Source of the DNA: Prosopocoilus inquinatus
Lineage: Eukaryota; Arthropoda; Insecta; Coleoptera; Lucanidae
Length of the DNA: 64,000 nucleotides
Reading direction: 5' to 3'
Assembly (NCBI GenBank): GCA_036172665.1
Contig: CM069877.1
Span: 16,889,001 to 16,953,000 of the forward strand
Every line of letters begins with the position of its first letter. The first letter of the stretch is position 1. The notes beneath the pieces were generated by a model that made no database searches, was not told the origin of the DNA, and saw only the letters and a program-made list of their open reading frames with translations. The position numbers were made by a program, and so were the translations under genes. Positions 1 to 64,000 of the stretch are shown piece by piece.

Positions 1-1047
1 TCATCAAAGAGAGAGCAAACGAGTTGTTTGTCTCCGAAAAGAAAAGAATAAAATTGCGTTTAATTTGTTTTCAGTACGCACTTCGCTCCCGGAATAATCC
101 GGGAGGCATATAATTAACAGAGCGTATTCGAAAAATAAATATAAAATAAACGCTGCACGATCCATTAAATTAATTCAGTCGGTCTGGGCGTTCGTCCCGT
201 CTCTGTCCCTCTTTGGGGGCGAACAAAGGGAATGGGAAATCGATATCAATACATAAAAGCTAAATATAATGTGCATGTCGTTATCTGTGATGTATTACGC
301 ATCATTGGAGATTGGGGCGCGCTGTGTTTTATTCTAAAACTCGGAACAAACGATGTAACTTTTGTTTGTTGCATTATTCGAACTTATCGAGTGGAATTTG
401 ATAAACGATCTAGAATTACTTCGCTGCTCGCATTCGAATTTATTTATAAATTTCGGGGAGGGGGTGGAAAGAACAGCAGGTAATTTCTGAAATACGTCGA
501 CCCGTCTTTAATTGAAATGGACGTCAAAGCCGAACCAAACCAAACCATCGTGCGTTTTCCTAATTAGACCGTCTCTAAAGTCACTTTGATATTCGGGGGA
601 CTGCCCGAGATAAAACTCCCAACTGGAATTCAATAAGACAGGCGAAGGTTTATAGGTAATCCCAGAATTCGCCCGTTCCTTTATTTCGCCGCAGCCGCCT
701 TCTTTATCGGCCGCGTTTCTATTACGAGATTTAGCCCCCGTTCTTTCGTACACGCGATATTTCATCACACAAACTACAAATCCGACTGTTTCGACGCCGG
801 ATACGTCTCCTGTCGAAATATGAAAGTGGATATCCGCGCCATGGCGTTCACAGGCGGAATTTCAAGAAATCTTGGTCAAAACTTAATAATTGTGTAAAAC
901 GATTGAAAACACGTCAGGACATAAAAAGATTTCTTTCTAGATTGAAAAATAAGAAAGTTTTTTTTGTTGTCATGGAAACCAATATTAACAGTTGATACGT
1001 ATTCGGACTCATAATGATCCGTTAATTTCAAATATGTAAAAATATAC
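1..1047. other. Unique sequence with no gene
   Basis: I see no convincing coding region. Short open frames at 232-483 (+) and 508-768 (-) have no recognisable domain and no splice context that I can support. The segment is moderately CpG-containing up to about 860 and then AT-rich up to the first ribozyme element. It could be intronic or intergenic host DNA. Confidence 0.5.
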
Positions 1048-1063
1048 CATATATATAAACATA

Positions 1064-1380
1064 TAAAATAGCGACATCTTACTATCGCTTTTTGACCTAA
1101 CATTGCAGTAGGATAGACAAATTGAAGCGGGATTTGCTCCTAATGAGTCCCCCATGCAAGGCGGCCATGCTTGCTGTCAAAGCATAATGAAAGATTTTAG
1201 AAAAATTTTTTGTGCAAATCGTTTTTGATTGCGAATAAATTGGGCAAGTCGTTTTTGGTCTGCAGTGGGAATGTCGAGCTACGTTTCTGCTGAAGAAGCC
1301 CCAAGCAGGGCTGAAACAGCTGTCCAGAGGCTGCTCGAGGTTCTCACTGCAATCAAAAACGATTTGCACAAAAAATTTTT
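1064..1380 (+). mobile_element. Hammerhead-ribozyme short element, copy 1
   Basis: A 317 bp non-coding element flanked by a perfect 16 bp target-site duplication (catatatataaacata at 1048-1063 and 1381-1396). It starts with the segment shared by all four copies (taaaatagcgacatctt), which is inverted relative to the body as seen in copy 3. It then has a junction near 1190-1230 and the common 3' body, ending in cacaaaaaattttt. The 3' body folds into a hairpin (1244-1367) with the ribozyme at its tip. It encodes no protein, so mobilisation in trans is inferred. The 12-16 bp duplications of all copies fit target-primed retrotransposition rather than a cut-and-paste transposase. Confidence 0.85.
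1274..1338 (+). ncRNA. Type I hammerhead ribozyme, copy 1
   Basis: Stem I outer 5' strand is tcgag (1274-1278) and inner 5' strand ttctg (1285-1289). The core CTGAAGA is at 1290-1296. Stem II is AGCCC/GGGCT around loop CAAGCA (1297-1312). GAAA is at 1313-1316. Stem III is the self-complementary ACAG/CTGT (1316-1323), and the predicted cleavage follows C1324 of GTC. Stem I 3' strands are cagag (1325-1329) and ctcga (1334-1338). All invariant core positions are present. One stem I pair is a G-U wobble (ttctg against cagag). Confidence 0.85.
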
Positions 1381-1396
1381 CATATATATAAACATA

Positions 1397-2939
1397 GCAA
1401 AGTTCCATTGAGAACTACGTTTCTGTAGATTACTGCTCGCCATTTAAAGATACACAAATGGTAATGGTATTAATTGAAAGTTAAAATTAAGGCCAATGTT
1501 ATCGTGTTAAAATTATTCCTATTCTGTTAATACTTTTGAAATAGAAATAAAATTTTTAAATTTCAAGTGAAAAATGTAGTCACCTTGGTACGTCAGATTT
1601 GAAGTTTGCAATTCAATAACCAGAATGTTGTACAATATGCTTCTTATTCAAAATAAAATTTCTTTCATCTGTATAGCATACTGACGATGAAAAACTGTTA
1701 GGATTTATTTCTTTGCTCCTGCATTGCTTCACAAAATACTTTCCTACTATTCTTGTTAATTTCAATACAATGTTGATGGCAACGGGATTTGCGGAATTGA
1801 TGTTTTTCTTTTAATATTCTTTACTGTTGTGTGTTACTTATTCTTGAATATTGTGAAACTTATTTAATTCTTAGTACAATTGAATTTAAAACTGACTTAG
1901 TATCGACATGTGTCGGTATTGATTGCCCATAGCATCATTTCAAGTTTATTGATAGTATCAAAAACAGTATTTTTGTATGCAATGACGTAGAATACAATTA
2001 TCATTCTAATAAAGAAAGAATTGGCGTAATTTAAACGACAAGAGTACCTACCTATTATTTGCTCTGTACAATAATTCATAATACTTTTTGACTGACGTAT
2101 AAATTATTTTCCATTAATTGAAACAACTCAAAGTTTCAAACCTGACTTAGGCGACTAAATTTTTCGTTTAAAATTTGAGAATTTTATTTATATTCCGAAA
2201 GTATTAATATTTAGGAATGATTTTAACACCATACTATTGTCCATAATTTTCTCTTTTTTTTAACACCATTGCCATTTTTGTATCTTCAAATGGCGAGCAG
2301 CAATTCACAGAAACATAGTTTTCAATACAAGTTTGCTATGTTCGGGTTTGAAACTTTCCACCCGGTATAGGATGTTCCATTTAAAATAAGAAAGTTGATA
2401 TCACTTCCGGCGAAACAGGAAGTCCTATGACGACTAGCAGTACATCGAAAAATTCCATATTTTGTTTAATTTATTGTCTCGAAAATTCAGGTGAATTTAT
2501 TAATAAATAAAGATTCTAGAAGGGTGAGCACATGGCGCGAGACGCCCGGTATATTAGCATAAAAGTGTTATAGAATCACATAAGAATTTTTTTTTGTAAA
2601 TGCAGCTTAAAAATGAGAAAGAAAATGTGCCTAAACGAAACCAAATAGATGTTTAGGAAGTTTAAAGAAAAAATATTGAAAACGATTATACGCCGCATCT
2701 GTCCAGCGAAGTATTAATAGGTGTAATATCGAAATGCTATGTTATGAGCATTTTTTCCATAAAACATCATGTACAGGATGTCTCAGAAATTGTGTGAGCT
2801 GACATTATTAACGCCTTTACAGTATCAAATCGTTTTCTGAAAAGTTACAAAAATTGCCATAGTTACTAGATACCCCTTAAGCTAGAAAATATCCATTATT
2901 TTAGAATTGAAGTTGGTTCTTGTCTGATGAAAATTGTAA
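1397..2939. other. AT-rich DNA, no gene
   Basis: No coding region is supported. The short minus-strand frame at 1897-2079 has no recognisable domain. Phrases such as tacaggatgtctcag at 2772-2786 look like the terminus of a decayed DNA transposon, but I could not pair it with a second end. Confidence 0.4.
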
Positions 2940-2989
2940 GTACAAAATTGTTTTAATCTTGAACCGGACAGAAATATGAAGGGAACGCG

Positions 2990-3027
2990 CTCAACGTTTC
3001 GCTGTAGATTTATAGCTTCGTCAGGAG
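2990..3027 (-). ncRNA. Hammerhead-like motif at the 3' end of a PLE remnant
   Basis: Read on the minus strand: CTGACGA (3024-3018), a stem II of six pairs including one G-U (3017-3001), GAAA (3000-2997), and minimal stem III AC/GT followed by T. A 3 bp stem I pairs CTC (3027-3025) with GAG (2992-2990). This matches the CUGANGA-stem-GAAA layout known for hammerheads in Penelope-like elements. It lies about 160 bp downstream of a PLE endonuclease fragment on the same strand. Stem I is short, so activity is uncertain. Confidence 0.6.
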
Positions 3028-3189
3028 TGAAAAAAAGTAAATAAACAAGTTGTCAAGAGAAACAAGTCGTCAAAAGAAACGAAAAGGTAACATGATTTTA
3101 AACTAAAATACGAGTTGTCCGGAATAAAGGAAAAAGAAAACTAGAACTAAATTAAAAGCAATTTTTCTTTTTTTAATTAATTGACAGAT

Positions 3190-3535
3190 CTATATCCTGT
3201 TTAAAGAGTCCAGAAAACTACAAAATATATCATTTAAATTTTCAAAGTCCGTACGTTTATTAATAGAATTTGGAGACATTTTAATTTTACACATTTCTAT
3301 GAAACGTCTTTTAAAAATATTAGATTCACTGTACAAAATGTCAGTATTATCAAAATCAAAATTATGATTATTTACTAATGAACGCTCTACAAGCATTTAA
3401 TAATTTTGATTATTTTTTTGAATATGATATTTATGTTGGTATAAACGTTTTTTTTTGAAATTTTGGCTTGTTTCACCTGTATAAACAGAATTACGTAAAC
3501 AACGTTAGGTTGTTTCAATTTCGGTATTTTGGTTT
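3190..3535 (-). pseudogene. Penelope-like element GIY-YIG endonuclease, fragment
   Basis: Minus-strand translation gives the GIY-YIG-like start SVYTGETSQNF about 25 residues upstream of a stop. After the stop follows HNFDFDNTDILYSESNIF, then KRRFIEMCKIKMSPNSINKR and a short tail. This is the C-terminal endonuclease domain of Penelope-like retroelements, which nicks target DNA. At least one in-frame stop (near 3397) breaks it. It continues upstream into the reverse transcriptase remnant (3560-3888), and the hammerhead-like motif lies downstream, which is the normal PLE order. Confidence 0.75.
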
Positions 3536-3539
3536 TTAA

Positions 3540-4083
3540 ATTCTAAAAAATTAAATTTAAATTATTCACAGATTTACTGGCTAAAATTAAATTATGTTTT
3601 TTGTAAATGTGTTTAAATATATTGTGTAATGGTTCAATATAAGGCAATGATATGTATTTATGGTTCGAAGTTTGTCTAATGTTATTATAAACATTTGAAT
3701 TGTGTAATTATTTAATACGATTTTTAATTACTGATTCAATAAAATTTATTGGATAAGAATTTTGAATAAGAATTTTGTTTTTTAAATTTAAGTTATCATA
3801 AATGAAAACTTTATCAGAAAGTAAAATAGCTCGATCTATTAATGAAATAATAGTTTATAATTTTATAATTTTTGGGTGTGTACCAGTGAAAATTTATGTA
3901 TCTACCTGACCAGGTAGGTTTATACACACTCAAAAATTATAAAATTCCAACTATTATTTCATTAACAGATCGAGCTATTTTACTTTCTGATCAAGTTTTC
4001 ATTTATGATAACTTAAATTTAATAAAGCATTACATGATCTTACAAAACGACCTTTTTAAAAAGAAAAAAAAAATATTTAGAAC
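3540..4083 (-). pseudogene. PLE reverse transcriptase thumb remnant with head-to-head duplicate
   Basis: The minus strand from about 3890 to 3560 reads through TIISLIDRAILLSDKVF and NSYPINFIESVIKNRIK, typical of the region after the RT catalytic core in PLEs. A second copy of the same stretch runs on the plus strand at 3921-4083 (TIISLTDRAILLSDQVF), so arms of about 105 bp (3781-3888 and 3921-4030) form an inverted repeat. Stops and indels make both copies non-functional. Inverted 5' ends are common in PLE insertions. Ribozyme element copy 2 is inserted immediately downstream. Confidence 0.65.
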
Positions 4084-4095
4084 AAAAATAAGTAC

Positions 4096-4447
4096 AGCGA
4101 CATCCTACGATCGCTTTTTGACCTGACATTGCAGTAGGATAGACAAATTGATGCTTTGACAGCAAGCATGGCCGCCTTGCATGGGGGACTTATTAGGAGC
4201 AAATCCGCTTCAATTTGTTTACCGCACTGCAATGTCAGGTCAAAAAGCGATCGTAGGATGTCGTTGTTTTATCTGTTCATCACTATTACATCGTAATTGC
4301 GAACAAATTGGACAAGTCGTTTTTGATTTGCAGTGGGAATGTGGAGCTACGTCTCTGCTGATGAAGCTCTAAATAGGGTTAAAACAGCTGTACAGAGGCT
4401 GCTCGAGGTTTTCACTGCAATCAAAAACGATTTGCAACATAATTTTT
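4096..4447 (+). mobile_element. Hammerhead-ribozyme short element, copy 2
   Basis: A 352 bp copy flanked by the 12 bp duplication aaaaataagtac (4084-4095 and 4448-4459). The first about 55 bp are an inverted copy of internal sequence (about 4200-4260), so the 5' half folds back on itself. The 3' half carries the ribozyme hairpin (4311-4435). It is the most diverged copy, with several changes in the catalytic core, so it is probably the oldest. It was inserted beside or into the PLE remnant. Confidence 0.8.
4342..4406 (+). ncRNA. Hammerhead ribozyme, copy 2 (core mutated)
   Basis: CTGATGA at 4358-4364 and stem II AGCTC/GGGTT (4365-4380). The GAAA position reads AAAA (4381-4384), so invariant G12 is lost. 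Stem III is ACAG/CTGT and the triplet is GTA. Inner stem I ctctg/cagag is intact, while the outer strand is tggag instead of tcgag. The architecture is clear, but the G12 change predicts loss of cleavage. Confidence 0.75.
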
Positions 4448-4844
4448 AAAAATAAGTACCTACATACATTAACTTTTTGAATTCATTTAGAAAATAGCAA
4501 GGAATAAGACGAAAAAATAAACTTTTACGTTTTTCGTAAAAGCAATAATATTCAATAAATAGGATTAAATGCTTCGGCTTATTTAAACGTACATTTTGTT
4601 CCGTTGTAAATGGTTCATAATGTTGTCTAGTTCCCCAAATCCGATATTCAATATTCGTCTTGAGTCCGAAAATATATATTATAGGGGAACTTTGTTTCGG
4701 CATTTCGTATCACAAAAAAATTAATTAATTGTTATTGTACTTCTTTATCCAAAACAATTGTCGAAAAGGCAATACGAATTTATGAACAAGGACTAAAAGT
4801 TTAAACCCGAAATTTCTATTTACCGTGGCAAAAATCAGCAACGT

Positions 4845-5040
4845 CGTTGGCTGGCAATAGATTACTGGGCATCGATTATTGGCAGTAGAGTATCGGTTAC
4901 TACGTGTACCACTGGCAACCCATTACTATGCTCGATTACTGTGCATCGATCGATTAGGTATCGTTTGCCGACAATCGATTACTGGGTTCCGTTACCGGCA
5001 ATCAATTATCGGGCATTGATTACTGGCAGTCGATAACTAC
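4845..5040. repeat. Degenerate short-period minisatellite
   Basis: About a dozen degenerate units of roughly 16-18 bp built on gattactgg and catcgattac phrases (for example atcgattattggcagta and atcgattactgggttcc). Unit length and sequence drift across the array. It is non-coding. The flanks at 4460-4844 and 5041-5151 hold nothing that I recognise. Confidence 0.6.
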
Positions 5041-5151
5041 ACTAACGTGTTCAAGTCACTCAGTTCTTTCGAAAAATTGCTCTGGCATTTTATTGGCAAT
5101 TTCTTACTAACAAGCATGTTTATTTGTCAAGATAGTTTTCAGTAATACTTA

Positions 5152-5279
5152 TACTCGATTATTTCATCTCTTGATAAATTTATCTGCCAGGTATTATCCT
5201 TGGAAACCATTGTATCGATAATAGTTTCCGGGGATATTACCTGATAGATAAATTTATCAGGAGGTGAAAAAATCGGGCC
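5152..5279. mobile_element. Palindromic MITE, Harbinger-like, copy 1
   Basis: A 128 bp palindrome with arms of about 60 bp sharing cacctcctgataaattt and caggtaatatcc. The right end begins ggcccgatttttt on the reverse strand. It is flanked by TTA (5149-5151 and 5280-5282). A 3 bp TTA/TAA duplication together with a GGCCCG-type terminus suggests PIF/Harbinger mobilisation. A second copy lies at 46780-46890. Confidence 0.65.
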
Positions 5280-5556
5280 TTACAGAGAAAGCAAGGCTGT
5301 TATTGTTAACGCCGATTTTCAAATCATTTGACAATTGTGCAATTTTTCACATAAAACAATCGACGATCCACAATTTATAAAATTAAAAAAAAAACATAAA
5401 ATTAAGGTAGATTTCAAGATAATTGTTGGCAGTTTCTCACATAAAACAAAATACGGTTGTCAAATAAATATTAAAAATTTTTAAATTAAAAAGAAAACCT
5501 ACAAAAATCGCTTTGAATAAATAAAAGTGACTCGACTTTTTCTGAAATTAAATAAT

Positions 5557-8095
5557 AATAATAATATTTTATTTTTTGCGCGCAACAGTATAACTAGTAT
5601 GGGCACAAAAAAACAGCGTGTGCGTGGGTTATAAACTATTCAAACAATATCGTTATTATGAATTATTAACTATTAATAGTTTTACATAAATAATGTTAAA
5701 ATTTATAATATGAATATAAATGAATAAGAGAAATTATCTTGATTTTAATTTAATGAAAATGTCTTCAAAATGTTCTTTTGCGCTCTTGCACATTTGATAT
5801 ACTGGACTTCGAACCATCACGTTCGTTCTGCTTCTCGGTGTACAGGAAGTGTGGCTACTTCTCGTAAAAATCCGTGTAACATTAAATTCAAATTAATAAA
5901 TCTACTTGATTGTGAATCAGTTTACACAGAAAAGTTGCATTGTTCATTTCTCTCCTGAACTGCAAGGATTCCATGTTATGGTGCATCATAATAAATCATA
6001 TATAATAAATCATAACTAGCGTTTCTCTGTGGATAAATACCGTTCTGTTTAAAACTAACGTATTTTAGCAAACGTTTTTGGACTCGTTCAATTTGCAGTT
6101 GATGATACATGATACTAACACCAGAAAAATGGATCACAAAGCCCAGCGTTTTGATGGTAGATTGACAAATTGATGTGATGTGTTTTACAAAATGAAGATG
6201 AACGTCAAATGTTACCTCTAAATCGCGAATCGTTGTCGCAGAAACTAAATCTTGATTGCCAATTTTATAAGGAAATTCAGTTATTACTTTCTTCTTAGTG
6301 TACCTCAACACATAGCATTTATTCACATTTAACTGCAATTTATTTAACTGACACCATTCGACAACTATATTGATGTTATTTTTTAAATGCAACGCATCAG
6401 CAGCGTCTTTTACACAATTATAGTTTTAAGTCGTCAGTGTAAGTTAGCGCTGGACATGTAAGCTGGTCAAAAAATATCGCTTACAAATAATATAAACAAG
6501 AGAATTGACCTAAATTCGTACCTTGCGGAACTCCGAATGTTGAAGGAAATTCAGTAGACCGAAAATCGTTGTACTGTAATTTGTTCTCAGGGTTAAATAG
6601 GACTGCATAAAAGGCAATAAATGAGGATACAAATTAAAAGATTTTAGCTTCATTAACAGAATACAATGATCTATTCTGTCAAACGCCTTGGAGAAGTCGG
6701 TGTAGATAACATCCATTTGTATGGAATTATCTAATGCTGTGCTATTATCCTATATAATACAAGCTAAATCAAAGATTTTGGAAAAATTACACAGGATAGA
6801 AATTGGTCGATAATTACGCACATCAGAGACATCTCTTTTTTAAACACCGGGACACTATTTTTCAAATAAAAGGAAAAGTGTTATTCATTAGCGCTAAATT
6901 AAATAAATTTAGGGGTTCAATAAGAACTTGACAACAAGCTTTGATCATAAACGATGGTATTTGGTCAGAGACGGTAATTTGCTCGCTTTTCATTCTTGAT
7001 ATTCTCCGCAAGATGTCTTCATTTGTAATACAACGGATAGAAAGGGTGTCATTATACAAGGTGTTGTTTTACTGTGTGCAAATAAAAATACAAGTACGTG
7101 AAATGCTACCTTCTGCGCGTATTTTCTGATAGCTACCGAATCATAGCCAAAAGAATTCGGAGGTTCCACTTGTTTGAAACTGCTGAAATGTACGAGAGAA
7201 AAACATTCAGCAAGGTCATTGACGCCTTTTTCCGCATCTTTTGTCCAGTAATTATAATCGTCGGTTTATAATTTGAAAATACCTAAAACTGTAATTACTT
7301 GGAGCGAAATGGAACTTGTTTTAATTAATCCAGGTGCTTTGTGAGCGCGTTTAAAATGTTTCGACTGTTACGATCTATTAATAGGCCTCATACGAATCAA
7401 ACAAATGTTCGTTTACGACATCGTAAAACACTGACCTATATTCCGGTCACACAGGCAAGGCGGCGTACCATCCAGTCGTTAGCTATGTCGGTAGTTCTCA
7501 AACGGTTTGGTGAAAATCTTCCAATGCATTTTTCTTGACAACTATTAACTTGGTGTTAAGGGCATATAAGTGTAATCGTTGCCATTTATGGTGATTACGG
7601 TGACACAGTAAAAGAACGCCCTGTATATCCCGATGTATGAAGCGTCGTCCATTGTAATATTTGTAACAATCATCGTGATTAAGGATGAAATTCGAGAATT
7701 TCCTTTTTTATGTTGTACGTACTGCCAGAAGTATTTGGGATCGCTCTTTAATTGAGATTCCGCTTTCGAAATATAATCTTCGTAAGCAGCATTGACTAGA
7801 TTTTTCGTAATGTACCTCAGTCTACTGAATTCGTTATAGAAGCATACACGCCTTGTGGATTTACATTTGCGATGCTAGAATTGTTTGAGTTTAAGATTAC
7901 GTTTTATCTCCGATGTAAACCAAGGAGAGAATGAATTACGTGATGAAGATGCACACGAAAGAACATTTCTGTTCAATAAATTGTACTCCTACAACTTTTT
8001 ATAAAAGGCGTCAACACATTCGTCAACATTTTTGTAGCATCTCAGAATTGATCTGTCTGTAGCAAAAATGTTTCTATAGGATTAAAAATTCAGTT
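5557..8095 (-). mobile_element. Decayed LINE (Jockey/CR1-like), minus strand
   Basis: The minus strand carries a broken non-LTR reverse transcriptase. In order, it has linker sequence with YASITNSVD and YFRKRNLN-type phrases at about 8090-7680, an RT entry (7059-6862, MKSEQITVSDQIPSFMIKA), the catalytic VIYTDFSKAFDRIDH (6716-6510), YTDD near 6450, and the RT end (6392-5976, QLNKLQLNVNKCYVLRYTKK). Stops and frameshifts separate these blocks. The (TTA)n-like tail at 5557-5570 marks the 3' end. The segment 7330-7600 does not match LINE sequence that I recognise and may be an insertion. No endonuclease domain remains, so it is a 5'-truncated, dead copy. Confidence 0.7.
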
Positions 8096-8105
8096 ATGCA
8101 ATTTA

Positions 8106-8440
8106 TTGGTCTTATTTTTCTTCAATTATTGTGTTGCTGTGCTGTCTATGGCCCCTGTTTGTATTTTAAACTATAAAAGAATACAAAAAGTGCAGAATTC
8201 CTACCTTTGTTTCATCTACGGACTCAAGGGAAGAGACCACGTGTTAATGAAGCTGCAAGAAGCAGGTTGGCTTAATATGATTACTCCACACGACTTGTTG
8301 ATACATAAAGTATTTAAAACTTCATCTCTCTCATATTTTAGCTCATTATTAAATCTAAGGTACTTATACCCTGACAAAAATTTACGACGTTTTGGTATTT
8401 GCACATATTCGTCCGTTTGCTGTATCCATTTACGTTAAAC
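8106..8440 (+). pseudogene. LINE ORF2 C-terminal fragment, plus strand
   Basis: The translation contains RIQKVQNSYLCFIYGLKG and KLQEAGWLNM, followed by a leucine-rich stretch. This is the typical post-RT C-terminal region of Jockey/CR1-type LINEs, where RIQKVQN precedes the conserved GWL motif. It abuts the minus-strand LINE head to head and comes from a separate insertion. No RT motifs remain. Confidence 0.7.
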
Positions 8441-11400
8441 ATATCGTGCTGTTATCTTTTTCTGAAATAGGAATTTGAACGTAAACTCGTCGATAAAGTA
8501 ACGTTATGTTTAACGTAAATGGATACAGGATACTTGATTGATGGTGTAGCATAGCTGAACTTCGTCAAGTAAAAAAAGGCATTCATAAATTCAGATTGTA
8601 TGATACCATTTTCAGTTTTGCCCTCTGGAAATCAGTTGGACTGAAGAGGAGTTTATAGGTTATATACATTTCTGCGTTAAACAAATGAAGTTCCTTTACA
8701 GTACTAATTTGGGTATAGGTACAGCGTATTTGCTTTTTAATTTCATTTTACTATGGAACGTACATAAGTCTCTTTTTACTTTTACTTATTTCTGAAATAA
8801 ACAACTGGCACACATAACTCACCACTTCTTATAATATCTAAGAACCCTTCAACGCCATATTTAATTGTAGGTGAATCGTGAAATTTTTACGATTCACAGT
8901 TTCAAGATCGATGCTGAATCGACTGAGATGTGTTGAACGCTAAACCGTATGCGATCATAACTAGATTGTGAATCGATTGTGTCCATTGAATTATTTATAT
9001 TTATTTGTATTCCATCACCATCGATGGCTACGATAATTCACACAAGGGCGACGCGACGCGGTAAAAAAAGGATCAGATGACTAACGGCGCGTCTGTTGAA
9101 ACAATGAATTTCGATCGACGCGACGCCCTATCGTGTAATAGTTATTTACGTGTCAAGCTTTGTAAATTAATCTTTGCGGGCGAGCTGGAAGTTTGTGGGA
9201 CGAGCGACGAAGGATCTAGTCCCATAATCCAGCGAGCCAAGTGAAGATTAATTGCAAAGCGTGTCGAGTACAAACTTTTATTTTCACCTTCACATGGCGA
9301 TTTTTAGTTAATTTACATTATTTTTTTTATGAAAACGTTTTTTTATCGGAGGTATTATTTTTAGCTAGATGTAGTCATGATGAAGTAAACGGACCATCTG
9401 CTTTTCTACAAGCCTGTAAAATTTTACAGGTGTTTTATACCAGCCCGTAAAATATTACAGGTCTGTTTCCGTTAGTTATCGTTTACTTGGTTACCATAAA
9501 CAACAAAATTAACCTATAAAATGTCTTTTACTAAGAAGGTGGAAATAAATAATATATACACCATCTGTAACCCTTTTCTAACTTTACGTGCAAGTTTGCC
9601 GATCACCGAGGCGCGATGTATAACTTTTACCAGGATGGTTACCCACCCAAGACCGAATAGAGCGTAACATGCTTAACTATTGTTAATGACAGCGTTGCCA
9701 CATTGCCACAGATCCGTACCACCGGCCGTGTAAATAATAATTAATATAAATTATGAATATGCGAGCGGGCATTGTTTATCGCAAATTACGCCCGCCGCCG
9801 CCAGATTTATGTCGCTATGTAAATCCCCCGTGGATAAATTGCATATTTGAAAACAATTAAAAGTTCTGGCGAGCACGCGGGCGGGGGCGGGTGCCGGGCG
9901 GGGCCGACGCGTGGTTCATCGATCTGTTGCTGTGTGACTTTATGTCAGGCAATTAAAAAAATAACCTCCGTTACGTGGGTACCCCCGAAACAAGAAAATA
10001 AGAGATAACGATGAAAAAAGTAATTAACAGATCGCTATCGCTTGTAAAACAGAAACGACAGTTTCGCCGATGACCATTAATGTTATTATTGACCTAAAAG
10101 GATTTGAAGTCATCTGAAATAATTTTTAAAAAGTTTTCAGCGGCTCAAAGTGAAGGAAGCAGTTTACGGTTATGATTGCTGGTTAAAATGTGCTTATTAT
10201 CTCTAATTCTGCAATGTATCCAGGGGTACGGATCGTAGGTTAAAATAAACTTAGTGGGCAACGTAATTGTTAAACAAAAAGAAATTTCAAGCTAAAACGA
10301 ATGCAAAGAACTGCAGTTAAGTATAAGATTATAATTCGGTCAGTGCGACATTTTGAGACAACATTATGCTAAATATTGTACGTAAAATGTTGAATTGAGC
10401 AGTTGTATCCGGTCAGTCATAATTACTCGTAAAGAATTTACGCCAATTTTTTTTTTAACTTTATATCTTTTACACAATCGTGTAATGAATTTTTGACCGT
10501 TCGACAGTATCCGACCGGGGTCGCTTAGTGTGACGCCCTTCTAACTGGCATTGTAAACGGCCGGAAAAGTCGATCTTATATTTTATTCGAAATTTTAATT
10601 TAATTTGATTACTGCAGTTGAATTTAATCTGTTTTATTTTAATATAAACTTTCTCAGCCAATAATGATTTGCACAGGAAATACTGTAGTCACAAAAAATA
10701 ATAATTAAGATCGCATTACCCGCAGAAACCGTGTGACTATATTCCTTCCTTCCCCGCCGTGCCAAATTAATGTTAAAAGCTTGTTAAAGTTGCCCCCTAA
10801 TTTAGGCAACCTTTGTAACGCCTTTAAGATAAGCGAAAGAGAGGGACATTCTTAAGATACGCATCCAGGCTCCATGGCGGGAGCAAATGAAAAATTAAAT
10901 CAGTATCCACCGGGAGGAGCCATCGAGAGTCTCCTAAATGTTATTGTCCTAACCATTCAATCATGCGGTTGTTTTACCACAGCAGTTTAACCCCGTAGAA
11001 ACCCCTTCAGGGAAACATGAGTGAGTGTGTGTGTTTGTAAACGCGGAGAAAACCAGGCTTGGGGCCCAGAATTCAATCGAAGAACCCTCGGGCATCCCAA
11101 GAACCTCCGTTACTACGTTTCGCCTCTGATAAGGTATTGTAATTGTTATTTTATATTCATGTAACATTTTCTTTTCAAAATTCCATAAAACTAAATTTCA
11201 CTTCATATTTTTTGGTTGTTAATTGTTTTTTTTTTTTGTTTGTATCAATTTAAATCAGTGCTCAATAAATCCATTGTAGCACATGAGGGATTTTATTTAT
11301 TTGTACAGTTTCTGAGCCAAGAGCCCCTGATAGCCTTCGGAAGAGTTTGAAAGAGTTAAAGAGGTAAACAGATTTGGTAACTTCCTAAAAATTACCTGGT

Positions 11401-11462
11401 AAGTACAGATAAGTGGTGGAATTTTCTTATTTTTCTATTTCCCAAAGAAAAACCAACTTATA
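8441..11462. other. Long unique stretch; CpG-richer candidate regulatory core
   Basis: No gene or transposon coding sequence is supported. About 9000-10960 is unlike the surrounding AT-rich repeats. It is CpG-containing, has GC runs (about 9870-9915) and TAAT-rich homeodomain-like sites, and resembles insect conserved non-coding DNA. A short double hairpin made of two near copies of a palindrome (ctgtaaaattttacagg) lies at 9414-9464. Conservation cannot be tested here. Confidence 0.35.
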
Positions 11463-12323
11463 CGTGGGCTGCTGGAAAATTTTCTGGAATCTAGTAGGTC
11501 TAGAATTGTTAGCGTTTATCACCTGTCATATTTGAAAAATTTGACGTTTTTCGCCTATAATTCTATTGACAGTTCCTATCCAAGTGAACTAGTTTTGTTT
11601 GTACAGCATTTGAGAAAGAGTAATTTTGTGTAAACATGGAAATCTCGCGTGAAAATTTTCATGCCTTAATTTTTTACGATTTCAAATGTGGCCTAACGCC
11701 GAAACAATGCCTTCATTTGGCTTTTGGAGATGGAAATATTTATTTCGAAATGAACCAAAATCAACAAAAGTTGTCCGTTCACGCAGTGCTGCGAAGCAAA
11801 TGATTGCTTGTTTCTTTGATTTAACTGGACATGTAGCAACCATGGGTTTAGAGAATCGAAAAACGGTGAATGCTGATTGGTAAACTACAATTTGTTTGCC
11901 GGAAGTCATCGATCAAATAAGAAGAAACAATCGAAATCGACGAATTATTCTCCATCATGACAACGCCAGCTTTCATTCAGCTCGTCAAACAGTTGATTTG
12001 TTGTCCAACAAAAAAGTTGAATTAATGACTCATTGTCCATATTCACCTGATTTATCACCTAATGATTTCTTTTTGTTCCCAAATATCAAAAATAAAATGT
12101 GTGGTGAGCGATTTTCGTCGGCTGAAGCAGCGATTGAACCATTCCGGACACTGGTTTCTGAGATGCCATCTTTAGAGTGGAAAACGTGCTTTAGAAATTG
12201 GTTCGAGCGTAAGCAAAAGTGTATTGACGTCAAAGGCGAATACTTCGAAAAACAATGATACCGTTTACCAATTTCATATGCGTTTTTTAATACCGTTTCC
12301 AGAAACTTTTCCAGCAGCCCACG
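11463..12323 (+). mobile_element. Internally deleted mariner, copy A
   Basis: An 861 bp element with mariner ITRs of about 27 bp (cgtgggctgctgg on both ends) and TA duplications (11461-11462 and 12324-12325). It is the deletion derivative of the 1289 bp copy at 57169. The central roughly 420 bp, from just after codon 25 to the region past the first catalytic Asp, is missing, with a smaller 8 bp loss before it. Intact ITRs mean it could once have been moved by a full-length relative. Confidence 0.9.
11636..12258 (+). pseudogene. Mariner transposase, deleted and broken
   Basis: The start ATGGAAATCTCG (11636) gives MEISRENFHA, the expected N-terminus. The deletion removes most of the DNA-binding domain and the first catalytic Asp. 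The remaining C-terminal part keeps IILHHDN (second Asp) and YSPDLSPNDFFLFP (third Asp, 34 residues apart) and ends GEYFEKQ. A TAT to TAA change at 11881-11883 adds a stop. It also supplies the unmutated reference for the stop in the 57.2 kb copy. Confidence 0.9.
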
Positions 12324-12514
12324 TAGTAATAAAACGTCCTGTTTACATCATTTACAGCAACGGCGAGACGAAGTATACGTCAGTGGCAATGTTTGAAGTT
12401 CTGTTTTCTACGACACAAATAAAATAAACAAAATAAACATTCAACGATTTCTTTGATGAATAGCGAAAGAATATTTTGCGCTGAAACAAATGACCTATTT
12501 AAGAAGGATCGACG

Positions 12515-12961
12515 ATGGAATCCTGCTGTGTAGGCCATCCACATAAAACTGATCTATTTGGAATTGCCTATCTCATTTTCGCGAGCTTTTCGTTCGACAT
12601 GAGACGTGAGGCGTCCGCTTTTAAAATCGATTGTCTCACGGTTATTATTAATATACTGATAAACGTATTGAACGAATTCTCTTTTGTTTCTTTTTTCTTT
12701 TACAGTGTTTCAAAATTCCGATGTATGGGCCACCCACATAACACAGGTGTGTTTAGAACTGCCTACGCTTCTCCAGAAGCCTGTCGGTTTATTACTTGGC
12801 GCTGGATTGTTCAAGACGAGGAAATACGATTTCAAAAAACTAAATTTGAGCAATTCCACTCAGAAAAAGAGAGTCCATTCTCAAAATTAATAAGAAAAAC
12901 AACAAAAAGAAGAACAAAGCAAGTTACTTTCGAAGTCGTTTTTATCACTGGAAAATACTGA
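12515..12961 (+). other. Open frame with a repeated GHPH motif, unknown
   Basis: A 148-codon open frame whose DNA contains two diverged copies of a phrase of about 43 bp (12530-12572 and 12724-12766). They are translated as GHPHKTDLFGIAYL and GHPHNTGVFRTAYA. Between them is low-complexity hydrophobic sequence. I recognise no family. A repeated terminus of a transposable element is more likely than a protein gene. Confidence 0.25.
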
Positions 12962-13419
12962 TAAATTTGTCCTGAACAATCTCTATTTTATTACATGCAA
13001 ATAAAAACAAGATTATTTTAGATGAGGTATGCTCAAAAAGTAATTGTCTACATGCGAATTGAAATCTACAGCAACTGCCAAAACAACCGACGGAGACCGA
13101 TTTATTTGACTATCTCGCACAGTTTCGGTTACACTAAAATCGACTGTAAAGAGTTGCTTGAAGTTGTTTTAAATTTAGATAGCGCATTAATTCAGGTGAT
13201 CTAGTCCCCTATTTCGTAAGCTAATCACTTGAAGACGTGCTGCAAACTCAAGCTGTTTTCATCATACACTTACGTTCTCCAGTAATCGCACATATCTTAT
13301 CATCAAAAGACTTCATCATCAGGTCACATCCGTCAGCTGTTAATTATCAGCGTAAGCAGTTTCTGCGTGGATTCGAATTCGGGGCGCCAAATGCTCCAGC
13401 CTACACCCCTTCCCTCCTA
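12962..13419. other. Intergenic, no feature
   Basis: Only short open frames without recognisable domains are present (13022-13204 and 13237-13434). I see nothing that I can assign. Confidence 0.4.
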
Positions 13420-13800
13420 ATCCACCCCAAATGATAAATTCAGCGAGGTAGTTGAAAACTTTCGCGACCGGACGTGAGTTCGGAGTTGAGCGGCGCGAGT
13501 GACGCGCTACAAAGCTCCGGAGTAAAGCTCGGGCGTGCGAAGAATTACTTGGCAGTTTCCGAGGAGGATTATGCGCCGGTATTTTAAAACGTGATCAAAC
13601 TTTACGCCGAAGATTCGCTACGAAAAACCCGGCGTTGTTTACGGACGTGATTTCTTTATTTCGAAACGGAGGGGTCCCGAAAAAACGGCAACCCGCGGTA
13701 GGTGGATCACGTCAAATTTTAGCTCCCGCCGTAGACCTGCGCTTGCTTGAATAGATTAACTCTCGCCGTCGACTTGCCTAAAACTTCGTTAGATAAGTTT
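13420..13800. promoter_or_regulatory. CpG-rich island, candidate promoter or enhancer
   Basis: A compact CpG-rich block (gagcggcgcgagtgacgcg, ggcaacccgcggtaggtgg) stands out from the AT-rich surroundings. It lacks any long open frame and repeated structure in this window. A donor-like ggtaggt at about 13697 would fit a non-coding first exon, but that is speculative. Confidence 0.25.
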
Positions 13801-13825
13801 TTTGTCTTTACGTCAACTTTCGTAC

Positions 13826-13995
13826 ACTTGCGTCTACGGATTAAGTTCAAGTTAAGGAAAAACTTCTTGATTTTTGAGTTTTCGAAGAAATGTTATTCTT
13901 TATAAAAAAAAATTGCTAGTCCCAAAACCCCCAGAAAGAATTGAAGAAGAAGAACTTAGAATGCGGTAAATTCTGATTAATAGCCAAAAAAATTA
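13826..13995 (+). repeat. Left-end fragment of the 34.3 kb foldback element
   Basis: About 165 bp aligns with 34281-34440. Both start with tacact and ctacggatt/cacggatt, then share a TTTTCGAA-type stretch, ccaaaacccccagaaa, and attctgattaatagc/attccgactaatagc. No matching right end was found nearby. Confidence 0.6.
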
Positions 13996-14239
13996 CATAG
14001 GCTCAATTAGTTTAACATTAAAGCTATAGCAATTGTCTTCCCGCCTACTTTTTGTTCAATTCGCCTCAGTGTGCATTGCCTAATAATAATAATAACAAAT
14101 AGTATATTAAAAAATAAGTTTCGTAAGACGTGATTTTAGCCGTGCAACGAGACAATTGAGGAGCATTCACGCAAAACTGGATAAGTCACTTTTCCATAAT
14201 TTTTAGAAATTACGTTTTTCTATAATGCTGTCGTTCGTC

Positions 14240-14503
14240 AACCCCAAACGAGAGTTGGGCGCGTTTGACCCGCCCCGGAGAAATGAGAGGGCTTGCACCA
14301 ATCCGTAACTTACCTCGACACAGAAGTCAGGTCAGTCGTCCTCCCAAAAACGAGAAGGGAAGTCAGAGTTGCGTAGCAGTGGAGACAGCATGGGAAAACT
14401 CTAGAGATGTTACAGAAAAGGGCGCCATCAGCGGTGGTTACGCAACCCAAATGTGACACAAAAATGAAAAGCTAATTAAATTTCTACTCTGAAGAAGCCT
14501 CAC
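14240..14503. repeat. Unclassified older repeat, copy 1 (left part)
   Basis: The segment 14250-14456 is clearly homologous to 41490-41700. Shared phrases include gcgcgttt followed by gaccc, cagtggagac, and gggcgccatcagcggtgg versus gggcgccacccagaaatgg. This repeat was the BEL insertion target and continues at 20430 beyond it. I do not recognise the family. An LTR or untranslated region of another retroelement is possible. Confidence 0.5.
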
Positions 14504-14670
14504 TGTTAACACGATTTTTACGTTCATTTTAATGAATCACATACACTTGTAAAAAAAAAAAACAATTGCAATATAAATAAAAAACTTTCATATAAAAAAA
14601 GGTAATTGTACCAGCGAAATTTTTCTGCAAACAAACACAAAGAAATACAGTCCACTATATCGAATCAACA
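14504..14670 (+). repeat. BEL 5' LTR
   Basis: Begins tgttaac and ends atcaaca (TG...CA). It contains a run of 12 A and an AATAAA-type signal (about 14575-14581). It is identical to 20263-20429. The target duplication ctcac precedes it. Confidence 0.97.
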
Positions 14671-14679
14671 TATTATTTT

Positions 14680-14699
14680 TGGTCCGATCGAGCCGGATT
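14680..14699 (+). promoter_or_regulatory. Primer binding site, probably tRNA-Tyr
   Basis: The stretch tggtccgatcgagccggatt begins 9 bp after the LTR. From memory, the 3' end of insect tRNA-Tyr, ending GGCTCGAAGGACCA, has a complement starting TGGTCCTTCGAGCC. The site matches this except for GAT in place of TT. Primer identity is recalled, not searched. Confidence 0.6.
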
Positions 14700-14970
14700 C
14701 AAGATTTACAAGAACTAAGCGCATCAGCGAAGAAGAGAAACACCGCATAGAAAACTATCGTTCAGGACTACAGATAAGGCTCTAGAACAGTTCTAGAATT
14801 TGTAGGCTGCTATCTGTGTTAAGGTAGTACACATTTATAAAACACATTCATACTTTTATACATTTATTTGCAAAAGAAAATATTTTGACAAATATTTTTA
14901 CACATTAACACAATTTCTTTGTAACTAGGTTACAATAATTCAATTCATAGTTTTCTGAATTTGAAAAGTC

Positions 14971-17900
14971 ATGCAAGACGTCACATCTACTGAAAAACTT
15001 GTGCGTAAACGAGGTACTATTAAATACAAACTAACAAATTTTATAAAATATTTACGCACAGTTCAAGATGCATATGCAAGTGATCAAGTTTTAGCAGAAA
15101 AAACAATCATTGAATTGCAAGATCGTAGTAGCAAGTTTGCATCGTTGTTTGAGGAATTTGATGAAACTCAGAGTAAAATAGAATATATTTGCGATGAAGA
15201 TGACTTAGAAAGGCAATATTTAGAGAGAGAAGATTTCACTGAAAAGCATTCATCCGCAATCACAGACGCAAAATTTATTTTAAAGCAAGTCTGCACACCT
15301 GTCATCCAAATTCAAAGCGACAGTATCACTGGCATATCAGATTCCTCAAAACAAAACGGTATTTCTCACAACATTAAACTTCCAACAATTAAACTTGCAA
15401 AATTTAACGGTGCATATGATAATTGGTTGGAATTCAAAGATACTTTTGAGTCACTAATTAATTCAAACAAATCAATTGACAATGTTCAGAAGTATCATTA
15501 TTTACGTGCTTCACTAGAAGGTGACGCACTAAAGGTTATACAGTCTCTAGAATTCTCATCCGAAAATTACATAATCGCATGGGAACTACTTTGCAATAGG
15601 TATAATAACATCAGATTGTTAATTAATAATCACATCAAATCTCTGTTTGAATTAAATTCACTTACAAAGGAGTCCTCAAGAGGAATAAGAGACTTGATAG
15701 ATACCATTTTTAAACATTTAAGAGCTCTTCAAACACTAGAACAACCAACAGAACATTGGGACACTTTGTTGATATTTTTAATTACGTCAAAATTAGACAA
15801 ATTTACTGTTCGGGAATGGGAAAAAGTTAAAACAGGCAATAATTTCCCAACACTTTCTGAATTCAAGAGTTTTTTGAATTCAAGAGCAGATTTTCTAGAA
15901 ACACTTGAAATCAATCATAATAAAATTGCCAAAGAACATAAACAGTTACATAATAATATCAAACAAGTTTCGTTAATATCCTCAAATGTGAAATGTCCTG
16001 TATGTAATGGGGCACATTTAATTTATTATTGTGAAAAATTCTTAAAATTAAATTTGTCAGATAAATTAAAAACAGTAAAGCAGCTGAATCTTTGTAATAA
16101 CTGTTTACGTTCAGGCCACACAACTAAAAACTGCAGATCTGGATTTTGTAAAAAGTGCAAAGCTAAACATAACACTTTACTTCATCCAGAATTATTATAT
16201 ACACGTGAACCAATTACATCAAAAACAATTCATCCAAATGCATCAACAACAATTTCGCCACAAGTTAGTTTCACAAGTCATTATCCTAATCAACATGTTC
16301 TGCTTTCCACTGTATCAATTTTAGTTCCAGATGTTTTTGGCAACATTCATACTGCAAAAGCTTTACTTGACTGTGGTTCTCAGTCAAATTTTCTTACTTC
16401 AAAATTTTGCAAAAAGTTAGGATTAGAAGAACATTCAACAAACATGACCATTGGAGGAATCAATGGCGTTTCATCAGTCATTAAAAAAAAATGCAACATT
16501 GTGATATATTCACTCAATTATGAATTTTCTACTAATCTTTGTTGTTTTATTTTGCCCACAATTACAGGTAATTTGCCTTCATTCACTATCAACACCAGCT
16601 CATGGAATATTCCAGCCAACATTCAATTGGCAGATCCTCAATTCACCGAGCCTAGTGAAATAGATGTACTTATTGGTGCAGGTATTTTTTGGAATATTCT
16701 TCATCATCAAAGAATTCAGTTGGGTAAGAATATGCCAGTTCTTCAAAACACAGAATTCGGTTGGATTATATCAGGTACCATCTCAGAATCCATTTCAAAA
16801 ATTCATTGCAATTTTTCTAAAACTCACAGCAATCTTGATTCTGAATTGCAGAAATTTTGGGAGATAGAGGAAATTAATAACGAGCATTCTATGTCTTCCG
16901 ATGATGTTTATTGCGAAAAACATTTCCTAGAAACGTTTTCTAGAAATGAAGAAGGACGGTTCATTGTTCGAATACCACTAAAACATTCTGCTTCTAATTT
17001 AGGTAACTCAAAACCATTATCAATTAAACGTCAACAACAATTAGAACGTAAATTTTCATACGATTCTAATCTAAAATTTCAATATTCTCAATTCATAAAA
17101 GAATACATAGATTTAAACCACATGTCTCAAGTAAATTTAATTCCTTCCAATACAGCATATTTTTTGCCACATCATGGTGTTTTTAGACAAGAAAGTTTGA
17201 CTACTAAACTAAGAGTAGTCTTTGATGGATCAGCGAATTCTGATTCAGGTTGGTCAGTTAATGATTTACAATTTACAGGGCCACCCATTCAGAATGAAAT
17301 ATTTTCTATACTCATAAAATTCAGACAACATCCTTTTGCAGTTTCGGCAGATATAGAAAAAATGTATAGGCAGGTCGTCATTCATCCTGATGACAGACAT
17401 CTTCAAAATATTGTTTGGAGATTTAGTTCAGACGATCCAATTTCCATTTACACTTTAAATACAGTTACCTACGGCACTAGATCTGCTCCGTATTTAGCCA
17501 TAAGATGCTTAAAGCAGTTGGCTCATGAATATCAAACAAAATCTTCTTTCGCATCTTCAATAATAAAAAATGATTTTTATGTTGATGATCTCATAACAGG
17601 TTTTGATTCTGAAACAGTTGCAATCAATGTATGTAAAGAAATTGCATCAATTCTAAATTCAGCATGTTTCCCATTAAGAAAATGGAATTCTAATAGTCAG
17701 CTTTTCTTGCAAGAGTTTCAAAATGAAAATGAACCTGTGAGTGTTTTAAATTTAGGAGATAATGAGTTTTCAAAAACTTTAGGAATAAAATGGTACAGTA
17801 AATCTGATACATTAGGTTTTCAAATCAAAAATTTTGAAAATTCTTTATCAATTAATAAACGATCAATCTTATCTGACGTAGCAAGGATTTTTGATCCATT

Positions 17901-20127
17901 AGGTTTGTTAAGCCCATGCACTATTTTCTCAAAAATAATTATTCAAAAACTATGGTCTCTTAAATTAGATTGGAATGATCCTATTCCAGACGATTTGAAA
18001 GCTACGTGGATACGATTCAGAAATAATTTAACAAAATTAAATCAACTCAAATTAGATAGGCACGTCATTTGTAAAAATTCTACAGAAATCGAATTACATG
18101 GTTTCTGTGACGCGTCACAAAACGCATACGGTGCGTGTGTATACGTTCGCAGCATCGATCAAAAAGAAAAGATTTTAATTAATCTCTTATGCGGAAAGAC
18201 AAAGGTTGCTCCACTGAAATGTTTAACTATGCCAAGATTAGAATTGTGCAGTGCTTTGTTGTTAAGTCAATTAATTAACAAAGTACAAAAATCATTCACT
18301 ATCGAATGCTCATATCATCTATGGTCAGATTCTCAAATAATATTACACTGGATTAACTCTCCATCTCATTCATTACCAATTTTTGTAAGAAATCGCATTT
18401 CTAAAATTCAAGAATTAACACAGATTAGTAATTGGAAGTACATAAACACAAAAGATAATCCTGCCGATCTTACATCACGAGGAATTTCTCCTGAAAATTT
18501 ACTCAAGTCTCAATTGTGGTGGAACGGCCCTTCATGGTTGTCTCTTCCAACTAATCATTGGCCATCATCCGCATTCTCAATTTCAATTAAATATTCTAAA
18601 AATAATGTTTGCTCAGCTACTGTTGAAAATAATTTTCAGATATTCGAAAGGTTTTCTAGTTTGAATAGGTTGAAAAGAACAATGGCATACATTTTACGAT
18701 TCATCTTAAACATTAAGAAACAAAAATCTGAACGGCCGCACGGATATTTGACTATTGCAGAATTAGATCTCAGTATGAAACAATTAATAAAATTGTCACA
18801 ACAAGACAGTTTTCCTCAAGAAATTAATTTATTACTAAATAATAAAAATTTAAAGCCAAAACACAATTTATTATCCCTTGCTCCGTTCATTGATACTGAA
18901 GGTTTATTAAGAGTCGGTGGTCGATTAAAAAACTCTTATTTAGATTTTGCTCAGAAACATCCTTTGATTTTATCGGGAAAACATCGTTTAGCAAAACTAA
19001 TTTTTGAAAATACGCATATAACATTACTTCATGCAGGTCCACAATTGTTATTATTTACAGTAAGACAGCATTTTTGGGTTACATCTGGAATGAGTGTGGC
19101 TAAGTCAGTAGTGCGAGGTTGCATCAGATGTTTTAAATCTAAACCAAAATCTTTTGATCAAATAATGGCAAATTTGCCAAAAGAAAGAGTTACAGTTAAT
19201 AATCCATTTTATATCACGGGAATAGATTATGCAGGGCCTTTTAATATAAAAGATCGCAAAAGTCGAGGTTCAAAGACTATAAAGGGCTACATTTGTCTTT
19301 TCATCTGCTTTTCTACTAAAGCTATGCATCTTGAACTTGTGACAGATTTATCAAGCGAAACATTCCTTGCTGCTTTGAGAAGATTTGCATCACGAAGAGG
19401 CAAACCAGCTCATTTATATTCAGATAATGCAACAAATTTTATCGGAGCAGCTAAGAAACTATCTGCCTTGCATGAATTTTTCTCAAACTCTAAAACAGAA
19501 ATAACAAATTATTGTACAAATGAAAATATAACCTGGCATTTTATTCCCCCAAACTCGCCTCATTTCGGAGGGCTTTGGGAATCAAACATAAAAAACATAA
19601 AACATCATTTATCAAGAGTAATTAATGACACAAAATTAACATATGAAGAATTTTACACAATCTTAACACAGATAGAAGCAACTTTAAATTCTAGACCTTT
19701 ATACCCTCTGTCATCGGATGTTGATGATCTGCAGCCACTAACTCCAGCTCATTTCTTGATTGGCAAACCATTGACTGCTATTCCGGAACCGCAATTGCTG
19801 GACACACCAACAAACAGGCTGTCGCGTTTCCAGTTACAGCAACAGTTGGTACAAAGTTTTTGGAAGCGGTGGTCACAAGAATATTTGTATCATCTGCAAG
19901 AAAGAAAGAAATGGAAGAGCAAAAATCCAGGGCTAAAGATTGGAAGTTTGGTAATAATCAAACAGGATAACTTACCTCCTTCCCAGTGGCTCCTTGGAAG
20001 AATAGTAGAGCTTCATCCCGGTGACGACAACGTAGTTCGAGTTGCTACAGTCAAGACTCATAAAGGCAATTTCAAGCGAGCAGTAGCGAAGTTGTGTCCC
20101 CTTCCAGTACCTGAAAATTGGCAGTAG
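14971..20127 (+). CDS. BEL/Pao Gag-Pol polyprotein, 1718 aa
   Basis: A single open frame encoding the element's structural and replication enzymes. Domain order: N-terminal coiled region; DUF1759 gag domain from about residue 136 (KLPTIKLAKFNG); zinc knuckle CNNCLRSGHTTKNC (375-388); DUF1758 aspartic protease with DCGS (467-470); reverse transcriptase with YVDD (870-873); RNase H with D1047, E1091, D1120 and D1166; integrase HHCC (H1349, H1354, C1384, C1387); integrase core D1419, D1485 and E1537; C-terminal DUF5641 ending near RAVAKLCPLP. Every catalytic residue I can check is present and there is no stop or frameshift. The length is normal for BEL/Pao. It starts 271 bp after the primer site, and the ATG chosen is the first in this frame. 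Transcription would be driven from the 5' LTR. Confidence 0.97.
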   Translation: MQDVTSTEKLVRKRGTIKYKLTNFIKYLRTVQDAYASDQVLAEKTIIELQDRSSKFASLFEEFDETQSKIEYICDEDDLERQYLEREDFTEKHSSAITDAKFILKQVCTPVIQIQSDSITGISDSSKQNGISHNIKLPTIKLAKFNGAYDNWLEFKDTFESLINSNKSIDNVQKYHYLRASLEGDALKVIQSLEFSSENYIIAWELLCNRYNNIRLLINNHIKSLFELNSLTKESSRGIRDLIDTIFKHLRALQTLEQPTEHWDTLLIFLITSKLDKFTVREWEKVKTGNNFPTLSEFKSFLNSRADFLETLEINHNKIAKEHKQLHNNIKQVSLISSNVKCPVCNGAHLIYYCEKFLKLNLSDKLKTVKQLNLCNNCLRSGHTTKNCRSGFCKKCKAKHNTLLHPELLYTREPITSKTIHPNASTTISPQVSFTSHYPNQHVLLSTVSILVPDVFGNIHTAKALLDCGSQSNFLTSKFCKKLGLEEHSTNMTIGGINGVSSVIKKKCNIVIYSLNYEFSTNLCCFILPTITGNLPSFTINTSSWNIPANIQLADPQFTEPSEIDVLIGAGIFWNILHHQRIQLGKNMPVLQNTEFGWIISGTISESISKIHCNFSKTHSNLDSELQKFWEIEEINNEHSMSSDDVYCEKHFLETFSRNEEGRFIVRIPLKHSASNLGNSKPLSIKRQQQLERKFSYDSNLKFQYSQFIKEYIDLNHMSQVNLIPSNTAYFLPHHGVFRQESLTTKLRVVFDGSANSDSGWSVNDLQFTGPPIQNEIFSILIKFRQHPFAVSADIEKMYRQVVIHPDDRHLQNIVWRFSSDDPISIYTLNTVTYGTRSAPYLAIRCLKQLAHEYQTKSSFASSIIKNDFYVDDLITGFDSETVAINVCKEIASILNSACFPLRKWNSNSQLFLQEFQNENEPVSVLNLGDNEFSKTLGIKWYSKSDTLGFQIKNFENSLSINKRSILSDVARIFDPLGLLSPCTIFSKIIIQKLWSLKLDWNDPIPDDLKATWIRFRNNLTKLNQLKLDRHVICKNSTEIELHGFCDASQNAYGACVYVRSIDQKEKILINLLCGKTKVAPLKCLTMPRLELCSALLLSQLINKVQKSFTIECSYHLWSDSQIILHWINSPSHSLPIFVRNRISKIQELTQISNWKYINTKDNPADLTSRGISPENLLKSQLWWNGPSWLSLPTNHWPSSAFSISIKYSKNNVCSATVENNFQIFERFSSLNRLKRTMAYILRFILNIKKQKSERPHGYLTIAELDLSMKQLIKLSQQDSFPQEINLLLNNKNLKPKHNLLSLAPFIDTEGLLRVGGRLKNSYLDFAQKHPLILSGKHRLAKLIFENTHITLLHAGPQLLLFTVRQHFWVTSGMSVAKSVVRGCIRCFKSKPKSFDQIMANLPKERVTVNNPFYITGIDYAGPFNIKDRKSRGSKTIKGYICLFICFSTKAMHLELVTDLSSETFLAALRRFASRRGKPAHLYSDNATNFIGAAKKLSALHEFFSNSKTEITNYCTNENITWHFIPPNSPHFGGLWESNIKNIKHHLSRVINDTKLTYEEFYTILTQIEATLNSRPLYPLSSDVDDLQPLTPAHFLIGKPLTAIPEPQLLDTPTNRLSRFQLQQQLVQSFWKRWSQEYLYHLQERKKWKSKNPGLKIGSLVIIKQDNLPPSQWLLGRIVELHPGDDNVVRVATVKTHKGNFKRAVAKLCPLPVPENWQ

Positions 20128-20248
20128 TGACAGTGAAATTGTGCATGTTAAAAACAGTTAAAATAATTCATTTTCATTATTACAATCAGTTCATACTTAC
20201 CTGCAATTTATGAATATTTGAACACTTTCTTAAAAAAAAAAAATGTTC

Positions 20249-20260
20249 AAGGCGGGGAGC
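20249..20260 (+). promoter_or_regulatory. BEL polypurine tract
   Basis: The purine run aaggcggggagc lies 2 bp before the 3' LTR. It is the expected primer for plus-strand synthesis. Confidence 0.8.
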
Positions 20261-20262
20261 TA

Positions 20263-20429
20263 TGTTAACACGATTTTTACGTTCATTTTAATGAATCACA
20301 TACACTTGTAAAAAAAAAAAACAATTGCAATATAAATAAAAAACTTTCATATAAAAAAAGGTAATTGTACCAGCGAAATTTTTCTGCAAACAAACACAAA
20401 GAAATACAGTCCACTATATCGAATCAACA
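20263..20429 (+). repeat. BEL 3' LTR
   Basis: Identical to 14504-14670 over 167 bp and followed by the target duplication ctcac at 20430-20434. Confidence 0.97.
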
Positions 20430-21420
20430 CTCACATTAAAACAATAAAACTGGACAAGGTAAATGAACAAGTGTAAAAGGGTCTTAAAAAAAATGTATAA
20501 ATTTCACAGAAAACAAAAAAAACATTGAATAAACGGGAGGGGCACAATCAATGTGAGGTCGCCGTCGCAAAAATTACAAAAATTCAAAAGCGGTGGGAGG
20601 GCACGTCAGCTACGTGCCAACGCGAAAGCCGGGAATTGACCGGAGGGAAGAAAAGAAAATCTCGGAACGAGCTTACGTGGTGGGAAAATTCCACTCAAAC
20701 CAGCGTATCCTGCCTGGGAAATTCTGAGGACGGCAGAAAACATGGACTCGGCTTGTTCTCAAGGCGTTAACGTCACAGGAACAAAAAAGCGAGGACGGAA
20801 TGCGGATTCGGAATCACGAGCTTGTTTCAAAACTGCTTTCTCACAAGTGGGGGGTAGCAAATAGGCCGCGTACAAGTTATTCATCGGTGATCCAACGAGC
20901 TTCAAGAGTCACGCGTCGGCAGATCCGCAACAGTGACCCAAAAGCAAACGAGGAAATCTCCCTCGAAGTGACAGAACCCGAAAAAATAAGGGTCCACTCA
21001 AACTTTTATCACACCAAACAATATCGATCGGCCACCTCAAGTAGACGAGTGATACCAAATTACGACAAGCAAAGTCTGCCGTGCGCACCTAGCGCATCGC
21101 AAATCTGCCTCAAAATGGAGCGTGATACGCAATTCTACGGCAAATATTCCGCTGTCCAATCGCGGGATATTGACTGTTAAGTCCTGGTAAGCATGTTGTT
21201 GGTCAACCACAGCTTGTGAAACATTCTTCTCTAGTATTCTGCTGGTTCCCCGCAGGAAATTGACTGTTCCACTCTGGTGAGCTTGATGCTGGTCAACCGC
21301 TGCTTGTGAACCGTTCCCCTCTATTATATCCCGTGTCAACCGCGGGATATGCTCCGTTCCCCTTTCTAGTATATTCTGCCGATTTTGACAATTACATGGT
21401 TTGATTTCATTAAACATGCC
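20430..21420. other. Continuation of the interrupted repeat; short tandem duplication
   Basis: This is the right-hand part of the sequence that BEL entered. Its acaataaaact phrase matches 42159-42169 in the second copy of that repeat. Two imperfect units of roughly 95 bp each begin attgactgtt (21168 and 21257) and share ggtcaaccncngcttgtgaa. Open frames at 20525-20770, 20800-21180 and 21037-21417 have no recognisable domain, and I treat them as chance frames. Confidence 0.4.
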
Positions 21421-22106
21421 ATTAGAATTAAACCGAAACTAAACAAATGCAACTTTTCTTTCTATTCCTTATGATTTCCGTGATAGTAAACGACCACATA
21501 ACATTTATTTGTTACGGTATGTTACCGTTTGTTACCTCTACCGTCAAGATAACGTAATGTCGAGTTACACACTTGCAAAATTCAACTAAACCAATGAGAG
21601 AAGAGGTCAAGGAATATTGATATTGAATAAATATTTAGCAAAAACATAAATACTGAAAAAATGAAATAAACATTTTATAACCTAAAATAACCTTCGTTTT
21701 TACTCATGAATTTACTTAGTGGAAAAACATAGTATTAAATATTGTAAACCCTATTTATAACAAAAGCCAGCAATGTAGTGCGTATTCGGTATCAAATTAA
21801 TCAGAAAATTGAGTAAAAATCACATTTTTAGTTAAAAGTGTAATTGGTAAGAGTACAGAGACGTTAATTTCAAATTGCCTTCTCGTCATAATTACTTACA
21901 CTGGCGATATCTACATTAACTCACAGTTTCATAAAAATTATTTAATCACTGATTAATTTAACAGCGTGACTAAAGCCTATGATTGGTTGGGTGAAACAAT
22001 GTAATTGGTTGTTTCGAATCTATTGTTAACTTCATCCAATGACGTTCCTTAATCAGAGAAAGAAATTAATCGCTGATTAACAATTTTGCTGTGAAACCCA
22101 CCGTTA
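21421..22106. other. AT-rich DNA, no gene
   Basis: No coding or repeat structure that I can support. Confidence 0.4.
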
Positions 22107-22883
22107 AGCCCGTGTCCCATCGTAAAAATTTTATAAAATATTTTTGTAAAACTGTTTTTACAATGTGACAGCTTACATTTTTATAAAAATGACGTCATTT
22201 GAAAATATTTTTACATTGCGTCTATTTTTATGACGTCACGTAAAAGGCTTTTACAAAATACAACAGTTTCTATAATTTTTATGAAAACCGATACGTGATT
22301 GGTTTTTACGGTTTCACAAATTTAAAGAAGTACGCGTACGTTTTGAAATCCTGGTGTTAGGTTGTCATTGTACAACTAATAAGGTAAAATATCCTGCAGT
22401 TGTGATGTAATGCTTACTATATTAGTGTGTATTCTTTAGTGTTCAACTAATTTTAAGATGTCTGGCAACTGGACAGAACAGCAAACCGATTTATTAATTG
22501 ATTTATATCAGGGAGAAAATATTCTATACGAGACAAAAAATGTGCTCTATCACAACAAGCATGCACGACAAATTGCATTGCAAAGAATCGTGGAGAGTTT
22601 GATGGAAATACGACCAAATACCACAGGTAAAAACCAATGTTTTGTTTTTTACTTTGTTTGTAGCTACAAGTATACTATCAATTATTTATCGATAATATAT
22701 AAACAACTAAGACAACTTAAATCCAGTAGTCATGTATTTCTTTATTTTATTATATTAATTTTATAAAACTATTTTAGAGTGGGACACCCTTTGAAAGTAT
22801 TTCACAAAATTATGATTCATACTGTTTTTATAAAAACTTTGTATAAAAATATTTTATAAATTTTTTACAGTGGGACACGGGCT
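22107..22883 (+). mobile_element. PIF/Harbinger-like non-autonomous element with a MADF exon
   Basis: A 777 bp element with TIRs of about 45 bp. The left end agcccgtgtccca then tcgtaaaaattttataaaat pairs with the right end. The flanks TTA (22104-22106) and TCA (22884-22886) are an imperfect 3 bp duplication. PIF/Harbinger elements encode a DDE transposase plus a Myb/MADF-like DNA-binding protein, and only the start of the latter remains. A short internal TIR-like copy (agtgggacaccctttg near 22778) suggests a nested or rearranged end. Confidence 0.7.
22458..22629 (+). pseudogene. MADF/Myb-SANT-like protein, first exon only
   Basis: The start codon at 22458 gives MSGNWTEQQTDLLIDLYQ, the opening of a MADF-type DNA-binding domain: W at position 5, a leucine-rich first helix, then HARQIALQRIVESL as the second helix. 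After RPNTTG the sequence becomes AT-rich without homology, and a gtaaaa splice-donor-like site sits at 22627. The full domain (about 80 residues) is cut short. In Harbinger elements this protein helps bring the transposase to the DNA. Confidence 0.55.
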
Positions 22884-22964
22884 TCAATGTTATGCATCAC
22901 TGCAATCACCACACAAAATGCCATCAAATACGATAATAAAAATATATACGTTTTTTTTCTAATA

Positions 22965-24302
22965 CCATGCCTTCAATTGAATTCCTCATTAAAGTAAGCT
23001 GTGATTTTTTCATGAAGTTGGCGACACAATTCTAGAGAAAACAGTTGTCATTAACTGTCAGTACTGATCATAAAATCAAATAAAAACACAACATTCAAGT
23101 TTAAAGTAGATGCTCAAAGTGCTGTCCTTCAGCTTGAATACATAAGCGTACTCTGCGTTTCATGTTTTCAAACCCGTTTGCTAAATGTTCGGGGGTTATG
23201 TTAGCACACACATCTGTAATGCCCACACAAAGTTCTTCGATTGTGTGACGCGTAGTTCTAAAAACTGTGTTTTTCATGTGCGGATTAATGAAGCAATCCA
23301 TAATTGTGAGATCCGGAGACCTTGCAGGAAAATTCACAATCCGATTATCGAAAAACTGCTGCAGGAAAGTCATTGTTTGATGAGCTGTGTGGGCAGTAGC
23401 ATTGTCTGCTGAAAAAAACCTTCTGTAAGTTCATCATCATGTAGTTGATTAATGAAAGGTTCTAATAACGTATTTCGGTATCTTTCAGCAGTTACTGAGT
23501 TGTTAAAAAATATTGGTCCGATGATACGCCTTCTTGACACTGCTAGTCAAACACCAATTTTTAATGGATGTAATGGAGTTTCCACAAATTCATGGGGATT
23601 TTCTGCTGACCATATTCTCATATTCTGTTTATTTAAATACCCTGATAGATGAAACCAGGCCTCATCGGAAAAGAAACACATTTCAAGAATGTCGTCGTTG
23701 TTTAAGTTATCAAGAAACCACTGACAATATTCTGTTCTTCTGCGAAAATCTACTGGCCTGAGTTCGTGGACTGCTTGAATCTTATATGGATAAAGCTTTA
23801 AGTCTTTTTAAAGAATAGTGTGACATGTTCCCACTGATAGTTGAACTTCTTGTAAAAATTTCTCAATAGATTTCTTGGGAGAGTGTTCCATTCGATTCCG
23901 AACATCTTAATGCAGGTTGCAGTCCTTTTCTTAGCTGCTCCGCTCCCTGTTTTGCGACCAAGTGATCCTGTTTCACGAAATTTAAGAATAAAAACATGGA
24001 TATGTTTAACTAGCTGTTCATAAGTAATAGCAAAATTAGGAAACTGCTGTCGAAACTTCTGTACACACTGATTAATTGAATAAACTAACTGTCCATTTTC
24101 TATTCTACCGGTCTGAAAATAACTTTCAACAATAAATATTTTCTGCTGTAATTCTAACATTTTGAATTAATTGAAAATACAAAGTGTCAAGTTGACATTT
24201 GTTTAATTAAATAATTGAACAGCTATCAGTGCTACAAATCTTGGGAGAAAAAAACAGTGAAATCATAGCCCACTTTAATGAGGAATTCAATTGAAGGCAC
24301 GG
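22965..24302 (-). mobile_element. DD41D-type Tc1/mariner element with long TIRs
   Basis: A 1338 bp element with TIRs of about 44 bp differing at about four positions (ccatgccttcaattgaattc at the left, ccgtgccttcaattgaattc at the right, reverse strand). It is flanked by TA (22963-22964 and 24303-24304). It holds one transposase frame on the minus strand with few lesions. TIRs of 44 bp are longer than the usual mariner ends of about 28 bp. Confidence 0.85.
23101..24160 (-). pseudogene. Tc1/mariner transposase, near complete but broken
   Basis: Starts at 24160 (MLELQQKIFIVESYFQTGR), an N-terminal helix-turn-helix region of the DUF4817 type with FRETGSLGRKTGSG. The first catalytic Asp is in SDEAWFHLSGYLN. 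The second is in DNATAHTAHQTM, where a single-base loss shifts the frame (near 23392-23400). The third is in ARSPDLTIMD, and the protein ends EGQHFEHLL at 23101. A TGA replaces a Trp after HPLKIGV. The spacing between the second and third Asp is 35, six residues shorter than the 41 seen in the related copy at 62.4 kb, so a small deletion is likely. There is also a frame break near 23790. Confidence 0.85.
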
Positions 24303-24664
24303 TAGATACTGATAATGGTCATGGAGAGACGAAACGTTTGACTGTTTGACTTCAGTTCTACCACCTCTTTTCGAGGCAGACTCAAAAAGTGCCTGTAGAA
24401 AGTAAAATCAGAATTTCTAAATTTTTTATAATAAGAGAGATAAATGTCAAAGGAAAAAAGAAAATCGGTTTTCTTACATTTTAATTAATATCTCAGGGAG
24501 AAATGAGAAAAGAATCTTAATGAATACGAATTAGGCATTGATTCGTGCAACTTTTCTTCCATTTAACCAAATTTTTATCTTTTACGGTTTAGGAGATCTC
24601 TTCAGTGTACACTCAATTTGAAGCAGCCGGTATAATTAAAAACAAAAACAAAAGTCTGTTAGAC
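24303..24664. other. AT-rich DNA, no gene
   Basis: No coding region. The phrase from about 24520 (gaatacgaattaggcattga, then cgtgcaacttttctt) recurs at 30350-30390, so this is an unclassified dispersed repeat. Confidence 0.4.
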
Positions 24665-24897
24665 GAGGCATAAACCAGAGCGGGCACTCGTGGTGGCGGG
24701 CGCGGTAGCGGATTTGTATGTTCTCCTTATGGCCGACGCTTAAAGCGACGTGCAAACCAAAGCGGGAACGGCTCAGTGGCGGACGCGGTGGCGTTACGGA
24801 CATAAGAAGAACATAAAAATTCGTCGTCGCGCGCGTTTCCGCTCTGGTTTGCGCCTCGCTTTAAGCTTTAAGCGAGGCGCAAACCAAAGCGGAAACG
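24665..24897. mobile_element. GC-rich MITE cluster
   Basis: A complete 125 bp palindromic MITE at 24740-24864 has 31 bp TIRs (ttaaagcga then gcaaaccaaagcggaa types). A related partial unit lies on each side (24665-24739 and 24865-24897), all sharing the caaaccaaagcgg motif. The arrangement suggests repeated insertion of one family into itself. The high CpG content is unlike the surroundings. Confidence 0.65.
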
Positions 24898-24959
24898 TTA
24901 TTTTTGCACGATGGTAAGAATAAAGCCTAAATGTTGAAAAACAGTTACTTGCTCATTAC

Positions 24960-25340
24960 TAAATTTACGCGCTTAGACCATGATTAACAGCACATCGGCG
25001 GGATCATGGCCATTACCAATCCACGATCCATCCTCCTCCGTCGTAATAATTCCCGACGTCTTCCGCAAATAAATAGTTCCATCTAAACCGAAGAGATAAG
25101 GCGTCTCTGAAATTACCTAACGAGCGCTAAGCCGACTTCCCTGATTTTTAAACTTAATTACTCGAACGTAATCAGATTAGCGGCGAGGCTTGGACCGAGT
25201 ATAAGGTGATGAAGCCCCAGAAACATCGGATGATTACCTCATTGCGGCTAATTAAATTTCTCTTTCGTTAAATTTCATCCCGTCCGGTATTATTGCGCTG
25301 GGTGGTATCGATCGAAAGAGTCCTTGCTTCTTGCAAGCAA
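24960..25340. promoter_or_regulatory. Candidate conserved non-coding segment
   Basis: Mixed-composition, non-repetitive sequence with TAATTA/TAAT sites (for example ggctaattaaatttc near 25247) and no open frame. It resembles insect enhancer-like non-coding DNA. Conservation is untested. Confidence 0.25.
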
Positions 25341-26002
25341 GGGCTAGATATTCCAATTGTAAAAAGCAGTGGCGCAGCAGTAGGGTAGTTGTAGGGGTTG
25401 CAAAGCAATCCGGCGTCAAAACGTCATGTGCGCTTGCACTTTGAAACCAAGAAAGTTAAATTTTTGTTGAAAACAAACAAACTTTCCCGTAGCTAACTTT
25501 CCTTATCGATTTTATACAGGGTGGTGAAAATTACTGCCACAGTATTATTAACTTCGTTATTATTGGAGTTCCGAAATCGTTCATATTAGCAAAAATGAAT
25601 TGTTTTTACTCAGAATTACAGTGGTCATATCAAAGAAACAATTGCTCATCGTGTTCTCAGATGTAATACGACGATAAGTCAAGGTTACGGCGCACAGTGG
25701 TGCCAAACGCCAGATTTATGGAAAAATCTCTCATTTCCAGAAATTTTGTCTGATCGAAGTGAAATTCAGGAAACATCAAGAAGGTACTAAATAACAATTT
25801 TTGACTTGCTCAAAGTTTCCAAAAAAATTTTTTTTTATAAGGTATAATTATTTTAAATTCACTCCAAGTGCAGAACGTTTCTATGTACGTATTACAAACT
25901 AATAGTGAGGAGCTCTGTTAGCCTCCTTGATTCAATAAATCATGTTTGTACGGACTGCTGGTGGTGTTTTTCGCATCTCTATTCAACTTCGTATTCAATA
26001 TA

Positions 26003-26599
26003 CAGGCTGTTTCAAATTCGAACCTCACTGGGGATCTCGCTTATTTGAAGAGATAGACGGTAGGTTTAGATTTGGAAAAGTTGCTAAATTTGATGAGGAT
26101 TAATAATCCGCAAAGAAAAAGTTTCTATGTTAACTCTTATTCGATATAATTGTACAAAAAGAAAAATTGTCATTTTTTAATTTTACCTCCATATTTTTTA
26201 TTTAAAGAGATATCAAAAAAATTAAAATACTTTCTTAAGGAACTTCTCAATTTTCTACATGGTGGTAAACACTATATTTCTATAACACGTTTCGTCAAAT
26301 TTATACCATCATCAAGTTCATTTTTACTTATGGTGCCCATACTGAAATTTAGTGGCAAGAGAAGCTACTCATTATGCCGATTACGGCAACATAGCATATG
26401 TTATAAAAATTCTTTAAAACAAGGCCAGAATAAACTTACAATTTTTCTTCTTTTACAATTATTTCGAATAAGAATTAACATTTTTCTCTCCGGACATTAA
26501 GGCTCATCAAATTTAGCAACTTTGCCAAATTTAAACCTACCGCCTATCTCTTCAAATAAGCGAGATCTTTATGGTGAGAGTGGAATTTGAAACAGCCTG
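26003..26599. mobile_element. TIR element, about 95 bp inverted ends
   Basis: A 597 bp element starting caggctgtttcaaattc with TIRs of about 95 bp (26003-26098 and 26505-26599) and TA on both sides (26001-26002 and 26600-26601). Shared TIR sequence includes cgcttatttgaagagat and aaatttgatgag. The interior has no transposase. A degenerate hammerhead-like phrase lies on the minus strand at about 26285-26320. Confidence 0.75.
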
Positions 26600-27030
26600 T
26601 ATATCGCATGCGGTTGATTGCGGCCGTGAAATTTTTAGGGTAGTTAATTAAATATTATAGCTTTTAGAAAAAAAAAAAATTTCAGACCGTAGGAAAGTGA
26701 AGCTTTTTTTGTATGCTTACTAAAAATTCGCATTACGCCCATAAATCTAATTTCGGCTTAATTATCACGTCTAAGTTTCTTTAAAGAGTAACTTATTTTT
26801 TTACAAAAAGCTGTTAGTATGTGCTAACCAAACGTACAATGGAGTAACTTTTAAAAATAATCCACGAAGCTGACGGAATTATACAAAATTACTCTTCTTA
26901 AGGCTTTATGGCTTACTGAATGGGATTTAAGCCCTTATATTAGATGAAAGCTAATTTTTACCGCAAAACCATTATCACAGCGATATTCTACGTCTAAAGT
27001 AATATAAGAAAAGTCAGTTAGATCAACGAA

Positions 27031-27494
27031 TTAATTCTCTTGTGAAATCGTTTTTTTTTCCACCTCGGCCCCACTGTTTAGCGTATCAACGTATCTATCC
27101 CTCAGCAGTTCTAAATGGTGACTGACCTTACAGACAATTCGACCAGCAGTAGCTTTCGTTACATTAAAATGATCTCCAACTACTGATAAGAATGATCCTG
27201 TAGCAAAGAATCTCGGCGTTATTAATACTTGATTCATTGCTGATATTGAACAATTTCTTTCAGTTGCTGGAGTGATATCCTCTTCAATTATATAACTGAT
27301 TCTTTTGATAAGCGAAATCTGTGTTTAAATTCCGCTTCACTAAGTGTATCAAAAGGATTTGCCCGGTCACGAAAAACTCGAGGCATTCTTCTTTGAGGGT
27401 TTTCTTCATCATCCAATACACTGTTTTCAGAATTTGTAGAAGAAAATCTCGAAGCAACCGAAGACAATGAAGAAACAGAGGAAACGCAAGACAT
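27031..27494 (-). pseudogene. Harbinger (HARBI1-like) transposase N-terminal fragment
   Basis: Starts at 27494 with a Ser-rich leader, then RMPRVFRDRANPFDTL and FKHRFRLSKESVI. After a frameshift near 27295 comes IEEDITPATERNCSIS and LITPRFFATGSFLSVVGDH with a helix-turn-helix (VTKATAGRIVCKVSHHL). It stops at 27031 after GAEVEKKTISQEN. This is the front part of a PIF/Harbinger DDE transposase. The catalytic domain is absent, so it is dead. Its kin may have mobilised the TTA/TAA-flanked MITEs in this window. Confidence 0.75.
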
Positions 27495-29944
27495 TATTTA
27501 GTTTGATACATTAAAAATGCGTACATTGACACAATGAGTAGCTGTTCTCATAATTTATATTTAAAAAAAGAACGATGATTAAAATTTAGTTGGTAGAAAA
27601 TCTAGGAATTAATTTAACTGACAGATTTAATTAAGCAACTTTTTCAACTTCTGTTTATAATACGGAAATTGTACAGAAAGTAGAGAACTATATCGAAAAT
27701 CTACAGATTTTATTATTAACTAACGTTTATAATACCGGCCATTAATAACTTAGTTTTATTTTATATATATTTCTCAAGCGAAAAATTATAGTGGCAACAA
27801 AAGTTACTTAATATTATAATTAATAATATCAAAAAAATAAAGAACAAGTCAGATATTTATTGGACTCGGTAATACCAATTATTCGAGAAGTATTTACTGA
27901 TTTTGGGATACCAGATGTATGCCGTATCATTAAGCATTTTGTTTTTTAAGTAATGACGCAAATTTCTATGAATTTCAGCATAAGTATTCGATTTATTTTA
28001 AAAGATTCTTTATTGATTTATTCGCACATTGTTTTACACATTTCTCTATTTATTGTTGATTTATTTTTTATTATTTTATATCAATTTTCTGAAATAAATT
28101 AAAATTACTTCTGCTATTCTTAAAAAAAAACTCATGATATGTGTAGGTAAAACGCATACTAGCAGAAAATATCCAGGTAAACCGCATACTAATTTTTTAC
28201 TATTTTTTTTTAATCTGTAAACATACAATACAAATATTCGTATATTATTGTATTATATCTTCTATTTACATTTCAGGTCGGTCATCCTTTACTTTGTAGC
28301 ATTCCAAGGTAACAATAAATCACAAAAATCTTTGCTTTATTTACATCTTGTGATAAAACAAAGTAAAAATTACGCAACAATTTTTACTTTGTTTATTACA
28401 CAACAAATTTTACTTTGTTTCACTACAAGTAATAAACAAAGAATGGATTTCTTGTGAACAAAAGTTAAAACTATTGCTTCTGGTATAGTATGTAGTCTAC
28501 TTGCATGTTTTGTTTTCGTATTTCAGGAAACTTATACACAAGAACAAATTAATGTTTTAATTACACCTCGTTGTAACAATATTCTTATTGCTTATTTTCC
28601 ACAGAAAGATTCCAAAAGAAAACCCAGTAAACAACAAACAAGTAGGTTCGGATTAGCAAGAAAATAATTGGTAATTCTCATAATTGACTAAACAAGCCTT
28701 TCTAATTCCTATCTTAAATATTTATTTATTGTTGATTTGTTTATTCCATTTCTTGTCTAAATTATATTTGGTCCAATAGTTTCAGAAAGGAGGTTACACA
28801 AAAAATCATATAAATATAATTAGCGATAAACCCGGCCACAGGATTAAATTCAACCAATCAAATATTCATATTTACAGGTGATGGGGAGGATCCTAGAATT
28901 TCAGAAATAACAGTATAAATTACGAAACTTTTGAAAGTAGAGTTGATCGGATTTAGGACGAAGAAACAATTTTAATTATTCAGCTGACAGTTTCGGTTTT
29001 ATTTAAAGCCTTCCTTAGAGTCTGCAAGATGTTACAAATAAGTTCTAATTAAACATCACAAAAATTTTTTTAGAAAAAGTGTTACCTCAGATTAAAGTGT
29101 GTAAAGCTACAACTCATAGTGATTGGAGTTAAAATATTGAAACCGCAACTGGAAAAGAGAAAAAACAAAAGCTCACTGGTAGCCAAAATGCTAATCTTTA
29201 AAAACGTTCAAAACATAGCTGGACAATGTGAACCAACACCCGGACGATTAATAACAATTAACAATAAAATTTGTAATTTTTCATAATTTAAAACAAAGTT
29301 AAAATTTATTTTAACTTTGTTATAAATTGTGAAAAAGTTAAAATTTAAATTTAAAGTTAGGATTCACGATTCACTATTTCAGGATTATCGCCGACCGAAA
29401 TTACATTTTAAATCGTGCGGTTCGAGTTTACATCTGTCCGGCGAAACCCCTGCTGTTGGGGCGGGCAATAAATCATCTACAAGAAGCAGTTTTAACAGTT
29501 CAATTTATATTTTGTGTTGCCTACTTTAATTTTTTCAAAGTCAATTTTAGCAAAATCTAAAACAATTTGGAAAAACTGAAACACTTTCCCAGCTTTATTC
29601 CAGCAGGGTCTATAAAATGACATTAAAGTTCAGAACGCTAGAGTTTGTTCTAAAATTCGATTTTTGTTGAGAAAGTTTTTAATTAATTAATTAAAAAGGA
29701 ATGGTTTTTTCGTAATGAGATCAATTTTCTCAATTACATTTAGCTATTCCTCATACGTACAAGCTGAGACCTTTGCTTCAAAAGTCAATAGGAAGACCGC
29801 AATTTGATATGGCGTTTACCATTGATTTTCACTGATTTGACCATCGCTCCGATATACCCTTAATCATTATTATTATTAAAAGTTCAATGGAAAAGACTGT
29901 CGGCGCTTGGTGAAACATTATAATAATAAAGCAAAATGAAATAA
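27495..29944. other. AT-rich DNA with simple repeats, no gene
   Basis: No supported coding region. The stretch 28340-28445 repeats ttttactttgtt several times in both orientations, and aggtaaaacgcatacta/aggtaaaccgcatacta occurs twice near 28145-28195. The short open frames here are low complexity. Confidence 0.4.
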
Positions 29945-29979
29945 AAACACTCGGTATTGTTTCACTTAGTATATTTAGT

Positions 29980-30019
29980 ACTCAATGCACATTTCGGTTG
30001 TTATGCCATCATCCGGAGT
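29980..30019 (-). ncRNA. Hammerhead-like motif, degenerate core
   Basis: On the minus strand: stem I ACTC (30019-30016), core CGGATGA (30015-30009, one change from CUGANGA), a weak stem II of about 3 bp, GAAA (29995-29992), stem III ATG/CAT, T, then GAGT (29983-29980) pairing with ACTC. The layout is that of a hammerhead, but the U4 to G change predicts loss of activity. Confidence 0.5.
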
Positions 30020-30178
30020 TATATTAGAAAACTAAACTAAAAGCGACTGTGACAGCTCTTAAATATATTTCGCCTAAACTAATATTTATTCAATATTTAT
30101 TATAAATACTTATTAGTTTAGGCGAAATATATTTAAGAGTTCGCACAGTCGGTTTTAGTTTAGATTTTTAAAAGCGAA

Positions 30179-30218
30179 GATGATGAAGATGGCATAACAG
30201 CCGAAATGTGCATTGAGT
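30179..30218 (+). ncRNA. Hammerhead-like motif, degenerate
   Basis: ATGAAGA (30183-30189, one change from CUGANGA), stem II TGGC/GCC around ATAACA, GAAA, stem III ATG/CAT. The 3' stem I strand GAGT is conserved with the minus-strand partner, but the 5' strand no longer pairs. It is a relic. Confidence 0.4.
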
Positions 30219-30559
30219 ACTAAATATATTAAGTGAAACAATACCGAGTGTTTTTATTTTATTTTACTTTATTGTTATTATTATTATTATTAAGAAAGAC
30301 AGAGAAGAAGAAAGAAAATCGATATAAGAAACAAATATTCTGTTAATAAATACGAATTAGGCATTGACTCGTGCAACTTTTCTTCTATTTAACCAAATTT
30401 GTATTTTTTACAATTAAGGAGATCCTTTTAGTGCAAACTCAGTTTAAAACAGCTGCTATAAATGTAACAAGCCAAACAAATTTAAAAGCAAAATTGACCT
30501 ACATTAAACGTAATTTAGTGGGAAGTGACGTAAATGTATTTTTATCTTTATTGATGATG

Positions 30560-30960
30560 AGGTGGACTATCCTGGAATTCGGTGTGTGAAGAAAGGCCCC
30601 CTTCAATTTGCGTCCCTTTATTTCACGCCTGGATGCCACTGCATCGGGTCACGTGCCGCGGATATGACTGGACTGATGAGCGCCATCGGTCAAATGGGTA
30701 CAATGCGTCCCCCTCCCCGTTCAGGAGGAGAAATCCGGAACTCTACTACCTACCACTATTCATCGCTACTGTACTGTCACAACATTGAAATATCGCCCAG
30801 GGAAGTTTTATTATTCGCCGGCGAATTATTATGTCCTTTGTATGTGCTTCCCCGACGCGAAGCCGGAATAATTGCGTGCGATTTTTAGGCGAAGCGGGTG
30901 GACCGGAAGTAGACTGTGGCTGGTTTTAATTGGGAGCGTGCTCGTAAATATGGAATCTAA
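30560..30960. other. CpG-richer unique segment
   Basis: Overlapping frames at 30562-30888 and 30582-30788 have no recognisable domain, and the proline/arginine content reflects the base composition. It may be regulatory or an unannotated exon. I cannot support either. Confidence 0.25.
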
Positions 30961-31527
30961 TTGTTTTTTTTTTTTTCAATTTCGTCCTGGATTGAAATCG
31001 ATGGCACCCAGTCGCACGTAAATGTCCAGCCCTCATATACAGTACAACCTCTTTAATCCGAATTAATAATAATGTTAATGTTAATAATAACACTAGCCTG
31101 CGCAAAAATAATTTTTTTTTTGGATGAGATAAGACTATGTGCTCTTCAAGGATTTCAACATTATAAAAACGAATCTGTTATTAGTTTTTTTCTATCACGT
31201 CAGGATTACAAAAGAAATTAAACTTTATAGAGAGTTTTTGTTTACATTTTGTACGGTACTTGCACACTTTATTATCAGACACATAAAAAAATGTTAATTG
31301 CAAACGTTTTAGATATTTACCTGAACCGCCAGAATTTACTAAAAAAAGCAAGTGACGATTGGAAATGAGAATCAACTTTGTTATTCTAATTGAAGTCGAT
31401 TTTTCTCGAATTTTAAAACTGTCCAGTTAAAGTTTTAAAAACTATTTTCTTTGATATTTTAGATTAAAAATTCAGTAAATTTTCTCGAATTAACAAAAGT
31501 TCCTCTTTTTACTTCCAAAAATATATA

Positions 31528-31700
31528 CAGTCGCAACTCTTTAACTCGAACCTCCACAAATCGACGTTTTCTGTAAGTCGAAATTTAGTGATGGTCCTTG
31601 CATATTATATGTAACTGCTATGTATTTCTTTAATTGGAAATCTCTATAACTCTCTATAATTTTCCGGTCCCTTGAAATATGAGTTATGGAGGTTCGATTG
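31528..31700. mobile_element. MITE with pogo/Tc1-like ends
   Basis: 173 bp between TA dinucleotides (31526-31527 and 31701-31702). The left end is cagtcgcaactc and contains ctcgaacctcca. The right end, reversed, is caatcgaacctccataactc. Related single ends occur at about 31038 (cagtacaacctctttaatcc) and 31717 (cagtgaaggtcgactc). Confidence 0.5.
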
Positions 31701-32344
31701 TAGTTTGTCTACCAAAAGCCCTGTACAGTGAAGGTCGACTCTAGTGAATCCCTTTGTAGAAAACTCTCGGTTATAACCCTACTAAATACATACTTCTTTT
31801 TTATTTACCGATTATAACGAACTTTGGATGTAGCAAACTTTTTTGGTGTTTTTCCGGGTTCAACCACAAATGTAGCAAAACTGTTAGAATCATTTAGACA
31901 ACGTCTTTTAGTAACATTTACCTTATCATTATTTTTTTTTTCAATATTTGCTTAAACAGGAACACACAGTATAGTACAAACTAATATTTTGTATAACATG
32001 AAACGTATAAACACTTAAGTACAAATCTGTCAACAATAACAAGTGAAAATGTGCAAACAAGTGAGTAACAGTTGGCTTCTCGAAAATTATGATTGAAAAA
32101 CCTATTTTGAAATATTGTTATTTAAAAAAAAGTGGTGCGTGATGAAAAAATTATTATATTTTTCTTGTACTAAGGAACACCAAATCTACTACATACACCT
32201 ACTTTTATGTCATCCGCAAAACCTTCGCAGGCTAGTGTAATTGCACTGGTTGATCAGGATTATCGAAATGTTCCGATCAAAGAACAAAAGACAGAAAATA
32301 TAAATTGCTTTGCAAACTTAAACTGAAATAGTAAAGGAGACTGT

Positions 32345-32395
32345 GGTTTAAGAGATAGCTTAGCTGCCGAAATACGTATTTACGGATATAAAAAT
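32345..32395 (+). repeat. Fragment of a PLE terminal unit
   Basis: The sequence tagctgccgaaatacgtat is the same as the minus-strand 59.75 kb ribozyme unit (agctgccgaaatacgtat), preceded by ttaagagatagc versus cttaagatggtagc. Stem I partners are missing. Confidence 0.5.
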
Positions 32396-32459
32396 TATTG
32401 TGTGCGGAGGTTAATAGCAATTATTGCAAATTTAACTGTAATGTAGCGGCCATCATAAG

Positions 32460-32640
32460 ACAGTGAATGACGTCATGTAGCGTTGAAAAATGGCGTCATG
32501 TAGCATTGAGGAAAATGGAAAAAATGACGTACAAGTAAACAAAAAGAAAACCAATGAGCTGTATTTATTTTAAATATTTCGTAATAGTTCAACTTGATTC
32601 GACATTAGTAACACATTTAATAATAATAATCTTTATTAAC
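32460..32640. repeat. Short tandem duplication and a LINE-like 3' tail
   Basis: Two copies of gacgtcatgtagcgttga/ggcgtcatgtagcattga lie at about 32467-32510. At 32619-32640, taataataataatctttatt read on the minus strand (aataaagattattattatta) is the kind of 3' tail seen on Jockey/CR1-type LINEs. No LINE coding sequence is recognisable next to it. Confidence 0.4.
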
Positions 32641-33193
32641 CATAATACGTGGGAATAAATAGGCAGTCGTGAATGATACAAAATATTAACATATTGTTAC
32701 AGCCGTGACGCGCAAATAGATCTATTTTTAGCACCAGCCACCCCATCTTGCATCACACAATGTTGTCGAATGTTTTCTCGTTCATTTCCAGTACATTTCA
32801 GAATACATGCATCCACTATAAAAGCGTACCGACCCATCAGTGGGACAGTGAGAAGTTAGCAAGCGAGGGATTCATACCTCGAATAAATAGAGTACATTTT
32901 GTAGAAGTGTTATTTGATAGACAAATGTTGCAGCTCATTAATATTATGTTTTTAATTGTGTGAAACGACAGTTTGTAATTAAAGTGTTCTGAAATATGTC
33001 ACGACTACAATTTGTGAATCCCCAATACAAAACAATATTAATGGTTAAAGGAACTAGGATCAGTTTCCCATGGAAGGGTGCTGCTCTTCCTCCATGTCCC
33101 ATACATGACAGAAAAATAATTACTCTTACAATTTAAGACAATATGGTGCCTAAACCAAAGACAAACAAATCTCTTCTTAACGAATAAATTCAA

Positions 33194-33371
33194 GATTATT
33201 CTCCCAGTTCGCGTGAATTAGTTTTCTTGATGAATCATGAAAATTCTCACTTGAGTACTCGGAAGAAACTGACATACAACACAGTTTCTCTTGACATTTC
33301 CCGAGTACTTAAGATAGAAATTTCATGAATAATCAAGAGAACTTCTAATTCACGCAAACTGGGAGGATAAT
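33194..33371. mobile_element. Palindromic MITE
   Basis: About 178 bp with arms of about 75 bp. Shared sequence includes ctcccagtt, cgtgaattag, tgatgaatcatgaaa versus tttcatgaataatca, and gagtactcgg versus cccgagtactt. It has no open frame. Target duplications are not clear. Confidence 0.6.
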
Positions 33372-34282
33372 TTTGAAATTAAAGCGATAGTCCTACTGAT
33401 CGATCGCGGATAATCATTCACAGCGAATAAAATATTAAACCAATGAAATTCGCATTTTTTGGCGCAATATGTCCGTAACTAATACGACGTTGTTTTAGAA
33501 TTTTAATCGCTTTTCATTTTGGCACCAATCTACTAGAAACTTTCAAGTGTTTATTAAATATTTACATTTAAAAATTGCTATTTTCTGAATAACTCGTCGA
33601 ATATCATAATTGGACCCTATAAACTGTATATCATTGAAAAGCTTGTCAAAAACGCTATGGAAATATGCAGGGTGTTCTATTTGAAAAAAATGAGTTTTTG
33701 TTATTTATAGTTATTCATATTCAAAAAATCAAGCCTTGGAACACACCTTCACGATTCGGCTTGATCTCAAATGATTGGCCTTAGCACTGATTGAAAAAAA
33801 TCGGTTGCGTTATCTTCAGTGGTTTACAAATTACGAATTTTTGAATGGAATCTTCAATCCGGCAATTTAAAAAAGAAATTGACTCAAAATAAAAAAATAT
33901 TATTGATTTAAATAATACTCAAATAAATTTAACGCAGAATTTAGTGTAGAATTTAAAAATGAAGTCAAAATGGAGTGTAAGAAAACGTAACCTTAATATT
34001 TTTATAATACTTAGACACCCTGTATACAAGCGAAATTAATTTTAGAATGTGCAATACAAGCGCGTCTATTATACAAAAAAGAATCGAGTCGATACCTAGA
34101 ATAGCAAGAAAGTTATGGAACATTTACGGAGCTCTGGGACATCCTGTAGGTGTAGAAACGTCACCGTCACGTAAGAAAACGTAAAAGTATTTTTAAACGT
34201 TTGGATGTTTTTTTTTTTTTTTGGTGAATCTTCATTTTCAAATGACCATTTATTTATTTAACTATTTAACTTACTTATTATA
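33372..34282. other. AT-rich DNA with transposon-end phrases, no gene
   Basis: Phrases such as gcagggtgttctatttgaa at about 33668 look like transposon termini but could not be paired. No coding region. Confidence 0.4.
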
Positions 34283-35052
34283 CACTGTCCACGGATTATG
34301 TTCACAATAGGGAAAATTATTTCATTTTTGTGTTTTCGAAAAAAATTGATTCTTTAAAAAAGTGATTGCTTGTCCTAAAACCCCCAGAAATATTATCGGA
34401 AATAATAAATTCCGACTAATAGCTGAGAAAAGCGGCAAATTCTGTTCTGATTTTCATCAAATATGGCAGTCTGAAAAATTTTGTGTAAAATCATATTAGC
34501 CGGTATTGTCAGTGTCTTGAATTTGAAAGTCTGTTTTGGCATTAATAAAGACTTGTTAAGATTTAGATAATCTACTCTTCTGCGTAAAGGCAGGCGCGGT
34601 GTTTCAGCTTCGGAAGCCAATGCCAACGCTGTAGCTGCATCATTCTCATTATAAGTTTCCTTGGTTTTCTTCCTGTTTAACACCAATCCTATTTCCTCCA
34701 TTTTTTAAAAATATTTTTTCATTGCATTTACTATCGCTGGCACATCTAAAAATCCTCATTTGTGAAGTTATAGGAAAAATTTCCAATGCCCTAACAATTA
34801 ATTAAATAAATTCGCTGCTCTAGAGAGAACATGTTTGACTGAAAAGATTTTACTCGTTCGGGCTTTACCATATTTAATGAAAGCGAAACAGAATTTCCAA
34901 TTTTTCTCGGCTATTCATCAAAATTTAACAGTTTCTCTAAAGTTTCTTGGAGTCTTAGGTCAAGTAAAACCTTTCACAAAGAATCACTTTTTTCGAAAAC
35001 TCAAAAATAAAAAAAGTTTTTTCTGTTGTGAACCCAATCCGTGGACACAGTG
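34283..35052. mobile_element. Foldback-type TIR element, complete copy
   Basis: 770 bp between TA dinucleotides (34281-34282 and 35053-35054), with imperfect TIRs of about 190 bp. The left end is cactgtccacggatt and the right end, reversed, cactgtgtccacggatt. Shared subterminal parts include the ttttcgaaaa region and the tttctgggggt/tttcttggagt region. Interior frames (34393-34701 minus, 34835-35095 plus) have no recognisable domain. Fragments of the family lie at 13826-13995 and about 54880-55075. Confidence 0.65.
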
Positions 35053-35054
35053 TA

Positions 35055-35660
35055 TCTACATAGATGATACACAACTTTTATTTGGATTTCCATAAAGTAA
35101 CATACATGGGGCTGTTGAAAGTATGAATCTTGAGCTAAATATACTACTAAAATCTATTACAGATCATGGTTTATTAATGAACTCTTCTAAATCTTCAGTG
35201 GTCTTCTGTAAAGAAAAACACAGATCAACTCTCTCTGCTCAGATTTCCTTGTATATAGGGGATTCTCCCCTGGGCAAAGAACTTAGGTCTACAATTACAC
35301 AGCTAATACTGTTGGTTATGCATTTGGTAAGTTAAAAGTATTGTCTGGTCGCAAAGAAAGCCTAAACGTGTGTCTTCGTAAATTATTATGCGAGACTTTA
35401 ATTCTCTCGAATTTCAACTATTGTGATACCGTATTTGGCCCATGTTTAGATAGTGTTGATAAGTCTCGGATACAGCTGGTTCAAAATGCGTACCTATCGT
35501 CTTTGATTTATATTTAACCAATAGGCACAAACTAGAGTGTGAGAAATGTGGTTTCTGCGTTTTATACCAGATACACTGTGTTGAATCGTTTTTCAGACAT
35601 AGTAAAATAGCATGTAAAACTAAATATTGCAATGATTGGTTCTCTTGTAAATTTTAGAGC
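35055..35660 (+). pseudogene. LINE reverse transcriptase fragment
   Basis: The plus strand starts at the RT catalytic box as YIDDTQLLFGF, then LNILLKSITDHGLLMNSSKS (the following RT block), and further on LRKLLCETLILSNFNYCDTV and GPCLDSVDKSRIQLVQNAYL. Frame changes occur at about 35093 and 35340, and after about 35500. It is Jockey/CR1-like, without the upstream RT, so a fragment. It directly abuts the foldback element. Confidence 0.75.
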
Positions 35661-36070
35661 AAAACGGTAGACGAATATGAAAATGCACTTAATATCATAT
35701 TTCGAACTTTAAATTTCCAAGCCAGTTTCTTTTAAAATAGCAAAAACCTTTTAAAAAGTTTAGTCAGTTTACTAACAAGGTAGCTATGACCGAAAAATAT
35801 TTAAATACTTGTAGTAAGTGACAACTTTAAAATTTGCAATTTTTGCACTGTTTCGGAGAGTAACCAAGTGTTATAGTACTCCGCAACGGGTTCCATAATA
35901 CCCCATTATAAGGATTACTAAATGGCAATAGAAATACAAACTTTTCTAAGTGAAAAAATTGCAAATTTTGAAGTACAAATATCCAAATATTTGTCGATCA
36001 TAGCTAATTTGTTAGTAAACTAAGTGTATTTTTCAGAAAATTTTTGCCATTTTAAGGAAAAATGGTTGCA
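35661..36070. other. AT-rich DNA, no gene
   Basis: Nothing that I can assign. Two short stretches (35820-35845 and 35945-35990) share attttgcaattttt-like words in inverted orientation. Confidence 0.35.
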
Positions 36071-37420
36071 AAATTTCAATTCAATTCAATTTATTTATTG
36101 CCTTACGTTTCACAGGAAATTTCGATATTGTCAAAAAATTACATATGTAAAATGTACACATGGTTGCCAAAAAATCGAGCACAGTTTCGGTGTGCTCGAT
36201 CTTTCCGCAAGCAGTTATATTAGTAAAATACAAACAATACATTAAATAAATATGACAAACAGAACACATAATACAACATTAATTATCACGGAAAAATTGG
36301 TCGAGTGTATACAGGCACTTACCTAAAAGGTATGACTTGATTTCTCTTTGAAATGTGGAGACGCTACTTAATACCTTAAATCTTTCGGGTAGCACATTAA
36401 ACGCTTTAATACCCATATAATTCGGGGATTTTTGTGACACGGAGAGCCTCTTTAAAGGTAAGCAAAAATTATCTTTATTACGTGTTAGGTAATTGTGATG
36501 AAAATCGTTTTTAAATATAAAATAATATATATAATAAAAAATAAATTTGTCTTTATTTTTAAAAATGTAAACTAAAAGCTCGTAATAATACAGGCCATAC
36601 AACGTTAAGATTCCATATTTTTTAAAAATTGGCTTACAGGTAGTGCCAAAGTGTACTCCTTCTATTATTCATAAAATTCTTTTTTGTGCTACAAAGACCA
36701 TACATACCACTGTGAGAAGAAACCCCCATAGATAAATTCTGTATATCAGAAGAGATTGCACTTGAGCAAAGTTATAAGATAAAATTGATTCTTTACTGAG
36801 AATATCTTTTAGTACTCTTATTTGAAAACATAAAGGACTAATTTTACTTGTCACAAAATTACAATGAGTTTTCAAATTCCAAATCATTTTGAAAATAAAC
36901 ACCTAAAAATTTTTGTGTGTCAGATTTGTTAATATTTATTATAATTAATTGAAGAATTTTTATTGCGGGAAGTATGAAACACAGTGTAACCAGTTTTATT
37001 GGGATTCAAATATAATGAATTTACATGAATGGCCGCGAATGCAATAATATTCCAGTTTATCCAAAAGTATATTGTGATTTACAGAGTCAAATGCTCGGCT
37101 CAAGTCACAGAACAAGCCCACTGAACATTAACCTTTATCTAAATATTTAAGAATTTCTGCATAAAAAGGTGCTACAGCAGTAAAAGTGGAACGTGCGGTA
37201 AGGAAACCATGTTGTTTATCCATTAAAATATTATGTTTTATAATAAATTTATTTAAATGGTGTAGCATCGCATATTCAAATATTTTTGCAAACCCTGATG
37301 TAAGAGATACCGGTCTGTAATTTTCTACGTTCATTTTTGACTTCTTTTTAAAGATCGGACATACTGCCCCTAGTTTCAAAGCAGATAGAAATTCACCTTC
37401 ATCAAAACTATAATTAATTA

Positions 37421-37907
37421 GCAGATAAAATAGCGACATCTTACTATCGCTTTTTTGATCTGACATTGCAGTAGGATAGACAAATTGAAGCGGGATTTGC
37501 TCCTAATAAGTCCCCCATGCAAGGTGGCCATGCTTGCTGTCAAAGCATAATGAAAGCTTTTCACTGCAATTAAAAACGATTTGCACAAAATTTTTCTAAA
37601 AATTTTCATTATGCTTTGACAGCAAGCATGGCCGCCTTGCATGGGGGACTTATTAGGAGCAAATCCCGCTTCAATTTGTCTATCCTACTGCAATGTCAGG
37701 TCAAAAAGCGATAGTAAGATGTCGCTATTTTATCTGTTCATCACTCTTACATCGCAATTGCGAATAAATCGGGCAAGTCGTTTTTGTTTGCAATGGGAAT
37801 GTCGAGCTACGTCTCTGCTGAAGAAGTCCCAAGCAGGGCTGAAACAGCTGTCCAGAGGCTGCTCGAGGTTTTCACTGCAATTAAAAACGATTTGCACAAA
37901 ATTTTTA
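37421..37907 (+). mobile_element. Hammerhead-ribozyme short element, copy 3 (longest)
   Basis: A 487 bp copy within the LINE, with duplication tataattaatta (37409-37420 and 37908-37919). It has three parts. An inverted 5' segment of about 135 bp (37421-37555) is the reverse complement of 37605-37740. A short 3' monomer tail follows (cttttcactgcaattaaaaa and on, 37556-37598). Then comes a full-length monomer (about 37599-37907) with the ribozyme. The tail joined to a new monomer head is a head-to-tail junction, direct evidence that a tandem template was copied. Confidence 0.85.
37802..37866 (+). ncRNA. Type I hammerhead ribozyme, copy 3
   Basis: tcgag (37802-37806), ctctg (37813-37817), CTGAAGA (37818-37824), stem II AGTCC/GGGCT (37825-37840, one G-U), GAAA (37841-37844), stem III ACAG/CTGT (37844-37851), cleavage after C37852, then cagag and ctcga (37862-37866). 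The core is intact and activity is plausible. Confidence 0.85.
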
Positions 37908-38101
37908 TATAATTAATTAAGTGAGAAAATGGTTATGCCAAAATATAACATGTATCTCTAATTATTTTTAAAGGAATATCATCCGGACCACTTGACCATT
38001 TATTTTTTAAGTTTAAGAAGAAAATAATCACTTCATTTTCAGAGACATGAAATACAGAAATTTAAAGTTCTAAATATGACATTAAGTGCATTTTAATATC
38101 A

Positions 38102-38830
38102 TGCCAAGGGTGGTGCCTCCACCCTGTCGCGATAAGGGGGAGCGGATGGTTTCAAAAGGTAGAGCTTGAAACACAGTTATTTTATAAAAGTGGATACCTT
38201 TTATTAATGTAAAATTTAATATGATGGGGTTTGTTCGTAATTCAAGACGGGTGGCTGCGATTCGGGTCGTCTGTGCGGCGGCTGGCTTGGTCTGGTGGCG
38301 ACGGGATTCGACTGACGGTATGTTGTGGCGATGTCAAGGTCGGCTCAGGAACGGATGACCACGGTCTTCTTCTGGCTCTGGATTTTAAGCGCCTTCACCA
38401 TGTCACGCTAATGGTGGTCGATTCCGGTATCTAGCCGGTTGCGATGGCTTCAACGAAGTAGATGCTAAATCTAGGGGGCAGGAGCGTCGACCCTTGTGGG
38501 GCCGACGGCAAGCAGGAGTGTGGTGATGGCTTCAGCTGGCAAGCTGATGCGGCTCCCCAGAACTCGAGTTAAGCGGGATGAGATCGGCAGCTTCTGGCTG
38601 GGCGTAGACGGCGGTGGCAAAGAGGCGTCCTCCGATCGGCGTCAGGATGCTGATGATCTTGGAATCAGTGTTCCGGATGGCTCCCCTTCTTCGAGATGGC
38701 AGGAGGATGTCAATTCGAAGTCGTTCCTAGGTCGACTGTGAGGGCGGCTGCCTTTCTTACAGTAGGCACTAAGCCTAGCGGAGTCGTGTTCGACTGACGT
38801 ACAAATTTTAATTCGCACATTTTATACGCA
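38102..38830. other. GC-rich island, LTR-like but undelimited
   Basis: About 730 bp of markedly GC-rich sequence between AT-rich flanks. On the minus strand there is a TATA-like tataaaa near 38825, an aataaaa signal near 38200, and an end ...ttggca at 38102, with a hairpin (ggtgg/ccacc, 38110-38124). This is LTR-like, but I found no TG start with a matching duplication. The plus-strand frames 38231-38434 and 38496-38741 show no domain. Confidence 0.3.
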
Positions 38831-40970
38831 ATTTTTGTTAATTTGCGTATTGCGTTATTCGTAACATGCCCGGCGTTCAATTGTATTGCTTACTTGATGA
38901 AATCGTTTGCCCTAGTTGTCGCGATTCTGCCGATGTTTTGTTTTGAAACAAGAACCGTGTTATATCGGGTTACCACACACACACTGTTATGACACTGTTG
39001 GCCTCGATTTCACAAGCCAGTGCTTTAATAATTTCTTTATATTATTTTTATGAAAAACTCGAAAAACTCCCATCGTGACACTATGTTGCTATGTTTGAAA
39101 AACGATGCAACACAGTGTATACGGTATAAAACGTAGAAACCACATTTATCACACCCTAGTTTGGGCCTATTGGTTAAATATGAATCTCTTTTTTGATTTG
39201 TTTACGTGATACGCTGTTTCATGTTCTTGTCTTATAATTTCTGAAACATAAAACTCATTGAAATGTTAATATTTTATCTGCAGTCAATAATTTCTGCTCT
39301 TACATTTTCGTAATTACTTATTTTCATATTCATGCTCCTGATAACTTCTGCTTAACATTGTTCGAAATTACAAATCTGTTTACTTTAATTGAATTTATAT
39401 AATAAATGTAGAGTAAAAAGTTATGAACTTTGCTTGCAGAGTGAATATAGAGTTGTTTCGTGTAAATTTTATTCATAGTATAAAAGTTTCTGAACATTTA
39501 TGCTAGAGTTTTTACTGTAAATATTTTACCAGGCATTCTAGCATGATTACACGGGAGAAAATTCTTACGGTGTATTAGTTTAAGTTCTCAAGGCCTGTGT
39601 GATTTATGTCATCTTAGACTACGACTGTCATCCAACTTTTTCGTTTTCTTTTATAGCAAAATTTCTTTTGGCTTCCCCGTACCAAAAATCAATTTGACAT
39701 ACCGGGCCGGCCACAATTTTATTTTTTTAATAATGAGCGATGTAAATCGACACAAAATTCATTTAACCCCTGTTTAACGAGTTCTGCCTCGAAATAAATA
39801 ATTAAAAAAGGGAGAATCATGAAAACCACTTATCGATTGATTGACGTGTCAATGACAGAGGCCGCCAGTTAATCGCGCTGCGCTCAAAGCATACTCGGAT
39901 TTGTTGTTGCTGCACAGCGACACCTACTGTGCCGTGTGCAAAATCAAAAGCAAATCAGAGCACAATGCGATTGTGTTTAATCAGCTTGTCGTCAGTCGGA
40001 ATTTACTTTGCATACAGAGGGCCAAAAATGGCATTAGGCAGATAGTTTTACACCTTGACGCGACTCATTAGGCCGGCTTACAGAATTCGACGTACATAGA
40101 ATTCAAAAATGTAGTAATATATAGGATGTTCTATTAAAAAAAAAAAACCGAAAACTCGTCTGTATTTTAAGAAAACGTCTTTCAATTTTGCTAGTGTTAA
40201 AAAGAAAAGAGATATACCTGAATCAAAAATAAACAATTGAACATTGCGTTTACGAAATAAAGGGAAAAGAAAACTTTTTTAATGGAATACGTTGTATATT
40301 ATTTGTCCAATCGATAGATAATAAAATTCTTAATTAAAATTGTTCTTTATTATGGCAAACTTTTTTTTTTAATTTAGCGTAAAAAAATTGCCAAAAAGCG
40401 TTGTTTATCGGAGCACGACTCTAAAAAGAGAAATACTATTTCTTGGCGGCGAATCGGTCGAATCCGGTGCGCTTATTCTGTTTTTCACTCATACACGCAC
40501 TGAAACGCATTCGCTTTCACTCTCACTCTTCATCTGTCACTAAATCGAAGGAAAGAATACGAAAATTCTCCCCTCTTACATTAGACGGAAGGCGGAGCTA
40601 GCCTGTATCACATATCACGATTTCATTCCGAAAATTTCAAATTTGTTTCCCATTTCCTAACCTTATTTTTAAAAATAAAAAAAAACTAAACTGTTTATAA
40701 TTATTGAATACTGCGAAATTTCTGGCAAAGGGTTACATTTTAGAATTTTTTAAATTATAATCTTTTTACGACCTTTTTGGCAATTTTTAAAAAACGGGCC
40801 TTTAGCCGCCTAACAGAACAAATTTAAAAAATTTTCGCGAGAAGAAAGAGTATAAAAAATGTTTTTGGAAAAAAAGGAAACCTCAACTTCAAAATTAGTG
40901 TTAAAATCAAAATAAGTCAGTATCGTATCCACGCTAACACTGAATTAATGAGTATGAGAGAGCGTTAGTT
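38831..40970. other. Intergenic, no gene
   Basis: No coding region. The stretch 39660-40100 is a non-repetitive segment with moderate CpG content. The phrase tataggatgttctatt at 40121 looks like a decayed transposon end. Confidence 0.35.
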
Positions 40971-40995
40971 GTTAGTTAGTTAGTTAGTTAGTTAG
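40971..40995. repeat. (GTTA)n microsatellite
   Basis: About six perfect GTTA units. The unit is 4 bp and therefore not the insect telomere repeat TTAGG. Confidence 0.85.
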
Positions 40996-41485
40996 CGTTA
41001 GTTCATAGCTTGCTTTACCGGAACAAATTTTTAGACGAATTGGACTGGCCATATATGACATATCAATTCAGCTGGCCGTGACCGAGTAAACCGCCTTAAG
41101 ACTTATGGTAACAGATGGCGCCACAATTTTTTTTATTCAAAGTTAAGTCAGTGACATTTTCCTTGAATGTTTTTGTTTTTTAGCTGTTTTCCAGTAAATA
41201 AAGAGTCACATGTGACTAGGATCTAACTACAAAATCGTGTTGTTATGAGTTTAGCAGCTCAAGGGCAGATAAACATTACTTTTTTATGCGAGAAATAATC
41301 TTGAAGTCACGAGAGTTGTTGCTTTAGTTAAAGACGGTGTATCTATGCGATATATGACCAAACCAGCTTCAAATGAGTTCATCTGTTATCTGCAGAGCGT
41401 GGCATAGGTACCAAAAAACGAGTAGATATTCTAGGAGAAATGGACAGAACCGCAAAAGGAAAATCACCCTATCACAGAACGTAAC

Positions 41486-42480
41486 AAAAGAAGCGCTAAG
41501 CGCGTTTTGACCCACACAAGAAAAGAATGAGCCTGTGTCAACCGCAACTTACCATATCTCTTAAGCAGGGTCGGTCGTTCCCTCAGAGACCACGATGAAG
41601 GGAAAGCTGCGTAATGATATCCACTCAGTGGAGACGGCGTGGGGGAATTCAATAGATTTCCAGATTAAGGGCGCCACCCAGAAATGGTTATGCAATCCGT
41701 AAGTATCCGTGATACATCGCCGGGAAAATGTATCCCTGTTTGTCTCCAAAAGGTACAAGTCCCCAGAACCTGCCTCTTCGTTGATATACCCTAAATGGTG
41801 ATCGTTACGGAACACAAATAATAAGAAAAACCCAATAACGTCTCCGTCTCCCGTCTCCAAAAATGTAAATACCCCTGGAGAGATAATCGTCAATAAAATT
41901 ATCATAACTCCTCGAATTTACAAGGCCCAAACCGAGGGACAAATGCGTAGCGACATAAGTATTCTCGTGTTGCTTACAATCACCAGCATCAAATATAAGC
42001 AACAAAATCAGAAAAATTATCGCATTAAGCGTACAGCCAACAACTTTAGTGAACGAAATTGCGTAAATTAAACGCGCTCTGAATGAGCCAACAATCAGAT
42101 GAATTAACAATAAACTGTGTAGAAATAAAGTCGCAAAAGCAAAGGCAAAAATATATAAACAATAAAACTCCCAAATCTACACTGCCCGACAACTGCCCGT
42201 CCCTCCCCGTTGAATTTGCCGCCGAAAAACTCCTACAGGCTAACCCATTCTCCACCAATAACGAAGGGCACGCCGAAGGAAATAAGGGCACACAAAAATT
42301 ACGCAGACGAGTAGGAAAAGTTTGGAGAGTTTTAACTCAAGTTTTTTCCTCTATTACCTTGTTTTATTCTTCTAGGGAGGCACAAAGGGCAACTTTTACC
42401 GCTTTTTTGGTCTCAAGCGTGGGTTACGAGGTTGGATAAGGCTACCTCCCAGCGCTGAACTGCCGGAGATAATCTTCTCA
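41486..42480. repeat. Unclassified older repeat, copy 2
   Basis: 41490-41700 matches 14250-14456, and acaataaaact at 42159-42169 matches the part after the BEL insertion, so this is a longer uninterrupted copy. Frames here (41561-41905 minus, 42083-42439 plus) have no domain that I recognise. The family may be an LTR-type element, but this is unproven. Confidence 0.45.
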
Positions 42481-42819
42481 TTTAGCACATGTTATAAATC
42501 TAGCCCCTTACCGCTTGCTATGAAGGAGTTAGACGAAGAATTAACGGACGGGAACAAGGGTAGAGTTACAAAATTACGTTTGCAACATAACCAGCTCATT
42601 TCGTTACACCGCGTCGCACCGACGTGAAAACCATCTGCCATCGTTTTGTAGTCAGCAGGAGAGAGAGAGAAATTAGTGCTTCAAAGCCCATAACGAACCT
42701 GCTGCGATCAGCAATGTCCAAATAGACGTGCACATAGGAAAGCTTACATGACCACAGTAAAAACGGGAAATGGGAAATTATTGTAACAACCCATCAGAAC
42801 GATCAATTCTTGTCTACAC

Positions 42820-43700
42820 CGTCGAAATTTCACTGTTCGTGACCTACAAAATTTACTTCGAAATGCCACAAGTGTGATCATTTCTGATCAAACGATTAAA
42901 GGAAGTCTCCAAGAGGCTAAATTGACTTCTCGCAGGCCTGTTCAAGTTTCTCGCTTGAGCAAGGATAACAAAATGATCCGTCAGAACTTTGTCCGCGAAC
43001 AAGTTCAATGGCAACTATGACACTGGATATATGTACTTTTTATGGATGAGTCACGTTTACTCTAACGCACTGTAATCGTCGTGTAAAAGTGTACAGTCGC
43101 AATCAAGCTAATCGAGACCGATTGACAGTTCTGTAACCCTTACTACCAGCATTAACAAGGGCGCAGTTAGCGTGCAGCGGTCTCGATTAGGATGATCGCG
43201 GCTGTACAAATGTCCTATAAAGCAATACCCTGATCAATGGGTACAGGAAGTGGAGCGATTTAGAGGTGAATCGGGGATCGATAATGTTTTGGGGTGGCGT
43301 CAGTGTATTAGACGTCGCACCGACTTTACTGTTGCTTCCTAACGTAACAACTAGCAGATTTATGTAGGTACAATGTCTTCGAGAGAATGTTGTATCGTTT
43401 ACCTAATTTTAGCGATAGATTCATTCTCTAAGGGATAAATGCCGAATTCATACCTCAAATTTAACCAGAGCACAGAAAATTCAAGTAATGGAGTGGCTGA
43501 ATCCAGATTTAAATGACATCAAGTGCGTTTGGGATTTACTCGACAGATGTATCCGCACCACGGACTCCTCAGAAACTGGCTAAAGTCCTTCTGGAAGAAT
43601 GGGGGGATTTGCCGCAAAACATGCTAAGGCAACTTATTCGCAATAAGCTTCAACGATGCCAGACTCTTACGGGGATAGAATCCCTCCAACTCTTTCTGTG
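42820..43700 (+). pseudogene. Tc1-like (DD34E) transposase, heavily decayed
   Basis: Plus-strand pieces in several frames. First comes a helix-turn-helix region about 42830-42960. Then LFMDESRLL (first catalytic Asp in MDES, near 43042), VQEVERFRGESGIDNV (43246 on), MEWLNPDLNDIKCVWDLLD (catalytic Glu position reads Lys, near 43520), and EEWGDLPQNMLRQLIR with QRCQTL (43590-43670). These match the Tc1 order closely, but stops, frameshifts and an inserted MITE make it dead. Confidence 0.75.
43094..43204. mobile_element. 111 bp MITE inside the Tc1 pseudogene
   Basis: TA-flanked (43092-43093 and 43205-43206). TIRs of about 28 bp pair cagtcgcaatcaagctaatc with the reversed right end cagccgcgatcatcctaatc, both continuing gagaccg. 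It splits the transposase, so it inserted later. Confidence 0.75.
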
Positions 43701-44454
43701 GGATACCAAAAGACTTATCTCCTTTAAATGCGTGAGAACCCCGGAATTCACGATAGCCAAATCGTCACTCCAGGTTTGCACCTCTTATGACAGTTTGACT
43801 TTCGCTTTGCGCACAACTGCCTAATGATGCTCTGGGTTTGTACCTGTTGCACCATTAAACACCTGCCCGCAATGAACTCGAGATTACGTCATAAATTGCT
43901 TGTTTAAACACTCGTTTAAATGCTGAAGGCAGATATTTCAATTTTAAAAATAAAAACAATGTGTGACGGCTTGCGCCGAGTCACGAGATTGTCATTATGG
44001 TTTAGTTTTTTTATTTAACCCTTTTTTTTAAATTACAATCTGGATCTAATATTTATTGTAACTAATTGATACTCTACTAACAATACTTATAAGCGAGCTA
44101 TTTTCCCGGTTGGAATTTGCTTAAAATCTGCTTAAAATTTGCCCGTTCAGTGCTCTGTCGTTTTTTTTATGCCTCTTCTCTCACCACCAGTTTCGCCTCA
44201 CTCAGACGCTCTCGCATGAACCGCGTGCAACGACCGCATGTAGGGACATTGTTGTGCTGCAAAATTAGAACGCCTAACTTGTCAAAACAATCGAAATTTC
44301 AGTTGATACTAACTATGACATTTGGTAGTGTTATGTTGTTGTTTACAAACATTTGGAAAATCTTCGATGAATGAACACGTAAGTATGTTTTTTTTTTGAT
44401 TAGTCTACAATGCAATCTGTTTGTCTTAATATTTCCTAACGTTCAAAACCGATA

Positions 44455-44730
44455 ACTCGACCAAACGGTCCAGTGGAAAGGGACCGGCCTTGCAATCATA
44501 AGGTTGTGAGTTCGCACCCGCTCGAGCTATTTCTCGAGAGTCGTTACTCACTTCAGGTATCCTTTAGTGTTGGGGAGAAAATTCGACATTATATCCCCTT
44601 CAACGGTGAGGAGGTTTGGAAGTAGCAAAGCCATGGAACACTTTACACACACAAAAATACACTCCCGCTCCTGAGATCCTGACAAGTCTATGACTTAGGA
44701 CCTCGTTGGGCAACACCACACCACAGATAG
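44455..44730 (+). mobile_element. tRNA-derived SINE
   Basis: The head has a tRNA-like layout: a box A-like gtccagtggaaagggacc (44469-44486), then ggccttgcaatcataaggtt, and a box B-like gagttcgcaccc (44508-44519). A unique body follows and it ends near caacaccacaccacagat. This is the structure of insect tRNA SINEs, whose transcription by RNA polymerase III uses these boxes. The exact 3' end and target duplication are not clear. Confidence 0.6.
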
Positions 44731-46779
44731 AATGAAAGTACAACGCGTTTAGTATATTTATCTCTTTCTATCCCGTCGCTAGACTGACGTGCAGTAAAAT
44801 GAATAGTCGGAACTATTCGTTCAAGAAACTTCTCTGACTGGATGTTATTTTAAATTTCGTTTTTATATGTACGAATAACAGTTTGGTTATTCCGTGGTCA
44901 TTCCATAATAAATTTGAATTAATTTAAATGTTGTAGGTATTATTATTATCGTATTATCGCTATGGATGTTCCGCATATTATATGTAAGTACTTTAATATA
45001 AATGCCATCCTTACAATGAAGTGAACACGATTGAGTAGAAATATCTTCGGGCACACCACTGCCAAAATTACATATTTTAATTAACGATAAAACACAAGGT
45101 CACTTACTTCATTATTTGTTTAACTTGGTATGAAATGACAATCAGAAATGGTTGTGTGGCAGCAATTTTAAAAATGTGTAAAAAGTTTGGGTATGTCAGG
45201 ATAATGTTGATTTAAAAAATTTGTTAACTATGACTAGCATAAAAATACGAATGTCTAAAAAGCATATAAATAACTGTATAAATTTAAAAATTTAAAAATT
45301 TCTTAATAATAAAGACGCGTTAACTGTACATACTACATCAATCTCTTAAATTAAATATACAGGGTGGTTTATTATAGCTCACCGACAAGCTTTGCTATAT
45401 GAAAGTTCATGGAATTTTAAGAAAGAAAAAATTGTTTGGACATTTGCTATGTTATTTTAGTTGAAGATTTAATTTTGATTATAAATGATAAGTTTTTGAC
45501 TTTGCTGAGATGAAGGCATCTCTTAAGCCTAGCAAAAGGTGAACACATCGTAAGCCAAAATGGTCATCTTCGGCCAAGAGGTCTTCAAGCATCACGACAA
45601 CAAGAAACACATTCGCGGTAACAAAACAAAACATGTACGGAGATTATTGTATGATATCTGTAAAGGGAATTTATTTAGGAACATTTAAAAAATTTCATAA
45701 GTCGGTGGCAACAGTAATAAGGAAGTAGTTTTTTGTGAAAAGCAATAAAACTCAATTAACAAAAAAGTGTTTACTAGAAATTGGGAATGACGCGCTCTAA
45801 GGATAGTCAGAATATGAGAGGGAGGTGTTTTTCTTGTATGATCTGTATTAGGGGATGAAGTGATTTTCGAATGAAGTCACAAAATACCAGCAAGCAATCC
45901 GCGTCGGGTATTATCGAAGAAAGTCATTTAAAAACGGAAGTATAGTGTCCAGGTTATCATTGAATTAAAAATATGAACGAGTGCATGCGTGTACATTAAT
46001 AATAAAGTGCAGATGGGACAAAAGCCGTAAGATGAACAAAAATATTAACATACCGTCGGGAACTATTTAAATCACTTATCAATTTTAATAAATGATTGTT
46101 CAAATAAATTTAACGTTAAATGTCAAGACAAATAATAAACATTTTAAGGAAAGCTAACGTATCAGTATCGCAAAAATAAATATCAAACAATTAATAACTC
46201 CATTGCAGGAACTTAGTTTGTTATAACCCGTTTAAAAGAAAGAAATACATTTCATTTATTGTTCCAAAATTAAAAATTTGTTAAATAAACCCATAGAAGA
46301 AAATAAACGATTTTAATTTGTTCTGAATTTCATTCAAAATTATATTTGAGCTTTTATTTATAACAATTAGAAAAGAACCCACAAGATTGTTATAAACAAC
46401 AAACAGAAAGGTCACGACCCTGGACCTCTAAGAGTTGCATGTTAACAAAAATTTATATGCGTTATTACAAACAAAAATTGTTGCACGAAAAATAACAATA
46501 ACGTAGCAATATGTTCCGATTATCAAAATCACTTAAATATATAAGGCTTACGTATACACCTAACTATTTCTTCTTCATTGTGTCGCCTACCCTGGATCAT
46601 TAGCTACGAGCCGCCACTGCCAAAACGTTATTTAAATAATTCCTAACCTAACTCAAATGTTTACTTGAAACTTAACTAAATTCTAACAATAATTCAAAAT
46701 TAAATATTACTCTTGTTTTACTTTAAACAAATCAAAATCTTTTTTTCTTAACCTAAAAACAATCAAAATGTTTCACTAA
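44731..46779. other. AT-rich DNA, no gene
   Basis: No coding region. The phrase tacagggtggtttattatag at 45359 is a transposon-like end without a partner. Confidence 0.35.
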
Positions 46780-46890
46780 TGCCCGATTTTTTTCACCTCT
46801 TGATAAATTTATCTGCCAGGTAATATCCTCGGAAACTATTATCGATTCAATGGTTTCCAAGGATAATACCTGACAGATAAATTTATCAGT
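46780..46890. mobile_element. Palindromic MITE, Harbinger-like, copy 2
   Basis: The same family as 5152-5279, in opposite orientation. It starts tgcccgatttttttcacctc, then ttgataaatttatctgccag, and its arms are joined through attatcgattcaatgg. TAA precedes it. The right end is degraded. Confidence 0.65.
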
Positions 46891-47278
46891 CATAAAACTG
46901 ATTTTTCTCGCCGTAGGTGACTTTGTTCCGCTCAAATGTTGAATCGCCAAAAGATTGCCTGGACAACTCGTGCACCGGTGAGTTCATTTAGACCTCGGCC
47001 TCCTTTTAACTTTTGTTTTGTTTTGTTTAAAACACGGTGTAACTGTCTGTCTTCTTAGGCACCAATTGTTTTTTTCACTTCCGGAACTAAATTTCCCGCA
47101 CTAACACAAGTTCAGCGTGGAAGTGTCCTTTTGAGAGTTTCAGAAATTGCAGTTCACTACCGTACTGTTCGAATAAGAGTACCAGGTATTTTCAAACGTT
47201 TATTATAGTTTATTACAATATTTTTTTATTGACCGTAAACTCTTTTCTTGTGACAAAATTATAATAAACAAATCGCAA

Positions 47279-47401
47279 AAACAGTTACTTAATGAAAAAT
47301 AGTGTATTAATGACTTCTATGAATACATCGTTTTTTTTTTTAAACAGTTACTTAATGAAAAAGAGTGTAATAATGACGTCTATTAATATATCGTTTTTTA
47401 A
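47279..47401. repeat. 62 bp tandem duplication
   Basis: Two adjacent units share aacagttacttaatgaaaaa, then gagtgt/tagtgt and aatgac, and end atcgttttt. They differ at about six positions. Confidence 0.75.
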
Positions 47402-48423
47402 ACAAAATAATTAATTTATATCGAAATTAATAAACGGTCAACGAAAAAAACAAATGAAACATAACTTATTTGCGGTTTCTGAAACGATACATAATTTTAC
47501 ATACAAACTCAAGATAAATTTACCATAACTTCTAAAAACCGTTTCTCAAAACTTTATCTGTAGGTAAAGTGTATACGTCGTAACGTAACCAATTTATACT
47601 TTTCATAATGTTATCTGTCGCGAAAAATTTATACTTACCTCAAGTTATTTATCGTTTCAGAAACCGGGCATTAGTTCCTTTCTTTAATTAAACTCAATTT
47701 TTTTCGAGGTTTTCTTTAAACTTAAATATCACAGCAATATGTAGGGTCCATGAATGAAAACGGAAATTGGTTCGTATTTTTTTAAAACGCAATGATCGGA
47801 CGACGATTTTCAAAATGGAAGGAAAATATCTATCACTTCTCTATTTAAACTTTTCCCTAATGTAAAAAATAAAAGAGATGTGGTTGTGGGAAGTTTCATG
47901 TGTTGAGTTTTCTTAAAAAATTGTGTTCTAAATGTGAAATAAGATCATATTTTTAATTGTACTAGCGGTCAAGCGTGGCGAGGTCGATTCGTCTTGTTAG
48001 GCAAACTGCATGGGTGCAATTTGGCGCGAGAAATAAAGCACTCGGAGGCATTTTCCGACTTAACGAGCGGCGTAGAAAGCAGAAAAAGCATTTTAAATTT
48101 TTCAAGGGCTGAAAGCCCGGGTGCCTTGTATAGGTCGATTCGTAACGCTGTTATCAGGGTCGCAACTTACGAATTCACTCACGGCGGATTCGTGAGTCCA
48201 GTGCAATGACTACATTTGCATAATCCCCTTAGTCGCCGTCGCCATCATGGAAATGTGTGTTTATTTATTACCGGAGAGCTTCATCTACATGTTCGCTCCT
48301 AGAGAGAATGTAATTTGTTCCGGAATGTATTTTGGAACGCGACTGTCACGCTACTTATGCATTGTAAACAAAGGTTGAAACAGAAACGTACATATGTACA
48401 TTTGTTATAACTATAATATTTAA

Positions 48424-48654
48424 CAGATAAAATAGCGACATCTTACTATCGCTTTTTGACCTGACATTGCAGTAGGGTAACAAATTGAAGCGGGATTTAC
48501 ATCAAATGCGAATAAATTGGGCAAGTCGTTTTTGTTTGCAGCGGGAATGTCGAGCTACGTCTCTGCTGAAGAAGCCCCAAGCAGGGCTGAAACAGCTGTC
48601 CAGAGGCTGTTCGAGGTTCTCGCTGCAATCAAAAACGATTTGCACAAAATTTTT
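48424..48654 (+). mobile_element. Hammerhead-ribozyme short element, copy 4 (shortest)
   Basis: A 231 bp copy with the 13 bp duplication ctataatatttaa (48411-48423 and 48655-48667). It begins cagataaaatagcgacatct, as the others do, with about 78 bp of inverted 5' sequence, then joins the monomer at aaatgcgaataaattgggc. The ribozyme hairpin spans 48521-48643. It is the best preserved in the catalytic core. Confidence 0.88.
48550..48614 (+). ncRNA. Type I hammerhead ribozyme, copy 4
   Basis: tcgag (48550-48554), ctctg (48561-48565), CTGAAGA (48566-48572), stem II AGCCC/GGGCT (48573-48588), GAAA (48589-48592), stem III ACAG/CTGT, cleavage after C48600, cagag (48601-48605), and ttcga (48610-48614, one G-U with the outer strand). 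All invariant nucleotides are present. It is the best candidate for a self-cleaving RNA in this window. Confidence 0.88.
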
Positions 48655-49245
48655 CTATAATATTTAAATGACGTACACACATTTCTAGGTCGCACCAACA
48701 GGGAAAAAAAGAAGGCACGGTGCCTTTGCATGACTAAAATAAAAAACGAGGAATTTCTTGCTTTGATTTGCGCAAAAACGAACGTAAATTCCGATAGATA
48801 TAAATTCGTTAGTGGATCGGAACCAAATCGAAAAGTCAAAGAGATAGATGCATGCAAAATTCATTGAAAACTGCAGCGCGGCCCTGTCCCCGGCCGTAAA
48901 TAAGCGCGGTTCGATCTGAAATTTCACAGAAAAAGACCGGCAACAACAACACCATCAACATTTTTGATTGCGTTAAATCCGCCATGAAAATGGCGGCCCG
49001 CGCTTCATGTAAAACAGCACATAATTGGAGATTTGTATTCGCCGATGCTTTTCACTTCACGCAAATTAATATGAAAATGCGAGAGCGCCAGTCGGCTCAG
49101 AGATGAACTTGTAAATGGTCCTCGTTGCGGATCGCTTTGTGTTCGAAACAATAAAATGGGAGCGAACTCCTGTGATATGCAAAAAGGTTAAACGCACTTT
49201 CGTAGGCCCGGAAGAAAAAAATGATGTTTGAAGCGTTTTGATTAT

Positions 49246-49370
49246 ACAGGGTGATTCAGAATAAGTGTCCAACCCATTACGAGCGTATTCGCTAAGACCA
49301 TGCAAGAAATAAATCTAGACATTTCAAAAATCAACACTTTTGAATCCAAAATGGAAGTCTTGATTAATTT
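49246..49370 (+). repeat. Left-end fragment of the 55.2 kb TIR family
   Basis: cagggtgattcagaataagt, then gtccaacccattac and a diverged continuation (ggtcatgcaag/accatgcaag; gacatttcgaaaatcaac/gacatttcaaaaatcaac), aligns with 55182-55285. No right end is nearby. Confidence 0.6.
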
Positions 49371-49379
49371 CTTACGTAT

Positions 49380-51420
49380 ACATACACAAGTTCGAAATCG
49401 AATGAATGAATTACCTATTATTCTTTTTTCCGCGGAAAGCCATAAATAAAAACGTTTTACACTTTGACTTCAACGTAAACGCTAGTGCTTTGTTCTATAT
49501 CATGCGAGTTCATTGCTCTTGTGACGTAGCACAGCTGTACTAATGCCCATCAACCAACGTATATCTGAATCTTCAACGCATTTTATCTCAAAAACTATGG
49601 ATATTATGTATTATGTGTACTAATATCTGTTTTTTATTTATTTATCATCAAGTAGGTCGTGATTTTATTTTATTAGGTTGGCTATTTCAGTAAAATTAGA
49701 CAAATTAATTTCATGTCATTATAACATATGCCAAAACGTGACACTTCAAATCAGATAGTTCAACCGGTGTTGTCAACCATTTTTGATGGTTTTACAAGGT
49801 TTCTTAGTTACTAATAGGAATAGAAGAAAACCATTTTCGCTACTTTTTGAAGAAAAACTCAGTGGAGAAAACAAAAGTTAGTTATCTCGATTCGCTCGGG
49901 AAATATCGGCCGAAAGCGAATTTTTCCGAAAAAATATTTTTCACAATATCTCAGTTGTTTGACAAAATAATTTGAAAATTCAAAAACAATTTATTCAGAA
50001 ATTAATATAGATTTCGGTGACGTTATTGCCTTTTGTTAAAAAACTGCGTCAGTTCTGCGAAACAGACTATAACTTTCTAATTTTAAATAGAAACCGTTGT
50101 TGGCTATGACACAAATAAATTGCTTGTTTAATGAGGTTTTCAAAAATATAAAGTTTGATATAATTATTTTTATAAATAACAAAGATACTAATTTTCATTA
50201 TTTTGCAGTACCCATCAAGCTATCTATAACGATAGAAACAAAAGAAAATTCAGTTATTTTCCTCAAAAATCTATTATTAGAATAAATAATACAGGTAATT
50301 AAATTTAACAAAATAAATATCTAATGATGTTAGAGAACTCATAAAACTACAAGTAATGTAAATATGGATTAACTGTCAATGCAGTGTTGGAGAATTATAT
50401 GTTGTATGTTCCTTTGAAATTATTAAATCTTAAATTTTACATTACCAAAAATTCTTAGATATCTTTATTTCACTTCTATCCGCGATTACATTTATTAATA
50501 TACAAAAGTTCTTGAATACATTATTAAACTTAAGAAATATCCGACAATTCAATAAATTCTTAAAGAAATGCATTAATTTATACAATTTAAAATTTATAGA
50601 AATCTCTTAACTATTCACATTAATAATTAAAGAAATGTTCAAATAGAGTTCATTCATTTTTACATACTTGTGGTTTTCTGTCAGTCTCTGATAGATATAA
50701 GAGGATATTTATATATTGAATTAAATTAGCTGTTTTATTTAACAATAATTGATTTTTGGGGAAAACAATTGAACTAATTTTTTTGTTTTTGGCGTCGTGG
50801 ATGGCTTGTTAGCTACTGGAAAACAAAAAATTATTAGAATCTATATTATTTATAAAAATAATTATATCAAACTTTATATTTTTGAAAACCTCATTAAACA
50901 AGAAATTTATTTGTGTCATGGCCAACTGCGGTTTCGATTTAAAATTAAAAAGTTACAGTCTGTTTTGCAGAATTGATGCAATTTCTACAAAAGATAATGA
51001 TGTCGGTGAAATCAACGTTAATTTCTGAATAAAATAATTTTCGACTTTTCAAAATATCTTGTCAAACAACTGAGATATTGTGAAAAATAATTTTTTGGAA
51101 AAATTCGTTTTCGGCCGATATTTCCCGAACGAATCGAGATAACTAACTTTTGTTTCTGCACTGAGTTTTTCTTGAAAAAGTAGCATTGGGTCGCGAAAGC
51201 GGTTATCTTCTATTCCTATAAATGACTAAGAAACCCTGTAAAACCATAAAAAATGGACCACACGGTACATACACAAGTCCGAAATTCGTATGAATGAATT
51301 GCGTATTATACTTTTTTTTCGCGGAAAGCCATAAATAAAAACGTTTTGCAATTTCATAACATATGCCAAAATGTGACACTTCAAATCAGATAGATCAACA
51401 GGTGTTGTCAATTCTCAACT
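49380..51420. repeat. Large imperfect inverted repeat with flanking direct copies
   Basis: Arms of about 390 bp (about 49780-50170 and 50860-51250) are inverted copies. Shared words include tttacaaggtttcttag/ctaagaaaccctgtaaa, atcggccgaaagcgaatttt, and tgtttaatgaggttttcaaa. The spacer (about 690 bp) has no recognisable gene. Outside the arms, aagccataaataaaaacgtt, and cacttcaaatcagatag further on, occur in direct orientation on both sides (49439-49780 and 51322-51410). This may be a foldback-type transposon or a rearranged duplication. Confidence 0.65.
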
Positions 51421-51677
51421 TAAAAAAAAATACGTTAGTATGTACAGGGTTAGTTTTATAAATGAGAAGCCCCCTTTATTATTTTAATTATTAACAAATA
51501 CAAGAAACTAAAAATATGGCCTCATACAGTTTTTTATGTAGATTTTATACATGCCAACAGTTCAGCAGTAGCGTGTTCTACCCACAGGGCCAGCGAATTC
51601 ATTTTTTAAACGGAGCGCTGTATATTTTGACATATTTGGATTCTCTGAGTTATTCTGAATGCACATATATGTATATA

Positions 51678-51943
51678 TACATATTGTGTAATTGAATCAT
51701 TCGTTTTTGTGTTATCCGTCCAAAAATTATAGGAGTTTTAAGGTAATGGGACACAAACACAAATTAAAATATTGTTAAATATCATTAAATGACATTTCTG
51801 CTTGTTGTTTAATAAATTTTTCCTAATAAACATCAAGCAGAAATGGTATTTAACAAGATTCTAATTTATTTTTGTTTCCTATTACCTCAAAACTTTTATA
51901 ATTTTTTGACGGATAACACAAAAACGAATAATCCAATTACACA

Positions 51944-51950
<7 letters not shown>
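51678..51950. mobile_element. Palindromic MITE, arms of about 125 bp
   Basis: The left arm starts tacatattgtgtaattgaat, and the right arm ends with its complement (aattacacaatatgta). Both contain a ttttgtgttatccgtc-type stretch and the aagcagaaatg/catttctgctt pair, centred near 51812. No open frame. Confidence 0.75.

Positions 51951-51980
<30 letters not shown>
51944..51980. repeat. (TA)n microsatellite
   Basis: A nearly pure TA run at the junction between the palindromic MITE and the PLE-type inverted pair. Confidence 0.85.
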
Positions 51981-51983
<3 letters not shown>

Positions 51984-52042
51984 TGTAGTATTCTTCCGGG
52001 TGGTCCTCCGCGTTGGGTTCTCTAAAGAACTATTTGTCTTCT

Positions 52043-52082
52043 GACAACGTTTCGGCAAGGTCTCACTTGCCATCTTCAGGTC
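52043..52082 (-). ncRNA. Hammerhead-like motif, left arm
   Basis: The minus strand reads GAC, CTGAAGA (52079-52073), stem II GGCAAG/CTTGCC, GAAA, minimal stem III AC/GT, T, then GTC, which pairs with GAC as a 3 bp stem I. The core is intact and stem I is short. It is the same as the right-arm motif. Confidence 0.55.
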
Positions 52083-52387
52083 TTCGCTGCTGCTTGCCTG
52101 CTTCTGCTCCTCGTCGTTACTCGAGTCACAGTGGCTTCTGGTCGCGCTGGTGGTGGTTTAAGTACCGTGTTGCGGTCACGCGTCGTTACGCTTGGTGGTT
52201 TTTCCGCTTGACTTCTTGTTGTTGGTTGATTGGGTCGTGCCTGTTGACTGCTTTCTCCTAATCCTGATTAGGAGAAAGCAGTCAACAGGCGTGACCGCAA
52301 CACGGTACTTAAACCACCACCAGCGCGACCAGAAGCCACTGTGACTCGAGTAACGACGAGGAGCAGAAGCAGGCAAGCAGCAGCGAA

Positions 52388-52427
52388 GACCTGAAGATGG
52401 CAAGTGAGACCTTGCCGAAACGTTGTC
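52388..52427 (+). ncRNA. Hammerhead-like motif, right arm
   Basis: GAC (52388-52390), CTGAAGA (52391-52397), stem II GGCAAG/CTTGCC (52399-52416) around TGAGAC, GAAA (52417-52420), stem III AC/GT, T, GTC (52425-52427). This is the short-stem form reported for Penelope-like elements. With a 2 bp stem III it would need a dimer. Confidence 0.55.
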
Positions 52428-52516
52428 AGAAGACAAATAGTTCTTTAGAGAACCCAACGCGGAGGACCACCCGGAAGAATACTACAGCATTCAACACCCG
52501 CGGAAGCCTACGGATT

Positions 52517-52518
<2 letters not shown>

Positions 52519-52558
<40 letters not shown>
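52519..52558. repeat. (AT)n microsatellite
   Basis: A pure AT run on the right side of the PLE-type inverted pair, matching the TA run on its left. Confidence 0.85.
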
Positions 52559-52560
<2 letters not shown>

Positions 52561-52746
52561 GATTCCATTTAAAAAAAACGAAAATTTTTTCGCTCACTCT
52601 GTGTATAGATAAGGTTACTGCTGAATTGTTAGCAGGAATAAAATCTACATAAAAAACCGTGTAAGGCTGTATTTTTAGTTTCTTGTATTCGTTAATAATT
52701 AAAATAATAAAGGGAGAGGGGTCTCATTTATAAAACTAACCCCGTA

Positions 52747-54879
52747 CAGTTAATTTGTTATGTAAATAATTAATTATTTTATGCCAAAATAGTTAAAATT
52801 TTAAGACGCGAGATGAAAATTGCTAAACAGAAAGCATTTGTAAGGTACAGCTGCGGAAACATAAAGCGGGACAAGTCTTATAACGAAATTTCCGATTATT
52901 TTGATAGTGAAGTTTCCTTGGTGGCGGTCGTGACCCTTCTAATTAATTTATTACCGTCAGTGAACGTTAGAATTAACTTGTCAAATTGAATTCTTAAGAA
53001 TGTATCGTCTTTCAAAGGGAAATGTAAGTGAACATCTTCGATCAGTGAATCAAATGGAATTAATGAAGCTTTGGGAAGAACTATGTGACATTTTGTATGT
53101 GAAATATGTATATTACAAATCTTAATTCAATCAATCTCCGGACATTTGCATTCAATAATTTAATCGAAAGGCTGCATGACTGTTATTTTGTTTCATTTTA
53201 TTTCGCGTGGAAATAATTCTAAGTAAAATAAAAACTAACTATTACACTAGTATGATTTATTTGTATGAGCTATTTGTTCGTTATAATTTTTAATTGTAAA
53301 CGGAATGATTAATCATTTTACTTAATGTGAAGGTTGATAAATTACCATAGTTACCGAAATTTAGAAGTAAGGTTTAAACTAACGAAAGTTTACTGTCCCG
53401 CTTTCTATTTTCCCAACTGTACCAAACGGATAGGCCGGATTTGGGGAAAATGGAAATTATTGAAATATTAGAGGAAATTTTTGCACTGATTACAATATTT
53501 ATATATTTCAAATTTTTAAGCGTACTTTCATTTAGAAATACTTATTGTAGGTGTCACAAAAGTTTATAAGGGATTGATGAAAAAACGAAACGTATTGAAA
53601 AGTTCCTCTGGCAAGCGTACTGTTACGGACAAAATTTTTAAATTACATGCTTAGAAAAGATTTGCAACGACTAATTTAGCAACATAATTCGATAAATGAA
53701 TATTTTGCTTTGAACAAATTACTTACAGATGCACGGGAGACATTAGAATTGAATGTGAGCAGATCAACCTAAAAATTATTAAATCTATAAGATAGGGTTA
53801 TAAGCACAAAAAGGTTAGCGGACTTACGGAATTACTTTTTTGAACAAACTCTTACAGTTTCAAACATTGCAACACTGCTGCTTCATTCGCAGTAACCATA
53901 AACTCAAAATCAAAATGACTTTCATTGTCGAAGTTTAGTTACTTGCATAAGTACCACTTTTTCCCTAAACTTTCACGGCATACTTCGATGGTAAATAAAT
54001 AAAAAACAGATATTATTATCGAACACTTATTTTAAATCACTCAGTACATCGATAACAAAAAAAGAATCCCTCGATAAAACCTTCAAAGGAAAGTTAAAAA
54101 TTGATTACTTCCAGACCGCCTTCTTTTGGTTAGAACAGAAAGATTCTGTTATAGCATCGCCAACTCCATTCATACAAATTGTAAGAATTTTTTTTCCGTC
54201 TAAACATACTAGAGTGCCTGGTAAAATATTTGGAGTGAAAACCACAGTGTGAATGTTCAGAAACATTTTACGCTGTCAATAAAATTCATACGAAACAACT
54301 CTGTATTCATTCTACAGACAAAGTTGATTATATTCTACTTTGATTAGAGTATCGTATCTTAATTAACCATCGTGGGGCAATCGTACATACGTGTAGTATA
54401 GTGCGGAGAATGTTGATTAAGAAAGAATGCGTTTATTTGATAAAATGTTATGGAAATGGTAATGTCTCCTCCTAAAAATGTGAGATTGATCTTTTTCATT
54501 CATTTTCCCGAGACAATGACGTCACGTAAACAAATCCGATTTCTTTAAAAAATTGATGAAATCGGTTCAGTATTGGATTTGAAGGGGTCGAAGAAAATAT
54601 TATCAACGGTAAACTCCATTATAGAAAAACTCTTCAAAAATGCATACGTAATTTTGAGGCACTCTGTATTTCAAAATTCTAACTTGAGTAGGGCTTCTGA
54701 CGTTTTCAGAGAAGAATGTTCTTACACACAATGCAAATCAATAACAATAAAGTGGAGTAAAGTAACAATAAATTCACTTATTTGAATATTTTAGACACCT
54801 CTTAGTTAAGAAATTTAAATGTACGCGTGATTTTTGAAGTTGTTTAGATAGTAAACTTAAAAGAATACGTGTTTTACCT
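52747..54879. other. AT-rich DNA, no gene
   Basis: No coding region, RNA gene or delimited element that I can support. Confidence 0.4.
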
Positions 54880-55075
54880 AAAATTAATAATGAAAACGTT
54901 ACTTTGTTACATAAATTTAAGATTTTCTGACTTTTTGACTGTAAATCAAAATCTAAAATTTAAGCATTGTTTCTGAAGTTTCTCGAGAAGAAAAACGTTT
55001 TATAAAGAATAACTTTTTTGCGTAAAGTTGATATTAATAAAGTTTTTCCTCTTGTCAAGTCGATCCGTGGACATA
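54880..55075 (+). repeat. Right-end fragment of the foldback family
   Basis: gtttctgaagtttctcgaga, then a ttttataaagaataac-type stretch and gatccgtggacata, aligns with the right TIR of 34283-35052 (gtttctctaaagtttcttgg; aatccgtggacaca). Confidence 0.5.
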
Positions 55076-55181
55076 TTTTATATCGTGAAGCATTATTCCA
55101 GTTGTAACGTGGCTGGCAGAAATGTCATTGAACTCCGTGCATAATTATGGAAAATACCCTGGATTGTTTATGGAAATTATA

Positions 55182-56908
55182 CAGGATGATTCATATTAAG
55201 TGTCCGACCCGTTAGGGGCGTATTTACTAAGGTCATGCAAGTCCGAAACTGCAAAAAAAATTATCGGAGACATTTCGAAAATCAACGTCTTTTGTGCCCC
55301 AAACAGAAACCGTTTGAGTAGCACCGACGACTATTGAAATGCGATGCGTAATGTGTTTTTAAAATCGAGTTATATTTTGGAATGTTTTAGAAATTGTGTC
55401 ACCGTGTTTACAAAAAGTAAATGTTATGTGATGTAACTTAGGGTTTTTGTATCAGATATTGGATATGCGCCTATTCGCATGATTGATGAATAGGCCGCCA
55501 TACACGCGTCTTAGGATTAGCTTATTCGGCCAAAGTGAATCCTCAATCGTTTGACGTAGATTTCGAAATAACATGCAAGGTGGTTAGAAATCGAGACAGC
55601 GTAAAATTTGGTTAAGAGTAAAGTACCTTTTATTTGAGAGGAAAGTAACAGTATTACTGAAAAAAGATGTTTTTAATTTCAAAAGAAGCTCAAATATCTA
55701 ATGCACGTTATGTACCAGACTACAGTTTCACGTTTAGTAAATGGCATTAAATGACTGACAATACAGGTCGATTCGTAATATGTGTCCGACCCGTCAGGGG
55801 CGTTTTTATTAAGGTTATGCACGTCCCAAATTGAAAGAAAAAAATTATCGGAGACATTTCGAAAATCAACGTCTTTTGTGCCCCAAATGGAAACCGTTTG
55901 AGTAGCACCAATGACTATCGGGTTGGCTAACTCTTTATGCTTTAGAAACTGTGTCACTGTATCAATAAAAAAATAATAATAAATGTTATGTGATGTAACT
56001 CACATATTATGATATTCGATATGACCTTTTTATTATGCGCCTATTCATGTGATTGATGAATAGGCCGCCATACACAACGCGTCTTAGGGCTAGCTTATTC
56101 GGCCAGATTTAACTTATTATTTAACTTATTAAAACTGCAGTTACTTCTCGATGCACGTTTTGACTCGCGTACTTGAAGCGCAAGGTTTTTCTTCTTTGAT
56201 GAGCAAGTCCTCGTGCCAAGTGTTCTACCACCCAAGAACGTTCTAAAGCACTTAATGAATCATGAAAGCCGGGCAAATGCAAATGCATTGTTTTGATTTT
56301 TTGCTCCAGCAAACAATTTCCTCAACTGTATTAATGGAGTCTTCATAAACTGAATTTTTTATTTGTATTGTTTGGTAAAACATGATTCGCTTCATTTTAA
56401 TTCGATTATCTCGCACATGAAGCAACTACAAATACGCAAAACACTTCGGTAATACATACATTAATTTAAAAAAAAGTCCTAAAGGGCCGCGGTTGGCATT
56501 AAGTAAAATCATATCACTCAGTTTTTCATAGGACAAGTAATCTTAAAATACACGAATTTCACTAAATTTGTGTGAATTGATACGCACGTTGACACGAACA
56601 CAAGTCCACTGACAAAATTATTATTGTATCCCTACTTACATCATAAAAAATCAAGTTCATTGTTTGCGTTATGCAATCTTTCCTCAGAGAGCGTAAACAA
56701 ATCGTTTTACGGTTTCAGTTCAAGGTTAAGTGTTCGTGTTTTGTCTTTTTGTCCTCGAAAGTCTATTGCTGTTGTGACGCATTCAACATTTTGTCCCAAA
56801 AACTACACAAGTTAGACCCCCCTCCCCCCAATGTCAACAGTTATTTGTTTTGTTTCTTGAAGGACTATCTGAGGTTAACGGGTCGGACACTTATTCTGAA
56901 TTAGCCTG
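55182..56908. mobile_element. TIR element with duplicated 5' third
   Basis: 1727 bp between TA (55180-55181 and 56909-56910). TIRs of about 33 bp (caggatgattcatattaagt, then gtccgacccgtta on the left; caggctaattcagaataagt, then gtccgacccgtta on the right, reversed). The first roughly 350 bp recur at about 55769-56106, including a second TIR start and the gattgatgaataggccgcca block (55480 and 56052). No transposase is recognisable; the minus frame at 56121-56312 is of unknown nature. It is probably a non-autonomous Tc1/mariner-type element. Confidence 0.65.
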
Positions 56909-57168
56909 TATTTTGTGTAACTTAATATAATTACCATGCCTTTGTGGTATTGCACTTGGCGTTATAGTACGAGATTCGATTAGTTTTGAGTTGGTGTCGT
57001 GCCTCCATGTCCAATGATGTTTATTTAAGTTTTAGAGTGTGATTAATTAATTAATTTCTAAAAAAAATGTAGGTGGTCTTTCTATTCCGCCTTAATTGTA
57101 CCCCGTGTCCAAAAAATAATCACAGAAGCATTGACTATTACGGTAAACATTAATCAGATTCGTCAATA

Positions 57169-58457
57169 CGTGGACTGCTGAAAAATTTTCTGGAATCTAG
57201 TAGGTCTAGAATTGTTAGCGTTTATCAACTCACATTTGAAAAATTTGATGTTTTTCGCCTATAATTCTCTTGACAGTTCCTATCCAAGTGAACTAGTTTT
57301 GTTTGTACAGTATTTGAGAAAAAGTAATTTTGTTAAACACGGAAATCTCGCGTGAAAATTTTCGTGCCATGATTTTTTACAATTTCAAATGTGGTCTAAT
57401 GCCGAAACAATGCCTCGATGGTTTTCATTTGGCTTTTGGAGATGAAGCACCATCAAAGAGCAGTGTTTATAATTGGTTTGCCGAATTCCAGCGTGGACGT
57501 ACCTCTCTCAGTGACGAATTTCGTGAAGGTCGTCCATTAACATCTGTTGTTGCCACTAATGTAGAAGCTGTGCGTGAAATGATTGAGCGAGAGCGATATG
57601 TGACATACCGTGAGATTCAAGCATCCTTACGCATTGACATGAAAGCAATACACCAGATTTTGCATGATCATTTGACCGTACGAAAGTTTTGCAGTTGTTG
57701 GATCCCACACAATTTAACAGAAGCGCAAAAGCAGAGTCGTGTCAAATGGTGCGAAGAAATGCTCAAGAAGTTCAATGGAGGTCGTTCAAATTTAGTTTAT
57801 AATATCGTTACTGGTGACGAAACGTGGATCTATTCGTACGAGCCAGAAAGTAAACAACAATTTACCGTTTGGGTATTTCAAAATAAACCAAAACCAACAA
57901 AAGTTGTCCGTTGACGCAGTGCTGCGACGCAAATGATTGCTTGTTTCTTTGGTTTAATTGAACATATAGCAACCGTGGCTTTAGAGGATCGAAAAACCGT
58001 GAATGCTGATTGGTATACTACAGTTTGTTTGCCGGAAGTCATCGATCAAATAAAAAGAAACAATCGAAATCGGCGAATTATTCTCCATCATGACAACCCC
58101 AGCTCTCACTCAGCCCGTCAAACAGTTGATTTTTTGTCCAACAAAAATGTTGAATTAATGACTCATTGTCCATATTCACCTGATTTATCACCTAGTGATT
58201 TCTTTTTATTCCCAAGTACCAAAAATAAAATGCGTGGTGAGCGATTTTCATCGGCTGAAGCAGCGGTTGAAACATTCCGGACACTGGTTTCTGAGGTACC
58301 ATCTTTAGAGTGGAAAACGTGCTTTAGAAATTGGTTCGAGCGTATGCAAAAGTGTATTGACGTCAAAGGCGAATATTTCGAAAAACAATGATACCGTTTA
58401 CCAAATTTCATATGCATTTTTTCATACCGTTTCCAGAAACTTTTCCAGCAGCTCACC
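57169..58457 (+). mobile_element. Full-length mariner, copy B
   Basis: 1289 bp between TA (57167-57168 and 58458-58459). ITRs of about 27 bp (cgtggactgctga on the left; ggtgagctgctgg, reversed, on the right), continuing aaa(a/g)ttttctgga. The left and right ends have small differences from the cgtgggctgctgg consensus seen in the other copies. It holds a full-length transposase frame with two point lesions. Confidence 0.93.
57339..58391 (+). pseudogene. Mariner transposase, 350 codons, two point lesions
   Basis: DD34D transposase of the mariner family, which cuts at the ITRs and joins at TA. The N-terminal helix-turn-helix region covers about residues 1-110 (YREIQASLRIDMKAIHQIL). Then comes WIPHNLTEAQK, D160 in TGDETW, D252 in HHDN and D287 in LSPSDFF (34 residues between), with C-terminus GEYFEKQ. 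The start codon reads ACG (57339-57341) where copy A has ATG. TGA at 57912-57914 (codon 192) replaces TCA, present in copy A. Otherwise the frame is continuous and of full family length. It is not functional as it stands, but recently was. Confidence 0.93.
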
Positions 58458-58459
58458 TA

Positions 58460-59740
58460 AAACTTACGAAATTCATGGAACATCTGGTGGAGGCCCCGAA
58501 CATTAACGAATTCTTATGAGTTAGCGGTTTTTATTTTTCTTTTCCGAGAAAATGTTTAAAAAACACTCTTTTTTCCTTGGTATTAAAGTTGCGGAGGCAT
58601 GCCTAAATACGTTTGCCCGTGTTTACGTACGGGTACATTCCGCTTTTGGTTTCGTTAAATTATTTACTGGGATAATGATCGCATCGGAGCGCTAGGAGGA
58701 GGGCATTCGGGGAGTGCTCGCTCTAATTACGAAGGCGTTTTTCTTCCCTCCAGAGACAGGCATGTTAATGACTTGAGTTGCTCAGGAAACTTACAAGAAA
58801 GTCTCATGAAATATGCAGACCGAGCGGCGCAAATTATCCACTAGGAGGAGGCGTGCCGGTATCACACACGCATGTATCTAGTTACGAGCAGACAAAAAAA
58901 TCGTAATTAATTCGAAACGAGGCGAGCGAGGGGATGAACAAATATAACATGTTAACTAGTTATAGTACATGACCGGGTGTAAACCCGCTCCCCTCCCTCC
59001 CACGGATTAAACTCGATGGGACTCGTCCGTGTGTATCGAAAATTTAACTTGTTTTACATCACTTCTCCCTTAAAGTATATACAGTAATATGGAGCGCGCC
59101 TTCCTATGCGAATTACACGGCAACCGTATCGGCAACTTCAGTTAGGCAACCAACACCACACCTAAAGGCAGGCAAGTGACCGTTAATTCATACAGAAAAA
59201 TGCGTTGTGAGAAATTACCAGCCGACTTTACAAAACAATCTGAAAACAACCGGGTACATGTATTTCTCCGCACTCTTGCCCTTAGAAGCATATAAATTGC
59301 CTACCTTACGATTCCAACAGTCGTAGTCGACGATGCGCGTTCCATACGATCATTATTTCTATGATTTCTCCCTTATGTGAAGTTTCGTTAATAGGTGCCC
59401 GCGTGGAATTTTCTTTTCAACTGCAAAATCGATTCGCACCCGATTCCCGCAGAGCCGTCGTCAATATTTGCGGAAGTGTTTACCAGAAATAAACTAGCAA
59501 AGGCGGCGACGATCTTGCCCGCCTGCCTGGTGGGTTTACCTTGCATAGTTTTCCAAATGCAAATTTCGTCGATGACATACGGAGCGGCGAGCGTTAATAC
59601 TTATTTGTGTAGATACGCCATTGGCTGGAGGTTTTTTGTTGACTACTATTTACTATTCTTACCGTCTTTCGACTAAGAGGTGGTTGTGTCGATTTATTTA
59701 ACAAGAAAGTCAAATTAAATTGAATTGAACCTCCTAAACC
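58460..59740. other. CpG-richer unique segment, no supported gene
   Basis: A non-repetitive segment with several CpG-containing stretches. The plus frame 59395-59676 (93 codons) has no domain that I recognise and no clear splice sites. It could hold regulatory elements or a non-coding exon. Confidence 0.3.
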
Positions 59741-59753
59741 AAACTTTTTTAAT

Positions 59754-59796
59754 ACTATATACGTATTTCGGCAGCTATGCTACCATCTTAAGTAGC
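59754..59796 (-). ncRNA. Hammerhead-like motif at a PLE remnant
   Basis: On the minus strand: stem I GCTA (59796-59793), core CTTAAGA (one change, G5 to T), stem II TGGTAGC/GCTGCC around ATA, GAAA, self-complementary stem III ATAC/GTAT, A, then TAGT (59757-59754) pairing with GCTA with one G-U. The architecture is very convincing. The G5 change predicts loss of cleavage. Confidence 0.6.
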
Positions 59797-59966
59797 TGAC
59801 TTCTTAATCACAAAAGAAGTGACCGTGTCGTGTTTATCGCCACCTTATATACTATACGGGTTCCGTTCTTACGAAGCGTACGCTCCAAAGAAGCGTGCGC
59901 CTCACCGGGTTGCGTCAACCAAGTCAAGCAAAATGGAACCTGCCGAAGGCCCATGATCGATGTTCA

Positions 59967-60173
59967 TTAAATCCCCCTTATTTTTGTATGAAAATAATAA
60001 ATAATAAAATAAAGTATGAAAATGGTTTCAAAACCGTCTAATTCCCTGTTGCTTGACATTGCTTTTGCTGCTTTTAAATGAGCTAAGTGCTCTTTAAAAC
60101 GTTTTAGTATATTTCTTTTTGTTTGCCCAATATATTTTTTAGTGCACCCGGTAAAAAAAAGTGTATTGGACAA
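59967..60173 (-). pseudogene. PLE GIY-YIG endonuclease fragment
   Basis: Minus-strand KKYIGQTKRNILKRFKEH, then LAHLKAAKAMSS. This is the GIY-YIG nuclease core of Penelope-like elements (YIGQT followed by an Arg-rich helix and KEH). It breaks off after about 45 residues of similarity. The hammerhead-like motif lies downstream on the same strand, as in the 3 kb remnant. Confidence 0.7.
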
Positions 60174-60290
60174 ACAAAAAGAAATATACTAACAAGTTTT
60201 AACGAGCACTTAGCTCATTTAAAGTGCAAAAGAATTGAAAATTCCAATGTTGCCCAACATATTTTTGACAGCAGTCATAAAATAGATTTA
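60130..60290 (+). pseudogene. Inverted PLE endonuclease fragment
   Basis: Plus-strand KKCIGQTKRNILTSFNEH, LAHLKCKRIENSNVAQHIF, then DSSHKIDL. It is head to head with the previous fragment: about 60 bp arms (60072-60130 and 60160-60222) are inverted copies. It is interrupted at 60291 by a MITE. Confidence 0.65.
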
Positions 60291-60509
60291 TGCCGGTTTT
60301 CATAAACAAAACTTACCTTATGCGTTCACTTAAAATTCGCTATAATTCATATATCCTTCCTATTTCCCGCCTTTTGGAAAAGTAATTCATAAAATATCCT
60401 TCAAATCTCACTGGTTATGCGCCCAAAATGCGGGAAATACGTACAGGTTTTGAATTATGGCGAATTGTTAACGAACGCATAGCGTAAGTTTGGTTTATGA
60501 ATACCGGCC
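60291..60509. mobile_element. Harbinger-like MITE A
   Basis: 219 bp between TTA (60288-60290 and 60510-60512). The TIR is (t/g)gccggt(t/a)ttcataaac, then aaacttac. Arms also share gcgaattgttaacg/cgttcacttaaaattcgc-type sequence. It sits inside the inverted PLE fragment. Confidence 0.7.
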
Positions 60510-60522
60510 TTAAACAATCTAA

Positions 60523-60715
60523 GGCCGGTATTCATAAACTAAACTTACGTACGTTCGATTATTATTCGCAATATTTCATAAACTGAGCATATTTCCCGCA
60601 TTTTTGGCGCTTAATCAGTGAGAGTTTACGAACATTTTGCGAATTATTTTCCCACAATGTGGGAAATGCGTACTATTTATGAATTATAGCGTATTGTAAA
60701 CGAACGCATAGCGAC
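60523..60715. mobile_element. Harbinger-like MITE B, adjacent copy
   Basis: Starts ggccggtattcataaactaa right after TAA (60520-60522), only 13 bp from MITE A. It shares catatttcccgca and gaacgcatagcg with MITE A. The right end is degraded near 60715. Confidence 0.6.
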
Positions 60716-61407
60716 ACTCGACTATAAAACTTTAATTAAGCACTAGCTTATTACAGTTCAAATTACATAAACAATAACGTACAAGACTTATTTTAATAAA
60801 TAACACTTTAATATTTCACCGTTCATAGGGACTATTCTGTATCAAAAGCGTTAAATTTAAAGGGCTGTTAAATTTTGTTGCTGCGGTAACAACCAATCAT
60901 AGAACTGTATTTTAAACTTTAAAGGGCCTCCAAATTTTAACAGACCATTAATAAGTTACAGAATTTGCTCCTATGTCGCACAAAGTGCTCGCACTATCGC
61001 TCGCTGAATGTAAACTGCATCCGCACTTATTTATACGATACTGCTGTGACTAGAATTACCTCGAACGCCATGGAAGGAACACGAAGTTTCTGGAATATTC
61101 AAAACAGAGGGCGTAATTTCTCAAAACGGGTAACTACGCATTTCCATCAACCCGCGAATAGTCAGTTGACCAATAGATGGCACAACTCTCTGAATAGTAA
61201 AGGTTGGTAGAGCTCGACTGTAATGCAATATCAGTTTTACCAACCTTGTGAATAGTACATAGATATAAAATGCGTTCATTAAAATCCGTTATCAAGATGG
61301 CTTGGAACTTTTATTTTATACCTCCATGTCTTAGCTTAGCTTTACTGTCAAAAGTTTTGTTTACATTTCCGAGGTATTCTATTCCGTTATTGGTGTTGTT
61401 GCGTTAA
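60716..61407. other. Intergenic, no gene
   Basis: No supported feature. The frame at 60965-61210 is not recognisable. Confidence 0.4.
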
Positions 61408-61538
61408 GGCCCGGTCTTTTCATCTGTGAGTAACTTTAATCGTTGATTTATTCCCATAGTTACAATTATAGAGATAATTGTTTCTATAGGAATTAATCAA
61501 CAACGGTTAAAGTTACTCAGAGATGAAAAGACCGGGCC
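61408..61538. mobile_element. 131 bp palindromic MITE, Harbinger-like
   Basis: Starts ggcccggtcttttcatctg and ends with its complement. The arms are about 45 bp and it is flanked by TAA (61405-61407 and 61539-61541). The perfect 3 bp duplication and GGCCCGG end fit PIF/Harbinger. Confidence 0.75.
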
Positions 61539-61591
61539 TAATTCCATTAAAAAAAAAACAGTTCTTATGGGAACTAAACTGCACAGAAATG

Positions 61592-62645
61592 TTTACGACT
61601 GAACACAGAATGTTTATGTTAGAGTCGCATTTTTGAAGTGGACGTAAAGTCGACGGCAATTGGGTATATCCTAAACCAGATTGTTTAGAAGAGTTCAGAG
61701 CTAATTTCCGGAGTTGATTATTTACTACAATCATTTCAATGCTACGCCGGATTGACGTGTTATATTTCATGAAACTGGAGGTGTCTTAAGAAAGAAAGGT
61801 TCTGGTCGCTCTCTTAAACGAAGCAAACAGGTAATCGATGGTGGGCGAGAAATCATGCAAAATAATCCAAAAGCAACTGTTCGATAATTAGCCCAACAAA
61901 TGGAAGTTTCAGTTGGAACGCCTCATGTAATATTAAGAAAGGATTTACATTTATATCCTTATCGACTAAGAGCAGTTCACGAATTGAAACACATTGATAC
62001 ATCGCAGAGGTTAGAATTTTAACAATGGTTTTTAACACTTTAAATAATGACGACAATACCCTACGGATGACTTTATTTACTAATGAATAGTGGCTCTATT
62101 TGTCTGGATATGTAAATTCGCAGAATATGAGATCTTGGAATTCAGATAATCTTCATGCTTGCTGAACGTCCATTGCATCCCGAAAAAGTTGGTTTATGGA
62201 CAGCTATAAGCGGCAGACGATTATTTGGATCCATTTTCTTTGAACGTGTTTATAAATAAACAAATCATAAAAATAATCTTTAAATTTATATTCTCATGTT
62301 AATTTTTAGGCAGGCTTAATGCAACGAGATACCCAAATGAAATTTTAAATGAATTTTTGGAGAACGTTCACGATGATGAATTAGAACGGGGTTACTTTCA
62401 ACAAGATGGTGCAACACCCTATTGTACAGCAGAAACATTGGCCGTGCTTCATGAGCTTTATGGTGACCGAATTATAAATCGCAACACTCTAACACCGTTT
62501 CCTCCGAGGTCGTGCGATTTAACACAATGTGATTATTTTTTATGGCCTTACATTAAAAATTCAATACTTGCAACTCCTATAAATATATATCGGGGAAATA
62601 TATTTTGCGCGGTTCAAATTCTAATGAAGCGGACAATATAACTTA
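61592..62645 (+). pseudogene. DD41D-type Tc1/mariner transposase, decayed
   Basis: Plus strand in order: MFMLESHF with a stop, GNWVYPKPDCLEEFRANFR (N-terminal DUF4817-like), TGGVLRKKGSGRSLKR, EVSVGTPHVILRKDLHLYPY (helix-turn-helix), LFTNE (the first catalytic Asp is now Asn) with LSGYVNSQNMR, RPLHPEKVGLWTAISGRR, an AT-rich gap (62245-62310), then FQQDGATPY (second Asp) and PPRSCDLTQCDYFLW (third Asp, 41 residues later). Several stops and frameshifts. It is related to the minus-strand copy at 23-24 kb. No TIRs were found. Confidence 0.8.
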
Positions 62646-62974
62646 TTAGACCGTAGCGTGTAAACAAACGCGAGGGCTGCGGAGACAATTAACGCCGCTA
62701 TAGCCATGGTGTTACTCAGTATAACAAAAAACAGAGCAATATTGCCGCAATAAAAAATTACAATTGTCTAATCAACTCTTCTTGTTTAAATGTGTAAATA
62801 TTTTCAGAGTAATTAGTTGACCAGTTGTACCTCGATCGCTGGAATTTATTGCGACATTGCGTCATATAGTAAGAACGCCGCAAATTATTTTCACCGTCCA
62901 ATTACACAATGTGCCTCTTCGATACATTTTTACGGCGCTACTGAAACGATGGAGTGTACTTATTCAAATCCTAT

Positions 62975-63275
62975 GCTTATTCATGAACTTTATGGTGACC
63001 GAATTATAAGTCGCAACACTCCAACACCGTTTCCTCAGAGGTCGTGCGATTTAACATCATGTGATTATTTTTTATGGCCTTACATTAAAAATTCAATATT
63101 TGCAACTTCTATAAACAATCTATAAAAATTGCAGCACCAAATAAGGCAAAAATTTTAAGAAATTAATTAAAATGCGAACTTGTTGGAAAATGTAGTCGTG
63201 AGTTCCCTTAAACGTAGAGTTTTAAAATGTTATGAAGAAGGTGGTAGGCATTTCAAGCACCTTTTGAAAAAAATA
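62975..63275 (+). pseudogene. Second 3' fragment of the same transposase
   Basis: ELYGDRIISRNTPTPFPQRS and CDLTSCDYFLWPYIKNS repeat the 62.45-62.59 kb segment at about 90% identity, then SSLKRRVLKCYEEGGRHFKH and LL give the natural C-terminus, which the first fragment lacks. It is either a separate truncated insertion or the true end displaced by a local duplication. Confidence 0.7.
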
Positions 63276-63659
63276 AATAAATGCTTTCATAAATTGCATT
63301 CTCTTATTTAATTTATAGAAAATTATAATTAAATGAGTATAAAACATTGGGTTATGTTTATTATAATCAATTTCTACTCTTTCTCGCATGCGAAAATAGC
63401 ATGTTGCATCTTATTCATATTTATTCGCAGCTCGAATAGCAGTGTGCTTTGTACCGTAAAAAATTGCTACATGTAAATTGTACACTTTGTACAATAAACT
63501 TTGTATAAACGGTAAAAATCTTTATGAAGATGAGAAAATGATTAATTTGTGATGCCCCTTACAGTAGAAATGTATATTTTACCGGTCTGTAAAATAAGTA
63601 AATATTTTATTTTCATAATTATCTTTAATTCTTCTTATTTAGTTTTCCTAAAGATGATA
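63276..63659. other. AT-rich DNA, no gene
   Basis: Nothing that I can assign. Confidence 0.4.
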
Positions 63660-63661
63660 TA

Positions 63662-64000
63662 CGTGGGCTGCTGGAAAAGTTTCTGGAAACGGTATGAAAA
63701 AACGCATATGAAATTTGGTAAACGATATCATTGTTTTTCGAAGTATTCGCCTTTGACGCCAATACACTTTTACGTACGCTCGAACCAATTTCTAAAGCAC
63801 GTTTTCCACTCTAAAGATGGCACCTCAGAAACCAGTGTCCGGAATGTTTCAACCGCTGCTTCAACCGACGAAAATCGCTCACCACGCATTTTATTTTTGA
63901 TACTTGAGAACAAAAATAAATTATTAGGTGATAAATTAGGGAAATATGGACAATGAGTCATTAATTCAACATTTTTGTTGGACAAAAAATCATCTGTTTG
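63662..64000 (-). mobile_element. Mariner copy C, cut by the window end
   Basis: The right ITR cgtgggctgctggaaaagtt, after TA (63660-63661), opens a mariner on the minus strand. Only the C-terminal 100 or so transposase codons are visible. The third catalytic Asp is Asn (LSPNN in place of LSPSD), and a TAA follows NWFERT at about 63770, so this copy is dead. Confidence 0.88.

Follow-up and report, generated by a model that had tools for sequence, protein, structure and literature searches.

Four short repeats in the 64-kb window (the whole 64,000-nt stretch of Prosopocoilus inquinatus DNA analysed here) belong to what is probably a metazoan retrozyme family, inserted by a putative Penelope-type machinery that primes from both target strands. 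The repeat unit is 311 nt long, permutable and non-coding, with 42% GC. A typical insertion consists of two opposed unit pieces, one starting near U179 and the other near U37, and the point where the two arms meet is internal and differs in each insertion. The two fixed sites and their pairing between arms are seen directly in the copies. Positions U1–U311 refer to a reference unit within copy 3 (37560–37870, + strand), on which U37 falls at 37596 and again at 37907, U179 at 37738, and cleavage is predicted after U293 (37852). U37 and U179 thus lie 142 nt apart, or 169 nt if the unit is followed in the opposite direction.

Two-armed copies in the window

A preliminary description of this DNA had reported four copies of a short mobile element carrying a hammerhead ribozyme, each with its own target-site duplication (TSD) of 12–16 bp. 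The copies are real, with direct repeats of 16, 12, 12, and 13 bp at their borders, and the non-coding family, the complete type I core and the TSDs stand. What that reading overlooked is the two-armed anatomy: an inverted piece of the same 311-nt unit opens each of copies 1–4. It also lacked the permutable repeat, the multi-lap arms, and the tie to Penelope-like elements (PLEs) of the same genome.

All four copies and their hammerheads lie on the + strand. Copy 1 (1064–1380) has an antisense arm at 1064–1232 (U173 to U7) and then a sense arm at 1228–1380 (U198 to ∼U37), between 16-bp TSDs of CATATATATAAACATA (1048–1063 and 1381–1396); its hammerhead (1274–1339) has CTGAAGA at 1290–1296 and C17 at 1324, with predicted cleavage at 1324/1325. 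Copy 2 (4096–4447), an older copy, joins an antisense arm at 4096–4154 (U167 to U109) to a sense arm at 4151–4447 (U52 to ∼U38) between 12-bp TSDs of AAAAATAAGTAC, and its hammerhead (4342–4407; CTGATGA 4358–4364), with G12 changed to A and A17 at 4392, where cleavage would fall, is predicted to be inactive.

In copy 3 (37421–37907; 12-bp TSD TATAATTAATTA) the antisense arm at 37421–37561 (U178 to U39–45) is followed by a sense arm at 37555–37907, which at 353 nt exceeds one lap of the unit. Its hammerhead (37802–37867) has CTGAAGA at 37818–37824, the palindromic stem III ACAGCTGT at 37844–37851 and C17 at 37852, after which cleavage is predicted. A reverse transcriptase (RT) fragment adjoins this copy. 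Copy 4 (48424–48654; 13-bp TSD CTATAATATTTAA) comprises an antisense arm at 48424–48498 (U177 to U102) and a sense arm at 48497–48654 (U188 to ∼U37), with a hammerhead at 48550–48615 (CTGAAGA 48566–48572) predicted to cleave after C17 at 48600.

Hammerhead motif

We searched with a descriptor requiring stem I of ≥4 bp, CTGANGA, stem II of ≥3 bp, GAAA, stem III of ≥2 bp, and TH, which embodies the type I features (CUGANGA, GAA, and NUH core, stems I–III, open stem I). The strict form gave three matches on the + strand of the window and none on the − strand. These are exactly copies 1, 3, and 4, the copies previously said to have an intact core; copy 2 reads A12, in agreement with its reported loss of G12, and freeing position 12 adds that copy only.

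It is unlikely, in our estimate, that the motif is a chance or decayed likeness within a long hairpin, in which case the element would be a structured RNA that lacks ribozyme activity. That reading draws on the Rfam search, proposed as a check in the preliminary description, which returned no match in the window at the gathering threshold; the best hammerhead model, HH9, reached 14.5 bits in copy 1 and 14.3 bits in copy 4 against a cut-off of 52. The young copy L012 (931 bases) gave no hammerhead match up to E = 10, and a genome-wide HH9 search returned another family only. The monomer RNA is also predicted to prefer a different fold by 6 kcal/mol. Against a chance origin, the strict descriptor matched only twice in 150 simulated first-order Markov windows searched on both strands, 76 of 83 units retain an intact core, and the palindromic stem III is nearly invariant; within the core, a variant is common only at H17 (C or A), a position at which hammerheads tolerate variation. 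For two strands, the predicted fold is a double hammerhead with a shared 8-bp stem III.

The 11 invariant core positions vary by 0.75%, compared with 3.9% overall, and only 123 of 20 000 random sets are as low, whereas U254–298 taken as a block ranks only 17th in conservation among 311 windows. Among changed stem cells, 63 of 82 remain paired, mostly through two common wobble changes; no double compensatory change on both sides of a stem was found.

Two fixed ends across the genome

The genome search called for in the preliminary description was made on the 650-Mb assembly with copy 4 as the query: it yielded 1239 candidates, of which the 40 best matches were scored, a ranking that favours young complete copies. 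The genome also holds a nuclear COX1 copy with 99% identity to a Lucaninae record, in keeping with a stag beetle. Of the resulting clusters, 44/52 have at least two pieces and 8/52 have one (duplicates included). Removing L042, a duplicate of L039, leaves 43 two-armed clusters; L022, a duplicate of L021, was also dropped. The single pieces are L021, L022, L029, L030, one piece of L045, one cut piece of L024, and two of L041, which turned out, once refetched as L054, to be parts of two-armed elements. One-armed insertions do exist (L029, in which no TSD was found, and L030 and the 53-nt piece of L045, both with a TSD), L021 has a second arm of only ∼10 nt, and an old one-armed piece lies beside L031.

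In 37 of the 43 two-armed clusters one end lies no more than 12 nt from U179 and the other no more than 15 nt from U39. This selection requires the expected ends, its 38 rows being those that pass; the six failing rows are the second L013 and first L040 (both cut by locus ends), L026, L031, L041, and L043. On inspection, four of these fit the ends (second L013, L026, L031, and L041), so that, with the first L040 cut, 41 of 42 assessable clusters have a fixed second start site. L043 fails, and the L043/L055 end lies at U137. No cluster among the 43 has both ends at one site. TSDs were found in 35 of 37 two-armed elements compared with none of 400 random placements, and are 11–19 bp long, mostly 12–13 bp.

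Several other element classes were rejected. A foldback or TIR DNA transposon disagrees with two ends that differ in sequence (U179 versus U37) and with the varying TSD length, and internal T5 runs argue against a Pol III SINE. LINE-moved SINEs have a single orientation, one fixed 3′ end, and a variable 5′ end, a pattern from which the multi-piece clusters depart.

Switch junctions and template

Among the 43 two-armed clusters there are 42 different switch junctions, and because of this each insertion appears to have been made anew. Only the pair L018/L026 has a common junction, so transcripts of two-armed copies would rarely serve as templates. Alleles agree between opposite arms of one element in 668/745 comparisons and between laps in 421/458, compared with 41 010/70 314 between different elements; at the U293 C/A site, agreement in 24 of 26 elements is reached by none of 20 000 shuffles. 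Since alleles agree within an element, both arms probably derive from the same template. Rare variants occur 196 times in one arm only and 19 times in both, the excess expected if most arose after insertion. These data make it highly improbable that a single master copy acquired the two-armed shape and gave rise to later copies as its deleted derivatives: such an origin would accord with the same outer ends in nearly all copies, but the distinct junctions and the far greater allelic likeness within copies than between arms of different copies speak against it, and a master copy with a frozen inversion was rejected on both grounds.

Because an arm exceeds 311 nt in 16 of 37 elements, the template was presumably circular or multimeric. 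Such multi-lap arms would also suit an uncleaved tandem transcript, which a copy like L012 (a multi-lap copy of 1474 nt) could yield; insertion would then owe little or nothing to the hammerhead and would not require circles. We regard this as possible but clearly the weaker reading. Reported findings for a PLE favour it, in that ribozyme mutants left in vitro insertion unchanged and no read in public RNA data was seen to stop where the ribozyme cleaves (PMC11167929). The difficulties of the tandem-transcript reading are that most of the unit is more variable than the invariant hammerhead bases, that the commonest stem changes preserve pairing, and that two-armed copies seldom template new ones. 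Run-off from a cleaved linear monomer was rejected, since none of 74 arm stops lies within 2 nt of U294, although only ∼1 would be expected there by chance.

At the switch, an overlap of ≥2 occurs in 25/36 elements compared with ∼66/200 simulated ones (medians 2 versus 1; Mann–Whitney p 0.005; the L023 value of 54 was dropped), but the simulated mean of 3.0 exceeds the observed 2.5; microhomology is only moderately above simulation.

Penelope-like elements of the same genome

The 311-nt unit is too short for an RT plus GIY-YIG open reading frame (ORF), therefore the retrozyme is not itself a PLE, and no such frame was found inside the retrozyme copies; larger Penelope elements likely supply the insertion enzyme. 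At least 150 GIY-YIG (Penelope-type) matches were scored, with 95/150 in neighbouring pairs and 55/150 outside them. Among neighbouring pairs within 10 kb, 47 of 48 are head-to-head (− then +), one is −−, and none is +−. RT and GIY-YIG share one frame in L064. In the PLE pairs fetched, whose loci were picked as opposed pairs, 14/14 have a 38-nt tail on one arm and not on the other, and 14/14 have TSDs of 11–17 bp. Hammerhead-like motifs were examined at PLE loci other than L058, L059, L061, and L062.

Retrozyme copies show the features of PLE-style insertion, namely a separate RT start site for each of the two arms, a TSD, and a common nick motif. One start site per arm is used in the 41 retrozyme clusters noted above and in 14/14 PLE pairs, and AAC/GTT stands beside the TSD on 15/70 retrozyme sides and 5/28 PLE sides, against a background of 1.8%. 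The RNA around retrozyme and PLE start sites showed no significant likeness (best shuffle fraction 0.16).

L1 twin priming leaves inverted 5′ parts, TSDs, and microhomology, and together with the RT fragment beside copy 3 this might suggest that a LINE with ordinary twin priming, rather than a PLE, is the insertion machinery. We think that improbable, even slightly more so than a chance hammerhead: in L1, twin priming affects a minority of insertions and starts at variable internal sites, whereas the second site here is fixed, and PLE copies of the same genome share the one-arm-per-site rule, similar TSD lengths, and the nick motif.

Retrozyme and PLE in one genome bear the same unusual scar: two opposed arms that each begin at a site of their own, TSD lengths centred on ∼12–14 bp, and the AAC/GTT nick motif. 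As this scar can be read from genome sequence alone, a comparison of species can directly test both the idea of PLEs as helpers and the mechanism by which PLEs insert.

Proposed insertion mechanism

Under Penelope-type insertion, the 311-nt RNA, with its type I hammerhead and palindromic stem III, is predicted to act in dimeric form; cleavage of multimeric transcripts would release monomers, which would then be circularised. A PLE protein would bind the retrozyme RNA and nick both target strands ∼12 bp apart at AT-rich AAC/GTT sites. Reverse transcription would then be primed from both strands, one at U37 and the other at U179. From its site each cDNA would extend backwards on the RNA, whether circle or multimer, over tens to ∼900 nt and in some cases through several laps, until its end is joined to that of the other cDNA, often at short microhomology, giving opposed arms between TSDs. 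We judge the chances about even for the fullest version of this model, in which a ribozyme-made RNA circle is reverse transcribed from both nicked strands, each from its own fixed site and for up to ∼three laps before joining, by a two-site, two-strand rule common to Penelope elements and their retrozyme parasites.

Relation to known elements

The preliminary description took an insect element of this form to be undescribed. The class is known: type I hammerheads have been reported in metazoan non-LTR retrozymes, among them those of insects, with PLEs named as a strong candidate for moving them (PMC7229834); within the accessible open-access literature, we found no description of the present family or its two-site insertion pattern. 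As described there, those elements resemble ours in their non-coding units of ∼170–400 nt, type I hammerhead, low GC, longer TSDs, unit repeats, and nearby PLEs, and amphibian members need dimers (PMC7229834). They are described as head-to-tail tandems, whereas most beetle copies consist of two opposed arms and have two fixed ends; a single arm usually falls short of a full unit, and the longer arms are opposed rather than plain tandem.

In vitro, a PLE protein (Poseidon, Anolis) cuts and extends both strands using two internal RNA start sites, with no difference in start site seen between the strands (PMC11167929); in contrast, the arms of one beetle insertion use different sites. Inverted pLTRs with TSDs, a ‘tail’ between start sites, AT-rich targets, and a hammerhead near Poseidon of Anolis are further likenesses in the accounts of PLEs compared, which also included Penelope of Adineta (PMC11167929, PMC3846280). 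The beetle retrozyme differs in having no ORF and in the spacing of its sites, which exceeds the 30–40-bp tail.

Pattern scanning of viral contigs gave no match, and part of the A segment, used as a DNA query, retrieved no candidates, a null that does not show rarity. Plant LTR retrozymes, as characterised in PMC7761336, share a hammerhead, and a circular-RNA life cycle was proposed for them; they have a type III hammerhead, LTRs with PBS and PPT, and a 4-bp TSD, unlike the type I motif and ∼12–13-bp TSDs of the beetle family. The pDo500 repeat of cave crickets is likewise an insect non-coding repeat with a hammerhead, set apart, by its description, as satellite DNA rather than a dispersed two-armed insertion (PMC2837043).

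Four two-armed insertions of a 311-nt unit

Reading of the window sequence confirmed the four insertions of the preliminary description, at 1064–1380, 4096–4447, 37421–37907 and 48424–48654 (copies 1–4), each flanked by a direct repeat of its own (16, 12, 12 and 13 bp, respectively). A 3' segment occurs twice in copy 3 with a spacing of 311 nt, and window positions 37560–37870 of this copy were taken as the reference unit, U1–U311. Mapped to this unit, all four copies begin with an antisense piece whose start lies near U179 and continue with a sense piece that ends near U37 (arm starts adjusted for target-site duplications, TSDs): U173–7 then U198–37 in copy 1, U167–109 then U52–38 in copy 2, U178 to U39–45 then 353 nt of sense sequence (more than one lap) in copy 3, and U177–102 then U188–37 in copy 4. 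Thus, the shared 3' body noted earlier is real and corresponds to the sense arm, and the 5' portion that varies between copies is an inverted stretch of that unit, which had been missed. We found no earlier account of this retrozyme family or of two-site insertion in the open-access literature.

Ends and target-site duplications across the genome

The 650-Mb genome was searched with copy 4 and the best 40 of 1239 candidates were scored, giving 40 fetched regions (39 new loci, designated L, and copy 4 re-read). Mapping yielded 52 clusters including the window copies, 44 with at least two pieces and eight with one. In 38 of the 44 multi-piece clusters (37 of 43 without the duplicate L042), one end lay no more than 12 nt from U179 and the opposite end no more than 15 nt from U39. 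Four of the remaining six fit on inspection or refetching, namely the second cluster of L013, L026 (internal gap), L031 (adjoined by an older piece) and L041 (containing 101 foreign bases); the first cluster of L040 runs off the end of its locus; L043/L055, ending at U137, does not fit. The two-site pattern therefore holds for 41 of 42 assessable clusters, and no mapped cluster had both ends at one same site. One-armed insertions were fewer than two-armed ones, and comprised L029, L030, L021 (duplicate L022; one arm plus ∼10 nt of the second), a 53-nt single-arm piece in L045 and the old single-arm piece beside L031.

TSDs reached threshold in 35 of 37 elements, compared with 0 of 400 random placements, most commonly at 12 and 13 bp. 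Their flanking bases are symmetric, with AAC before and GTT after (15 of 70 sides vs a 1.8% background).

Inversion at each insertion and the nature of the template

The point at which the arms meet differs in nearly every element: among 43 junctions a single pair is shared (L018/L026, ∼0.1 Mb apart on the same chromosome), so the inversion arises independently with each insertion. Alleles agreed at 668 of 745 comparisons between opposite arms of one element and 421 of 458 between its successive laps, whereas agreement between different elements was far lower (41 010 of 70 314). Agreement at the C/A site U293 extended to 24 of 26 elements and was equalled by none of 20 000 shuffles. Insertion would involve the joining of two cDNAs.

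Arms ranged from 25 to 906 nt and exceeded one lap in 16 of 37 elements. The cleavage site, predicted after U293, is spanned by 18 of 37 U179-arms and by all 37 U37-arms, the latter partly because loci were chosen with a hammerhead-containing query. None of 74 arm stops fell within 2 nt of U294, where chance would give only about one, and no gap at U286–U301 was seen in the units compared. Multi-lap arms, arms spanning the cleavage site and the lack of stops at U294 suggest that a cleaved linear monomer is a less likely template than circular or multimeric RNA; the retrozyme would self-cleave and circularise.

Arms are identical over 149, 151 and 311 positions in L009, L010 and L012, respectively, indicating that the family has moved recently. 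The L012 element (1440–2913 of that locus) is 1474 nt long, with ∼4.7 laps over two arms, and is a very recent insertion; one copy of each arm was compared, with 0 differences over the 311 positions.

Ribozyme conservation and predicted fold

Of the type I hammerheads proposed, a descriptor scan of the 64 kb recovered those of copies 1, 3 and 4; copy 2, said to be altered at position 12, matched once that position was allowed to vary. Neither strand of the window held further matches, and the descriptor's chance level was two matches in 150 simulated windows. Support from Rfam did not follow: no hammerhead match reached the gathering threshold within the window, HH9 scored copies 1 and 4 at 14.5 and 14.3 bits (cut-off 52), and curated hammerhead models gave no match on the young copy L012.

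The core is unaltered in 76 of 83 units, with at least one intact unit in each of 38 sources, and variation at the 11 invariant positions is 0.75% vs 3.9% unit-wide. When U254–298 is taken as a block, 16 of 311 windows along the unit vary less. Within the core, a common variant (C or A) occurs at H17 alone; of 87 units, four differ at N7 and two at each of the invariant positions U259 and U261. Older copies tend to carry A at 17 and either U or C at N7. Pairing is kept in 63 of 82 changed stem cells, largely through two common wobble changes, with no double compensation among the 82.

For the monomer RNA, a core-sequestering fold is predicted to be favoured by 6 kcal/mol. For two strands, the prediction is a double hammerhead in which stems I and III pair one strand with the other, stem III being an 8-bp palindrome, ACAGCUGU. 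Amphibian retrozymes are known to act as dimers (PMC7229834).

Penelope-like elements as the likely helper

Penelope-like elements (PLEs) are the likely helper of retrozyme insertion, judging from the scar that the two leave in this genome, and would act on the retrozyme in trans. The genome holds at least 150 GIY-YIG matches (150 scored of 2232 candidates), in frames of up to 788 aa, with RT and GIY-YIG within one frame at L064. Among the 150 scored, 48 neighbouring pairs lay ≤ 10 kb apart, 47 arranged − then +, one − − and none + −; 55 matches were unpaired. We fetched 14 pairs chosen as − then +, so their opposed layout is by selection. In all 14, a tail of 33–38 nt past the common end is present on exactly one arm and a TSD of 11–17 bp is found; AAC/GTT adjoins the TSD on 5 of 28 sides. 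The insertion scar is common to beetle PLE and retrozyme, with no significant similarity between their start-site sequences.

Hammerheads in PLEs were reportedly described in 2014. A conserved hammerhead-like motif was present in all 18 PLE loci examined; it has CTGAAGA, one additional U ahead of stem II and a stem III formed by the palindrome ATACGTAT. The presumed cleavage point of this motif precedes the no-tail end by ∼48 nt; the retrozyme distance, U293 to U37, is 55 nt.

According to PMC11167929, a PLE protein in vitro cuts and extends both strands, starting at two internal RNA sites, the interval between which is the 'tail', with no difference in start site between strands. PLE copies are described in PMC3846280 as having inverted pLTRs, an optional tail on one pLTR and, in some, TSDs of 8–10 bp.

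Other elements in the window and genome

A decayed Penelope-type fragment at window 59759–60290 carries GIY-YIG pieces in both orientations, 70–82% like the PLE arm. Elsewhere in the genome, a second hammerhead family (L049 1303–1592; L050 953–1270 and 1406–1594; HH9 34 bits, canonical CTGATGA) forms palindromic copies in which, unlike the 311-nt retrozyme, both arms seem to end at one point; no large ORF lies near these copies.

The BEL/Pao retrotransposon at window 14504–20429 (+) is a recent insertion, with 167-bp terminal repeats that are 100% identical, a 5-bp TSD (CTCAC) and a 1720-aa open frame; among the matches listed for its polyprotein, the named ones come from arthropods, many from beetles. 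Mariner-like elements lie at 11460–12347, 57166–58459 and 63660–64000, ∼91–95% alike in the repeats listed, with one piece, at the window end, inverted. A dense inverted-repeat nest (49721–52714) includes a perfect 202-bp pair (51980–52181/52289–52490), and an inverted pair of ∼160 bp, 77% complementary (60319–60477/60552–60710), resembles a small palindromic transposon. A nuclear COX1 copy matches a Lucaninae record at 99% identity, pointing to a stag beetle as the probable host. Nuclear matches to mitochondrial COX1 number 42 in the genome; that at L079 has an open frame of 447 codons when read in the mitochondrial code.
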